From Hydrogenimonas thermophila (GTDB lineage: Bacteria > Campylobacterota > Campylobacteria > Campylobacterales > Hydrogenimonadaceae), in assembly GCF_900115615.1 (NCBI RefSeq), contig NZ_FOXB01000015.1:1-44954 (forward strand): a DNA stretch of 44,954 bases, written 5' to 3'. How positions within the stretch are numbered: position 1 is the stretch's first letter; each line of letters begins with the position of its first letter. The notes beneath the pieces were generated by a model. The model searched no databases. It was not told where the DNA came from and saw only the letters and a list, made by a program, of their open reading frames with translations. The position numbers and the translations under genes are program-made. Positions 1-44,954 of the stretch are shown piece after piece.

Positions 1-15
1 TCTCACTAGTCGTCA
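1..15 (+). repeat. Left terminal inverted repeat of the IS
   Basis: TCTCACTAGTCGTCA matches the reverse complement of 1177-1191 at 14 of 15 positions. It defines the left IS end. Confidence 0.85.
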
Positions 16-40
16 AAACTCCACAGAGAATGGAGTTTTG
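14..40 (+). promoter_or_regulatory. 10-bp perfect hairpin upstream of the transposase
   Basis: CAAAACTCCA at 14-23 and TGGAGTTTTG at 31-40 form a perfect 10-bp stem with a 7-nt loop, just before the transposase start at 54. In several insertion sequences a hairpin here folds only in transcripts that read in from outside, and it then blocks transposase translation or transcription. That role is inferred. It could also act as an entry terminator. Confidence 0.6.
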
Positions 41-53
41 ATAAAATAGTGTT

Positions 54-1179
54 ATGAAAAAAGTAAACAAAATAGAGGGAGATCGTATCAAATTAGAGCT
101 TAAAATCAAAGAATTGACAGGTTGGCATAAAGCACGGGTTCATGTCATAGTAGCTTTGATAATGGCAATTATACAAGAGAGGAGTGTAAATCTAAAAAGA
201 TTAGCCAGTTATTTAAACTCAAAGCTCGAAGATAAAGCGAACTATAGAAGAGTAACAAGATTTTTTCAAAAGTTTGAGTTTGATAGGAGAGTGTTTGCAA
301 GGCTGTTAGCAAGTTTTTTACCAAAGAGTGAGAAGTGGACTTTAATCATGGATAGGACCAATTGGAAATTTGGTAAAACCCATATCAATATTTTGGTATT
401 AGCCGTGAAGTATAAAGGTATAGCGGTACCGATATTATGGTATCTTTTAGATAAGAAGCGAGGTAATAGTAGTTACAGGGATAGGATTAGAATAGTAAAA
501 GAATTTATCAATCTTTTTGGAGTAGAAAAGATTGAAGTGCTTTTAGCAGATAGAGAGTTTATAGGAAAAGAGTGGTTTGCTTGGCTTCAAAGAAGAGAGA
601 TCCCCTTTGTAATAAGAGTAAGAAACAATACATTGGTAAATGGTAAAAAAGTATCAACTCTTTTTGCAAAAGTACCAAATAAAGGCTTTTTGCATTTAAA
701 AAAAGTATGTAATGTATGGTATTGATGGGTTAAGAATAGCTGGTGCAAAAAATGAAAAAGGTGAGTTAATCATTGTGGTATCAAATGTTGAAAAGAAGAG
801 TATCATCGCTATATATAAGCAAAGATGGGAAATTGAAGTGCTTTTTAGTGCATTAAAAAAAAGAGGTTTTAACCTTGAAGAGACTCATTTGACTGACCGT
901 AAAAAGATTACTTTGCTCTTTGGCTTAATCTCACTCTCTTTTGTATGGAGTTATTTTATTGGCATTCTTAAAGCTAAGAAAAAACCTATCGATATTTTAA
1001 AGCATGAACATAAAGAACAAAGCTTCTTTATGTATGGATTAATGCATATGAAATCTATTTTGCTTTACTTTTATGAAAAAGTTGATGAACTAGCGAATAT
1101 CTTTGAAATTTTTATTGGTCTAATTAGTGGAGAAAACCCCGATAATATGGCTCTTTATGGAGTTGGAGGAAAAAAATGA
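54..1179 (+). pseudogene. IS4-family transposase, frameshifted
   Basis: DDE transposase that would cut and paste the surrounding IS. Two overlapping frames together make one protein: 54-725 (N-terminal 223 codons) and 712-1179 (C-terminal part). The first frame carries the first two acidic residues (D100 in IMDRTNW, D166 in LADREF). The second frame carries the catalytic Glu in the YREK block (YKQRWEIEVLFSALK). The frame break is at the A7 run 698-704: removing one A joins the frames as LKKYVMYGIDG with no residues lost. No single intact frame exists, so it is called broken. Transcriptional slippage or programmed frameshifting on A7, or a sequencing error in the homopolymer, are alternatives; frameshifting is unusual for this IS family. 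Confidence 0.75.
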
Positions 1180-1191
1180 CGACTAATGAGA
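1177..1191 (-). repeat. Right terminal inverted repeat of the IS
   Basis: TGACGACTAATGAGA pairs with the left repeat with one mismatch. Its first three bases (TGA) are also the transposase stop codon, a compact arrangement common in insertion sequences. Confidence 0.85.
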
Positions 1192-1197
1192 TTTTTT

Positions 1198-3225
1198 TTA
1201 TTGATCATTATCTTGCTCAGAATGTTTTTCAAAACATTCTCTACAAATTTTTTCTATCTCTTCTGGCTTACCAAAATAATAACCTTGAAGATACTCAATT
1301 CCTACTTTTTTACACTCATTTGCAATATCTTCATTTTCTACATATTCTGCTACTGTTTCAACTCCAAGTTTTTTTGCAAAATGAACAATACTCTCAACCA
1401 ATAGTTTTGAATCAGAATCTTCAGTAATATAACGAATAAGAGAACCATCTATCTTATAAAAGTCAACTTTCATTTTAAGCAAATAGTGAAAATTTGAGTA
1501 ACCACTTCCAAAATCATCAATAGCTATTTTTGCACCATAGCTGTGTATTTTACTTATAAAATCATTTACAGTTTCAAAATCACAAAGCTCTTCTGTCTCT
1601 AAAATTTCAAAAACTACACGTTCAGGATTTGGATAGTTACTAAGTGCTTCATAAATACTGTTTTGACAAACAGGATCTTTTATATCATTCATACTTAAGT
1701 TTATAGAAAAAGAGCATTTAGCAGACTCAAAAGTTTTAAAACTCTTTTGTATAACTATATTAGTAATTTTAGAATATAATCTACTGTTTTGAACAACATC
1801 TAAAAACTCTCCAGGCATATGTATCTTACCATCTTTGTCTATCAACCGGATCAATGCCTCATATTTTGTAGTTTTTTTAGTATCTGCTTTTACAATAGGT
1901 TGAAAATGTACTATTAGTCTATCATCTTCTATAGCCAATTCAACCTCTTTCATCCACTTTATATGACGTTTATAATCTACTTCAAGTTCTTTTGCATTGT
2001 TATAAAACTCAAAAGGTTTTTCCCATTTTTTTGCTGCATTTAATGCTATAGAAGCTTTTTCAATAAGTCTGTTTTTTCTATTTTGAACAACTCCTGCAGT
2101 AAATTTTACTCTTAACTCCTCCATTGCATCTACATCTAAATGCATATTATGCAATTTATCTAAAATTTTTGTTATCTCTTCTATTGTAAACTCAGAAAAC
2201 TTAACCAAAGCAAATTCACTACCACCAATTCTATAAAGGTGCATTTCATCAGACATAATTTTTTTCAATGTATTTGCTATTGATTTTAGTACAATATCTC
2301 CTATTTCAAACCCATAATAGTCATTTAGTTCTTTAAACCTGTCTACATTTATTAGTAACATTGACGCAGGAGGTGTATTTTCCAAATCTTTTTTTAAACG
2401 ACTTAAATTATGAAGTCCTGTTAATGAATCAATAGAAAAAGAGTCTAAAAGCTTTTCATAATAGAATTTAATCTTATCTATTAATGCATTAAATGAGTGT
2501 TCAAGGGTTTTAAGCTCTTTACAGTTAGATGAAATATGGATCTTTTCATCTAAATCCATTTTATCTCTTACTTTAGATATCTTTTTACTTAATTCAACTA
2601 ACGGCTTAACAAGCCTATTTTCAAAAGCCGCATAAAAGAATATAAAAAAGAGTAAAAAGAATATTGCAGTTGATATAATAAAATATAATATTACTTTATC
2701 TAAAGAGACTACTATTTTATTAGCAGGAAGAGTGATATCTATAACACCATTAATATCTCCAATTCTAGCATTTTCATGGCAAGTTAAACATTGTTTTTTT
2801 ACTCTAATTGGATAAAGATAACGAATCATATTATTTGATCCAATTTTAATAATCTCTTTACCCTTCATTGATTCCTTAATCAAAGGATCTTCCATTACTT
2901 TTTTATGATCTTTCTCTATTATCCCATACTTATCTTCTACAATCTTACTTCTAAACAGGCTTATTTTCATACCATCTCTTAAGCCGTTAAGTCTCATTAA
3001 AATTTTTTCTATATCCTCTTTACTCCACCCCTCTTGCATTTTTGTATACATAGTTTCAAATACCAGTTCACTAGTATGACGGGCATCTTCCATTGCAAGA
3101 GAATTCAAAGCCTCTTTTTTTAAGTAGTATCCTACTAAAAATTGAAAAGCGAGACTTACTGCTAGAAAAATTCCAATTATATTTAGTACCAATCTTCGTA
3201 TAGTAATAAGACTTTGATTAGACAT
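1198..3225 (-). CDS. Membrane c-type-heme sensor with degenerate GGDEF and EAL domains
   Basis: 675 residues. Predicted to hydrolyse c-di-GMP in response to a periplasmic heme-linked signal. Domains in order: membrane segment about 11-35; periplasmic domain about 40-175 with a c-type heme motif CLTCH at 146-150 (resembles the Tll0287/DUF3365 heme-sensor fold); second membrane segment about 178-200; HAMP-like region; GGDEF domain with degenerate signature GGSEF (334-338); EAL domain with intact EAL at 456-458. Other EAL-domain catalytic positions look kept (SINLSMNDI, ILETEE, IDDFGSGYS, KIDGS, AEYVEN, QGYYFGKP). Net activity is therefore likely phosphodiesterase. The ATG start has no strong ribosome site. 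The stop lies 6 bp from the IS end, so the gene is whole but its 3' flank has been replaced. Confidence 0.88.
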   Translation of the reverse strand: MSNQSLITIRRLVLNIIGIFLAVSLAFQFLVGYYLKKEALNSLAMEDARHTSELVFETMYTKMQEGWSKEDIEKILMRLNGLRDGMKISLFRSKIVEDKYGIIEKDHKKVMEDPLIKESMKGKEIIKIGSNNMIRYLYPIRVKKQCLTCHENARIGDINGVIDITLPANKIVVSLDKVILYFIISTAIFFLLFFIFFYAAFENRLVKPLVELSKKISKVRDKMDLDEKIHISSNCKELKTLEHSFNALIDKIKFYYEKLLDSFSIDSLTGLHNLSRLKKDLENTPPASMLLINVDRFKELNDYYGFEIGDIVLKSIANTLKKIMSDEMHLYRIGGSEFALVKFSEFTIEEITKILDKLHNMHLDVDAMEELRVKFTAGVVQNRKNRLIEKASIALNAAKKWEKPFEFYNNAKELEVDYKRHIKWMKEVELAIEDDRLIVHFQPIVKADTKKTTKYEALIRLIDKDGKIHMPGEFLDVVQNSRLYSKITNIVIQKSFKTFESAKCSFSINLSMNDIKDPVCQNSIYEALSNYPNPERVVFEILETEELCDFETVNDFISKIHSYGAKIAIDDFGSGYSNFHYLLKMKVDFYKIDGSLIRYITEDSDSKLLVESIVHFAKKLGVETVAEYVENEDIANECKKVGIEYLQGYYFGKPEEIEKICRECFEKHSEQDNDQ

Positions 3226-3302
3226 AAAATTATTGTATCTTACTATACTTATTTGTATCTTAAATATATAAAAAAAAACTTTATTTTGTAGATATATGTA
3301 GA

Positions 3303-3332
3303 ATATGTTGCAGTATTATAACTGCAACATAT
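3303..3332 (-). terminator. Perfect 12-bp hairpin after phnA
   Basis: ATATGTTGCAGT (3303-3314) and ACTGCAACATAT (3321-3332) pair perfectly with a 6-nt loop, one base past the phnA stop codon. It is placed as a terminator of the phnA transcript. A clean T-run does not follow directly on the minus strand, so termination strength is uncertain. It may instead protect the 3' end of the mRNA. Confidence 0.5.
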
Positions 3333-3333
3333 A

Positions 3334-3900
3334 TTAGGCTTTTTTCAAAAATTTACTTAGAAGAACTATTTTGACACCATTTACACGACCTTCTATTTGC
3401 TCAGGATTAGAAGTCAAATGTATATTTTTAACAACTGTACCACGCTTTGCAGTAAATCCTGCTCCTTTAACATCAAGGTCTTTTATTATTGTTACACTAT
3501 CACCCTCTTGTAATACTGTTCCATTACTGTCACGTGTTGGCTCTTGACCATCAATTTCATTAATCTCAGCATCAGCCCAAGTTTGTACTTCAGGCTCAAG
3601 ATATAACATATCAAGTAAATCTTGTGGCCAGCCTTCAGATGATATTTGCTTCAAAATACGATATGCCATTACTTGAACAGCTGGAACTGTACTCCACATA
3701 CTTTCATTTAAACAGTGCCAATGATTTGGATCTATTGATTCAGGATTACTTATCTGTTCTCTACACTTTTTACAAATAAATATAGACTTATCAGCACTTC
3801 CATCAGATGGCGTTACTTCAAATACATCTAACTCATCAGTACTACTGCAAAGTTCACATTTACCACCACTTCTCTCTATTAACTCCTCTTTTATGCCCAT
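3334..3900 (-). CDS. phnA: PhnA (YjdM)-family zinc-ribbon protein
   Basis: 188 residues. The N-terminal zinc ribbon has two CxxC pairs (C15/C18 and C43/C46). The C-terminal part is the PhnA domain (SNGTVLQEGDSVTIIKDLDVKG, here as an SH3-like barrel, about 124-188). The family was named after the E. coli phosphonate region, but its members are not shown to cleave phosphonates and the cellular role is unsettled. No other phosphonate genes are nearby, so a phosphonate function is not supported here. The ATG is preceded by AAGG at good spacing. It lies 100 bp downstream of the chorismate mutase gene and ends at a strong hairpin. Confidence 0.82.
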   Translation of the reverse strand: MGIKEELIERSGGKCELCSSTDELDVFEVTPSDGSADKSIFICKKCREQISNPESIDPNHWHCLNESMWSTVPAVQVMAYRILKQISSEGWPQDLLDMLYLEPEVQTWADAEINEIDGQEPTRDSNGTVLQEGDSVTIIKDLDVKGAGFTAKRGTVVKNIHLTSNPEQIEGRVNGVKIVLLSKFLKKA

Positions 3901-4000
3901 ATTATTGCCTTTTTAAAAAATTGGGTGAAATTATACACCTTTGAGAACTATTTTCAAAATGACAAGTTAGGTGTATTGTTACGCCTTTTAAAGAGTTGAT

Positions 4001-4300
4001 TTAGAATGAACCTTTATTGCGAAACTCTGCAATTTCAGTTTCTACCATAGCATCTATCATCTCTTTATATAAGTCAGCTACCATATTTGGAGATACTCCA
4101 AGACTCAAAGCTTTATGACGAACATGATTAAGTACATCTTCAATTCGCTCATCAGCTTTAATCTCATCTACAGTATGCTTAAACTTTGCAGCTTGTTTTA
4201 TATAATCATTCCTAACTGCAATAAGCTCAACAATTTTCTCATCAACCTTATCGATCTCTTTACGTAACTCTTCAAGTGTGTCACAAGATTTAATTTCCAT
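4001..4300 (-). CDS. Chorismate mutase type II (AroQ/PchB-like)
   Basis: 99 residues, all-helical. The sequence has the AroQ helix-1 pattern (LEELRKEIDKVDEKIVELI), a conserved basic residue region (RNDYIKQAAKFK) and a C-terminal helix ending VETEIAEFR. The overall pattern resembles isochorismate pyruvate lyase (PchB) as much as classic chorismate mutase, so the reaction could be chorismate to prephenate or isochorismate to salicylate plus pyruvate. I start it at the ATG at 4300, preceded by AAAGGGGGT. A longer frame to 4384 would run into the preceding GGDEF/EAL gene and adds a poor N-terminus. It sits 10 bp after that gene, so it is probably cotranscribed. No siderophore or aromatic-biosynthesis partner is visible. 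Confidence 0.82.
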   Translation of the reverse strand: MEIKSCDTLEELRKEIDKVDEKIVELIAVRNDYIKQAAKFKHTVDEIKADERIEDVLNHVRHKALSLGVSPNMVADLYKEMIDAMVETEIAEFRNKGSF

Positions 4301-4310
4301 AATACCCCCT

Positions 4311-6680
4311 TTACTTCTTGCTTTCTGCATAAGCTTCAAACTCTTTTGCTTCAATTGCCTTAGAGTAATAGTACCCTTGTGCATAGTCGCAAGAGAGTGC
4401 TTCTAGTATTTTAATATGTTCTTCCATATCAGGACCTTCAGCTACAACCTCTTTTTCAAGTGTTTTTGCAATTTGAATCATAAGTTTAACTATAATAATA
4501 TCTTCAGAATCTTGATGTATATCTTTAATAAATTCACGATCTATTTTAATAACATCAAATGGTAGTCGTTTTAGATAACTTAAAGAGGAGTATCCTGTTC
4601 CAAAATCATCTATACTAACTTTAAATCCTAGATTTTTTATTTCATGAAGCATCCTTATAGATGTCTCTACATCTTCCATTTGCAATGTCTCTGTAATCTC
4701 TAACTCTATTAATGATGGGTCAATAGGATACTGCTTTAACAACTCTTTTAAGTTATCAACCAAACTTTTGTCATTAAATTGTTGAGCTGATAAATTTATG
4801 CCAAGTGTCCATTTAACTCTTTTCTCTTTACTCCATTTATATAACTGTTTAAATGACATTTTTAAAACATATCTGTCATACTCAGCCATTAATGAACTCG
4901 ACTCTATAACAGGAATATAACTATTTGGAAAAATCAAACCTTTTTTAGGATGCATCCAACGTGTTAAAACTTCTGCTCCACGAACTTTTCCTGTTGAAAG
5001 ATCAATTTGAGGTTGAAAATATAACCTTATCTGATCCTCAGTTTTTAATGCTTCTTTGATCTCTTCAATTATTTGAAGGTGTTCATTTAGTCGTAATCTA
5101 ATTGATGAATTGAAGAATTGATAGCGATTTTTACCCAATTTTTTTGCTTCATACATTGCAGCATCTGCATATTGCAACAAAGTTTCTGGCTCTGTAGCAT
5201 CATTAGGATATAAAGCTATTCCTAGACTTGCTGTAACTGTACAGCTATGATGTTTAATGACAAAATTACGTGTAATTAAATTTAAAATATTTTTACCAAT
5301 TTGTTCTGCACTATCTGCATCTTTAACATCAGTTAAAACAATAACAAACTCATCTCCACCTATTCTTGCTATTAAGTCAGTCTCTCGAATTGACTCTTTT
5401 AAAATATTTGCAACTTTTATAAGCAGTTCATCACCTACAGAGTGTCCATAAGAGTCATTGACAAATTTAAAGTTATCCAGATCTAAAAAAAGTACTGCCA
5501 GCATCTGTTTATGACGTTTTGCTAATTTTGTTAAAAAATCTATCTTCTCTAAAAATGCTCTACGATTTAATAAATTTGTCAATGGATCATGAAATGCCAT
5601 ATGTTCAGCTTTTAGTTTTGCTTCTATCTCTTCAGTTACATCCATACTTACTCCCATTACTTCAGTAGGAGCATCTTTAAATTTTCTTACACGGCCTTCA
5701 GTATGTAAATATTTTATTTTTCCTCTACTTGTAACAACTTTATGAATAAAGTCAAAGCGGGAACCTTTGTCTATTGAAGCTTTAAGGGTATTAATAAAAA
5801 AGTTTCTATCATCTGAGTGTATAGAGTTTAGTATAGTTTTAATACTTAAATTTTTTATTCTAGCATCAATTTCTAAAATTCTGTAGAATTCACGACTTAC
5901 TTCAACCTGCTTTGTATGAGGCCAATATGTCCAGCTTGCCATTTGAGCAATTCGCTGTGCATCCATAAGACGCTTTTTATTTCTTAATAATGTTTTATTT
6001 ACTGTTTTTAAGTTCCTAGCATAATCATTTATTCGCTCTAGTAGTTTATTAACTGCATGCGTAATATGCTTAACTTCATAATAGTTATCTGGTGACTCTA
6101 TCATTTTTATATTATGAAGATCAAAATTTCTTAATTTTTCAGCCAATATATTAAGTGACTTGATTCTTTTATATAAATATCTCATTGCTATTATTATAGA
6201 CAAGATAATAAGTATTGCAAACATAAAAGCAGATTTTCTATACTCATTAAAATGCTGTCTTGACAAAATTAACTTATAAACTATTTCTACTTCACCTAAT
6301 TTTTTATTATCCTTTTCTATATAAAAAGTTTTATAGTTTGCATTATCCATTTTTTCCTTAAAAGGATTTTTTCCCTTTTTAAATAAATATTTTTTACCAC
6401 TACTTGTTTTTATTAATATTGCTAAAATATTACTGTTTTCAGCTAAAAGCATATTCCCAATATCTTCAATCGGTTTTTCAAAACCAAAATAGATTGCATC
6501 AGCAATACTCGGTATATTGCTTTGAATGGCAGACTCAACTTTTGCCTGCTCCATACGCTCCATAGCCTCTTTTGTTAATCGTAAATCTTCTATAAAAAAG
6601 AGAATAAAAACTATTAATACAGAAACAATGACGAGTATAATTTTAAAATGTAGTGAATTACGATTAATCTTCATCATCAT
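4311..6680 (-). CDS. Membrane sensor PAS-GGDEF-EAL protein
   Basis: About 789 residues. Makes and/or breaks c-di-GMP at the inner membrane. There is a membrane segment near residues 12-32, a periplasmic domain, a second membrane segment about 150-170, a HAMP-like linker, a PAS domain about 245-355, then GGDEF (canonical GGDEF about 441-445, with an RETD inhibitory site five residues upstream) and EAL (EVL variant about 570-572). The EAL set looks complete (NLSAQQF, EITETL, IDDFGTGYSSL, KIDREF, AEGPD, QGYYYSKA), so both activities are possible. ATG codons at 6680, 6677 and 6674 follow an AAGG; all overlap the end of the preceding YfiR-like gene. The overlap and order suggest that gene product and the TonB receptor feed this enzyme. 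Confidence 0.88.
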   Translation of the reverse strand: MMMKINRNSLHFKIILVIVSVLIVFILFFIEDLRLTKEAMERMEQAKVESAIQSNIPSIADAIYFGFEKPIEDIGNMLLAENSNILAILIKTSSGKKYLFKKGKNPFKEKMDNANYKTFYIEKDNKKLGEVEIVYKLILSRQHFNEYRKSAFMFAILIILSIIIAMRYLYKRIKSLNILAEKLRNFDLHNIKMIESPDNYYEVKHITHAVNKLLERINDYARNLKTVNKTLLRNKKRLMDAQRIAQMASWTYWPHTKQVEVSREFYRILEIDARIKNLSIKTILNSIHSDDRNFFINTLKASIDKGSRFDFIHKVVTSRGKIKYLHTEGRVRKFKDAPTEVMGVSMDVTEEIEAKLKAEHMAFHDPLTNLLNRRAFLEKIDFLTKLAKRHKQMLAVLFLDLDNFKFVNDSYGHSVGDELLIKVANILKESIRETDLIARIGGDEFVIVLTDVKDADSAEQIGKNILNLITRNFVIKHHSCTVTASLGIALYPNDATEPETLLQYADAAMYEAKKLGKNRYQFFNSSIRLRLNEHLQIIEEIKEALKTEDQIRLYFQPQIDLSTGKVRGAEVLTRWMHPKKGLIFPNSYIPVIESSSLMAEYDRYVLKMSFKQLYKWSKEKRVKWTLGINLSAQQFNDKSLVDNLKELLKQYPIDPSLIELEITETLQMEDVETSIRMLHEIKNLGFKVSIDDFGTGYSSLSYLKRLPFDVIKIDREFIKDIHQDSEDIIIVKLMIQIAKTLEKEVVAEGPDMEEHIKILEALSCDYAQGYYYSKAIEAKEFEAYAESKK

Positions 6681-7194
6681 AAACCTTGGCAACTTTAAAT
6701 ATAATAGGACGTAACTCTATATTACTAAGCCTTATTAGCCTAGGATTTATAATAGGAACTATCCTGCTGCCTAAATATATTGATGCCATAGCATAGCTTA
6801 TTAAACTCTTATCACTGGTAAATATTAATCTTCTTTGTGATATCAGCTTATTAACAATTTTTTTCATATTTTCAGGCTCTAAAATTGTAATGTATGCAGT
6901 AGGAAGCTCTTCTTTCAAATTATTAATATTAAACTCTTTTGCTCTAATTTTTGTACCCAAAATTTTTTTATTATTTAAATATTCAACAAATTCTTGAGCT
7001 ATAACTTTATGTTCAGAAGAGTCATACAAAATATAAACAACAACTTCTCCATTTAAAAGCTTCTTTTTATAGTCATAATCTAAAAAAATCATTTTACTGA
7101 AAAGCCTACCCTCTATGCGCACAAGTTCAGCATCAATATGAGCAAATAGAATCATTGGGATTAAAAATATTAATATTAATCGTTGCATTACCAT
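6664..7194 (-). CDS. Periplasmic YfiR-like (DUF4154-type) protein
   Basis: About 176 residues with a clear signal peptide (MQRLILIFLIPMILFAH). The C-terminal pattern, RLIFTSDKSLISYA then IVPIINPRLIRLSNIEL and IFKVAKV, matches the end of YfiR/DUF4154 proteins. Known YfiR is a periplasmic repressor of the membrane diguanylate cyclase YfiN. The gene overlaps the end of the TonB-receptor gene upstream and the start of the GGDEF/EAL gene downstream, so coupled translation and a shared pathway are likely. The start is taken at ATG 7194 (AGAGG just upstream); ATG 7188 is also possible. The family call is by eye and only the C-terminal part is convincing. The Cys pairs typical of Pseudomonas YfiR are absent. 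Confidence 0.65.
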   Translation of the reverse strand: MVMQRLILIFLIPMILFAHIDAELVRIEGRLFSKMIFLDYDYKKKLLNGEVVVYILYDSSEHKVIAQEFVEYLNNKKILGTKIRAKEFNINNLKEELPTAYITILEPENMKKIVNKLISQRRLIFTSDKSLISYAMASIYLGSRIVPIINPRLIRLSNIELRPIIFKVAKVYDDED

Positions 7195-9257
7195 TTTGCC
7201 TCTAAAGATATAAACCACTCTCTTCCATTTGAAGGAATTCTTGCACCTTCAGGAACAAATCTATATGCACCTCCAATAACCTCTGTAGGGGGTGCAAAAT
7301 ACTCAATATTTTCATCTAATAAATTTGTCACACCTGCTTGAATTGTTATATTTTTGCTGTATGCGTAAGTAATTGTTTCACTTATATTGACAAAAGAATC
7401 TATATTCGGAACATCATTTGGCATATCTATACTGCTACCATAATCAATTTGTGTAAAACTGTGTAGCGCTGGTATTAATTCATAATCTACATAAAGTTTA
7501 AATAGATCTTTTCTATTATCATTATCTATAACATAAAAAGATGTACTTATATCATTATGGTGACTAAAACTTGCAACCAACTCATTTTTTTCGCCAAACT
7601 TCCGACGATAACTTAACTCAAACCCTTTTAATATCACAGCTTCACCATTATCATAAACTCCAAAACCATCTGTATATACACGTACTATTGGATCACTGTT
7701 TTTACCATAAAATATATTTAATTTTACCAAATCTTTCATAGTGAAACTATGCAGCCAGTTAATCTCTATCATATCCATTGTTTCAGGTTCTAAATTTTCA
7801 TTGCCATGAAATTCTGCTTCTGCTTTTGCATATAATTCAACCCAAGATGGAACCCGGAAAGTATGATTAAATAAAAATTTAACCGTATTATTTTCATTAA
7901 TATTATTAACTGCACCAAATTTATATGATATATGAGCATCAAAATTACTGTAATGATCAAGTCTTAAACCACCAATTAGTGCAAACCTATCATTAAAGCT
8001 ATATAAATCTTCTACTGCTATAGCAAAGTTTTTTCGATCAATCCCCTCTTTTAAAATATTTTGTTCACCAGTTAAATGCTCTCCATCTGGACCTAAATTA
8101 AGATCATAATCAACTGGTGGATTAGATGGAATATATTGAATATAGTACATATCAACAGGTTTTGAATAGTGAGCTTCAACTTGTGCAATCACATTATGAT
8201 GTAAATCAGTATATCTTAAATAACTCATTAACCCAGTTTCAACTTCATTGATGTAAGCACCCATAATTACATCTTTATCTGGATCATCAGTTGATTGTAA
8301 ATCATATGGCATTACCCTGTAAGCACCATCCCAAATATAATCTTTTGCATTCCACTCTATATGCCATTTCAAATCTGTACTTATATATTTATCATACTCA
8401 ACCAATAAAGAGTTATGAGTCATTGTTACATCTTGATCTTTTTCCAAAGGTACAATATTAGAAATTCCGAAAAAGCTTCCTTTCGTATACTGTTCTAAAC
8501 GGTAACTGACATGAAACTCATCTTTTTTATAACTTATACCAATACCTGATGTCTTCTCTTTTGCATATGCTGGAAGTGATTCTCTAAATGTTTCTAAACT
8601 ATTATTTGCTTCATTATGACGCATTGTAGGACTAGCAACTATATCTGGATCAAAATCACTTATATGAGCATCTAAATTTAAATACCCTTCATTAATATTT
8701 AATGTCTGAAATATTGATGCCATCTTTCCATTTTGAGAAGTAGTAGTTACATTAAATCTGCTTTTACTCTCTTCGTCAAGAGTTATTATATGTATTGCAC
8801 CCATAAATGCATTACTTCCATATAGAATGGCATCTGGTGTCTTTGTTACTTCAACTCTTTTGATCAATGATGCAGGAAAAGTATAATAATAAAACTGGTT
8901 GCTATAAAGATTATTGGTTACATCCACACCATTTATTAATAACTTTAGCTTATCACGGTATTGTCCTCTCATACCTCGTATGACTATCTGTCTTTTTCCA
9001 CTACTACTCATAGATATCTCTATACCTGGAACAAGTTTTAAAATATCTAAAAGAGTTTTTGCACCGCTTGCTTCAATAATATCTCGTCTAATTACAGTAA
9101 CAGTAGATGGGATTTTTTCAATATTCAACTTATCGTGTAAAGCAATCTCACTTGCTTCATTTAGTGTTTGTAAAAATAGTTCATCTATCTCTTTCTCATC
9201 AACTTGTGCATATAAAGAAGTAATAATCAATAATGAAAAAAAATAAAATCTTTTCAT
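7188..9257 (-). CDS. TonB-dependent outer-membrane receptor
   Basis: 689 residues. The signal peptide ends near QVDE (about residue 18). The plug domain is at about 45-160 (IPSTVTVIRRDIIEASGA, TLLDILKLVPGIE, IVIRGMRG, LLINGVDV), followed by a long beta-barrel rich in aromatic strands. It ends in NGREWFISLEAKW, with a terminal aromatic residue as expected for barrel insertion. Such receptors import siderophores, cobalamin or other scarce ligands using TonB energy; the ligand cannot be told from sequence. No ABC transporter or TonB/ExbB genes are adjacent. Instead it leads a three-gene module with a YfiR-like protein and a c-di-GMP enzyme, so a signalling role is plausible. Upstream SD AAGG is present. 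Confidence 0.9.
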   Translation of the reverse strand: MKRFYFFSLLIITSLYAQVDEKEIDELFLQTLNEASEIALHDKLNIEKIPSTVTVIRRDIIEASGAKTLLDILKLVPGIEISMSSSGKRQIVIRGMRGQYRDKLKLLINGVDVTNNLYSNQFYYYTFPASLIKRVEVTKTPDAILYGSNAFMGAIHIITLDEESKSRFNVTTTSQNGKMASIFQTLNINEGYLNLDAHISDFDPDIVASPTMRHNEANNSLETFRESLPAYAKEKTSGIGISYKKDEFHVSYRLEQYTKGSFFGISNIVPLEKDQDVTMTHNSLLVEYDKYISTDLKWHIEWNAKDYIWDGAYRVMPYDLQSTDDPDKDVIMGAYINEVETGLMSYLRYTDLHHNVIAQVEAHYSKPVDMYYIQYIPSNPPVDYDLNLGPDGEHLTGEQNILKEGIDRKNFAIAVEDLYSFNDRFALIGGLRLDHYSNFDAHISYKFGAVNNINENNTVKFLFNHTFRVPSWVELYAKAEAEFHGNENLEPETMDMIEINWLHSFTMKDLVKLNIFYGKNSDPIVRVYTDGFGVYDNGEAVILKGFELSYRRKFGEKNELVASFSHHNDISTSFYVIDNDNRKDLFKLYVDYELIPALHSFTQIDYGSSIDMPNDVPNIDSFVNISETITYAYSKNITIQAGVTNLLDENIEYFAPPTEVIGGAYRFVPEGARIPSNGREWFISLEAKW

Positions 9258-9320
9258 CAGTTTTCCTTAATCTTACAAATGCAGTTACTTTACACAATTT
9301 TTTCTTAATAGTTACTAATC

Positions 9321-9584
9321 TTATGTTGATTTTAGCATCTCAACTAACTCCAAATATAATTCTTTACACTCATTTTCATCTATATTTTCATTTTCTATAT
9401 CTTTTAATAACTTAATCGATTCATTATGCAACTCTTGCAGTTCAGTATATTCATCTTTTTTATCTTTATCAGCTTTTTTCTCTTTTGCTATCTGCTCAAA
9501 AAGCTCATCTATTTCATCTTCAATATCTGGAATAATTTCAAACTCTAAAAGCTCTTTCAACTTATTACAATTTACCACTATCAA
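9321..9584 (-). CDS. Small acidic coiled-coil-like protein, unknown function
   Basis: 87 residues, very rich in Glu, Asp and Lys, with long predicted helices and no membrane segment. I do not recognise a family. The start overlaps the end of the cheR-like gene by 20 bp, so it is most likely the last gene of the MCP-cheB-cheR operon. It could be an adaptor or regulator of the orphan chemoreceptor, but that is inferred only from position. A 63-bp gap separates it from the TonB-receptor gene downstream. Confidence 0.6.
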   Translation of the reverse strand: MIVVNCNKLKELLEFEIIPDIEDEIDELFEQIAKEKKADKDKKDEYTELQELHNESIKLLKDIENENIDENECKELYLELVEMLKST

Positions 9585-10416
9585 CTCCCTTCTGTTTTTG
9601 ATATATAAAACTTGATACCTTTTTTAAATTGCTTATCTCATATAATCTGTCTGTTACACCCATTACTAAATATCCGCCTGGTTTTAACATTTTTAAAAGA
9701 GTTTCAGTAGCTTTTTTTCTGTGCAAATCATCAAAATATATAAAAAGATTACGAGATAATACAATATCAAAACTTCCATATTTATCAGAAGACAAAGCAA
9801 AAATATTATCATCAATAAATTCAGTATTGCTTCTTAAAAAAGATTTTATCTCATAGCCATTTTCTATTTTTTCAAAATACTTCTCTTTTAGTCGTTCATC
9901 TAGTTTATGCAACTCTCTCTCACTGTAAATCCCTTTTTTTGCCTTTTTTATTGACTCATTATTTACATCAATTCCTACACATTTTACTTTATGCAAAAGC
10001 TGACTATTCAGAATATCTAACATTATTAAAATAGAGTATATTTCAGCTCCATTAGATGATGGTATAGACAATATTTTTACATCTCTATTCTCATTGGAAA
10101 TCCATTCTACAAGCCATTCTAAACTATCAATTTCTCTAAAAAAGTAGGTCTCATTTACTGTAACAGCATCTATTACCTCTTCATAAAAGCTGTAACTATT
10201 TTTAAACATTTCAATAAACTCTTCAGCTGATTCAACCTCATATCTTCTTGCTATTGATCCTAATCTTTCATATAAAATAGGTCTTTTATATAAGTCATTA
10301 ATTCCAAGTTCTGTATATAAATGGTTAAATATTGGAGTAAAATCATTAATATCTTTTATTTTACGCTTCTCTTCTATTACATCATTGCTTTTCTTTGTAA
10401 ATAAAAAATCAAACAT
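9565..10416 (-). CDS. cheR: CheR-type receptor methyltransferase
   Basis: 283 residues. Uses S-adenosylmethionine to methylate glutamates of chemoreceptors. There is an N-terminal helical domain, then VTVNETYFFRE, a SAM-binding loop (LSIPSSNGAEIYSI, diverged from the usual ACSTGEEPYS), VGIDVNNESIKKA, an IVLSRNLFIYFD motif and LKPGGYLVMG. The fold is clear, but the diverged glycine-rich loop leaves activity less certain. It overlaps the upstream receiver-less cheB by 8 bp and the small acidic gene downstream by 20 bp. It likely modifies the MCP encoded at 10978-13245. A second CheR lies at 29688-30482. Confidence 0.88.
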   Translation of the reverse strand: MFDFLFTKKSNDVIEEKRKIKDINDFTPIFNHLYTELGINDLYKRPILYERLGSIARRYEVESAEEFIEMFKNSYSFYEEVIDAVTVNETYFFREIDSLEWLVEWISNENRDVKILSIPSSNGAEIYSILIMLDILNSQLLHKVKCVGIDVNNESIKKAKKGIYSERELHKLDERLKEKYFEKIENGYEIKSFLRSNTEFIDDNIFALSSDKYGSFDIVLSRNLFIYFDDLHRKKATETLLKMLKPGGYLVMGVTDRLYEISNLKKVSSFIYQKQKGVDSGKL

Positions 10417-10981
10417 CTATCAATCCTTCATATGCAAAAAAAGATATCATCTCATCCAAGCTGAATATATGTGTAACAGCACTGTTTTCTATAGCACACC
10501 TTGGCATACCAAAGACAGGTGCACTCTCTTCAGATTCTGCTATGGTAACTGCTCCATTTTTCTTTAATTCAAATAATCCTCTTGCTCCATCATCACCTAT
10601 TCCTGTCATCAAAGAAGCATATACATCAAAATTTTTACATAATGGAACTGCCGATAAAAAAAGCTGATCTATATCAGGAGTATATCTACCTATATTTTTA
10701 CTATTTTCCAGATCAATTTGAAAAGTAGATACATTTGATATAACTGCACTTTTGCCACATATAACAACTCTCTTTTTTGACGTAGACAACACTGCAGGAG
10801 TAGAAATAAATTCAAACTCAAAGCTACTTTGTAAATCATTTACAAAAAAATCAATCACTTCTGCTTTCATATGTTGAGCAATTATAATATGAGCATTTAA
10901 CTTTTTAATTCTAGAAAAAAGATGATTTATATGAGCAGGCCCTCCTGTTGAGAGCCCTATAAGAAGTACTTTTTCTCTCAC
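10409..10981 (-). CDS. Stand-alone CheB methylesterase domain, no receiver
   Basis: 190 residues. It is only the catalytic domain of CheB: Ser in GLSTGGP (S11), His in AQHM (H37) and Asp in GIGDDGARG (D130/131) give the expected triad. The N-terminal receiver that gates normal CheB is missing, so activity would be unregulated by CheA or controlled by another partner. The GTG start overlaps the MCP stop as GTGA, giving tight translational coupling. It forms an adaptation pair with the adjacent cheR. A full-length CheB is encoded at 27815-28876. Confidence 0.88.
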
Positions 10982-13245
10982 GTTTTATACTGTTCAAGAA
11001 GATGGTTTAGTTTTGCAGTCATTGATGCCAAATGTTCTGAAGCTGATGCTATCTCTTCAACTGTTCTAGCATTAGAAGATGATATTTCATTAATATTTTC
11101 TATATCTTTTATCATATCTTCTATAGATTTCGTATTTTCAATATAACCTTGCACCATTTCATCTACATTAATTATGGAGTTATCCATTTTGTTAACACTA
11201 TTTGCAATCTCTTCTTGTGCTTCTGTTGCATTGTTTGAGAGTGTAGCTATCTCTTTAGCATTTTGAGCTATAGCTTCAGAAGTATCAGAAATAGATTGAA
11301 CTATAACATTAATTGTAGCATTAATTTCACTAAGTGACTTTTGTGTACGTTCAGCTAATTTTCTCACTTCATCTGCAACAACTGCAAAGCCGCGTCCATG
11401 TTCACCAGCTCGTGCTGCTTCTATAGCTGCATTTAATGCTAAAAGATTTGTCTGCTCTGCTATATCTGAAATTACATCTAATACACCTTTTACATCTTGA
11501 GCATCCTGACTTAACTGTTGCAATCTATTTGAAAGCTCATCTTCAGCTGCTGAACGCTCAGTAACTTTAGCAGCTAAATCATCTATTTTTTTACTAGCGT
11601 TACGTAACTCCTCTTCTGCAGAGTCAATCTCATCTTTAGTCATCTTAGCTCTCTCTATAGCATCTTCAAGAATCTTTTCTAAATCTTTACCTTTCTCTGT
11701 CACATTTTCAACTATATGTGCTTCTTCTTCCGCTTTTTTACCAATTGCAAGAGATGTTCTTGAAAGCTCCTCTGCAATAGATGTATTCTCATGACTAGTA
11801 ATTTTTGCTTCTACAATTGTATTTTGTACTTTTTCAATAAACATATTAATATTTTTTGCAACTTCATAAAACTCATCACCTTCAGGAACAATTACTCTTC
11901 TTGTAAGATCTCCTTCTCCCATTGCTAAATCTTGAGCAGCTTCTTGTAATTTATCAAGTTTTGAAATAATCAATGTATTAACTAAAAATAGTGCTAATAA
12001 TATAAATCCAATTACTACTATGCTTGATATACCAATTATCATTAAAGTAATATTTTTATTGACTTCCAAAGCCTCTTCTTCATCTATTTCAGCAATTATT
12101 GCCCATCTTTTACCATAAACATCAATAGGTGCATATGCACTTAAAACAGGAACACCCCTATAATCATTTATGATCCAAGCACCACTTTTACCACTTAATG
12201 CTGCTCTTACTGACTCTGTATCAACCTTAAATACTCCAATTGTTGTACCCAGTTTTTTGACCACCGGATCATTCATCTCTTTTGTAAAACGGCTGTCATT
12301 TTTAAACTTTTTATCACTACCTATCAAATAAACTTCACCGCTTTTACCAAGTCCCGCTTTTTCATACTGACCATTAAAACTCATTATTTTATTGATTCTA
12401 TCAATAGGAAACTGAAAAATAAGTACACCTATTCTTTTACCTTCAAAAAATATTGGAGTTGCTATAAATGCAGCAGGTAAATTGTAACTTGGTTCATATG
12501 GAGCAAAATCATCAAATGCTATCTTTCCGGCAGATAAATTTTTAGCTTTTTTATATGCACGTGCCAATCCTGTTTCACTATATGGACCATTTAATAAATT
12601 AGTAGCATAATCTTTCTCTTTAAAATCTGTATATACAACATATCCATCATTGTCTACCAAAAAGATATCATAGAGTCCATACTTTTCTAACATTGTATTG
12701 AATGATTTATGATAAATTTTATGAGCATATGAGTAAGTAGTTTTATCATTAGAATACATTAAGCCATTTTTCTCTCCAACAGGTTTAGGATTATCTACAA
12801 TATATAACTTTTGAGCTATTATTCCATCTGGACTTTTTGGCAAATACTCTTCAACTGGCCGACGTTTTTTAACACCTGGAATATCGTAATTAACTTTGTT
12901 AAGATAGTTACTCTTATAATGTTCAATTAACTCTTTTTTTGCCTTTTCTAAATCAATATCTATCTCTTCATGAATTTTGTGAAAAGTAGTAGCAAAAGCA
13001 TCCATTGCACCAACTGTACCTTGTGACTGAGCAGTGGAAATTATTAAAGACTTTATATCTTCAAAAAAATTTTGAATATGATCTTTTTTACTCTCTTTTA
13101 CTGCATTTAGCTGATTAAGATATGCATCTGTTAATGCACTGCTGAACTTTGGAAGCGAAACAAGACTAATTGCAATGCCAACAACAATAGCAGCGACAGC
13201 CACTAATAATATAACTCTTATTTTCACACTTTTCAAATTCATCAT
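10978..13245 (-). CDS. Methyl-accepting chemotaxis protein with large Cache-type sensor
   Basis: About 755 residues. A membrane segment near 9-30 is followed by a periplasmic region of about 360 residues with a double-Cache pattern ([79 protein letters not shown]). Then come a second membrane segment about 398-420, HAMP, and the cytoplasmic hairpin with the conserved tip ([21 protein letters not shown]). The ligand is unknown. The ATG at 13245 follows AAAGGTG; an upstream GTG lies inside that ribosome site. It heads an operon with its own cheB-like and cheR genes but no CheA or CheW, so it must signal through a kinase encoded elsewhere, perhaps that at 38711. Confidence 0.9.
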
Positions 13246-13380
13246 AAGCACCTTTGCTGATTTTTAAATAATATTATCCTATCATTTTCTTAACTTTTAA
13301 TTAACAGTTATTTCATATTTACCCATTTTAATTGTAGAAAGTACCAAGCTTTAGGTATTTAAACCTAGAAATCAACAATA

Positions 13381-13417
13381 GAATGAAAATTCATTCAGTG
13401 TGAAAAAACTACACACT
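13381..13417 (-). terminator. Two back-to-back hairpins after addA
   Basis: AGTGTG/CACACT (13397-13402 with 13412-13417) and GAATGA/TCATTC (13381-13386 with 13391-13396) lie just past the addA stop in the 177-bp gap before the MCP gene. They may end the nhaA-addB-addA transcript. No clear T-run follows, so this is tentative. The rest of the gap shows nothing else I can name. Confidence 0.35.
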
Positions 13418-13422
13418 TACTG

Positions 13423-16062
13423 TTATATTTTTACTAATTCAAGTTTATCAAGATAGTATAAATATGCTTCAATCTCTTTAAGTTCAGGCTTTAAACGATG
13501 TAATGCTTCTTTATATCGCTTTATCTGAAGAATATAGTTTTGTTTATCTGACGGTGTTGAAGTTTTATAATCAATTATTACACCCTGTTCACCATTCTCT
13601 ACAAAAAGATCAATTACTCCAGGAATACCTTCATAAACATAAGGCATTTCATAAACCTTTTTGCCTTCTGTTATCATCATATACTCTATATTTGCTTTAC
13701 CTGCTTGAACTAACGAGAGTGCTTTGTCTTTATCGCACATTCCACCATAACGATTTAAAAAAGCATCTTCATCATCTGTTTCAAAAAGATAGTGAACCCC
13801 CAGCCCCAAAAATATAGCTTCAAAATCATTTGCCTTGTAAGTTTCAATAGATGATGAAACTTTTTGACGACCATAATCTTTTATTTGAATATTAAATGTT
13901 GAATGTTGGATGTTGGATGTTTTTTTGCTTTTTTCTACTTCTAGTCTGCCTATGGTTTGAGGTGACAGATTTAGAAAGTCAAATATAGAGCTTTTTGATT
14001 TTTTAATGACAGTAAGAGAGCTTTTAGCACGAGTAAAAGCAACATAAATCTTATTCATCTTATCTTCTAATGCCAATCTCTTCTCTTTATCTATTACAGC
14101 TTTGAACTTTTCATCAATTGCTTCACGCTTTTTAAACTTCATTCGTATAGATTTTAGCGCTATTCCTTCATAATCAAAAATTACTGGTGATGTATCAGAC
14201 TGTCCTCGTCCTAAGCGATCTAGCACAATTACATGTTCAAACTCTAATCCTTTAGATTTATGAATTGTCAAAACATTTATACCTGCAACATCTTTAGCGG
14301 GAAGTTCCTCTTCATAATTATCAATTTCATAAACAAACTCTGTCAAATCATGCAGAGGTATGGCAAATTCCAAAAGCTTGAAGCTTGCTTCATCAAAAAA
14401 TTTGTACTTCTGCATAGCCTCTTTTATCATTAATGCAGGTCTGCGCAAAGCAATATCTGGCTTAAAAGTTTCATCATAAGGTTTGCCAATCAGTGAAAGA
14501 AAATTTAATCTATGTAAATTACCTTGTTTCCCTGAAGAGTTGGCATAAATAAGCTTCATTAACTCAATTAACGCCTTTGCACTTGGCTGTTCTGAAACTT
14601 TAGCTCGTTTATGTGTAGCAATATTTTTACCAAAATTCTCTAATATATAGTCACCTACTTGTAAAATCTCTCTATTATCATTAACCAATATAGCGATCTG
14701 CTCATCAGGAACACCAGCTTCAAAAAGTTGTTTTAACGATTTTCCCATAGACTCAAGAGTTTCATCATCTTCTACAACCTCTACAAAACCACCTGGTTTA
14801 AAAGCCTTTTGAGGAGGTTTTACATAAGGAAAGGTTTTATTTACAAATTCAACTATCTCTCTTTTAGAGCGATAGTTGGTAGCAAGAAAACCTATTGGAA
14901 TATTAAAAGAGTCTGCAACATATGTAAATAACTCTTTTTGTCCTCCTCTAAATCGATATATCGACTGCTTTGTATCACCAACATAAAAGAAGGTTCTTTC
15001 ACTTTCACTAGTGGCAATCTCTTCTATAATAGGCTCAAAAATTCTATATTGTGTAACCGATGTATCTTGAAACTCATCAAAAAGAATGTGTCCTATTTGA
15101 CTATCTAGTCGAAAATATAGAAAATTTGTAAAATCTTTTTGACGCAACAGTTCAAAAACCAGATGCTCTATATCTTTAAAATGGAGTTTGCCACTTATTT
15201 TTAGATGATTTTGCTTACTGTTTCGATAAGCTTTATATAGCTTAAATATACGATCTAAAAAAAACTCCTCTTTTCTATTATAATAGTGTGCTGTTTCACG
15301 ATAAAGATTATGAAGCCATACATCCATCTCATCAATAAATCCCTTAGAAAAGGTACGATAATTAAGAGTCTCTCTACCAAACCAACTCTTTTCAATAACT
15401 TCGCTTAAACACTCATAATCCATCATACGTTTAGCAGTTGAGCTGAAATTACCATTTAAAACAAACTCTTTTAGCTTGAATGCCCACTTCATAGCCTCTT
15501 CTTCACTGTAAGGCTCAACGCTAAACGACATTGAAGGAATCTCTTTATCTTTTTCATAAAGCAGTTCAAAAAAAGTAGCAATATTTTGACGCTTCTGTGC
15601 TTCAAAACGGGCAAAGTTGATCAGACTGAAATACTCTTTCTCCTCTAACTCCTCTAAAAAACGCTCAAAAAAGGTATCTTGTGACTGGGCTTCAACAGTA
15701 AAATCACTTTGCAATCCAACATACCAACAAAACTTTCTTAAAACTTGATGAATGAATTTGTCAATAGTCATAACTTTCAGATCACTTTTTAAAAAGCGAT
15801 GAAAAATAGTTGGACGTTTTTTTTCAATCTCTTGAAGACTCAGTCCACTCATATTAGCAACTTCCTGCACCATTGCTTCAGGCATATCTTGCAAAAAGCT
15901 CTGTACTCTTTCACGCATCTCACCAGCTGCTTTGTTGGTAAAGGTGATTGCTAAAATCTCAGAAGGTTTTGCTTCCAAAAAGAGAAGCGACAAATAACGA
16001 GCCACAAGAGCAAAAGTCTTACCACTACCTGCACTGGCACTTAAAGCATAAAGTCGTTGCAT
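13423..16062 (-). CDS. addA: AddA-type (RecB-like) helicase-nuclease
   Basis: About 879 residues. It unwinds and degrades DNA ends at double-strand breaks and prepares them for RecA, with AddB. UvrD-family helicase motifs are in order: Walker A ASAGSGKT near the N-terminus, TFTNKAAGEMRERV, DEFQDTS (Walker B), GDTKQSIYRFRGG, TIHKSKGLEFEHV and YVAFTRAKSS. A C-terminal RecB-type nuclease has GVHYLF, GVIDL and IDYKTS. It is shorter than firmicute AddA, as in epsilonproteobacteria. The ATG at 16062 shares a base with the addB stop (TAATG) and follows GGAAGAG; an in-frame TTG at 16080 is less likely. A 7-bp tandem repeat lies in the linker before the nuclease (separate entry). Confidence 0.92.
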   Translation of the reverse strand: MQRLYALSASAGSGKTFALVARYLSLLFLEAKPSEILAITFTNKAAGEMRERVQSFLQDMPEAMVQEVANMSGLSLQEIEKKRPTIFHRFLKSDLKVMTIDKFIHQVLRKFCWYVGLQSDFTVEAQSQDTFFERFLEELEEKEYFSLINFARFEAQKRQNIATFFELLYEKDKEIPSMSFSVEPYSEEEAMKWAFKLKEFVLNGNFSSTAKRMMDYECLSEVIEKSWFGRETLNYRTFSKGFIDEMDVWLHNLYRETAHYYNRKEEFFLDRIFKLYKAYRNSKQNHLKISGKLHFKDIEHLVFELLRQKDFTNFLYFRLDSQIGHILFDEFQDTSVTQYRIFEPIIEEIATSESERTFFYVGDTKQSIYRFRGGQKELFTYVADSFNIPIGFLATNYRSKREIVEFVNKTFPYVKPPQKAFKPGGFVEVVEDDETLESMGKSLKQLFEAGVPDEQIAILVNDNREILQVGDYILENFGKNIATHKRAKVSEQPSAKALIELMKLIYANSSGKQGNLHRLNFLSLIGKPYDETFKPDIALRRPALMIKEAMQKYKFFDEASFKLLEFAIPLHDLTEFVYEIDNYEEELPAKDVAGINVLTIHKSKGLEFEHVIVLDRLGRGQSDTSPVIFDYEGIALKSIRMKFKKREAIDEKFKAVIDKEKRLALEDKMNKIYVAFTRAKSSLTVIKKSKSSIFDFLNLSPQTIGRLEVEKSKKTSNIQHSTFNIQIKDYGRQKVSSSIETYKANDFEAIFLGLGVHYLFETDDEDAFLNRYGGMCDKDKALSLVQAGKANIEYMMITEGKKVYEMPYVYEGIPGVIDLFVENGEQGVIIDYKTSTPSDKQNYILQIKRYKEALHRLKPELKEIEAYLYYLDKLELVKI
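13897..13917 (+). repeat. 7-bp tandem repeat inside addA
   Basis: TGTTGAA TGTTGGA TGTTGGA lie head to tail in the addA coding region, encoding part of a polar linker (NIQHSTFNIQ) between helicase and nuclease domains. The unit is not a multiple of three, so gain or loss of one copy would shift the frame ahead of the nuclease. Confidence 0.7.
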
Positions 16063-18344
16063 TATACATCTCTTCCGCAAGCTACTTTATAGTCACAATA
16101 CTTGCACGCTTTTATATCGTCTGTCTTTGTGAAATCGATCTCTTTTCTCTGTTTAAGTTCATTTACAATCTCTGCTAACTGCTCTTTTTTTGGAGTTGTA
16201 TCAACTTTTACCTCTTTAGAGCCGTAAATATCCCAATATATTGTCTCAATACGTCTATTTGGAAAGTTGGCTTCAGCCCAAAGTCGGTAAAAGAGGAGCT
16301 GAAAATCGTTCTCATCTTTCACTGTATTGTCTATATTTTTTGTAGTTTTATAATCAATCAAACGAACAACAGTTTCACCCAGATCAACTCTATCTATTTT
16401 ACTGCTAAGTTCAAACCCAAAATATTCACTACTGCACCACTTCTCTATGCACTCCTGTTTAAAACCTTTTAGTGACTCAAAATCTATTTCACAAAATTTT
16501 TGAAGTTTTGGCTCCCACTCTAAAGATATTTCAAATCTCTGCAAAGGAGAAGTTGTAGACTTATAGAGAGTGTCCATCACAAAAGCGTGGTAATCTTTAT
16601 GAGAGCTAAACATATTTTTTTGGTTTACAGCCTCTTCTAGTGCTGAATGGATCAGCGTTCCAATATTTACATCACCTGATTCAACCTCATTCTCTATCTT
16701 TAATTGATACTTATAATAGAAACGACGCAAACATACAAGATAGTCTTTAAGCCTTGAAGGAGTCAATTTTGGCTCTTCTAAAAAGAGATTTTTAGCAACT
16801 ATTGGCACATCTTCAAGCTTAGGAATCTCTGTTGATGGTGCAATTATGGCACGATAGAGTTCATCTTGCACCTTAGACTCTTTTAAACCTAGCTCAAAAA
16901 GAAAACGACTTGGTAGACTCTCTTCACTTTTTACATAACTTATAGCTACTCTTTTACTATTTTGAAGCAGTCGATAGTAGTAGTTTTTTTGTAAATTCTC
17001 TTTATCTTTTCTTGTAGGCATTCCTGCATGTTTTCTGATAGTTGAATTTAAAAATAGATCTTTTTCATCAACTTTTGGAACAATATCTTCATTAAAATCT
17101 ACAATTACAACACCATCAAACTCTTTTCCTCTGCTCTCAAGAACTCCCATAACTGTAATGCGTCCACCACCTACATCGTCTATCTGTTTATCCTCTAAAC
17201 GTTGCAACCAGCTGTGAAGCAGATGAAGAGGTTTTACATCCTCTAAAAGAGGTGCAAACCGTTTAAACATAAACAACTCTTCATCTATAATCTCTAACTC
17301 TTTTACAGTTGACGGCAGATTTTGCAAAAACTCTATAAAACTTTCAAATCCATCTACCTGTTCAAAACTATTGGCAATATCGCTTCCTACTATTTTTGCC
17401 TTTGCACTCTCTTTTGCATCAGTCAATGCATCATACAGATCAGCCAATCTTCTGTAGTAACTGCTTTGAACAAATGGAGTTCCCATAGCATAGTTAAAGT
17501 TTTTTACACTATCAAATAGTTTAAGATACTCTGAAAAACTCTCATCAGGCACAATTACAGCAACATTGTCAGGGTTGGCTCCATCCTCTATAAACTGTTC
17601 AACCTTTTTTAATACAAACGCAACCTGATTGATTCTCTCTTCAAAAGCAGATACCTCAATAGCATCTCGTTTTACTTTTGGTAGAAGTATTTTATTTATG
17701 ATCTTTTTTCTCTGCCAGTCAAACTCAAAACTGTAATCGATTGGCAAAGACTCATCTATACCCAATCTATCTATAAGTTTTTTATTAAATGGAGTATAAG
17801 CAAAATGGATTTTTAGAGGTACTTTTAATCTTTGTAATACTCCTATCTCAAAACGGCTCAAATAGCCTTCTACAAAGAGTTCAATCTCTTCAAACTGCTC
17901 TAAAAAAGTTTCAGCTATTCTAAAATTTTCTATAGTGATTTTATCAACTAAGCCCTCTTCTTCAAGAAGTTCTTTATATCTGTTAAAAAGCTCTTTAAGT
18001 AAAACAAGGTGATCTTCAAAGTTGGCGTATGTATCGGCACTTCTAATAGTGTCAATATCAACCTGTTCTGCAAAGATCTCTTCATAAAAACGAAAAATAA
18101 AAGAGCTGTTTTGAATAAATGATAAAAAGTTTTTATCGAAACCCAGTTTACCAATATCAACACTTTTTGCAGCTTTATAGAGGAATAAAACACGTTCTGA
18201 CTTATCAACAAAAACTTTTTCAGGTACAACAACACAACGCTTTAAAAACTCATCTATTGTATATAGTTTAGGTAAAATTGTATTGTCATGTTCAGATATA
18301 AAGTCACGAACCTGACGATGAGTAGAAAATACAAGGCATTTCAC
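16062..18344 (-). CDS. addB: AddB-type PD-(D/E)XK exonuclease subunit
   Basis: 760 residues. Partner of AddA in double-strand-break processing. The C-terminal nuclease domain has SRLKDYLVCLRRFYYKY, GTLIHSALEEAV, KIDRVDL, the LIDYKTTK catalytic core and a CKYCDYKVACG cluster. With the Cys in VCLRRF, this fits the four-cysteine iron-sulfur site known in AddB. I see no Walker A at the N-terminus, so the helicase-like part is degenerate, as expected for short epsilon AddB. The start is a GTG, preceded by AGGA at suitable spacing. It begins 18 bp after nhaA and its stop overlaps the addA start, so nhaA-addB-addA may share a transcript. Confidence 0.88.
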   Translation of the reverse strand: MKCLVFSTHRQVRDFISEHDNTILPKLYTIDEFLKRCVVVPEKVFVDKSERVLFLYKAAKSVDIGKLGFDKNFLSFIQNSSFIFRFYEEIFAEQVDIDTIRSADTYANFEDHLVLLKELFNRYKELLEEEGLVDKITIENFRIAETFLEQFEEIELFVEGYLSRFEIGVLQRLKVPLKIHFAYTPFNKKLIDRLGIDESLPIDYSFEFDWQRKKIINKILLPKVKRDAIEVSAFEERINQVAFVLKKVEQFIEDGANPDNVAVIVPDESFSEYLKLFDSVKNFNYAMGTPFVQSSYYRRLADLYDALTDAKESAKAKIVGSDIANSFEQVDGFESFIEFLQNLPSTVKELEIIDEELFMFKRFAPLLEDVKPLHLLHSWLQRLEDKQIDDVGGGRITVMGVLESRGKEFDGVVIVDFNEDIVPKVDEKDLFLNSTIRKHAGMPTRKDKENLQKNYYYRLLQNSKRVAISYVKSEESLPSRFLFELGLKESKVQDELYRAIIAPSTEIPKLEDVPIVAKNLFLEEPKLTPSRLKDYLVCLRRFYYKYQLKIENEVESGDVNIGTLIHSALEEAVNQKNMFSSHKDYHAFVMDTLYKSTTSPLQRFEISLEWEPKLQKFCEIDFESLKGFKQECIEKWCSSEYFGFELSSKIDRVDLGETVVRLIDYKTTKNIDNTVKDENDFQLLFYRLWAEANFPNRRIETIYWDIYGSKEVKVDTTPKKEQLAEIVNELKQRKEIDFTKTDDIKACKYCDYKVACGRDV

Positions 18345-18362
18345 ACTAAAAATCCTAATTTT

Positions 18363-19646
18363 TTAGTTAGTTTTATATGATCTTAGGATCAATAGAACAC
18401 CAATTAATCCAGCTATAAAAGAGGCAAAGAAAATTCCAAGCTTAACAGCATCAATAATATTTTGATCTAAAAATGCAAGTTGTGTTATAAATATAGACAT
18501 TGTAAAACCAATACCACCTAAAAAGCCTACTGCAACAATCTCACTCCACTTCAAATCATCAGGCTTTTGAGCAATTTTCAATTTATTGGCTAAATATGTA
18601 AAACCAACTATTCCTATTGGTTTTCCGATCACAAGTCCAAATAGAACGCCTAAAACTATTAACAAATTTTCTGATATTGCAGAAAAATTGAGCATAACAC
18701 CTGCATTTGAAAAGGCAAATAGAGGCATAATAATAAATGCAGAAAGCCCATGTAGTTGATGCTCTAACTTTACCAATGGATTTTGTACTTTGTCATAGTT
18801 GTAAGCAATATCTTCAAGAGCATCTATTTGGTGATGATTGAGTATTGGTATGGTATCTATATGTTTTTCAAAAATATTAACAGACTCTCTGGTATTTTTT
18901 ATAAACTCTTTTTCATCTACCTTTGAGCTTATTGGTATGGCAAAAGCTAAAAGAACACCGGCAATTGTTGCATGTACTCCAGCAGAGTGTATAAATATCC
19001 ACAAAGCTATACCAAGCAGTAGATATGGTAAAAGCATAGTTACTCGTCTAATATTCAATAGCCATATCAAAAGATATGTCACAGCCACATATAAAAAATA
19101 CTCTGTATGTATCTCATTTGTATATACAGTTGCTACAACAACTACAGCACCAAGATCATCAACTACTGCAAGAGCTACTAAAAAAAGTTTTAATGAAGGG
19201 TTTACTTTTTTACCTAAAAGCATCAATATTCCCAATGCAAAAGCTATATCTGTTGCCATTGGAATACCAAAGCCTTTTGGATTATCAGAGTTAAAAGCAA
19301 TATAAATTAATGCAGGTATTATCATACCTCCAATAGCGGCAACAATAGGAAAACTTGCCTTTTTAATAGATGACAACTCCCCTATCAAAAGCTCTCTTTT
19401 TATCTCTAATCCAACCATTAAAAAGAAGAGAGCCATTAAACCATCATTGATCCAGTGCATTAGATCCATAGAGATAGTATGACTGCCTACCGTCACACCT
19501 AAAGGAGTATTCCATAATTTAAAATAACTCTCTCCAAAACTAGAGTTAGCAACTATTAACGCAGCTACTGTTGCTAAAAAGAGTAGAATACCACTGAATG
19601 ACTCATCTTTGACAAATCTTTCTATCGCTTTAAAGTGTTTTACCAT
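18363..19646 (-). CDS. nhaA: Na+/H+ antiporter NhaA
   Basis: About 428 residues, about 12 membrane segments. Exchanges cytoplasmic Na+ (or Li+) for H+ at the inner membrane. Family signs: SGILLFLATVAALIVANS, LMALFFLMVGLEIKREL, ATDIAFALGIL, the paired ion-binding aspartates in LAVVDDLGAVV, and LGGIGFTMSIFI near the C-terminus. A soluble insert between the two halves (about 270-310) is typical of epsilon NhaA. The start is set at ATG 19646, preceded by GAGGGTG. Longer in-frame readings up to 19754 pass through a structured leader and give an implausible N-terminus. The 138-bp upstream gap holds that leader, which may control expression. Confidence 0.93.
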   Translation of the reverse strand: MVKHFKAIERFVKDESFSGILLFLATVAALIVANSSFGESYFKLWNTPLGVTVGSHTISMDLMHWINDGLMALFFLMVGLEIKRELLIGELSSIKKASFPIVAAIGGMIIPALIYIAFNSDNPKGFGIPMATDIAFALGILMLLGKKVNPSLKLFLVALAVVDDLGAVVVVATVYTNEIHTEYFLYVAVTYLLIWLLNIRRVTMLLPYLLLGIALWIFIHSAGVHATIAGVLLAFAIPISSKVDEKEFIKNTRESVNIFEKHIDTIPILNHHQIDALEDIAYNYDKVQNPLVKLEHQLHGLSAFIIMPLFAFSNAGVMLNFSAISENLLIVLGVLFGLVIGKPIGIVGFTYLANKLKIAQKPDDLKWSEIVAVGFLGGIGFTMSIFITQLAFLDQNIIDAVKLGIFFASFIAGLIGVLLILRSYKTN

Positions 19647-19670
19647 TTTCACCCTCATTTTAAAAAATAT

Positions 19671-19753
19671 CCCAATTAATAGCGAGACTCTTGTGCTTGC
19701 ACTCTCTGTGAGAAAGTCTCGACCCCTTATTCGGGGATGGGACTTCAGTCCCA
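19671..19753 (-). promoter_or_regulatory. Highly structured G+C-rich leader or palindromic repeat before nhaA
   Basis: Read on the minus strand (nhaA mRNA sense) the stretch folds into successive stems. The first is UGGGACU/AGUCCCA with a tiny loop (19738-19753). The second is CCCC/GGGG (19723-19726 with 19733-19736). The third is a closing stem CGAGACU/AGUCUCG (19683-19689 with 19715-19721) that encloses two small hairpins, UCUC-ACA-GAGA and GUGC-AA-GCAC, i.e. a three-way junction. It is clearly more G+C-rich than the surrounding DNA. It could be a cis-regulatory RNA for the antiporter or a dispersed palindromic (REP/MITE-like) repeat. I cannot assign it to a known family by eye. Confidence 0.55.
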
Positions 19754-19784
19754 TAAATTATTTGGTTTTTCTTTTACTCAACCA

Positions 19785-20300
19785 TTAAACTGGCTCAAAA
19801 ATTCCTATTTCTCGATTTTTCTTTATTTTATCATATGGTAAAACTCTACCGTGCATAGCAATATAAACCCCAGGTTCTAAAAACTGCACAGATGAAATAG
19901 ACATAACCAAATTTGCTGTAGCTTCAATAGGATCAATAGAGAATGGTACCATCGCACCGGTAAATACTACTCTTTTATCATTTGACTTTCCAAGCCATTC
20001 ATCTAATGCTTTAGCACTTTTATCCATTGTATCAGTACCATGAACTATAACTATAGACTTTTCTGCAACTTTTGTAACTATTTCACAAAGCAGATCTCGA
20101 TCAGCACTGTCCATCTCTAAACTATCTTTGTAGATAGTACCACTTATCTTTATTTCACATCCATGCCTCATTGAAGCAATTGCACTCTCTACTGCTAAAT
20201 TATCTGTTGGAACAAAAAGTTTACCTTCAAGAGGATCATAACGCTTATTAAACGTTCCACCTGTATTGATTATTCTGATCACTTGATCAATCAATGTCAT
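19785..20300 (-). CDS. Half-size asparaginase-domain protein
   Basis: 171 residues, against about 330 for ordinary L-asparaginase. It is just the N-terminal catalytic domain: INTGGTF carries the nucleophile Thr, and VHGTDTM carries the second Thr-Asp pair. GAMVPF follows, and a terminal block GRVLPYDKIKK includes a Lys that may match the catalytic lysine. The C-terminal domain that helps bind substrate is absent, so asparagine hydrolysis is not assured. It overlaps the CBS-protein gene by 14 bp as the last gene of the DUF1538 operon, so it may have a regulatory or amide-related role there. The ATG start is clear. Confidence 0.8.
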   Translation of the reverse strand: MTLIDQVIRIINTGGTFNKRYDPLEGKLFVPTDNLAVESAIASMRHGCEIKISGTIYKDSLEMDSADRDLLCEIVTKVAEKSIVIVHGTDTMDKSAKALDEWLGKSNDKRVVFTGAMVPFSIDPIEATANLVMSISSVQFLEPGVYIAMHGRVLPYDKIKKNREIGIFEPV

Positions 20301-20679
20301 TCAAAAGAACTCCTATAATATCACTCATTGTAAGTATTCCATAAATTTCATTATTATCTATAACAAGAAGTCTCTTAATGCTATTTCTTACCATCATTCG
20401 TGCAGCATATTTCATATCTAGTTTTCTTGAGACAGATACAGATGGAGTAGATGCAATATCATATACATTTAACAAATCAATATCGCCATCTTCAGCAACA
20501 ATGGACTGGAGTATATTTTTAAATGTAACAAGACCATATGCACCATTTTCAGAAGTCTTTTCGACAATAATCGCTTTCACCTTGTTTTTTTTCATAAGCA
20601 TTAAAGCTTCACGTACTGGAGCCATAGGTGAAACTATTATCAATTTATCCTTAGGTGTCATTACCTCTTCTACTAACAT
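20287..20679 (-). CDS. Two-CBS-domain protein
   Basis: 130 residues comprising a CBS pair (about 1-60 and 70-130; VEEVMTPKDKLIIVSPMA and ASTPSVSVSRKLD start the repeats; LLVIDNNEIYGILTMSDIIG ends the second). CBS pairs bind adenine nucleotides or related ligands and regulate partner proteins. It has a strong ribosome site (GGAGG) and lies 12 bp after the PII-like gene. It is probably part of a regulatory set for the DUF1538 membrane protein. Confidence 0.9.
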   Translation of the reverse strand: MLVEEVMTPKDKLIIVSPMAPVREALMLMKKNKVKAIIVEKTSENGAYGLVTFKNILQSIVAEDGDIDLLNVYDIASTPSVSVSRKLDMKYAARMMVRNSIKRLLVIDNNEIYGILTMSDIIGVLLNDID

Positions 20680-20691
20680 TATAAACCTCCT

Positions 20692-21042
20692 CTAAAGTAA
20701 ATTTCTAACTTCATCTTCAAACTTGTGAAGCTCTTCTATGTTTAGCCCTGCTACGTGTCCAACCGGAACAGTAAATGCCAAAGAGCTGTTTTTATCGCTT
20801 TGCATATCCATTCCATCTACCAAAGCTTTAAGTACACGCATTGAAATTCTTCTTGGCAATACAAAAAGAAGTAAAGATACATTCTCTTCAAGTGTAAGAC
20901 CAAAAAATATTTTCTTCTCTTTCAATCCAAGATTACGCCCTCTGGTAATTGTAACTGCCCCTGCTCCTGCTTTTTTTGCCAACTCAATTGCTTCCTCTTC
21001 TCTCTCTTCTGGCACAATAGCCACCAATGCAACAAATTTCAT
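20692..21042 (-). CDS. PII-like (GlnB-fold) signalling protein
   Basis: 116 residues. The short alpha/beta protein has the PII-like pattern: KFVALVAIVPEEREEEAIELAKKAGAGAVTITRGR, then a T-loop-sized region, then LLLFVLPRRISMRVLKALVDG. It is diverged from GlnB and lacks the usual Tyr uridylylation site. PII-like proteins sense small nucleotides or ions and often sit beside the transporter they control. Here it is 4 bp after a DUF1538 transporter gene and has a strong AAGGAGG ribosome site. Confidence 0.82.
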   Translation of the reverse strand: MKFVALVAIVPEEREEEAIELAKKAGAGAVTITRGRNLGLKEKKIFFGLTLEENVSLLLFVLPRRISMRVLKALVDGMDMQSDKNSSLAFTVPVGHVAGLNIEELHKFEDEVRNLL

Positions 21043-21046
21043 ACTC

Positions 21047-22552
21047 TTATGCCTCCTTTTTGGCTAAATATTGAGCGTAAATTCCGTATCCCATTACAGT
21101 AATCATAGGAAACAAAGATGCAAATGCAATTAGACCAAACCCATCTATAAGAGGATTTCTCCCCTCAATATTTTCTGCTAATCCCAATCCCAATGCTGCA
21201 ACAAGTGGAACTGTTACGGTTGAAGTAGTTACTCCACCGCTATCATAAGCAATAGGAATAATATACCTTGGTGCAAAATATGTCATAGCAATAACTACAA
21301 TATAACCTACAATTATATAGTAATGAATAGGATCTCCAACAACTATGCGAAAAGCACCCAAAGCAATTCCAATGGCTACACCAACTGCTACAGCTACTCT
21401 AAGAAATGTCTGGTTAATCCTTCCTTCACTAACCTCCTCAGCTTTTATGGCAATAGCCAACAATGCAGGTTCAGCCATTGTTGTTGAAAATCCAATAAGA
21501 AAACCAAAAAGATAGATTAGTAAATCATTCTTCATAGAAGTCAATTGAAATGCAATTGTCTCACCAATAGGGAAAAGCCCCATTTCTAACCCAAGAATAA
21601 ATGCATAAAGACCTAAAATGACTAAAACTATACCTACAATAATTTTATGTAGATGAGCAACAGCTTTTTTAATAACAGCATACTGAAAGAAGAAAATAAC
21701 AGCTAAAATTGGTAAAACATCTTTGATAACTGCTAAAAGATCCCAAAAAATATTTGATAGATTAAAACTGCTCTCCTCTTTTATAGCTTTAGATACAGCA
21801 TCTTCAACAACAGCAATTGCAGCTTCAGCACTCTCTGGTACCAATGCATAGACAATAATTCCGTAAAGCTGCACAAAAATCATTGGAGTTAAAGAAGCAA
21901 AAGCTATAAGACCAAACCCATCTATTGCAGGATTTCGTCCTTTAATAGAGGTGGCCAAACCAATTCCCAATGCTGCTACAAGAGGTACTGTTACAGTTGA
22001 AGTTGTTACCCCACCACTATCATAAGCTAAACCAATGATCTCTTTTGGTGCAAAGAATGTAATACCAACTACAAGAATATAACCTGCTATAATATAATAA
22101 TGAATAGGATGACCAGTTAGAATACGAAATACTCCAAGAGCAATTGCAAACCCAACTGAAAATGCAACAGTCATACGTAGAAAAAATGCATCAATCTTTC
22201 CTGCACTTATGGCAGCAGCTTTATCTGCTATGGCAATTAAAGCAGGTTCTGCTACAGTTGTGGAAAAGCCTATAGTAAATGCAAAAAGTAAAAGCCAAAA
22301 AACTGATCCCTTTTTTGCAAAATCGATAGCTAAATTTTCACCAATAGGAAATATTCCTAGTTCAAGTCCACGAATAAAAAGAGCAAGACCAACAGCTACA
22401 ATAATAAGACCAATAATAATAGAAGATAAGTTTTCAGGCATTGTCTGTACAATTGCTGCCTGAAAAAAAGTAACAACAATTATGATGGGAACTAAATCTT
22501 TAAATGAATTTTTTAAATCAGTTAAAAATATTTTAGCCGATTCCATAAACAT
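21047..22552 (-). CDS. DUF1538 membrane protein, internally duplicated
   Basis: 501 residues, about 12-14 membrane segments in two homologous halves (about 1-245 and 260-501). Each half has a [11 protein letters not shown]-type motif, [32 protein letters not shown] and [20 protein letters not shown]1538 proteins have been reported to act as two-component Na+(Li+,K+)/H+ antiporters (UmpA/UmpB type). Here both units are joined in one chain, so an antiporter role is a fair inference. The ATG follows GGGGGAT. It leads an operon with PII-like, CBS and asparaginase-domain genes. The 138-bp gap upstream shows no clear terminator. Confidence 0.87.
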
Positions 22553-22690
22553 TACTATCCCCCACCATATTTTGGTAAATATTGTAACAATTTTAATTCA
22601 ATTAATATGATATAAATTATGAATTAGAGTGATTAAGATATAAATTGTTTCAAAAAGTATCATTTACGGTTTTCTAGTGCAAAATATGTT

Positions 22691-24340
22691 TTATACTTCA
22701 ATACCAATCTTATTTTTATGTTTAAATCCACTTAAGAGTTTTTCATAGAGAATTGTTTTTGTATCTCCTATACTATATTGAGCTATAGAAATTCTATTCT
22801 TTCCAATTATCTTTTGTACTCTTTTTGTATATTGCATAATATCATCTAAAGATGTATTTGGAAGTAAAACTGCATAATATTTAAAATCTATTTTTCCAAA
22901 ATAATCGCTTTTTCTAATCATGTTATTTATATTTTTTGCACTAGACTTATCTGCCTGAAATCCAACCAATAAAAATTGCTGATTATATCGTTGAGCTCTA
23001 CTTATCTCTTTTTCAACTAACTCTTCAAATATAATTTCATTATAAGCACCTGTATATGGCTCTTTTTTTAATAAATCTTTTATATCTTTTACAATTATGT
23101 TATATTCAGTTGCTTTATCTAATTTTAAATCATCTTTTTCAAAAAACAAATAGATTATCAATAAGATCGTATATATAAAAATAGATAATATTACAACACC
23201 AAGCACTATTGTTACTAACATTTCTTTATAAACAAACTTGTCATTTAAAGAGACAATCATAATAAGTGCCAAACCACCTTTCATGCCTCCTAATGTTAAA
23301 ATATTTAACCATCTTAACGGATATTTTTTATAAATTATAAATAAAGACAAAACCAAATATCTTATTACTGTAGTTAAAATAAACACATATAAAATTTCGG
23401 CTTTGTACCGCCACAATGATTCAAGTTCAATTACAGTAGCAATTGATATAAAAATAACAGCATTTGCAAAAAATCCAATATACTGTGACTCTTTTATATA
23501 TGCTCTAAAATTTAAATTTCCCTCTTGTGTAGTTAGGCTAAGTAGTAGTGCAACTGCATTTTTATTTTTATAATGCCCACCTTTGTTAAAAAGATATTTA
23601 AAAAATATAACTGCAATAACAACAGATAGAATACCAGATAATCTTAATTCATCTGATATTAAAAAACATACACTTGCCATTAAATATACAACGATAAATT
23701 TACAAAAATACTCTTGAGAAATATTAAATAGATAATATCCAATCAAACCTGCTGTTACTCCTATTGCAATAGAAAATACAATTATTTTTAAAGTCAAAGT
23801 AGCTAAAAAAGCAGCTGTTAGGTCATCACCTTGCGACAATGGAATAGCTATAAAAAAAAATATTACCATTGCCGTAATGTCATTAAATAAAGACTCTCCT
23901 TCTGCATATAACTTTAACTTATGCGGTATTTTAAATTTTGAAAAAATAGCACTTACAGAAACAACATCCGTAGCCATAAGGGGTGTAAAAAGTAAAAGAA
24001 GATGAAAAAATTCAAGATTTTTAAAAAAATTGATCTTATATGTAAAAACTACAGCTATAGCAATTGAAACTATTACCGCTACAACAGCAAGATAAAATAT
24101 TCCAGATGTATTCTCTTTTAACTCATCAGTAGAAAGACCAAGTACATCAGGAATTAAAATTATTGGTAACATTAAGTACATTATTTCATAAAAACTATCT
24201 TTTAAAAAAGATAAGTCTAAAAAATAATTTGCCATAAAAGCAAAAATTATAATTACTAAAATAAAAGGTATATTAATTTTAGATTCAACCAACTTTGATA
24301 ATAAAATTAAAAATAGTAAAATAGTAAAAATTTCTAACAA
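22691..24340 (-). CDS. CPA1-type cation/proton antiporter with degenerate GGDEF tail
   Basis: About 549 residues. The first about 415 residues form 12 or so membrane segments in a Na+(K+)/H+ antiporter pattern (LFTPLMATDVVSVSAIF and LYAEGESLFNDITAMVIFF, the latter with the ND ion site). The soluble tail of about 125 residues aligns with a GGDEF domain (EPYTGAYNEIIFEELVEKEI at its start, YYAVLLPNTSLDDI near the usual motif). It lacks the GGDEF motif and the metal-binding DxxxFK stretch, so it cannot be an active cyclase and may be a ligand sensor. No ATG is available. TTG 24340 follows TAAGG at good spacing; TTG 24385 lies within a hairpin. The gene follows the ODP-GGDEF gene. Confidence 0.8.
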   Translation of the reverse strand: MLEIFTILLFLILLSKLVESKINIPFILVIIIFAFMANYFLDLSFLKDSFYEIMYLMLPIILIPDVLGLSTDELKENTSGIFYLAVVAVIVSIAIAVVFTYKINFFKNLEFFHLLLLFTPLMATDVVSVSAIFSKFKIPHKLKLYAEGESLFNDITAMVIFFFIAIPLSQGDDLTAAFLATLTLKIIVFSIAIGVTAGLIGYYLFNISQEYFCKFIVVYLMASVCFLISDELRLSGILSVVIAVIFFKYLFNKGGHYKNKNAVALLLSLTTQEGNLNFRAYIKESQYIGFFANAVIFISIATVIELESLWRYKAEILYVFILTTVIRYLVLSLFIIYKKYPLRWLNILTLGGMKGGLALIMIVSLNDKFVYKEMLVTIVLGVVILSIFIYTILLIIYLFFEKDDLKLDKATEYNIIVKDIKDLLKKEPYTGAYNEIIFEELVEKEISRAQRYNQQFLLVGFQADKSSAKNINNMIRKSDYFGKIDFKYYAVLLPNTSLDDIMQYTKRVQKIIGKNRISIAQYSIGDTKTILYEKLLSGFKHKNKIGIEV

Positions 24341-24383
24341 CCTATAAACCTTACTTATTTCTACTTGAACTTTTTTAGATGCC

Positions 24384-24414
24384 AAACAAGGCTAAAATTC
24401 CAATCCCCTTGTTT
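24384..24414 (-). terminator. 8-bp inverted repeat between ODP-GGDEF and antiporter genes
   Basis: AAACAAGG (24384-24391) and CCTTGTTT (24407-24414) can form an 8-bp stem in the short intergenic gap. There is no T-run, so it may be an mRNA-processing or attenuation element rather than a terminator. Confidence 0.3.
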
Positions 24415-24429
24415 AGAGAAATTAATTAA

Positions 24430-26064
24430 TTAATTAACTACAACTCTATTTCTTCCAGAATTTTTAGCCTCATATAGCCTTTTATCTACACAATCAATAA
24501 GCCTCTCTATATCTTCATCTTTATACTGATAAACACCTATACTAACTGTTATTTTAATATTATGCTCATCACAAAAAGAGTGTTTTTCTATAATTTCTCT
24601 TATTTTTTCCATCTTTAAATATATGCCTTGAATATTGGTAAAAGGCATTATTATAAGTATCTCTTCTCCTCCATACCTAATTGCTATATCAGTTTCTCTT
24701 ATATTATTTTGAATTAGCATAGAAACTTCTTTTAAAACACAATCTCCATAAACATGTCCATAAGTATCATTTATTTTTTTAAAAAAATCTATATCTATCA
24801 TAGCAATGGAAAGTGGAAAGTCATTTTGAATTGATTCTTGAATTTTATTGCTCAATATATCATTCATATAATTTCTATTATAAAGATTTGTTAAAGGATC
24901 TTTTATGCTTTTATCTTTTAATTTTTTCAAATTAATATCTTTTTCAAAACTTAATGAAAAAGGAACTATTATTTTGTTTAAAAATATATTTAATAATTTT
25001 AACTCTTTTTCTCCTATTTCATCAAAATAAAAATTTAATTTCCCTATTGAGCAACCATCTTTTTCCAAAACTTTAATCAATAATGGTTCTTTTTTGCAAT
25101 TAGTTTGCTTTTCAGGTCTATATAAAACTTGGTTACTATCTACAACATAGTATTCATACTCTTGAATATCATCAACTTTATAAACAGAAATTTTATTTAA
25201 AGATTTAATATCATTTTTAATATAGTCAAATAAATTTCTTAAAATCATGTCAAAAGAAGATAAAGAGATAAGATCTTCAAAAAATTTCTTTAACAGTTCA
25301 TCTGTTTTATTTAGTAGATATATATCGCTCTCATGTTCATCTAACATATATAAACCACAATTTAATTTTCTCATTTTATCAACAATAGGTTTTATTAACT
25401 CTTTTTTTATAATCGAGCCATGTTGTGGTGCAATCATTTCAGGATTTTTATTTTCAATTTGCAATAGAGCATGATTTAAAATTGCTTTTGAAGGCATATA
25501 GTGTATATGAAAAAGTTTCAAACTTTCAAAATATCCTATATCTTTTGCATACAAAGCAAATTCGTCTGTTAATCCGCCAAAGATATCACTAGAAAACATT
25601 GTCTTTGTCTCTTTGTCAAAAGTACAAAAAGCTCCTGCAAAATGTGCATAAGGAGTAAATACAAACTCTAACTCTCTACCTCCATCCAAAGTCAATTTCC
25701 AGTCATTTTCATCAACTAGCCAAAACGGAGTTTTCCATTGATAGTGTTTTAAAAGTGTTTGTGTTCTCCAATGAGTTACAAAAACTTTATCATTTCTAGA
25801 CATTATAGTCTCCAATGTCGAAACACACCCTACAATATCTGGGTCTTGATGATGCAAAATAATATATTTAATATCATCTAGTTGCATTATAGAAGTTATT
25901 TTTTGCATTGTTACTGGAAATGTAATCATACTGCCTGGGTCTATAAGAACTGATTCTTTACCATTCTTTATAAGATAAACATGGCACTGAAAAGGGTCAT
26001 TGGGTATAACATAACCTACCCAAAATATATCTTTTGCAATCTCAATAGGTTGTGAAAAATCCAT
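24430..26064 (-). CDS. Diiron ODP-type oxygen sensor fused to active GGDEF
   Basis: 544 residues. The N-terminal about 240 residues are a metallo-beta-lactamase-fold domain with flavodiiron-type metal ligands: HHQDPD at 71-76, H141, D160 in SSDIFGG and H215 in PQHG. There is no flavodoxin part, as in oxygen-binding diiron (ODP) sensors. A GAF-like middle region (about 250-375) is followed by a GGDEF domain with an intact GGEEI (465-469) and an RETD inhibitory site (456-459). It should make c-di-GMP under control of oxygen or redox state; the sensing part is inferred from family. It is soluble, with ATG after AAGGAGT. It lies 24 bp after the REC-GGDEF-EAL gene. Confidence 0.87.
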   Translation of the reverse strand: MDFSQPIEIAKDIFWVGYVIPNDPFQCHVYLIKNGKESVLIDPGSMITFPVTMQKITSIMQLDDIKYIILHHQDPDIVGCVSTLETIMSRNDKVFVTHWRTQTLLKHYQWKTPFWLVDENDWKLTLDGGRELEFVFTPYAHFAGAFCTFDKETKTMFSSDIFGGLTDEFALYAKDIGYFESLKLFHIHYMPSKAILNHALLQIENKNPEMIAPQHGSIIKKELIKPIVDKMRKLNCGLYMLDEHESDIYLLNKTDELLKKFFEDLISLSSFDMILRNLFDYIKNDIKSLNKISVYKVDDIQEYEYYVVDSNQVLYRPEKQTNCKKEPLLIKVLEKDGCSIGKLNFYFDEIGEKELKLLNIFLNKIIVPFSLSFEKDINLKKLKDKSIKDPLTNLYNRNYMNDILSNKIQESIQNDFPLSIAMIDIDFFKKINDTYGHVYGDCVLKEVSMLIQNNIRETDIAIRYGGEEILIIMPFTNIQGIYLKMEKIREIIEKHSFCDEHNIKITVSIGVYQYKDEDIERLIDCVDKRLYEAKNSGRNRVVVN

Positions 26065-26088
26065 ACTTACTCCTTATTCACATCAAAA

Positions 26089-27825
26089 CTATATAATAAA
26101 ATCATGAAAGTCTAATATTTCAGGTTCAGGCTTACCAAAGTAATAGCCCTGAGCATAATCTACACCTAATAACAATATAGTATCTAAAACTTCTTTACTA
26201 TGTACATATTCTGCTATAGTTTTAATTCCACTTAAATTTGCATAATAAACAATTGTTTTGACAATATTTTGAGATTCAATATTTACATCAATGTCTTTAA
26301 TAAAACTACCATCTATTTTTACAAAATCAACATCTAATTTTAAAAGACTTGTAAAATTTGAATTTTCTGTTCCAAAATCATCAATTGCAAGTCTAAATCC
26401 TGCTTTTTTAAAATCTTTTAATTGTTGCACAATATCATAACTATAATTATTATTAATATTTTCTAAGATTTCTAAAATTACATAAGAACTTTTAACACTA
26501 TATAATTCACACATTTTATTCAAAAAATCTAATAAATACTCTTCTTTTAAATCATCTTCAGTAATATTTATAGAAAATTGTAAGTCTGTATTTGCCATAA
26601 TAGCAAAAGACTTCTCTATTATTTGCTTTGTTATTTCAGGCAAAATACCTGCCTTTTTAGCTGGTTCAATAAATAAATAAGGTGAATCTACACTCTCATT
26701 TTCAACTATACGTGCTAAACATTCATACTTTTCAATTTTATTGCTTTTAAGATTAATTATTGGTTGAAAAAAAGGTTGATATAAATTAGAATCTAATGCT
26801 ATTTTTGCCTTTTGAGTCCACTCTATAACTTTTTTACGTTTCAATTCCAAAATAAATTCAGGTTTAAATATCTCAATAGAATTTTTATGTGTCTCTCTTG
26901 CTTTTTTTATTGCCAAATGAGCATTTCCAAAAGGAGGTTTTTTCAAGGTTTTATCTATAGGAATAATTCCAATAGTAACAGTTATACAAAGGGATAAACC
27001 ATTAACAAGAAAATAGTTATTGTAAATTGAGTTATGAATATTTTCCGCAATACTTTTAGCTTCACTTAGTGTAAACTCCTTTATTAAAATAGCAAACTCA
27101 TCACCATTAATTCTATACAATTTATTAGAATCCAATAATTTACGTAAAAAAGAGGCAAACTCAATTAATAATAAATCACCAACTTCAAATCCATAATATA
27201 AATTTATTTGGTCAAAATTATCAATATTTAAAAAAATCATTACATCTGGTGAAAACTCTTTAAAATCTATATTTAACTGCTCTTTATTAGGTAATCTGGT
27301 TAAATGATCTGTTCTTAATTGATTTATTAATGATTCAGTTTGTTGCTTTATCTGATCGACTTGTTTTGCAACTAACTCTTCCAAATTTAAACGATACTTA
27401 GTATTTTCTTTCTCCATAATTACCAATTTTGCAATTTTATATAAAGTATTAATAATCTGGTCAGATTTAATTGGTTTTAAAATATATCCATCTATTCCCA
27501 TAAATACAGTTTCTAAAATTATTTGACTATCTCCATGCGCACTTTGAGCAACTATCTTTTGTTCAGGTTTAATCTTTCTAATCTCTTCTATCATTTTAAG
27601 CCCATCCATAATAGGCATTCTTAAATCAGTTAGAACTATATCAGGGTACTCTTTTTCAAAGATGTTTAGTCCTTCTTGTCCATTTTCAGCAATATAAACA
27701 TTTTTAAATAATGTTTTTAATAACCCATAAATACTTTCTCTTGCAGCTTCCTCATCATCAACAAATAAGATTGATAAATTTTCAGTATAACTTTTCAATT
27801 TCTTTGTTATATTTTTATCTAGCAT
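26089..27825 (-). CDS. Response regulator REC-GGDEF-EAL
   Basis: 578 residues. The receiver domain has phospho-acceptor D67 (VLTDLRMP) and switch Lys in LKPI. After a coiled linker comes a GGDEF domain with a changed signature NGDEF (240-244), then EAL with ECL (368-370). Other EAL residues are present (ILEILE, AIDDFGTENS, KIDGSF, AEYVH, QGYYFGKP). It likely hydrolyses c-di-GMP, with GGDEF inactive or GTP-sensing. The start overlaps the cheB stop by 11 bp, so it is a likely output of the same chemosensory operon. It is closely related in layout to the product of 40727-42391. Confidence 0.88.
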   Translation of the reverse strand: MLDKNITKKLKSYTENLSILFVDDEEAARESIYGLLKTLFKNVYIAENGQEGLNIFEKEYPDIVLTDLRMPIMDGLKMIEEIRKIKPEQKIVAQSAHGDSQIILETVFMGIDGYILKPIKSDQIINTLYKIAKLVIMEKENTKYRLNLEELVAKQVDQIKQQTESLINQLRTDHLTRLPNKEQLNIDFKEFSPDVMIFLNIDNFDQINLYYGFEVGDLLLIEFASFLRKLLDSNKLYRINGDEFAILIKEFTLSEAKSIAENIHNSIYNNYFLVNGLSLCITVTIGIIPIDKTLKKPPFGNAHLAIKKARETHKNSIEIFKPEFILELKRKKVIEWTQKAKIALDSNLYQPFFQPIINLKSNKIEKYECLARIVENESVDSPYLFIEPAKKAGILPEITKQIIEKSFAIMANTDLQFSINITEDDLKEEYLLDFLNKMCELYSVKSSYVILEILENINNNYSYDIVQQLKDFKKAGFRLAIDDFGTENSNFTSLLKLDVDFVKIDGSFIKDIDVNIESQNIVKTIVYYANLSGIKTIAEYVHSKEVLDTILLLGVDYAQGYYFGKPEPEILDFHDFII

Positions 27826-28876
27826 TTTTTATAACCTCAATAATAGCGTCAATATCAAGACTTTTAGTTACTCCCCCAAGCTTTACAGCTTCTTTTGGCA
27901 TACCATAAACTACACAACTTTTTTCATCTTCAGCATATGTTTTTGCTCCATTATCAAACATTTCTTTTAAACCATGGGCACCATCATCACCCATTCCAGT
28001 TAAAATTATTCCAATAGCATTTTCTCCTACCTCATTTGCTATTGATCGAAACATTACATCTACACTTGGTCGATGTCTGCAAACTCTTGGACCATCTTTA
28101 AGTATTATTAAGTAACCTTTAATATCACGTTTTATAAGTAAATGTTTGTCACCTGGAGCAATATATATATGAGAATGCTCAACTTTTTCACCATTTTCAG
28201 CTTCTTTAACTTCTACGTTACTAATTGAATTTAAACGTTTTGCTAAAGAAGCTGTAAATTTTGGTGGCATATGTTGAGTTATCACTATTGGAGCACATTT
28301 TGACGGCAAAGCTTTAACTATTTTTTCGAGTACTTGTACTCCACCAGTTGATGAACCTATAGCAATAATACTTTTAAAGTCTTTTGTAGATTTAGTAATA
28401 TTGTTAATTTTTTGTAAAGATGTCTTTGTTTTAATAATTGAATTATCAGATGTACTATTTCTTCTATTTAATTTTGCTTTTGATGCAGTTATTATTGTAG
28501 ATATTAATGATTCTTTTGTATTTTCTAGAAAACTTTTTATGCCTAATTTTGGTTTAGCTATAATTTCTACTGCTCCCGCTTGTAAAGCTTCAATAGCTTT
28601 ATAATTACCATCTTCAACCAATGAAGAACACATTATAACTGGAATAGGATGCTCTTTCATTATTTTTTTTAAAAAAGTTATCCCATCCATTCGAGGCATT
28701 TCAATATCTAAAATCATTACATCTGGGTAACCCACCAATTTAAATTTATTCATAGCAAAAATTGGATCTGATGCTACTCCTAAGACTTCAATATCAGTTT
28801 CATTTTCTACTAGTTTTATTAATGTTTGTCTCATAACAGCTGAATCATCAACAATAAAAAGTTTAATAGGAGGCAT
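27815..28876 (-). CDS. cheB: Chemotaxis response regulator methylesterase CheB
   Basis: 353 residues. Removes methyl groups from (and deamidates) chemoreceptors. The receiver has D57 in ILDIEMP; the linker is followed by the methylesterase with GSSTGG (S177), ITQHMPP (H203) and GMGDDGAHG (D297/298). Length and layout are normal. It lies 29 bp after the receiver-X gene and overlaps the REC-GGDEF-EAL gene. Its counterpart CheR is two genes upstream. Confidence 0.94.
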   Translation of the reverse strand: MPPIKLFIVDDSAVMRQTLIKLVENETDIEVLGVASDPIFAMNKFKLVGYPDVMILDIEMPRMDGITFLKKIMKEHPIPVIMCSSLVEDGNYKAIEALQAGAVEIIAKPKLGIKSFLENTKESLISTIITASKAKLNRRNSTSDNSIIKTKTSLQKINNITKSTKDFKSIIAIGSSTGGVQVLEKIVKALPSKCAPIVITQHMPPKFTASLAKRLNSISNVEVKEAENGEKVEHSHIYIAPGDKHLLIKRDIKGYLIILKDGPRVCRHRPSVDVMFRSIANEVGENAIGIILTGMGDDGAHGLKEMFDNGAKTYAEDEKSCVVYGMPKEAVKLGGVTKSLDIDAIIEVIKNAR

Positions 28877-28905
28877 CTATACTACTCTCTAAATTATATA
28901 AAACT

Positions 28906-29676
28906 TTATAGTTCATATGGAATTCTTATAGTTAATCCATTTTTTTTCCATCTTAACTCCATTGAATTATTTACATTTGAAAAAAAATGTTTAGAAGATT
29001 GAACAAATATATCATTCATTATACTTATATAAATTGCACTTTCTGACTCTTCTAACATTATTTCAAATGCTTCTGTTTTATCTTTTATAGACTGATATGT
29101 TTTAATTAAATTAATAATTACTTCTTTAGCTAAAATATTTACTCCATTTATAAACTTTTTTTTATTTGTAATATATTCACCCAATGTATATAAATCCTCT
29201 TCTTGATAAATAGTAAAAATGACATAAAAGTTCTTTATTTTGTCATCATTATATGGGTTTAACGTATCCCTTTTTATTATTGGTGTTTTAATCATATCGC
29301 TATTTACAAGTCTTATTATAAGAGATAGTCTTGCAACAATGTCTACCGTACTAAAAGGCTTGGAAATATAAAAATCAATACCACTTTCATATATTTTCCC
29401 AATAAGTTCATCACCACTTAACCCTGTAATTGCAGCAATAAAAATATTTTTTTTATTTACATCTTTTCTTAATTTCTTAGTTAACTCAAAACCATCCATA
29501 TTTGGCATCATCATGTCAGTTAACAAAATATCTACTTGTTGTTCTTGAATAATTTTATAAGCTATTTCCCCATCTTCTGCTTCAAATATATCTATATTTG
29601 AATCTATTTTATGCTTTATAATTTTAGTTAAAGTTTTTCTTACAGCATTATCATCTTCTGCTACAACAATGGTCAT
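28906..29676 (-). CDS. Response regulator with unrecognised C-terminal domain (short form)
   Basis: 256 residues. The receiver domain has D54 (LLTDMMMP) and KPF switch Lys. The C-terminal about 115 residues are not a known DNA-binding or enzyme domain to me; they include YVIFTIYQEEDLYTLGEYI and end NGLTIRIPYEL. They resemble the middle of the longer regulator at 36048-37262, so the two form a paralogous pair in one operon. It could be a phosphate sink or a protein-binding output. AGGAG lies before the ATG. Confidence 0.85.
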   Translation of the reverse strand: MTIVVAEDDNAVRKTLTKIIKHKIDSNIDIFEAEDGEIAYKIIQEQQVDILLTDMMMPNMDGFELTKKLRKDVNKKNIFIAAITGLSGDELIGKIYESGIDFYISKPFSTVDIVARLSLIIRLVNSDMIKTPIIKRDTLNPYNDDKIKNFYVIFTIYQEEDLYTLGEYITNKKKFINGVNILAKEVIINLIKTYQSIKDKTEAFEIMLEESESAIYISIMNDIFVQSSKHFFSNVNNSMELRWKKNGLTIRIPYEL

Positions 29677-29687
29677 ATTATCTCCTG

Positions 29688-30482
29688 CTATTTTTTATAA
29701 ATTGTAGGTGCAATTTGAACTAAATCATCAGTAATGTTAAATAAAGACTCAGAATGTCCAACAAAAAAATATCCACCAGGTTTAAGTCTCTCTAAAACAT
29801 TCTCAACAACTTTCTTTTTGGTAGGAATATCAAAATAAATCAAAACATTTCGTAAAAATATTAAATCAAAATCGCCAATATTTGGAGAAATAGAATTAAT
29901 TAGATTTATCTTTTGAAATAAAATATTTTGTTTTAACTTATTAACTATAGTAAACTGACCATTCATATTACCAATACCTTTTAAACAATATTTTTTTAAA
30001 TAATTTTCTGGTATTCTTTCAGCATATTTAATATTGTAAACACCTTTACGTGCCTGATTTAATACTTCATTATTTATATCTGTTGCTAAAATTTCATATT
30101 TCTTAATACTTGAAGGAAGAAACTCCTCAGCTAACATAGCAATTGTATATGCTTCTAATCCTATAGAAGCAGCAGCGCTCCAAATACGTATAGATGTTCT
30201 TACATTAGGAAATATATTTTTTTTTAAAAAATCAAAATGTCTGTTTTCTCTAAAAAAACTTGTTTCATTAGTTGTAATTCTATTAATCATTAATTGTAAT
30301 TCTTGTTCATCTGAAATTACTAATCTATAATAGTCGCTAAAATTTTCAAGCTTACACTCTTTAAGTCTTTTTTGCAATCTTGCTTCTAATAAAAAAATTT
30401 TTTCTTTTTTTATCTCTATTCCAGAATTGTCAAAGATTAATTTCTTAAATTTCTCAAACTCTACAAAGTTTATATGTATCAT
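29688..30482 (-). CDS. cheR: CheR-type receptor methyltransferase
   Basis: 264 residues. SAM-dependent methylation of chemoreceptor glutamates. Motifs: ITTNETSFFRE, SAM loop IRIWSAAASIGLEAYTIAML (diverged from ACSTGEEPYS), ILATDINNEVLNQA, FLRNVLIYFD and LKPGGYFFVGHSE. It lies 9 bp after cheV and 11 bp before the receiver-X gene, in the cheB-containing operon. It has better-kept motifs than the orphan copy at 9565-10416. Confidence 0.93.
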   Translation of the reverse strand: MIHINFVEFEKFKKLIFDNSGIEIKKEKIFLLEARLQKRLKECKLENFSDYYRLVISDEQELQLMINRITTNETSFFRENRHFDFLKKNIFPNVRTSIRIWSAAASIGLEAYTIAMLAEEFLPSSIKKYEILATDINNEVLNQARKGVYNIKYAERIPENYLKKYCLKGIGNMNGQFTIVNKLKQNILFQKINLINSISPNIGDFDLIFLRNVLIYFDIPTKKKVVENVLERLKPGGYFFVGHSESLFNITDDLVQIAPTIYKK

Positions 30483-30491
30483 TTTGCCACT

Positions 30492-31451
30492 TTAATCTCT
30501 TGCATATTTCAAAATGACTTTTTTAATTGCCTCTAAATCTAATTTTTCAAGAACTTCTTTAGCTCCAAGTTTTTCACACGATTGAATAATTGCCTTATTG
30601 GCCATATTCGTATTTACAACAATAGGAATATTTTGTAATTTTTCATCAGATTTACATTTTCTTATAAGCTCCATGCCCCCCATTACTGGCATTTCTATAT
30701 CTGTTAAAATTAATCCTATTTTATCAATATCACAATGTTGGAGTGCCTCAAAAAGTAATTTTCCATTTGCATATGCCTCATATTCTATTTGCATATTATT
30801 TAAGAGTTTTTCAATCATTTTCTGAATAAGATTTGAATCTTCAGCAATTAAAACTTTCTTTTCTATATTCTGTAAAACTAAACTTTTAGCTAAAATTTCA
30901 TCTTGATCTTCAAATATTTTAGGTAAGATATCTCGTATAAAAAGATCACTATTAAAAACTTTGCAAAGAACTTCTTTACCATTAATTTTTAAATCTGTAA
31001 TATAAGAAACTTTTTCATCTTTTATAGAATCATCAAACATTTGAGATGGTTCGATATTAATTACACCATATACGCTTTTTATTACCATTGCAACTTTTGC
31101 ACCGGCATAGTTGCAAACAATTGCAAGTTCATACTCATCTTTTGCTAACTTTTCCAATCCAAGCCAATTATCAAAATTGACAATATTCATCATTTCATCT
31201 CTAATTTTAGCAGTACCTTCTATTAGTCCATCTGGATCAGAAGTATCTACCTTAAATAAATCTTTATACACTACTAATTCTTCAACTTTAGCCACGTTTA
31301 TTGCATAGTACTCATCTTTTCCATTCTGAAAAATAACATATTGACTTGTAATATCAGCATTGCTGGTAACTAACCTAATTAACTCATCATCTACCTCATA
31401 TTTATTTAAAGTCTTATCATCATGTTTACTAATATTACTTCTATCTATCAT
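30492..31451 (-). CDS. cheV: CheV: CheW-like adaptor with receiver domain
   Basis: 319 residues. The CheW-like domain is about 35-180 (YVIFQNGKDEYYAINVAKVEEL, GLIEGTAKIRDEMMNIVNF). The receiver is about 199-319 with D251 (LILTDIEMP) and a changed C-terminal Lys region (EVLEKLD). CheV links receptors to CheA and may tune adaptation. The ATG overlaps the cheW stop as ATGA, so translation is coupled. CheV is frequent in Campylobacterota. Confidence 0.93.
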   Translation of the reverse strand: MIDRSNISKHDDKTLNKYEVDDELIRLVTSNADITSQYVIFQNGKDEYYAINVAKVEELVVYKDLFKVDTSDPDGLIEGTAKIRDEMMNIVNFDNWLGLEKLAKDEYELAIVCNYAGAKVAMVIKSVYGVINIEPSQMFDDSIKDEKVSYITDLKINGKEVLCKVFNSDLFIRDILPKIFEDQDEILAKSLVLQNIEKKVLIAEDSNLIQKMIEKLLNNMQIEYEAYANGKLLFEALQHCDIDKIGLILTDIEMPVMGGMELIRKCKSDEKLQNIPIVVNTNMANKAIIQSCEKLGAKEVLEKLDLEAIKKVILKYARD

Positions 31452-31927
31452 AATATTTTTCCTGTATCAATTTTGGAAAGTACTTCTATATCTAATATAG
31501 CATTATGGTCTAAAATTGGTACAAATTTATTTTCAATCTTAGCAATATTTTTTATAAAAATTTTTGGTATTTTAGTTCCAAAAACTGGTACATCTTCCAA
31601 ATCTTTTGACTCTAATTCATAAACCTCATTAACCAAATCAACAACTATTCCCATCTCTTGTGGTCTATTTACATTATTTTTTATAATTATAATTGAAGAC
31701 CATTTATTAATTTTAGAGTTTTCTCTAATTCCAATCCTTATTGAAAGATCAATAACAGGAATAACGTTACCTCTTATATTAGTTACACCCAATACTGAAG
31801 AAGTCATCAATGGAACTTTTGTTACTCTTGTGTAACTAATTATCTCTTTTATCTCTTCTGCATCTATTGCAAAAACATCCTTACCAATATAAAAAATAAG
31901 GTATTGATTTTTATCACTATTTTCCAT
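31448..31927 (-). CDS. cheW: CheW coupling protein
   Basis: About 159 residues. A single CheW domain (YLIFYIGKDVFAIDAEEIKEII, SSVLGVTNIRGNVIPVIDL, GIVVDLVNEVYEL) couples receptors to the CheA kinase. The start is put at ATG 31927, after AAGGGC. An in-frame extension to 31978 lies in the tail of the duplicated MCP segment and is not part of the protein. The stop overlaps the cheV start. Confidence 0.93.
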   Translation of the reverse strand: MENSDKNQYLIFYIGKDVFAIDAEEIKEIISYTRVTKVPLMTSSVLGVTNIRGNVIPVIDLSIRIGIRENSKINKWSSIIIIKNNVNRPQEMGIVVDLVNEVYELESKDLEDVPVFGTKIPKIFIKNIAKIENKFVPILDHNAILDIEVLSKIDTGKIL

Positions 31928-31937
31928 TATATAGCCC

Positions 31938-34055
31938 TTAAAAGCTAACAAAGTTTTGACTATTTTCTCTATTGTCAAAAGTTTTCTTTACAGAATCCTC
32001 TTTCTCTTCACTATTATCTGTAACTAAACTCTCTTTTTTTTCATCATCATCTTTTTTATCACTCTTAAAAAAGCTTACCATTTCTTTAAGTTTCTCTACT
32101 TGTGAATTTGTCTCTTCACTTGAACTTGCTAACTCTTCACTTGCTGCTGCATTCTGTTGGGCTGTCTGATCCAACTCTGTTATCGCTGTTGCTATCTGGC
32201 TTATTCCTAACTCCTGTTCTGAACTCGCACTTGATATCTCCTCGATCAAGTCTGATATCTTCTTTATATTTGGTACTATCTCATTAATCAACTCACCAGC
32301 TCTTTGACTAACCTCTACACTATCTGATGTTATCTGACTTATCTCCTGTGCAGCTGTCTGACTTCTCTCTGCCAGTTTTCTTACTTCACTTGCTACTACT
32401 GCAAAACCCTTGCCATGCTCTCCTGCACGTGCCGCCTCTATTGCAGCATTCAGTGCCAACAAATTAGTCTGATATGCTATATCCTCTATTATGCTTATCC
32501 TTGATGCCACATTCTTCATTGCCTCTGCTGTCTCATTTACAGACTTCCCACCATCTTCTGCCATTGTTACTGTATTTAGTGTTATCTCATTTGTCTTCTT
32601 TGCATTATCTGCATTCTGACTTATCGATCCACTCATCTCTTCTATTGCAGCACTCATCTCTTCCAAGCTACTCGCCTGTTCTGTCGCACCCGCTGATAGA
32701 CTATGTGCTGCTGATTTAACCTCACTACTAGCCACCGCTATTCGTTCTGTTGAACTCTTCACATTAGATATTAACTTCTCCATCGTCTCTAAAATATTAT
32801 TCACAACCTCTGGTATTACTTGAAACTCTCTATCTATCCCCTTTACTTCTACTCTAGATCTTATATCTCCATCTTTAATTCTTCTATTTACTTCCTCAAT
32901 CTTTTTAACTAAATTAGTTATCTTATTGATTATATTATGCTTAATAACAAAAGACATAATAAATAGTAGTATAACAGCAACAATAATAGAAATTATTATA
33001 ATATTTATAATCGCTTCTTTAACAGTTTTTAAACTCTGTTCTTGCATAACTTGAACTTGATGTTCAATATCATCAATATATGTACCTGTACCAATTACCC
33101 AATTCCAAGGTTTAAACAATCTTACATTAGACATTTTACGAGCAGTTTTTTCTGTTGCAGGATTATAAAAAGAGTATTCAAAAATAGCCTCATCTTTTGA
33201 AGAGCTTTTCAAAGCATTCACTCCCAATGCTACAAACGGTACTTTTGGATTATCTTTAAAGTTTTTACCAGTTAACTCTTTCTTTATTGGGTGCATTACC
33301 ATATTGTAATCCATATCATTTATCCAGAAGTACCCATTTTTACCATATCTGATCTCTGAGATAGCTTTTAAAGCCTCTTTTTGCATCTTCTGAGTTATAT
33401 CATCAATATATGCCCCTGTACCGATGATCCATCCAAACGGTTTAAATACCCGCACAATTGAAGATTTATAGACATATTTTTTTGATTTTGGCGAATAGAA
33501 ACTATAGGATATATACCCCACATTTTTCCCACTCTTCTTCAATTCATCAACGCCAAGTGCTACAAATGGCACTTTAGGATTATTTTTAAAATATTTACCG
33601 GTCAACTTTTTTTTGATTGGATGCATAACCATTTTATAGTTAAAATCATTTATCCAAAAATATCCAGCTTCACCATATCTTGTAGCATTAACAGTAGCTA
33701 TTATTAATTTTTTCAACTCTTTCTTAGATAGCTTATCCTTATACATTTCATATTGTTTCTCAATAATACTAAATAAAAAATCAGATTGTTCAGTAATATA
33801 CTCTTTAACTTCATTTTCTAATTTATCTTTACTTGTTCTCTCATAATATGATTTTACAATATTCATAGCTATACTTGTATAGTTACTAAGCTCTTCTTTT
33901 CTAGCAGTATATGTATCTTCTCTATATATTTTGATATTTTCTTTTGACATATTATTTATTGAAATTAAACTTATAATTATTAAAACCAAAGATGTAAAAA
34001 AAACTGCGGCTAATAATATTAACTGTAACTTTAATTTTATAGACATTTTTTTCAT
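31938..34055 (-). CDS. Chemoreceptor (MCP) with tandem Cache sensor domains
   Basis: About 705 residues. There is a membrane segment near 9-32, then two very similar Cache units in tandem: both have [30 protein letters not shown] and IGTG.YIDDI. A second membrane segment at about 355-380 is followed by HAMP and the signalling hairpin ([22 protein letters not shown]). It ends NSQNFVSF, without an obvious CheR-tether pentapeptide. The start is ATG 34055 after AGGAGGAA. The last 983 bp are almost identical to the next MCP gene upstream, while the sensors differ, so only the input has been exchanged. Confidence 0.92.
31939..32921 (-). repeat. 983-bp near-identical repeat, copy 1 (MCP 3' end)
   Basis: Covers HAMP, signalling domain and stop codon of the tandem-Cache MCP. 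It aligns without gaps to 34067-35049 (offset 2128) with about 20 mismatches by eye, nearly all silent. Confidence 0.9.
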
Positions 34056-34065
34056 AATCTTCCTC

Positions 34066-36027
34066 CTAAAAGCTAACAAAGTTTTGACTATTTTCTCTAT
34101 TGTCAAAAGTTTTCTTTACAGAATCCTCTTTCTCTTCACTATTATCTGTAACTAAACTCTCTTTTTTTTCATCATCATCTTTTTTATCACTCTTAAAAAA
34201 GCTTACCATTTCTTTAAGTTTCTCTACTTGTGAATTTGTCTCTTCACTTGAACTTGCTAACTCTTCACTTGCTGCTGCATTCTGTTGGGCTGTCTGATCC
34301 AACTCTGTTATCGCTGTTGCTATCTGGCTTATTCCTAACTCTTGTTCTGAACTAGCACTTGATATCTCTTCAATTAAATCTGATATCTTCTTTATATTTG
34401 GTACTATCTCATTAATCAACTCACCGGCTCTTTGACTAACCTCTACACTATCTGATGTTATCTGACTTATCTCCTGTGCAGCTGTTTGACTTCTCTCTGC
34501 CAGTTTTCTTACTTCACTTGCTACTACTGCAAAACCCTTGCCATGCTCTCCTGCACGTGCCGCCTCTATTGCAGCATTTAGTGCCAATAAATTTGTCTGA
34601 TAGGCTATATCCTCTATTATGCTTATCCTTGATGCCACATTCCTCATTGCCTCTGCTGTCTCATTTACAGACTTTCCACCATCTTCAGCCATTGTTACTG
34701 TATTTAGTGTTATCTCATTTGTCCTCTTTGCATTATCTGCATTCTGACTTATCGATCCACTCATCTCTTCTATTGCAGCACTCATCTCTTCCAAGCTACT
34801 CGCCTGTTCTGTCGCACCCGCTGATAGACTATGTGCTGCTGATTTAACCTCACTACTAGCCACCGCTATTCGTTCTGTTGAACTCTTCACATTAGATATT
34901 AACTTCTCCATCGTCTCTAAAATATTATTCACAACCTCTGGTATTACTTGAAACTCTCTATCTATCCCCTTTACTTCTACTCTAGATCTTATATCTCCAT
35001 CTTTAATTCTTCTATTTACTTCTTCTATCTTTTTAACTAAATTAGTTATATTAGAGATAAATTTATGAAAAATTAATGTCATCAATATAGTTATAACAAT
35101 ACTGAGAACTGCAAATATTCCAATTTGCTTAAACAGAGATTCCTTACTGTGGTCTGCTACACTATTAATATAATTAAGTTTTTTTCCAATAAATGCATAG
35201 CCAACTTTTTCTCCATTAAAATCTTCTAATGGCAAAGAGATATAAAAGTAATCTTTTGTAATATTATATTTGTTACTTTGAGATATAAATTTTTCGTTTT
35301 TTAATTGAGTATAAAAAGTTGAATCATATAAGTTATCATCTACAGCTATAACAAATTTATCCATTAATTCTTTATTATTTTCTAACTTTGAGGCAATATT
35401 TAAGAACTTTTTATCAACAGTAATTATGACTGCTGTTTTTATTTTTTTTAAATCTTTAATAATAGAATTTAATTCTAGTATAAACTCAATACTTCCATAA
35501 TATTTATTATCATTTATAATTGGAGCAACTCCTCTGATTGATAACCCAACTTTTCCTACCTCAATGCAAGAAATTGCCTTTTTATGATTTTTAACAGCTA
35601 CAATAGAGTTACGAAATGAACTTAAATCATCACCACTCTTTTTACTCCAAGATCTTAAAAATGAATGTATATCTTTTGTATGTATATGAATCTTTACATT
35701 TTTATACTTTGTTGATTTTTTATATCTATTAATCAAACTTTTTAAAGTTTTATATGCCTCTACTTTATTATTATTTTTTAAGGCATTAATAATTTTACTA
35801 TTTTCTGACAGTGTTATTGCATTTGTTATTGCAATCTTTTTTTCTTCATTTATCTTTTGTTTAAATATATTTATTAAATCATTTGAAACTTGATTATATA
35901 ACTGATTTTCAATATTTTCTATTGATGAAAATAAACTAATTAATACAACTATAAAACTAATTGTTATTAAGAATACTAGTTGAATAAGAATACGTTTTGA
36001 GATAGACATTTTGTTATAATTTAACAT
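34066..36027 (-). CDS. Chemoreceptor (MCP) with double-Cache-like sensor
   Basis: 653 residues. A membrane segment at about 14-36 is followed by a periplasmic region about 40-310 with a dCache-like pattern ([61 protein letters not shown]). A second membrane segment lies about 315-335, then HAMP and a signalling hairpin that differs from its neighbour by only two Lys/Arg swaps. The sensor is unrelated to the tandem Cache of that neighbour. ATG follows AAGGATT. It is second in the operon, 20 bp after the receiver-X gene. Confidence 0.92.
34067..35049 (-). repeat. 983-bp near-identical repeat, copy 2 (MCP 3' end)
   Basis: Partner of 31939-32921. Similarity stops sharply at the HAMP/membrane boundary and just after the stop codon, as expected from a recent duplication or ongoing gene conversion. 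Confidence 0.9.
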
Positions 36028-36047
36028 TAGAAATCCTTTTTTTTTAT

Positions 36048-37262
36048 CTAATTTTGAATAATTTTCTTACACTGCTCTAAAAGTTCTATATCCATAAAAT
36101 GAATATCATTTACATCTTTATTTTTAAATATAGATTTTAACCATTTTTCAAACAAAATAATAAAATCATTTATATTTCTTATTATGTTTTTTTGTTTCTC
36201 TCTTTCCATTGCATCAAAATCTTTTAAATAACTATATACATCTTTTACTGCTTCTGCAAGGTGACCAAATTCTGCAAGATGATTTAGTAAATGAAAGCAA
36301 TTTTCAAAAAACTCAGAACTTTCATAAATCAGATCTGCACTCACTTCATTTTTATCATTCAAAAGATACAGGTAAGCTTCTTTTGCTTCATTTACATCAT
36401 CAATATAGTAATCAATATCTTCAGATACAATTGTCATAAAATCAATTGCTTTAACTTGTTCATAAATCGTTTTGATTGTCTCTTTATTATCTTCTTCTCT
36501 AATTAAATTTAAACGAATCGTAAAACAATCATCTTTAAATTTAATATCTTTATATTCTGATGATTTAATGATTTTTTCTGCTGCTTCTGTACAAAATTTA
36601 TCTTTCACAGTCAAATAAGCAAAATTCTTTGAATACTCTAATAGAATTTTAAACTTTGGAGATTTATTTTCGCGAGATAGAAATCTATATATTTTTACAA
36701 ATTCAACAATAATATCTTTTAAAGAGTCTGATGCAGATACAAGATCTTCTTGAGAAAAATGTTTCCATAATAAAAATAGGTCTGCTTCCTTCTGCATATT
36801 AAAAATTGTAATACAATTCTGTAAATAGTAGTCATTAAAAAGGTTTTCAACATCTTTTTGAGGTAGGATTGTTTGATATTTGTCTTTTTTAATAAACTGA
36901 ATTATAAACTTTAATCTAGCAACAATATCGTCTATATGAAAAGGTTTTGCTATGTAAAAATCTGCACCACTAGCATAAATCTTTTCTATCTGTTCTTCTC
37001 CTCCTAATCCCGTAATAGCTGCTATAAATATATTTTTTGTTTTATTAGAATTTTTTACTCTACTAATTAGTTCAAATCCATTCATATTTGGCATCATTAT
37101 ATCAGTTAATAAAATATCAACACGTTCATGTTGTATTAAATCTAAAGCTTTTTTCCCATCTTCTGCTTCTATAATTTTAATATCTGCCCCTATTTTGTTT
37201 TCAATGATACTTTTTAAAGTATCCCTAAGTTTTATTTCATCATCTACAATCATTATATTCAT
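36048..37262 (-). CDS. Response regulator with unrecognised C-terminal domain (long form)
   Basis: 404 residues. The receiver has D54 (LLTDIMMP) and KPF. The middle region about 130-255 resembles the C-terminal part of the shorter regulator at 28906-29676 ([14 protein letters not shown] matches AIYISIMNDIFVQS by position; both end in a TIR(L/I) strand). A further helical region about 265-404 is unique to this protein, with a run of acidic and aromatic residues. No HTH or enzyme motif is recognised. It is the first gene of the minus-strand chemosensory operon, with SD GAGGAG. Confidence 0.85.
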
Positions 37263-37326
37263 TTTCTCTCCTCAAATAACTTTATTAAATTTTGCTTCAA
37301 AGATTATCACTTATTATCTATCAAGT

Positions 37327-37332
37327 ATTATA
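37327..37332 (-). promoter_or_regulatory. Candidate -10 box for the chemosensory operon
   Basis: Reads TATAAT on the minus strand, about 65 bp before the ATG at 37262. No good -35 is seen, as is usual for Campylobacterota sigma-70 promoters. Tentative in such A+T-rich DNA. Confidence 0.35.
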
Positions 37333-37388
37333 TTCTCTGAAAGTACTTTAAAACTTACTATCAAATACTTTATTTAAAATTTAGCCAT

Positions 37389-37425
37389 TTTAACTCAATA
37401 ATTAATCAATATTTATTGAGTTAAA
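37389..37425. promoter_or_regulatory. Perfect 13-bp inverted repeat, likely operator
   Basis: TTTAACTCAATAA (37389-37401) and TTATTGAGTTAAA (37413-37425) match perfectly, separated by 11 bp. The spacing puts half-site centres about 24 bp apart, on roughly the same DNA face, suiting a dimeric or tetrameric regulator. It lies between divergent units next to an HTH gene, so a regulatory role is likelier than termination. Confidence 0.6.
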
Positions 37426-37542
37426 TACTAAACATACGTTTATTAATGCAATGACCCTCTAAAGAATTTTTTACAACATTAATAAATACAAGCTCTACTC
37501 AGACTGAGAATAACTATAAAATTTTTCATTAATAGTTACAAA

Positions 37543-37552
37543 TTTAACTCAA
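37543..37552 (+). promoter_or_regulatory. Extra half-site of the 13-bp repeat
   Basis: TTTAACTCAA repeats the first 10 bases of the left arm at 37389, closer to the HTH gene. It could be a second, weaker binding site. Confidence 0.4.
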
Positions 37553-37698
37553 ATAGAAAAATCATTCATCAATACACAACATTTAACGGATTCTCGTAAT
37601 AATATAGTTTTCTACATAAAATATAAATTAAATGTGAAATATTCTTAAAAAAGTAGCTTGTCAAAATATAAAATATACTAAAAAGAGAAAGATATAAT

Positions 37699-38154
37699 AT
37701 GGAAGTTTTTGAAAAAATAAATCATTATTTAAGAGAGAAAAAAATTTCTAAAAAAGAGTTTGCAGCTAGATTACAAGCATTAGAACCAAAATTGAAAAGC
37801 ACAGGTGAAATACCATCTGAAAAAACGATTTATGCATACTTAAACGGAAGAATCAGTATAAAAGCAGAACTAATACCATACATTGCACAAGTATTGGATA
37901 TACCAGAACAATTACTTTTTGCTGACTGTAAAATAAGTAGAAAAAAATTTTTGTTACATATTTTAAAAAGCATAACACCAGAAGAGAAAAATTTAATTAA
38001 ATCTAAACTTTGCAATAATCAAATAAATAAAAAAGAGATAAATAAATTTGACAAAATAGAAGAACTACTCCAATATGCCCCTGATATTTTTATAAAAAAA
38101 CTTGAAAATATACTCAAAGAATATAAAGCATTAACATTAAAGTTTAAAAGCTAA
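37699..38154 (+). CDS. Helix-turn-helix (XRE-like) regulator
   Basis: 151 residues. The N-terminal HTH about 5-70 (LREKKISKKEFAARLQAL, PSEKTIYAYLNGRISIK, IPYIAQVLDIPEQLLF) is of Cro/C1 type with an enlarged loop before the recognition helix. The C-terminal about 80 residues are helical and basic, of unknown role. It stands alone between the two chemosensory units and may control one or both through the nearby inverted repeat; this is inferred from position. The ribosome site is weak. The 260-bp gap after it, up to the STAS gene, shows only A+T-rich DNA with a possible promoter and no terminator hairpin I can defend. Confidence 0.8.
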   Translation: MEVFEKINHYLREKKISKKEFAARLQALEPKLKSTGEIPSEKTIYAYLNGRISIKAELIPYIAQVLDIPEQLLFADCKISRKKFLLHILKSITPEEKNLIKSKLCNNQINKKEINKFDKIEELLQYAPDIFIKKLENILKEYKALTLKFKS

Positions 38155-38414
38155 TGTTTTCTTGTTTTTTGCAAATTTTACTTCTAAAAATTTCTACCTT
38201 CCCGTCTATACACTGCAAATAAATTAATTGTTCACACTTAATGCAACTAAAAACAATATCAACAATTAAAAGTAATTAATTCTTTATATCTATTTAATGT
38301 AGAAAATTATATTATATGTAGAAGATATGAAAGATAAATTACTATTAAATCAAAATAATTTTCAAATCATTCTATGAATTATAGAACTACTGTAAAAATG
38401 GAGGAACTAAACAA

Positions 38415-38714
38415 ATGAAAGTTTTTACAGATGAAGGTCAATGTTTTATTGATTTAGAACATTCATTAACAATTAAAGATGTCAGTACTTTACATATTAA
38501 ACTGAGTGCTACAAATATAAAAGAAATAAATGAATTTTTTATTCATGGCATGGATTTAAAAGAGTTTGATACAGCTGGTCTTCAAATTTTGATAGCTATA
38601 AAAAAGTATGCAGATAAAAATAATAAAGAATTTCAAATGTCAGTTGGAAAAAAAGAAAGAGAATTGATCAAATTTTATGAAATGGATGAGTATTTTAAAG
38701 GGGCAATTGTATGA
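38415..38714 (+). CDS. STAS-domain protein
   Basis: 99 residues, a single STAS domain. The usual phosphorylatable Ser position (DSxGL) is Thr here: FDTAGLQ with T53. In anti-sigma-antagonist relatives, a kinase modifies this residue and switches partner binding. GGAGG lies before the ATG, and the stop overlaps cheA as ATGA. That coupling suggests it acts with CheA, perhaps as an assembly or localisation partner. Confidence 0.85.
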   Translation: MKVFTDEGQCFIDLEHSLTIKDVSTLHIKLSATNIKEINEFFIHGMDLKEFDTAGLQILIAIKKYADKNNKEFQMSVGKKERELIKFYEMDEYFKGAIV

Positions 38715-40714
38715 ACGCTGAATTTATAAGTATGTTAGATGAATATAAAGCAGAGAATGATGAACTTCTTCAAAATATGGAAGATGCGCTTATGCAGATT
38801 CAAGAAGAAGGCATGAATGATGAAAATATAAATGCTGTTTTTAGAGCTGCTCATACAATTAAAGGCAGTTCGGGAATGTTTGGTATTGATTATATCGTCA
38901 AATTCACACATGTTGCTGAAAATTTATTAGACAAAATTCGCAATAATAAAATTCAAATTAATGATGAAATTATTGATACACTGTTATCTTGTAAAGATCA
39001 CATACAAACTTTAGTTGATTTTGTAGTCGATAATCCAGATAATGAACCGTCTGATGATATTACACAAAAAAGTAACAATCTCATAGAGATACTTACCAAA
39101 TACCTCGATAATAAAAATGAAAAAGAAAAAAATACAGCACAAAATGAAAATATTACCAATAATAATACAGTAGATAAATCTAAAGATAAAACTATTTATA
39201 AAATTAAAATAGATTTTAAAGAAGAGACTTTCAATCATGGATTCGATCTATATTCATTTATAAATTATTTAAATAATTTAGGAGAAATAGCTTCTTTTAA
39301 AACAATAACTACAAAAGTTCCAACAATAGATTCCATTAACCCAACAAAATGTTATTTAAGTTTTGAAATTGAATTTGCAAGTACAGAATCAGAATCAAAA
39401 ATAAAAGATGTATTTGAACTTGCAAAAGATGATTGTCAAATAGAAATTATAAACCCAAACAAAGTTACAGAAAAAAAAGATAAAAAAACAGATGAAATAC
39501 AAAAAAAGATTTCTAGCAAAAAAATAGCTGTTAATAAAAGTTCCAATTCTATAAGAGTAGATGCTGAAAAAGTTGATAGTTTAATAAACCTAATCGGTGA
39601 GATGGTAATATCTAATGCAGTTGTAATGCAAAAAGCAAAAAATAATGGCAATTCCGATCTCATTGAATCAATTTCTAATGTCTCAAGAATGCTTGAAGAG
39701 TTACGCGAAAATGCAATGCAAATAAGAATGATACCAATAGGCGATACATTTAAAAAGTATAAACGAATAGTACATGATTTAGCAAACAAATTAGGCAAAC
39801 AGATAGAACTTAGTATGAGTGGGTATGAAACTGAACTTGACAAAACAGTTATAGAAAAAATTTCCGATCCACTTGTTCATCTAATCCGAAATTCTGTAGA
39901 CCATGGCATAGAAACACCAGATGAAAGAGTAAAGAACGGTAAAAATCCCAAAGGGACAATTGAGCTAAACGCATATCATGATGCAGGTTCCATTGTCATA
40001 GAAATAAAAGATGATGGAAAAGGACTAGATGCAGAAGTTATTTTACAAAAAGGTATAGAAAAGGGGTTAGTAGAGAACCCAGAGTTAATGACTCAAAAAG
40101 AGATATTTGAACTAATTTTACAACCTGGTTTTTCAACTGCTAAAAAAGTAAGCGACATCTCAGGTCGAGGTGTTGGGATGGATGTTGTAAAAAGAAATAT
40201 TACAGATCTTAGAGGAGAGATTGAAATATTTAGTGAAAAAGGACATGGTACAAGAATTTTAATACGACTCCCTTTGACATTGGCAATCATAGATGGATTT
40301 TTAACCAAGGTAAGTAATACCTATTTTGTAATACCTTTAGACATGGTAATAGAGTGCATAGAACTTACAAAAGCAATTAAAGAAGAGATGCGAGGAAACA
40401 ACTACATAAATTTAAGAGGAAAAGTTTTACCTGTATTGGATCTTAATCAATATTTTAAAATTGATAAAAAGAATCCAACTTCAAAAGATAATGTTGTAGT
40501 AGTCAATTATGCTGGAAAATATATGGGGATATTAGTACAGGAACTTCTAGGAGAACTTCAAACAGTTATAAAACCTCTGGGGCAAGTATTTAAAAACTTA
40601 AATAGTTTAAGCGGATCAACAATACTAGGAAATGGTGAAGTAGCTCTAATATTAGATATTCCATCTCTTTTGAAAGATATGGAAAAAAGACCACTTAATA
40701 ACTGTGCCGCATAA
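38711..40714 (+). CDS. cheA: Chemotaxis histidine kinase CheA
   Basis: 667 residues. Phosphorylates the receivers of the pathway. The N-terminal Hpt domain has AHTIKGSSG (H48). A long variable linker (about 110-275) replaces a clear P2. Dimerisation is about 280-345, then the ATPase with N box LVHLIRNSVDHG, DDGKG and GRGVGMD, then the CheW-like C-terminus about 520-660. No receiver is fused, unlike many epsilon CheA proteins. It is the only CheA seen, so it probably serves all receivers and MCPs in this window. Confidence 0.95.
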   Translation: MNAEFISMLDEYKAENDELLQNMEDALMQIQEEGMNDENINAVFRAAHTIKGSSGMFGIDYIVKFTHVAENLLDKIRNNKIQINDEIIDTLLSCKDHIQTLVDFVVDNPDNEPSDDITQKSNNLIEILTKYLDNKNEKEKNTAQNENITNNNTVDKSKDKTIYKIKIDFKEETFNHGFDLYSFINYLNNLGEIASFKTITTKVPTIDSINPTKCYLSFEIEFASTESESKIKDVFELAKDDCQIEIINPNKVTEKKDKKTDEIQKKISSKKIAVNKSSNSIRVDAEKVDSLINLIGEMVISNAVVMQKAKNNGNSDLIESISNVSRMLEELRENAMQIRMIPIGDTFKKYKRIVHDLANKLGKQIELSMSGYETELDKTVIEKISDPLVHLIRNSVDHGIETPDERVKNGKNPKGTIELNAYHDAGSIVIEIKDDGKGLDAEVILQKGIEKGLVENPELMTQKEIFELILQPGFSTAKKVSDISGRGVGMDVVKRNITDLRGEIEIFSEKGHGTRILIRLPLTLAIIDGFLTKVSNTYFVIPLDMVIECIELTKAIKEEMRGNNYINLRGKVLPVLDLNQYFKIDKKNPTSKDNVVVVNYAGKYMGILVQELLGELQTVIKPLGQVFKNLNSLSGSTILGNGEVALILDIPSLLKDMEKRPLNNCAA

Positions 40715-40726
40715 AAAGGAGTAGTC

Positions 40727-42391
40727 ATGAATATGCAGGAACTTAAAAAAGAACTTAAAGATTTAACACTTCTATATGTAGAAGATGATGCAAATACAAG
40801 AATAAGAATTGAAAAACTTTTTAGTCATATTTTTAAAAGTGTAACAACAGCAGAAAATGGAGTAGATGCACTTAAACTTTATGAAGAAAAAGAGTATGAC
40901 TTAGTTATTACAGATATTACAATGCCAAAAATGAATGGCATAGAATTGATAGAAAATATAAGAAACACTAATAAAAATCAAACAATTATAATTTTAACTG
41001 CACATAACACAAATGAAAATTTATTAGATGCAATAGACTTACAAGTTGATGGTTTCTTATTAAAACCACTTGATAAAGATAAAATGTCTGAATTACTATA
41101 CAAAATAGGTAAACATATTAAAAATGAAAAAGAAAATATAAGCTATAAGAAAAATTTAGAGTCATTAGTACAAGAACAACAAAACAAGATTTGTGAATTG
41201 ATAGCTAAAGACCATCTTACCGGTGAATATAATTATTCAAAGCTCAAATCATTAATAATACATAATAAAAGTTCTACTGTTTGTCTTTTAGTAATAAATC
41301 ATCTTTCTGAACTTCTTGATTTTTTTGGAACAGAAATATATGAACCTATTATAAAAAAATGTTCTGACTATCTTAAATCAATAATTATTGAAAAAATGAA
41401 ATATTTTCATTTACGAAGTAATGAATTTGCAATTTTTATTGATAATACGAATAATTCAGAAGATTTAATGAAAAAGTTTTGTAAAAAAATAGAAGATTTT
41501 TATATTAACATTAATGGTGCTAAAATAAAAATAGTCTTTTCTACTGCTGTATTAAAAGGAGACAGCACTACTCTTTTAAAATCAATAGATGATACTCTTT
41601 TAAAAATATCACAATCTGGTAATATTCACAATATTACTAATCTAAACAATGACATAATAAAACAAAGATGGGAATCATTATGCATTGCAACAAATGTTGC
41701 GGATAAGTCATTGTCAATACCATATTATCAGCCTATTTTTTCACAAAATGAAGAACACTTAATGTTTGAAGTATTATGTAGAATAAATAATAATTTTTTT
41801 AAAAATGAAAACAAAAGAAAATGTTTCTTTGAATCCTGTAAAAAAGCTCAAATTTTTAGCAAAATTACCTTAAATGTTTTAAAAAGTTCAATAAAACAGA
41901 TTGAAAAAGTAAATGCTCTATTTTTTATAAATTTGTGTAAAAATGAAATATTAGATAGTGAGTTCATAAATACAATAATTAATTCACCTATAAAAGTAAA
42001 AAACAATATTGTTATAGAAGTAAATCCATCATTATTAAATGAAAACAAAATAATTAATATAATATTAAAACTTAAAGATATTGGCATTAGGATATGTTTT
42101 GATAATGTAGGCTTAGAATCATTTCAAATTAAAAGAATATTGGATATCAATCTCATTCCTAGCTTTTTAAAACTCGATAAAAGTATTATTTCTTCTATTC
42201 CATTTAATGAAAGATATTTAAATACAGTTCAAGCATATACTATCTTTGCAAAAAATATGAATATAAAAACTATTGCAGTAGGTATTGAAAATCAAAAGTG
42301 CTATGAAGTAGCTAAAAAAATAGGCTTCGATTACTATCAAGGTTATTACCTTGCTGAACCTCAAGAGACAATTAAAATAGGAGAAATATAA
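40727..42391 (+). CDS. Response regulator REC with degenerate GGDEF and EAL
   Basis: 554 residues. The receiver looks working (D63 in VITDITMP, LKPL). The GGDEF position reads RSNEF (230-234), so cyclase activity is lost. The EAL domain keeps EVL (348-350), QGYYLAEP and KLDKS, but the metal-binding DDFG is DNVG (459-462) and other positions have drifted (INLCKNEI). Phosphodiesterase activity is doubtful; c-di-GMP binding or a purely protein-binding role is possible. It sits directly after cheA (AAGGAG ribosome site) and one base step before the FIST kinase. Confidence 0.87.
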   Translation: MNMQELKKELKDLTLLYVEDDANTRIRIEKLFSHIFKSVTTAENGVDALKLYEEKEYDLVITDITMPKMNGIELIENIRNTNKNQTIIILTAHNTNENLLDAIDLQVDGFLLKPLDKDKMSELLYKIGKHIKNEKENISYKKNLESLVQEQQNKICELIAKDHLTGEYNYSKLKSLIIHNKSSTVCLLVINHLSELLDFFGTEIYEPIIKKCSDYLKSIIIEKMKYFHLRSNEFAIFIDNTNNSEDLMKKFCKKIEDFYININGAKIKIVFSTAVLKGDSTTLLKSIDDTLLKISQSGNIHNITNLNNDIIKQRWESLCIATNVADKSLSIPYYQPIFSQNEEHLMFEVLCRINNNFFKNENKRKCFFESCKKAQIFSKITLNVLKSSIKQIEKVNALFFINLCKNEILDSEFINTIINSPIKVKNNIVIEVNPSLLNENKIINIILKLKDIGIRICFDNVGLESFQIKRILDINLIPSFLKLDKSIISSIPFNERYLNTVQAYTIFAKNMNIKTIAVGIENQKCYEVAKKIGFDYYQGYYLAEPQETIKIGEI

Positions 42392-44398
42392 ATGAGAACT
42401 TATAATTTAGTATTTTCTACCTTTAGTGATCTTGAAAAAAGATTAAAAAAGATTAAAAATTACAGAAGTAAAAGTATATTAATACAAATCTTTTCTGGAA
42501 AAATAGATAAAAATTTTATAAAAGATTTAAGTTATTTTATAAAAGAGAGACTTAACAATTCTACTATCATAGGTGCAACAACTGATGGTGAAATTATAAA
42601 TAAAAAAATAAAAGAAAACAGTGTTATCATCTCTATAACGTTATTTAAAGATAGTTCAATATCATCTGCATCAATTGAATATAATGGAAATTTTGTTGAA
42701 AATGGTATTGAATTAGTTAAAAAAATTGTAAACGAGACAACAAAAGTAGTTATACTTTTTTCTACTGGATTAAATGTTAATGCAGATGAACTTTTAAAGG
42801 GTGTTAATACTATAACTAAAAAATATAAAAATATTGTAATTGCTGGTGCATTAGCTGGAGATAACTCAAATTTTAAAGAAACTTTTGTCATGCATAATAA
42901 TAAAATTCTTTCAAATGGTGTTGTAGCTGTTACAATCAATAATAAAGACCTATTTGCTACTCAATGTTACAATTTTTCTTGGAAGCAATTTGGACGCCAT
43001 TTTCAAATAACAAAAGCAGAAAATAATCGGATTTATGAAATAGAAGGAGTAAAAGCTTATGATTTTTATAAAAAATATCTTGGAGAAGATGTAGCTAAAA
43101 AGCTTCCTCAGGTAGGAATACAATTTCCACTAATAATAAAAAGAGGAACTAAAAATGTAGCAAGAGCTTGTTTGGATGTATTTGATGATGGATCTATTGC
43201 ATTTGGTGGGAATATATATACAGGAGAAAAGGCTATATTTGCAATAGGTGATATAGAATTGATTCTTGATGATTTAAAAAAAGATAAACTTAAAACAAGT
43301 TATGACATAGAATCTATTTTTATATATTCCTGTATGGCTAGAAAAAAATTATTTGGTTCGAGTATTGCAATTGAAATAACACCATTAACATATATCGCTC
43401 CTGTAGCAGGCTTTTTCTCTTATGGAGAGTTTTATATTGATGAAAACCATACACCAATAATGATGCAAGAAACTATGACTGTTTTAGGAATGTCCGAAGA
43501 AAAAAAGCCTATTAAAAAAAATACACAAAGAGTAAAAGTACATAAAAAAAATATTGATACACGTAGCGATTTAATACGTGCAATGGTTCATTTAAATAAT
43601 ATGGTGGCAAAAGACTGGGAAACATTGAATAAAAACCTTAAAGAAGAGGTAACAAAAAAAACTTTACAAAATAGACAAAAAGACTCTTTACTTATGCAAC
43701 AGTCAAAATTAGCACAAATGGGCGAAATGATTGGAATGATCGCACACCAATGGAGACAACCTCTTAATGCAATAAGTGCAGAATCTATCAATCTATCTCT
43801 TCTTTCAGAATTAGATGAATTAAAAGATGAGGAAGTTCAAAAAAGTTGTACTTTCATACAACAACAGTGCCAAAAAATGTCTGAAACCATCAATACATTT
43901 ATGGAGTTCATAAAACAAGAGAAACACAAAAAGCCTTTTATTGTTCAAAATGTAATAGAAGAAACAATTGCAATTGTCAAACCTCAATTTGCAAGTAGAA
44001 ATATTACTTTAAACATTAGTGATTTATGCAGTGAGAAAATTGAAATAACAGGTTACCGAAATCTCATAGAACAAGTATTGTTAACACTACTATCTAATGC
44101 CAGAGATGCTTTTGAAGAACAACAAATAGAAAATTCTCAAATAAATATTATTACTTCAAGAAATAGTGATATTGTAGAAATATGTGTAGAAGATAATGCA
44201 GGCGGAGTAAAAGAGGAACACATAGAAAAACTGTTTAATCCATATTTTACAACAAAAGAACCTGGTAAAGGTACAGGTCTTGGACTATATATGGCTAAGC
44301 GCATAATTACTGAACAATTTAACGGTCACATCTATTATAACTCAATTAAAAATGGTAGTTGTTTTATCATAAATATAAATATAAATGACAATAAATAA
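42392..44398 (+). CDS. FIST-domain sensor histidine kinase
   Basis: 668 residues, no membrane segment. FIST-N (about 26-200) and FIST-C (about 215-365; [31 protein letters not shown]) form the input, thought to bind small ligands such as amino acids. After a coiled linker, the HisKA has H452 ([14 protein letters not shown]). The ATPase has [31 protein letters not shown]. The start follows the previous stop without a gap (TAAATG). A cytosolic kinase in the chemosensory operon could feed the same receivers. Confidence 0.92.
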
Positions 44399-44430
44399 AA
44401 GTTTAAATTAGAAAATAAGGTGTAATAAAA

Positions 44431-44954
44431 GTGAAAACAAAAGTTTATTTTAGTTCAAATCCATCTTTATTATTAGCTTTACGAGAAATAAATGAATACA
44501 TAAACAAAGATTTTACAAAAATAGATTTTTTAATTTTTAGTATTCATCCTGAATATAGTGGCAATTTTAATGAATGTATTCAAAAAGTGTTTGGTAGAAC
44601 AGATTATGCTGCATTTCATGCTTTAAATGCCTTTAGCAATAGGAAAATAACAGAAAAAGCTGTTACTGTTACAGCTTTTAAATTTGAAAAAAATACAAAA
44701 ATAAAGAAGTTTTGGATAGAAGATATAAGAAATTATGAAAAAGATAACTCCATACAAAAAACAGCTAAATACTTAAATGAAAATTCAAACGATTTTCATA
44801 TTATGTTAGCTGGATATACAGAAGATAGATTTGGAAGCTTCTTAGAAAAACTGTCCAATAATATAAATTATAACCCTGTCAATAACATAATTGGCGGTAT
44901 ATCTTCAGGTATGGTTATAGATAACGAGTTAAGAAGTTGGCAATTTACAAATGA
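44431..44954 (+). CDS. FIST-domain protein, partial (runs off the window)
   Basis: At least 174 codons, open to the window end. The start is GTG 44431, preceded by AAGGTG at 8-nt spacing, 32 bp after the FIST kinase. The protein begins VKTKVYFSSNPSLLLALREI and contains NNIIGGISSGM, matching FIST-N. Whether a GGDEF, kinase or other output follows cannot be seen. A second FIST sensor in tandem suggests linked ligands or a cascade. Confidence 0.75.
   Translation, partial: MKTKVYFSSNPSLLLALREINEYINKDFTKIDFLIFSIHPEYSGNFNECIQKVFGRTDYAAFHALNAFSNRKITEKAVTVTAFKFEKNTKIKKFWIEDIRNYEKDNSIQKTAKYLNENSNDFHIMLAGYTEDRFGSFLEKLSNNINYNPVNNIIGGISSGMVIDNELRSWQFTN

Follow-up and report, generated by a model that had tools for sequence, protein, structure and literature searches.

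Control by c-di-GMP extends to motility, polysaccharides, transcription and development, and degenerate GGDEF domains are among its receptors, BcsE and SgmT being two such cases besides the one taken up below. On the transport side, CPA1 antiporters form dimers whose C-termini face the cytosol, and the Na+/H+ exchanger of sea urchin sperm, SLC9C1, uses a voltage-sensor domain together with a cyclic-nucleotide-binding domain. The locus described here, which lies in a window of 44,954 nucleotides from Hydrogenimonas thermophila (contig NZ_FOXB01000015.1), combines an antiporter with a GGDEF-type domain. To our knowledge no ion antiporter is under direct control by c-di-GMP, and a search of the open-access literature brought up neither a recognisable case of this nor an antiporter with a GGDEF tail.

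The receptor that comes closest in its logic is PelD, which, according to an excerpt of PMC2170427, has a GGDEF-like domain without a GGDEF-type motif but with a conserved RxxD motif, and uses the latter for c-di-GMP binding in the control of a separate component. PelD-type receptors govern polysaccharide machines or a kinase, whereas the domain in the window is fused to an ion/proton antiporter; the likeness is moreover to PelD as described, the tail sequence itself being akin to ordinary diguanylate cyclases. In such cyclases the RxxD motif and its partner residues form an allosteric c-di-GMP site (I-site), to which a partner domain contributes R313 (PleD) or R198 (WspR), and binding at this site normally crosslinks two GGDEF domains (excerpts of PMC2270323, PMC12943098 and PMC7288161). 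Among exchangers, SLC9C1 has been solved with cAMP or cGMP (PDB entry titles) and offers a cAMP-responsive precedent whose CPA1-fold core is matched by the full-length model of the window protein, although it is eukaryotic whereas the window protein is bacterial and carries a GGDEF-fold tail. CpaA of S. aureus is a bacterial cation/proton antiporter tied to c-di-AMP by its C-terminal domain (so far as the excerpt of PMC7288161 goes), but that domain has the RCK_C/TrkA_C fold, as against a GGDEF fold and predicted c-di-GMP here; Pfam finds no RCK or TrkA domain in the window antiporter. For Halomonas, the excerpt of PMC12421958 links salt tolerance to a membrane diguanylate cyclase, in which an active GGDEF domain sits on a six-helix membrane domain rather than a dead one on an antiporter. 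Structurally, the closest precedent for a fusion of this sort is provided by PDB entries 8qj3, 8qj4 and 8qpf (“Ammonium transporter”), where, as in the window protein, a transporter is followed by a GGDEF domain (residues about 450-630) within a single chain. There, however, the transporter is for ammonium, while the antiporter of the window carries a dead GGDEF domain, so that information would run from c-di-GMP to the transporter and not the reverse. Finally, the tailless NhaP-type CPA1 antiporters share their membrane domain family with the window protein, PaNhaP being a top structural match, but differ from it in lying outside the tailed clade of the tree described below, save for one secondary loss.

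The gene for the antiporter with its degenerate GGDEF domain occupies 22691-24340 on the minus strand and specifies 549 residues from a TTG at 24340, from which residue numbers are counted throughout. The longest version of the open reading frame runs over 22691-24385 (minus strand; 564 residues), counted from the furthest TTG at 24385, but the TTG at 24340 appears the better start because homologue starts and upstream sequence agree: it is exactly the first residue for nine of 13 aligned homologues (the remaining four have extra N-terminal residues), and TAAGG lies directly 5′ of it. The start adopted in the earlier note is thereby upheld. Between 22500 and 24600 no terminator-like site was found, and promoter-like sites were not above those in shuffled sequence. 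An inverted repeat, AAACAAGG...CCTTGTTT, lies at 24384-24414 of the window, between this gene and its upstream neighbour; it was not scored as a terminator, and it overlaps the alternative TTG at 24385.

The membrane domain (residues 10-398; 23147-24313, minus strand) matches Pfam PF00999, Na_H_Exchanger, at 1.9e-24, scoring 86.7 bits against a curated cut-off of 26.2, and the same match is made by 14/14 aligned members of the family. Invariant in all 14 are T124-D125, E149-S150-L151, N153-D154 and R327, and the TD and ND motifs line up with those of SOS1; we take D125 (the TM5 aspartate), N153-D154 (the ND motif) and the conserved R327 to be ion-site residues. The whole protein matches SOS1-type exchangers in the PDB at 2.3e-7, and a full-length AlphaFold2 model, made from the 14-member family alignment (mean pLDDT 81), has SOS1, PaNhaP and SLC9C1 as its best PDB matches. 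An NhaP/NHE fold is assigned because the model matches PaNhaP and the motif residues are conserved. To judge from its sequence, the core of a CPA1 cation/proton antiporter is intact, with transport as its putative function. The protein is a CPA1 relative outside the equivalogs TIGR00831 and TIGR00840, scoring 67 and 40 bits where the curated cut-offs are 279.6 and 251.25.

For the soluble tail (residues about 420-549; 22694-23083, minus strand) a degenerate GGDEF fold is predicted at high confidence. In the full protein the Pfam GGDEF match has an E-value of 2e-5 and covers residues 467-525, while for the tail searched alone it reaches 4.4e-7, in two separate stretches; in the PDB, diguanylate cyclases are hit at 4.7e-7 when phmmer is run with the tail, and at 8.1e-23 with a profile built on 38 tails. 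A tail-only model (148 residues, built from those 38 tails) has a mean pLDDT of 87, the means of single blocks lying at 83-97 beyond residue 20, and all 50 of its listed Foldseek matches are GGDEF-domain proteins, as are all 50 entries listed by VIA-align (Z 17.6 to 14.2). Several of the GGDEF structures matched in this way were solved with c-di-GMP. Since the Pfam, phmmer, profile and model matches agree, the likeness is far beyond chance.

The catalytic residues, in contrast, have been lost. Residues K483-Y489 (KIDFKYY; 22874-22894, minus strand) replace RYGGDEF, with D-F-K-Y-Y at the position of the GGDEF motif itself, taking away the catalytic loop, and the stretch DxD...KxxND..GH..GD is deleted. 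The earlier note had spoken of an antiporter fused to a catalytically dead GGDEF domain that lacks both the motif and the central metal-binding stretch, and all of this is borne out: the Na_H_Exchanger match, the alignment of the tail and its predicted fold, which is GGDEF and no other, point the same way. To extend this to the family, 47 tails (that of the window, 13 from a survey of the order and genus and 33 from a scan of GTDB species genomes, some genes being met twice) were reduced at 90% identity to 41 distinct tails, and nine catalytic or GTP columns were scored in them (PleD D327, K332, N335, D336, H340, D344, G368, G369 and E371). None of the nine is kept in 27 tails, one in nine and two, the maximum, in five, and a GGDEF-like motif is absent from all 41. 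With its motif and metal/GTP residues gone, the window tail can hardly be an active diguanylate cyclase. The intact GGDEF domains used for comparison came from the fetched loci (n=44 for counting RxxD and n=42 for scoring columns, the filters having differed), and were picked by GGDEF motif and DxDxF; their 42/42 in the catalytic columns is by construction, whereas the I-site columns played no part in the choice.

It could be asked whether the tail senses some ligand other than c-di-GMP, such as GTP, ATP, (p)ppGpp, c-di-AMP or an ion, and this seems unlikely, though there is some material in its favour. According to the excerpt of PMC7288161 there are degenerate GGDEF domains capable of binding GTP or of hydrolysing ATP, PDB titles reveal structures of PleD with (p)ppGpp, and in an Aquificota-type clade of the family a different conserved motif, S-x-L-D, stands at the I-site. 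For GTP, however, the N335 and D344 columns, which bind guanine, are deleted in 14/14 short tails, that of the window included, and with its pocket gone GTP sensing by the short tails was rejected.

What the window tail does retain is a complete I-site, as seen when PleD numbering is transferred by way of the neighbouring ODP-GGDEF protein, to which PleD was aligned and which was in turn aligned to the tails. RKSD (R476-D479; 22904-22915, minus strand) forms the RxxD core (PleD R359/D362); R507 (22820-22822, minus strand) falls at the position of PleD R390, the third cis residue; and R448, together with R451 in the same first tail helix (22988-22999, minus strand), falls at that of the trans arginine, PleD R313, which by its spacing is presumably also that of WspR R198. 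All four residues are found together in 33/41 distinct tails, as compared with 29/42 intact GGDEF domains from the same loci. Taken singly, the RxxD aspartate (D479) is present in 41/41 and the arginine three residues before it in 33/41, while a basic residue, K or R, stands at the R390 position in 39/41. The clearest difference is at the R313 position (R448), which is R in 38/41 tails against 18/42 intact domains (Fisher p 1e-6, uncorrected for relatedness). It must be remembered that RxxD is near universal in the intact domains (41/44), so that its retention in the tails is in part ancestral, and that the aspartate could be kept for structural reasons.

On balance, the reading that we somewhat prefer is that the tail of the window protein is a c-di-GMP receptor, PelD-like in its logic, that gates a CPA1 antiporter; both the binding and the gating are putative. 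As to the nucleotide- or c-di-GMP-sensing gate suggested in the earlier note, the c-di-GMP alternative thus survives as the best reading, with the I-site kept in most of the family, while a GTP gate is improbable, the guanine and phosphate residues being lost or deleted. The survival of RxxD and its partner arginines, which speaks most strongly for the c-di-GMP alternative, does not figure in that note. A diguanylate cyclase domain would have been joined once to a CPA1 antiporter and would then have lost catalysis and GTP binding, with the product-binding site retained as a receptor. The window antiporter is presumed to be a dimer with cytosolic tails, and as CPA1 antiporters are dimers and the I-site crosslinks two GGDEF domains, c-di-GMP would sit between the two tails. 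It would be bound, probably as the usual intercalated dimer, by R476, D479 and R507 of one tail, the site being completed by R448 or R451 from the tail of the partner protomer, and in clamping the two tails together it would alter the rate of exchange.

If this is right, a biofilm/motility signal would directly set the balance of sodium, of potassium or of pH, and perhaps the ion gradients powering flagella or respiration as well, tying the decision between sessile and motile life to ion and pH homeostasis within one protein. It would also be an example of a feedback site that persists after the enzyme it served is gone. The protein would make a clean test object, having a single domain with four mutable residues, and nature supplies both a relative without the tail and a clade in which the arginine is replaced.

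A rather less probable explanation, though one to be taken seriously, is that the dead GGDEF domain has no nucleotide ligand at all and acts through protein-protein contacts, either dimerising or autoinhibiting the antiporter or docking a diguanylate cyclase or phosphodiesterase, with the contact controlling transport. The strictest columns of the tails, Y433, D526 and K534 (41/41 each) and E445 (40/41), include no I-site residue, and they suggest an interface between antiporter and tail or between tails; because Y433, D526 and K534 exceed the I-site in conservation, some further interface is probably also under selection. Some of the structural matches are exchangers with C-terminal regulatory domains, including an SOS1 entry whose title calls it auto-inhibited. 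In addition, the I-site arginine is missing from 8/41 tails, for which reason the c-di-GMP reading perhaps does not hold family-wide. Two of the eight (L031 and L033) are short-tail Campylobacterota close to the window protein, and the other six (L070, L074, L076, L078, L084 and L087, from Aquificota and Gammaproteobacteria) form a clade in which S replaces the RxxD arginine to give S-x-L-D. Against this explanation, contacts between proteins leave unaccounted for the retention of four I-site positions, including the equivalent of PleD R313, in the large majority of tails from which the catalytic face has gone. The S-x-L-D tails are nearer full length and may conceivably have another ligand; loss of c-di-GMP as the cause of their arginine loss was rejected, since the six genomes have 12-25 GGDEF matches.

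The distribution of the family was established in several steps of differing reach. A first scan of named genomes gave no relative. In a survey of the order (398 genomes), 63 had a CPA1 relative at E <= 1e-20, of which 14, the window's own genome included, had the tail, and a full-length match was found in 0/17 other genomes of the genus. Scanning GTDB species genomes with an alignment gave 50 loci, 33 of them (L056-L088) with a GGDEF-type tail extending 137-174 residues beyond a fixed point. Hosts in the Campylobacterota are Sulfurimonas, Arcobacteraceae and others; in the Gammaproteobacteria, partly as MAGs, Hydrogenovibrio, Thiomicrorhabdus, Thiomicrospira, Halothiobacillus and Sedimenticola; and in the Aquificota, Hydrogenothermaceae. 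Many of the host lineages oxidise sulfur or hydrogen. Outside all family counts stands L093, a CPA1 relative from Nitrospirota whose C-terminal tail, of about 221 residues, is unrelated, and L105 is without a usable frame.

When 62 membrane domains were placed in a maximum-likelihood tree (L057 and L065, with short membrane domains, being left outside it), the 39 tailed rows and one tailless protein formed a single branch with support 100/99, and the other tailless proteins, of 23 in all, lay outside it. Within the branch, support is 100/100 both for the short-tail group, to which the window protein belongs, and for the Aquificota-type group. In the one tailless member, L091, a stop codon directly follows the final membrane helix and a tail is missing from all three frames, so that it looks like a secondary loss, placed as it is inside the short-tail group; as a close relative of the window antiporter it is a natural variant without the tail. 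One fusion origin followed by wide spread is what the tree indicates, rather than a one-off product of decay. That this family, single in origin and found in Campylobacterota, Gammaproteobacteria and Aquificota, consists of cation/proton antiporters gated by c-di-GMP, in which a product-inhibition site has been turned into a switch, is a proposition for and against which the case seems about evenly balanced.

A functionless tail, the remnant of a cyclase domain in decay, would agree with the range of tail lengths, from 174 down to 137 residues, and with the existence of a lineage that has dispensed with its tail (L091). Selection argues strongly the other way: in the same five close pairs dN/dS is 0.08-0.19 for the tail and 0.03-0.09 for the membrane part (eight pairs were tried, of which five gave a tail value and another was saturated), which implies that the tail is maintained by purifying selection. 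Five columns are moreover invariant across 38 aligned tails from three phyla, and neither a single origin nor so broad a distribution is what decay would lead one to expect, making a vestigial tail very improbable. In favour of the c-di-GMP reading, GGDEF proteins are encoded in all 14 tailed genomes of the order survey and in all 15 genomes of named members that were checked. In one genus the first-look GGDEF candidates have a median of 64 in eight tailed genomes against 42.5 in 20 others (Mann-Whitney p 0.0014), a comparison given little weight as it concerns candidate counts in related species and may count the tail itself.

As for genomic context, the minus strand carries in order an RR-GGDEF-EAL gene (26089-27825), ODP-GGDEF, the antiporter, an UmpA-UmpB-like fusion, a weakly PII-like gene, a CBS gene, a short ORF and NhaA. 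ODP-GGDEF (24430-26064, minus strand; PF19583 at 4.9e-61 and GGDEF at 3.4e-42) lies upstream of the antiporter, 89 bp from its start, and is a predicted diguanylate cyclase; it has GGEEI instead of GGDEF/GGEEF but its GTP residues are intact, and it is probably active. The ORF at 21047-22552 (minus strand) has UmpA- and UmpB-like halves (NCBIfam 3.7e-158 and 1.6e-138), with 524 bits for NF041627, above the cut-off of 490, and 460 bits for NF041628, below that of 500; it would be a fused form of the two-subunit Na,Li,K/H antiporter. The 116-residue protein adjoining it (20692-21042, minus strand) has a weak PII match (E 0.023) and is a possible PII-like regulator of the transporter. Three cation/proton transporters within 6 kb suggest an ion-homeostasis cluster around the antiporter-GGDEF gene.

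The earlier note had gone on to propose that oxygen-dependent c-di-GMP from the ODP-GGDEF neighbour might control ion exchange, and here the comparison is unfavourable. Queries for ODP, PII-like, NhaA and receiver-domain proteins found none at 36 homologous loci (several of which are short contigs), and UmpAB was found at 1/36; as a conserved feature the oxygen link was rejected. A GGDEF protein is present at 12/36 loci, which in GGDEF-rich genomes is no evidence, and since the window's own genome has 42 GGDEF matches, many cyclases could supply c-di-GMP. Because the neighbourhoods of homologues share almost none of the window's gene order, oxygen control of the antiporter stays a local possibility, confined to this locus. 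Gene order around the fusion is conserved only in one Arcobacteraceae group, where it stands beside amidophosphoribosyltransferase-like and cytochrome bc-like genes (named by eye). Elsewhere in the window, a 554-residue ORF contains a weak partial GGDEF match (2.7e-6; 41261-41620, plus strand), which is perhaps another degenerate GGDEF domain.

Follow-up and report, generated by a model that had tools for sequence, protein, structure and literature searches.

A CheY-less F8-class chemosensory cluster with output-fused receivers in Hydrogenimonas thermophila

What does a chemosensory array control when its gene cluster encodes neither a stand-alone CheY nor a flagellar protein? The question is raised by Hydrogenimonas thermophila (assembly GCF_900115615.1), in a window that is the entire contig NZ_FOXB01000015.1 (44,954 nt) and for which an initial annotation had described a chemosensory system seemingly wired to c-di-GMP rather than to flagella. 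F8 chemosensory systems, the class to which the cluster is assigned below, occur widely, and little is known about their output.

Gene content and class of the cluster

Intact open reading frames were found for CheB, CheR, CheV, CheW, two MCPs, CheA, two REC-GGDEF-EAL proteins, two receiver-X (REC-X) proteins, ODP-GGDEF, and a FIST histidine kinase (FIST-HK; Table 1). Spacing between the genes ranges from -11 to +32 bp, which places them in two divergent operons, as initially proposed, with both MCPs on the strand opposite to cheA. The receivers described as joined to GGDEF-EAL (26089 and 40727) or to an unrecognized domain (28906 and 36048) were confirmed as reading frames and domains, and neither a single-domain CheY nor any flagellar gene lies within positions 26089-44954. 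A second FIST protein was upheld in part: the gene is present but, as the window spans the contig in full, it is cut by the contig end, and its partial protein has no Pfam match. Genes downstream of it are therefore unseen in place, the genome search covering the other contigs. A relative of the small HTH-like protein (47% identical) adjoins another F8 cluster (L053). The same window also holds the F3-type CheR, CheB, and MCP genes at 9565-13251, which the initial annotation had missed.

Table 1. Coordinates of features in the window
Feature	Coordinates	Strand	Remarks
F3-type adaptation genes: CheR, CheB without receiver, MCP	9565..13251	-	F3 marker as defined in PMC9321776
ODP-GGDEF	24430..26064	-	Last gene of left operon; Pfam ODP 5e-61, GGDEF 3e-42
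REC-GGDEF-EAL no. 1	26089..27825	-	Pfam
CheB (REC + methylesterase)	27815..28876	-	Pfam 8e-65
REC-X short, 256 aa (receiver + ~130 aa X domain)	28906..29676	-	Alignment to REC-X long, predicted model, Foldseek
CheR	29688..30482	-	Pfam 6e-55
CheV (CheW-REC)	30492..31451	-	Pfam
CheW	31448..31933	-	Pfam 1e-31
MCP 2, dCache_2 sensor, 34H signalling domain	31938..34061	-	C-terminal NFVSF, tether-like pentapeptide
MCP 1, dCache_3 sensor, 34H signalling domain	34066..36027	-	Signalling domain almost the same as in MCP 2
REC-X long, 404 aa (receiver + X + ~150 aa helical domain)	36048..37262	-	DIH[YF][LM]D motif in helical domain
Small HTH-like protein	37699..38154	+	Between divergent operons
CheS-type STAS protein (by sequence), motif DTAG	38415..38714	+	Position, alignment with STAS neighbours
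CheA, F8 class (by sequence)	38711..40714	+	No C-terminal receiver; H48 and ATP boxes conserved
REC-GGDEF-EAL no. 2	40727..42391	+	Both enzymatic domains degenerate
FIST histidine kinase (NosP-like FIST fused to HK)	42392..44398	+	Pfam FIST 2e-35, HATPase
Second FIST-like gene (initial annotation)	44431..44954	+	Cut by contig end

The gene set had been reported as unrecognizable, a judgment that does not hold. The signalling domains of both MCPs comprise 34 heptads (34H), with symmetric 7-residue deletions in both arms relative to Tsr, and F class can be read from MCP heptad class (PMC9321776, PMC7184735). In a quick tree, CheA fell within a 71-row clade holding all 53 34H-linked CheAs (SH-aLRT 98), with 36H-linked CheAs outside, and also within a Campylobacterota subclade (support 100/96). 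Since both clustered MCPs are 34H and CheA lies in the 34H clade, the cluster is, by these sequence criteria, an F8-class chemosensory system, a known class of array. A wholly new chemosensory class was considered and is ruled out by the same two features. The protein encoded beside CheA has no Pfam match, scores weakly as an MlaB-type STAS domain, and aligns with neighbours that score as STAS. A STAS gene lies upstream of CheA in 49 of 50 F8-clade loci counted by six-frame domain search, this cluster included. As a single STAS domain encoded beside CheA, it is by sequence and position a CheS-type partner; CheS binds CheA in S. meliloti (PMC12654446), and a CheS proper would also change how CheA binds CheY. 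The CheA-CheS clusters of S. meliloti and Agrobacterium share this arrangement but keep CheY1/CheY2 and steer flagella, whereas CheY is absent here.

Compared with other F8 systems (P. syringae cluster II and those of Campylobacterota), the cluster shares the 34H MCPs, the CheW/CheR/CheB set, and the CheA clade, and it encodes CheV as its Campylobacterota relatives do. Those relatives have both STAS and CheY adjoining CheA; in contrast, the cluster has no stand-alone CheY and carries two REC-X proteins, a REC-GGDEF-EAL pair, and an attached ODP-GGDEF and FIST-HK. Like Wsp (ACF class) in Pseudomonas, the array would signal to a receiver that carries a c-di-GMP enzyme; the Wsp output WspR is a diguanylate cyclase, whereas the intact enzyme here is a predicted phosphodiesterase. 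Membership in Wsp/ACF (an active REC-GGDEF cyclase, ACF-type receptors, and a hybrid CheA) is ruled out by the 34H receptors, the receiver-less CheA, and the REC-GGDEF-EAL architecture.

Stand-alone CheY and the flagellar system

A stand-alone CheY is encoded upstream of STAS-CheA in 48 of the 50 F8-clade loci, the exceptions being this cluster and one other (L076); it was treated as a usual F8 feature and not as a class marker. When the genome was searched with an F8-CheY profile, no F8-type CheY was found on any contig. The best matches scored 93.7 bits (a REC-HDGYP-like protein) and 93.3 bits (the F3 CheY), as compared to 149-185 bits for F8-clade CheYs left out of profile building, and on these scores the possibility that an F8 CheY is hidden in another part of the genome was rejected. 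Judged from these comparisons, the array has lost the stand-alone CheY kept by its relatives. The genome yields ~49 receiver matches; the phosphorylation pocket is retained in all six receivers of the cluster, and the FliM-binding W58 occurs in none of them.

The initial annotation had allowed that a CheY or flagellar cluster just beyond the window would weaken its reading. The bacterium is flagellated, and elsewhere its genome encodes FliG, flagellins, an F3 cheVAW (contig C5), and a CheY adjoining prmA, the F3-type CheY carrying W58. F3 systems are marked by a receiver-bearing CheA and cheVAW order, which the receiver-less CheA of the cluster does not fit, and flagellar steering belongs to the separate F3 system. 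The F8 array might nonetheless be an accessory flagellar input: its CheA would phosphorylate the F3 CheY or exchange with the F3 array, while the main role of the fused receivers would be that of phosphate sinks. The W58 of the F3 CheY is consistent with such a role, as is the finding in P. syringae that F8 components modulate swimming and that the F8 kinase interacts with a non-cognate regulator (PMC11253619). We consider this improbable, since six receivers are encoded within the tightly spaced operons of the cluster itself and since a non-F3 class having just one or two receptors has been argued to be an unlikely navigator (PMC9321776). The F3 CheY or another receiver could still serve in trans as an acceptor for CheA. 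The combination of no CheY of its own and receivers fused to c-di-GMP-handling or switch-like domains indicates that the cluster probably controls lifestyle, not swimming.

c-di-GMP enzymes and gas-sensor genes

REC-GGDEF-EAL no. 1 conserves every EAL catalytic residue tested (E, N, E, DD, K, E, Q) and has an intact receiver pocket and an altered GGDEF site (NGDEF); from these residues it is predicted to be an active c-di-GMP phosphodiesterase. REC-GGDEF-EAL no. 2 has RSNEF at the GGDEF site and D-to-N, E-to-V, and E-to-P changes in EAL. That both proteins are active enzymes is ruled out for no. 2 by this loss of catalytic residues, and because its EAL domain is degenerate, one half of the case for c-di-GMP loses strength. 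REC-EAL or REC-GGDEF genes occur in 8 of the 50 F8-clade loci, comprising 2/2 CheY-less loci versus 6/48 with CheY (hypergeometric p ~0.02, a small sample with kinship ignored), and ODP in two other F8-clade loci. In Xanthomonas, an F8 cluster that has REC-EAL and no CheY would offer an independent parallel. Overall, c-di-GMP wiring of the array is likely on sequence grounds. The initial contrast of c-di-GMP with flagella is supported in part, by the F3 system steering flagella, the lack of an F8 CheY in the genome, and the intact EAL of no. 1, but not by the degenerate EAL of no. 2.

The ODP domain of ODP-GGDEF, an O2/NO-type diiron metallo-beta-lactamase fold, has an HQDPD motif and later H, D, and H positions that align with solved ODPs (6QRQ/6QNM). 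Its GGDEF domain, a diguanylate cyclase, has the A-site GGEEI, and the gene starts 24 bp past that of REC-GGDEF-EAL no. 1. An ODP oxygen sensor is also tied to a chemosensory system in Treponema, where it is paired with a cytoplasmic MCP rather than fused to GGDEF. FIST-HK matches the NCBIfam NosP model at 1.7e-16 and 60 bits, far below the curated equivalog cut-off of 450. Together, the NosP-like FIST kinase and ODP-GGDEF suggest NO or O2 input.

The FIST-HK gene directly follows that of REC-GGDEF-EAL no. 2 with a gap of 0, which by analogy resembles known NosP/NosK/NosR operons: a FIST sensor, a histidine kinase, and a REC protein that carries a (degenerate) c-di-GMP domain are adjoining, FIST and kinase being fused here, and NosP, NosK, and such a REC protein often form one operon (PMC12570481). 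REC-GGDEF-EAL no. 2 may belong to the FIST kinase, not to CheA. A broader version holds that these two genes form a two-component system of the NosP/NosK/NosR type, that ODP-GGDEF is a cyclase responding to oxygen independently, and that all three share no more than a location with an array whose CheA serves none of the c-di-GMP enzymes and whose output is REC-X. The zero gap, the NosP score, and the operon precedent make this a serious possibility, to which we give rather less than even weight, as REC-GGDEF-EAL no. 1 lies in the other, che-only operon directly after cheB, and REC-EAL is similarly placed in several FIST-less F8 loci.

REC-X proteins and proposed wiring

REC-X short and long are 40% identical over their shared part. 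The family of REC-X long is present in 57 of 397 genomes of the phylum, REC-X is found mainly in 36H (F7-like) clusters, and no relatives of REC-X short were found in viral contigs. By hhalign, the C-terminal helical part of REC-X long has homologues among the protein families of other F8 clusters. The X domain has no match in Pfam, NCBIfam, or PDB sequences and no recognizable ATP-binding boxes; hhalign gave a probability of 0.1% against HATPase_c_2-type sequences (one of the ten rows, L184, being read in the wrong frame, which makes the comparison imperfect) and no match to 15 other profiles. An AlphaFold model of REC-X short was obtained from a two-sequence input, both from this window (pLDDT 78.4, pTM 0.76). 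With this two-sequence model of X, RsbW/SpoIIAB/UsfX accounted for the top 14 PDB matches in Foldseek (best E ~1e-3, TM ~0.5). The X domain may thus have the fold of RsbW/SpoIIAB anti-sigma kinases, its best structural match, although no sequence-profile match backs this. Anti-sigma kinases of this type are the classic partners of STAS proteins.

A receiver joined to an anti-sigma-kinase-like fold (one only predicted here), a STAS protein, and a link to c-di-GMP also characterize HsbR-HsbA and CrsR-CrsA, although here there is no PP2C domain, X has no recognizable kinase boxes, and the fold match is structural only. By analogy, the array could act mainly on gene expression: STAS and REC-X would form a partner switch that targets a sigma or anti-sigma factor, with c-di-GMP secondary. 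The model matches and the STAS gene within the F8 cluster point that way, and HsbR-HsbA ties such a switch to c-di-GMP (PMC6482189). This seems unlikely: X shows neither recognizable ATP-binding boxes nor sequence similarity to HATPase_c_2, the STAS protein at this position is of the CheS type, which binds CheA in S. meliloti (PMC12654446), and the REC-X family resides mainly in F7-like clusters.

We favor, with some reserve, an F8 array that has lost CheY and whose CheA feeds output-fused receivers, flagella being run by the separate F3 system. The 34H Cache MCPs, CheW, CheV, and CheA with its CheS-type STAS partner would form the array, adapted by CheR and CheB. With the stand-alone CheY lost, we infer that CheA phosphate reaches REC-GGDEF-EAL no. 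1 and the two REC-X proteins. The X domains could bind the STAS protein, yielding a partner switch or a phosphate sink; FIST-HK and REC-GGDEF-EAL no. 2 would act as a NosP/NosK/NosR-like module, and ODP-GGDEF would add an O2/NO-type input to c-di-GMP. A more ambitious and rather doubtful form has CheY replaced by receivers linked to c-di-GMP and STAS, with one CheA driving the phosphodiesterase as well as an RsbW-like, non-catalytic partner of STAS/CheS under receiver control, so that chemosensory, partner-switch, and NO/O2 inputs merge into one c-di-GMP decision.

The cluster is of a known F8 class and is unusual in its loss of CheY and its output-fused receivers. Natural F8 loci that have fused receivers only, CheY being gone, make the output directly testable free of a CheY background. 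If X does bind STAS/CheS, this would give the STAS proteins of che clusters a partner-switch role, as previously suspected.

Gene content and class of the chemosensory cluster

ORF calls and Pfam scans of the window recovered every gene named in the initial annotation, with intergenic gaps of −11 to +32 bp in both operons. The window spans the entire contig, whose end cuts the last gene of the right operon, a second FIST-like gene assigned as such in that annotation; a Pfam scan of the partial protein gave no match. MCP1 and MCP2 have sensor domains of different type and only 25 differences in the last 1000 nt, their near-identical signalling halves reflecting recent duplication or gene conversion.

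The gene set had been described as unrecognised, but both its receptors and its CheA identify a known class, F8. Exactly seven residues are absent from each arm of the window MCPs vs Tsr (heptad class 36H), making them 34H; a script over all neighbourhood MCPs found 34H also in relatives of the cluster and 36H in the neighbouring class. 34H receptors have been linked to F8 (PMC9321776, PMC7184735, PMC11253619). In a 100-row tree, all 53 of the 34H-linked CheAs fell within one 71-row clade (SH-aLRT 98) containing no 36H-linked CheA, and the window CheA grouped with Sulfuricurvum and others in a Campylobacterota subclade (100/96). Alignment indicates that this CheA keeps the phosphorylatable His and ATP-binding boxes. 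The small protein beside it can be aligned to the STAS proteins that relatives encode in this position. CheS, a single STAS protein beside CheA in S. meliloti and Agrobacterium, binds CheA and alters CheY binding (PMC12654446); judging from position and domain, the window protein may function as CheS.

Location of features in the window and in compared loci
Feature	Location	Strand
Left operon, REC-X long to ODP-GGDEF	window 37262 to 24430	−
Right operon, STAS, CheA, REC-GGDEF-EAL no. 2, FIST-HK, FIST-like gene	window from 38415	+
REC-GGDEF-EAL no. 1	window 26089-27825	−
REC-GGDEF-EAL no. 2	window 40727-42391	+
REC-X short	window 28906-29676	−
REC-X long	window 36048-37262	−
MCP1/MCP2	window 31938-36027	
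Antiporter-GGDEF-like gene	window 22691-24385	−
F3-type CheR, receiver-less CheB, MCP	window 9565-13251	
Two GGDEF-EAL proteins and neighbours	window 1198-9257	
Transposase-like gene	window 54-1179	
Third CheA set: CheV, 36H MCP, CheA, CheW, receiver protein	contig C1, L006 7836-14449	
Xanthomonas euroxanthea F8 cluster	L076 9670-18009	
Sterolibacterium MAG REC-...-EAL pair	L077 15954-19925	
ODP and small MCP	L083 14400-20130	
ODP and small MCP	L095 7400-8804	
Helical-domain proteins	L049 7456-8352, 5339-6418	

The missing CheY and the flagellar F3 system

A single receiver (CheY) lies just upstream of STAS-CheA in 48 of 50 F8-clade loci, the exceptions being the window and the Xanthomonas locus L076. 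A profile built from 13 Campylobacterota F8 CheYs scored at least 149 bits with F8-clade CheYs left out of it and found no CheY of that level in the H. thermophila genome (best 93.7, REC-HDGYP-like, and 93.3, F3 CheY), so the F8 CheY appears to have been lost. A REC-EAL-type gene is present in each of the two loci that lack CheY, as compared to REC-EAL or REC-GGDEF in 6 of the 48 others; that CheY loss accompanies such a gene is suggestive only (n = 2). The X. euroxanthea cluster, whose REC-EAL has intact catalytic residues, is a possible independent parallel.

The genome (2.44 Mb, 92 contigs, estimated completeness 100%) encodes FliG, flagellins, the order CheV-CheA(with receiver)-CheW and a CheY with a W58-type residue directly upstream of prmA. 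The flagellar class F3 is characterized by cheVAW, receiver-bearing CheA, receiver-less CheB and cheY-prmA (PMC9321776), and the initial inventory had omitted F3-type genes within the window itself. Given these sets, F3 most likely steers the flagella, the cluster in question being an additional system. A CheY or flagellar cluster beyond the window, named beforehand as weakening a c-di-GMP role, is present in the genome but not next door. In the third CheA set, the receiver protein has an apparently repeat-like N-terminal part and a C-terminal receiver.

Candidate output proteins

REC-GGDEF-EAL no. 1 keeps all tested EAL catalytic positions, with NGDEF at the GGDEF site. In no. 2 this site is RSNEF and key EAL residues are missing, which makes a working enzyme unlikely. 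The intact and degenerate pair side by side in the F8 locus of a beta-proteobacterial Sterolibacterium MAG resembles these two. NosP is frequently encoded in one operon with its kinase and a regulator whose c-di-GMP domain is, in B. pseudomallei, degenerate (PMC12570481); by analogy, no. 2 may partner FIST-HK. The FIST domain of FIST-HK matches the NosP model far under its cut-off; a FIST gene and HK also lie beside the F8 cluster of another Campylobacterota locus (L047).

Through an HQDPD motif, ODP-GGDEF can be aligned to diiron proteins of solved structure that bind oxygen, and it has the cyclase signature GGEEI. Two F8 loci of beta-proteobacteria (L083, L095) contain an ODP gene adjacent to that of a small MCP, echoing the ODP-MCP pair of Treponema (PMC7666581); L083 also carries REC-GGDEF-EAL. 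The next gene on this strand, starting 44 bp further downstream, encodes an unusual fusion of a Na+/H+ antiporter to a partial, degenerate GGDEF-like domain. Elsewhere in the window, a gene resembling TonB-dependent receptors and one for a small secreted-type protein lie near two GGDEF-EAL proteins, possibly another c-di-GMP unit. Where the contig begins, a transposase-like gene is split between two frames that overlap.

The receiver-X proteins REC-X long and REC-X short share 40% identity. Their family has members in 57 of the 397 genomes of the phylum, frequently with a PAS kinase adjacent and, among loci with context read, in 36H (F7-like) che clusters. The X domain has no Pfam match and no PDB sequence match. 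A model of X alone, built from two sequences, was fairly confident (pLDDT 78.4, pTM 0.76), and its 14 best PDB matches were the anti-sigma kinases RsbW, SpoIIAB and UsfX complexed with STAS/sigma partners (best E 1e-3, TM about 0.5). Profile comparison gave no sequence support for RsbW-like kinship, nor were ATP-binding boxes recognisable in X; from this combination we propose, as a lead rather than a result, a non-catalytic RsbW-like binding domain. By profile comparison, two other proteins, common in F8 clusters of Campylobacterota, contain regions homologous to the helical C-terminus of REC-X long (E 2e-15 and 1.5e-7). Both are uncharacterised, with equivalents in L047-L053, and the shared domain matches no Pfam family.

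Distribution and predicted signalling

Close CheA orthologues (full-length identity ∼40–53% by alignment) occur in ∼14 of 397 phylum genomes, in other families of the order, and a genus search found REC-X long absent from all 17 other genomes of the genus. This patchy distribution makes transfer or repeated loss likely.

All six cluster receivers have a complete phosphorylation pocket and lack the FliM-contacting tryptophan. On the most likely reading of the sequences, the array CheA would phosphorylate the fused receivers. With an intact phosphodiesterase in REC-GGDEF-EAL no. 1, the likeliest effect of CheA activity would be to lower c-di-GMP, opposite in sign to WspR. The initial interpretation is partly right: CheY is absent and a c-di-GMP link is likely, but the class is not new. 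The cluster is an unusual F8 system that lacks CheY, its probable output being c-di-GMP and a possible further one a partner switch.

Follow-up and report, generated by a model that had tools for sequence, protein, structure and literature searches.

Two adjacent chemoreceptor genes of Hydrogenimonas thermophila carry the same signalling half behind two unrelated sensors. The genes, here called MCP-A and MCP-B, lie in the window, the whole 44,954-nucleotide stretch of DNA that was analysed, which is an entire contig (C15; NZ_FOXB01000015.1) of a 2.44 Mb genome in 92 contigs rated 100% complete. They probably constitute a tandem pair in which a duplicated signalling half became joined to a second sensor, after which gene conversion evened out the ends of the two copies and left an older middle between them. 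Such a pair would offer a clean snapshot of a new sensor being plugged into an existing chemosensory pathway, with the output half and the adaptation tether kept in step.

Realignment of positions 31939–32921 (copy A) with 34067–35049 (copy B), both on the minus strand, gives a gapless match of 983 bases with 18 mismatches, or 98.2% identity. This bears out the coordinates and the 2128-base spacing given in a preliminary description of this DNA, as well as its account of an approximately 98% identical, gapless repeat whose differences are nearly all silent: 16 of the 18 are silent and the remaining two exchange Lys and Arg (codons at 32597 and 32516). The shared half runs from a HAMP-like start through the MCPsignal domain recognized by Pfam and a linker to an NFVSF tail and the stop codon up to its second base. 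Its limits are as sharp as had been described, but identity does not extend just past the stop codon; it ends at the second base of that codon, which is TAA in MCP-A and TAG in MCP-B. At the other end, the limit of identity lies 378 residues from the N-terminus of MCP-A and 326 from that of MCP-B, a few residues past TM2 as placed by eye. The earlier assignment of this start to a HAMP domain is a tentative one. Pfam scores HAMP at E 0.077 and 0.0075 in the two proteins, both below the cut-off, while HAMP_2 precedes MCPsignal in homologues.

No third copy of the signalling half was found in the genome, where the next best match is 76% over 143 bases. Among the 190 pairs that can be formed from its 20 MCP ORFs, the window pair alone shares a near-identical long stretch; the other long matches join the whole-gene paralogues L009 and L016 (72%) and the sensor of MCP-A with that of a receptor on contig C63 (73%). 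Similarity is confined to a sharply bounded tract between unrelated flanks, as in a gene-converted pair. Judged from these alignments, the repeat is a product of neither chance nor ordinary paralogy.

MCP-A (31938–34055, minus strand, 705 aa) and MCP-B (34066–36027, minus strand, 653 aa) both place a sensor domain ahead of the signalling half, and MCPsignal (PF00015) is above the Pfam cut-off in each. The sensor of MCP-A with its TM1 and TM2 (32922–34055) is a dCache_2 domain with two sCache_2 stretches (E 7.9e-70), and that of MCP-B, also with TM1 and TM2 (35050–36027), is a dCache_3 domain (E 2.5e-26). These assignments, together with a blastp comparison of the two N-terminal halves that returned no match at E 1e-3, uphold the earlier view that the sensors are unrelated. 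In comparisons with solved structures, sensor A resembles the Cache sensors of MCPs (5g4y and others) and the shared half matches Tsr-type structures; sensor B has no credible match there, and no ligand can be named for either sensor from these matches. An MCP on contig C3 of the same genome matches residues 4–561 of MCP-B at 37%. Just 5' of the MCP-A ATG (34055), an AGGAGG motif overlaps the MCP-B stop codon.

The sensor of MCP-A resembles that of the C63 receptor at about 70% amino acid identity over the Cache region and 75% DNA identity over about 1 kb. This receptor, which belongs to another signalling class, matches the MCP-A sensor with 577 bits and its signalling half with 65 bits, and the similarity drops at TM2, adjoining the start of the repeat. 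MCP-A reads as a chimera, since a relative of its sensor sits on another signalling class elsewhere in the genome. A protein of genome G025 (contig C58) also matches sensor A at about 70% over the Cache region, and the roughly equal distance of sensor A to it and to the C63 sensor indicates no recent donor; dating the fusion through sensor A was given up on the same grounds. The G025 protein itself (L242, 2551–3708) is 64% identical over residues 1–378 and stops just after TM2. It was considered as a broken MCP and rejected as such, no MCP signalling sequence being recognizable on visual inspection of the three frames read downstream.

The pair belongs to an accessory chemosensory cluster, where it takes up the MCP slot. 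On the minus strand, the receiver-domain protein REC1 (36048–37262; Pfam Response_reg) lies upstream of MCP-B, and the two receptors are followed by CheW (31448–31927; Pfam CheW), a CheV-like protein combining CheW and receiver domains (30492–31451; Pfam), CheR (29688–30482; Pfam), a further receiver-domain protein, REC2 (28906–29676; Pfam Response_reg), and a CheB-like protein (27815–28876), labelled by eye from its translation and with homologues at the same place in other clusters. The CheA of the cluster (38711–40714, plus strand; Pfam Hpt, H-kinase_dim, HATPase_c and CheW) lies in a divergent operon. REC2 and REC1, which flank the MCP–CheW–CheV–CheR block, have similar starts by eye.

Both receptors end in the pentapeptide NFVSF (31941–31955 on the minus strand in MCP-A), which fits the xZxxZ rule (Z = F, W or Y) given for CheR/CheB-binding pentapeptides in PMC7390727. 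Among 25 MCPs from the same slot in other clusters, a motif of this type is terminal in 19 and set one residue in for 4, while 2 end in EFSRL; an xZxxZ tail is present in none of the 15 other MCP ORFs listed from this genome. MCP-A and MCP-B would have in common their CheA/CheW-binding tip, their methylation helices and their NFVSF tether. With an identical tip and the tether in both receptors, the two sensors probably signal through a single CheA and rely for adaptation on the CheR and CheB encoded nearby. The receptors are predicted to join one array that integrates two inputs into one output, with the same CheA driven and the same CheR and CheB adapting for both.

The cluster (CheA, MCP, CheW, CheV, CheR and CheB, in slightly varying order) is patchily distributed. 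Of 398 genomes in the order, 23, this one included, have a match to its CheA at E 1e-120 or better, and none of the 17 other members of the genus has one at E 1e-120. All 22 of the other slots that are bounded by cluster genes on both sides hold a single MCP; in three further slots (L065, L066 and L230) the contig ends just upstream, and one MCP is seen in each. A Pfam Cache domain at E 0.001 was detected in none of the 24 MCPs scanned from these 25 slots (L230 was left out, and L065 is clipped by the contig end). These receptors carry instead HAMP arrays, four-helix, PAS-like or Tll0287-like parts, or nothing recognized. A two-MCP slot and Cache sensors thus set this genome apart from the others whose clusters were read. 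The domain shuffling proposed earlier draws support from these single MCPs without a recognized Cache domain and from the approximately 70% match of sensor A on a receptor of another class.

The divergence between the two copies is unevenly spread. The value of dS is 0 over 31941–32213, 0.185 over the middle block at 32214–32597 (minus strand) and 0.030 over 32598–32921, and 16 of the 18 differences fall in the middle block, a pattern based on few differences. The two longest identical runs measure 275 and 298 bases, and their combined length beats nearly all random placings (P about 0.0003), in a permutation that put all 18 differences on third positions, though two are second-position changes. 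Both the dS by block and the clustering of mismatches, small as the counts are, have the silent sites homogenized in tracts. This patchiness fits repeated homogenizing recombination better than one plain duplication. The signalling half would have been duplicated and joined just after TM2 to a second sensor; later homologous recombination between the copies would then have re-equalized at least both ends of the repeat by gene conversion, and the middle block would represent the surviving older divergence. Gene conversion had been raised in the preliminary description, and the blocky dS, the clustering and the concerted evolution in genus g8 presented below argue for it without proving it. Its direction and timing cannot be polarized, since no close relative with the same MCP pair was found.

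A single recent partial duplication, with no later conversion and with the differences being plain mutations accumulated since, would produce the high overall identity and the sharp ends equally well. This history is unlikely given that 16 of the 18 differences lie within 384 of the 983 bases, with the contrast in dS between middle and ends and the permutation result pointing the same way. That one copy is an assembly artefact, either a collapse or a mis-joined duplicate, is very improbable. The identical runs are longer than many short reads, and the assembly that contains the window is in 92 contigs; against this, the copies differ at 18 positions and have two different sensors, stop codons and downstream contexts, and analogous pairs are present in genomes of 1 and 2 contigs (G042 and G277). 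Next to no credence attaches to an old duplication whose likeness was kept by purifying selection on the protein only. The signalling tip is indeed strongly conserved across all MCPs, but synonymous sites and the C-terminal linker are likewise identical or nearly so, and matches to the half in the other MCPs of this genome are short and reach at most 78%.

The base composition of the shared half adds a feature that a simple model of duplication and conversion does not account for. Its GC3s is 0.271 in copy A and 0.243 in copy B, roughly double the level of the che genes of the cluster (0.08–0.15), and the 3' ends of the 15 other MCP ORFs listed from this genome (0.095–0.191) lie below both copies. 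Relative to the 39 other ORFs of the genome that were examined (maximum 0.254), copy A is above the range and copy B inside it. The raised values may stem from importation of the half or from biased conversion. Under the former, the half would be a module imported from a donor of higher GC3 and then spread over both sensors, a scenario compatible with duplication followed by conversion. It agrees with the excess of the half over the rest of its cluster, set beside 25 single-copy slot MCPs whose 3' ends agree with the clusters around them (mean difference −0.016, s.d. 0.035). No donor was found, however, and the nearest homologue, on a Sulfurimonas contig, has 58% protein identity and a GC3s of 0.12, which leaves importation rather unlikely. 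As for biased conversion, GC3 of the shared half is above that of the gene's own N-terminal part in 17 of 18 pairs of adjacent receptors with shared halves, a count made with no control and with the second L081 pair left out of 19. In a controlled test, 15 of 18 paired loci were positive versus 86 of 143 unpaired ones (Mann-Whitney P 0.047, Fisher P 0.07), the window pair having been de-duplicated out of the paired set, so that its copies may lie in the unpaired one. GC-biased gene conversion is not claimed as a general cause of raised GC3, since the excess is weak once controlled.

Recombination between the copies had been predicted to delete 2128 bp, and that size is right. The product would retain the MCP-B sensor with one hybrid signalling half and lose the MCP-A sensor, which would equal the one-MCP arrangement of the other clusters. 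In a more elaborate and decidedly doubtful extension, the slot would be a live site of sensor exchange, in which a foreign, GC-richer, homogenizing repeat lets the cluster gain and lose sensors, passing between one- and two-MCP states by recombination within the population.

Related receptors elsewhere frequently combine adjacency with common signalling halves. Adjacent same-strand MCP pairs, defined by a gap of up to 3 kb and complete ORFs of at least 330 aa, were surveyed in loci fetched for resemblance to the window MCPs rather than at random. In 19 of 24 distinct pairs of this kind, the two genes have 540 bases or more in common at an identity of 73% or higher (range 73.6% to 99.8%), and in 5 they do not; overlapping pairs, two in each of L162, L140 and L081, are among the 19. 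Some sharing pairs are N-terminally similar as well (L160 at 34% aa; the L162 pairs at 27% and 38%). Given this frequency, catalogues that compare whole proteins can place such genes wrongly, and assemblies made from short reads merit checking at such loci. The window pair ranks second in identity, behind a pair in a Colwellia MAG (L108, 2365–4413 and 5074–7086). Like the window genes, the Colwellia receptors are adjacent, on the same strand, of different sensor families (4HB, a four-helix domain, and NIT) and equipped with the same tail, and 855 bases of their 3' halves contain 2 differences (99.8%). They differ from the window pair in lineage, in their higher identity and in a 661-base intergenic gap.

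In genus g8 of the same order, genome G042 has adjacent MCPs with sensors X and Y whose signalling DNA is 95% identical. Between G042 and G277, orthologous signalling DNA is 83–85% identical for X and 74% for Y, with the sensors at 72% (X) and 80% (Y) aa; in this genus, then, paralogues resemble each other more than orthologues do, and these alignments make visible a concerted evolution of the signalling halves. A third G042 receptor, at another locus and with a different sensor, is 99% identical to X in its signalling part. The g8 receptors resemble the window pair in that signalling halves are alike within a genome across different sensors, and differ from it in their many copies, mosaic ends and a tail motif that is not always kept.

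The same inner half on different outer sensors is a known bacterial route to a new sense on an existing pathway. In Campylobacter jejuni, paralogous chemoreceptors of the same bacterial order, Tlp2, Tlp3 and Tlp4, are reported in PMC9769880 to combine identical signalling domains with sensors that share only about 30% identity. The conserved C-terminal halves of Tlp genes are proposed, in PMC6433261, as homologous recombination sites that flip a chromosomal segment. A signalling half shared by differing sensors is therefore already known from C. jejuni, and by analogy the window pair represents a further case. The group A Tlps of that species bound an invertible element of approximately 92 kb, whereas the window genes are adjacent, in direct orientation and within an accessory che cluster; Tlp2, Tlp3 and Tlp4 all carry dCache_1, while the window sensors are dCache_2 and dCache_3. 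A literature search combining methyl-accepting chemotaxis with concerted evolution returned no paper, and in the excerpts returned for the combination with gene conversion that phrase concerned pseudogenes.

Several other features were seen alongside these. In G277, two MCP genes approximately 370 kb apart (L275, 2414–4735, and L276, 3994–6318) have 3 differences in their first 1805 bases and then diverge toward the 3' end; this mosaic is arranged the other way round from the window pair. L278 of the same genome (9375–17597) contains a tandem duplication, at 97.6%, of a two-MCP block of approximately 4 kb, and one of its genes, 2070 bases long, is unchanged between the copies. Within the window, 21080–21379 and 21857–22156 form a 74% internal repeat in the ORF at 21047–22552, whose protein has two similar halves, and a frame at the start of the contig (54–1179), labelled transposase-like by eye, is split into two overlapping ORFs.
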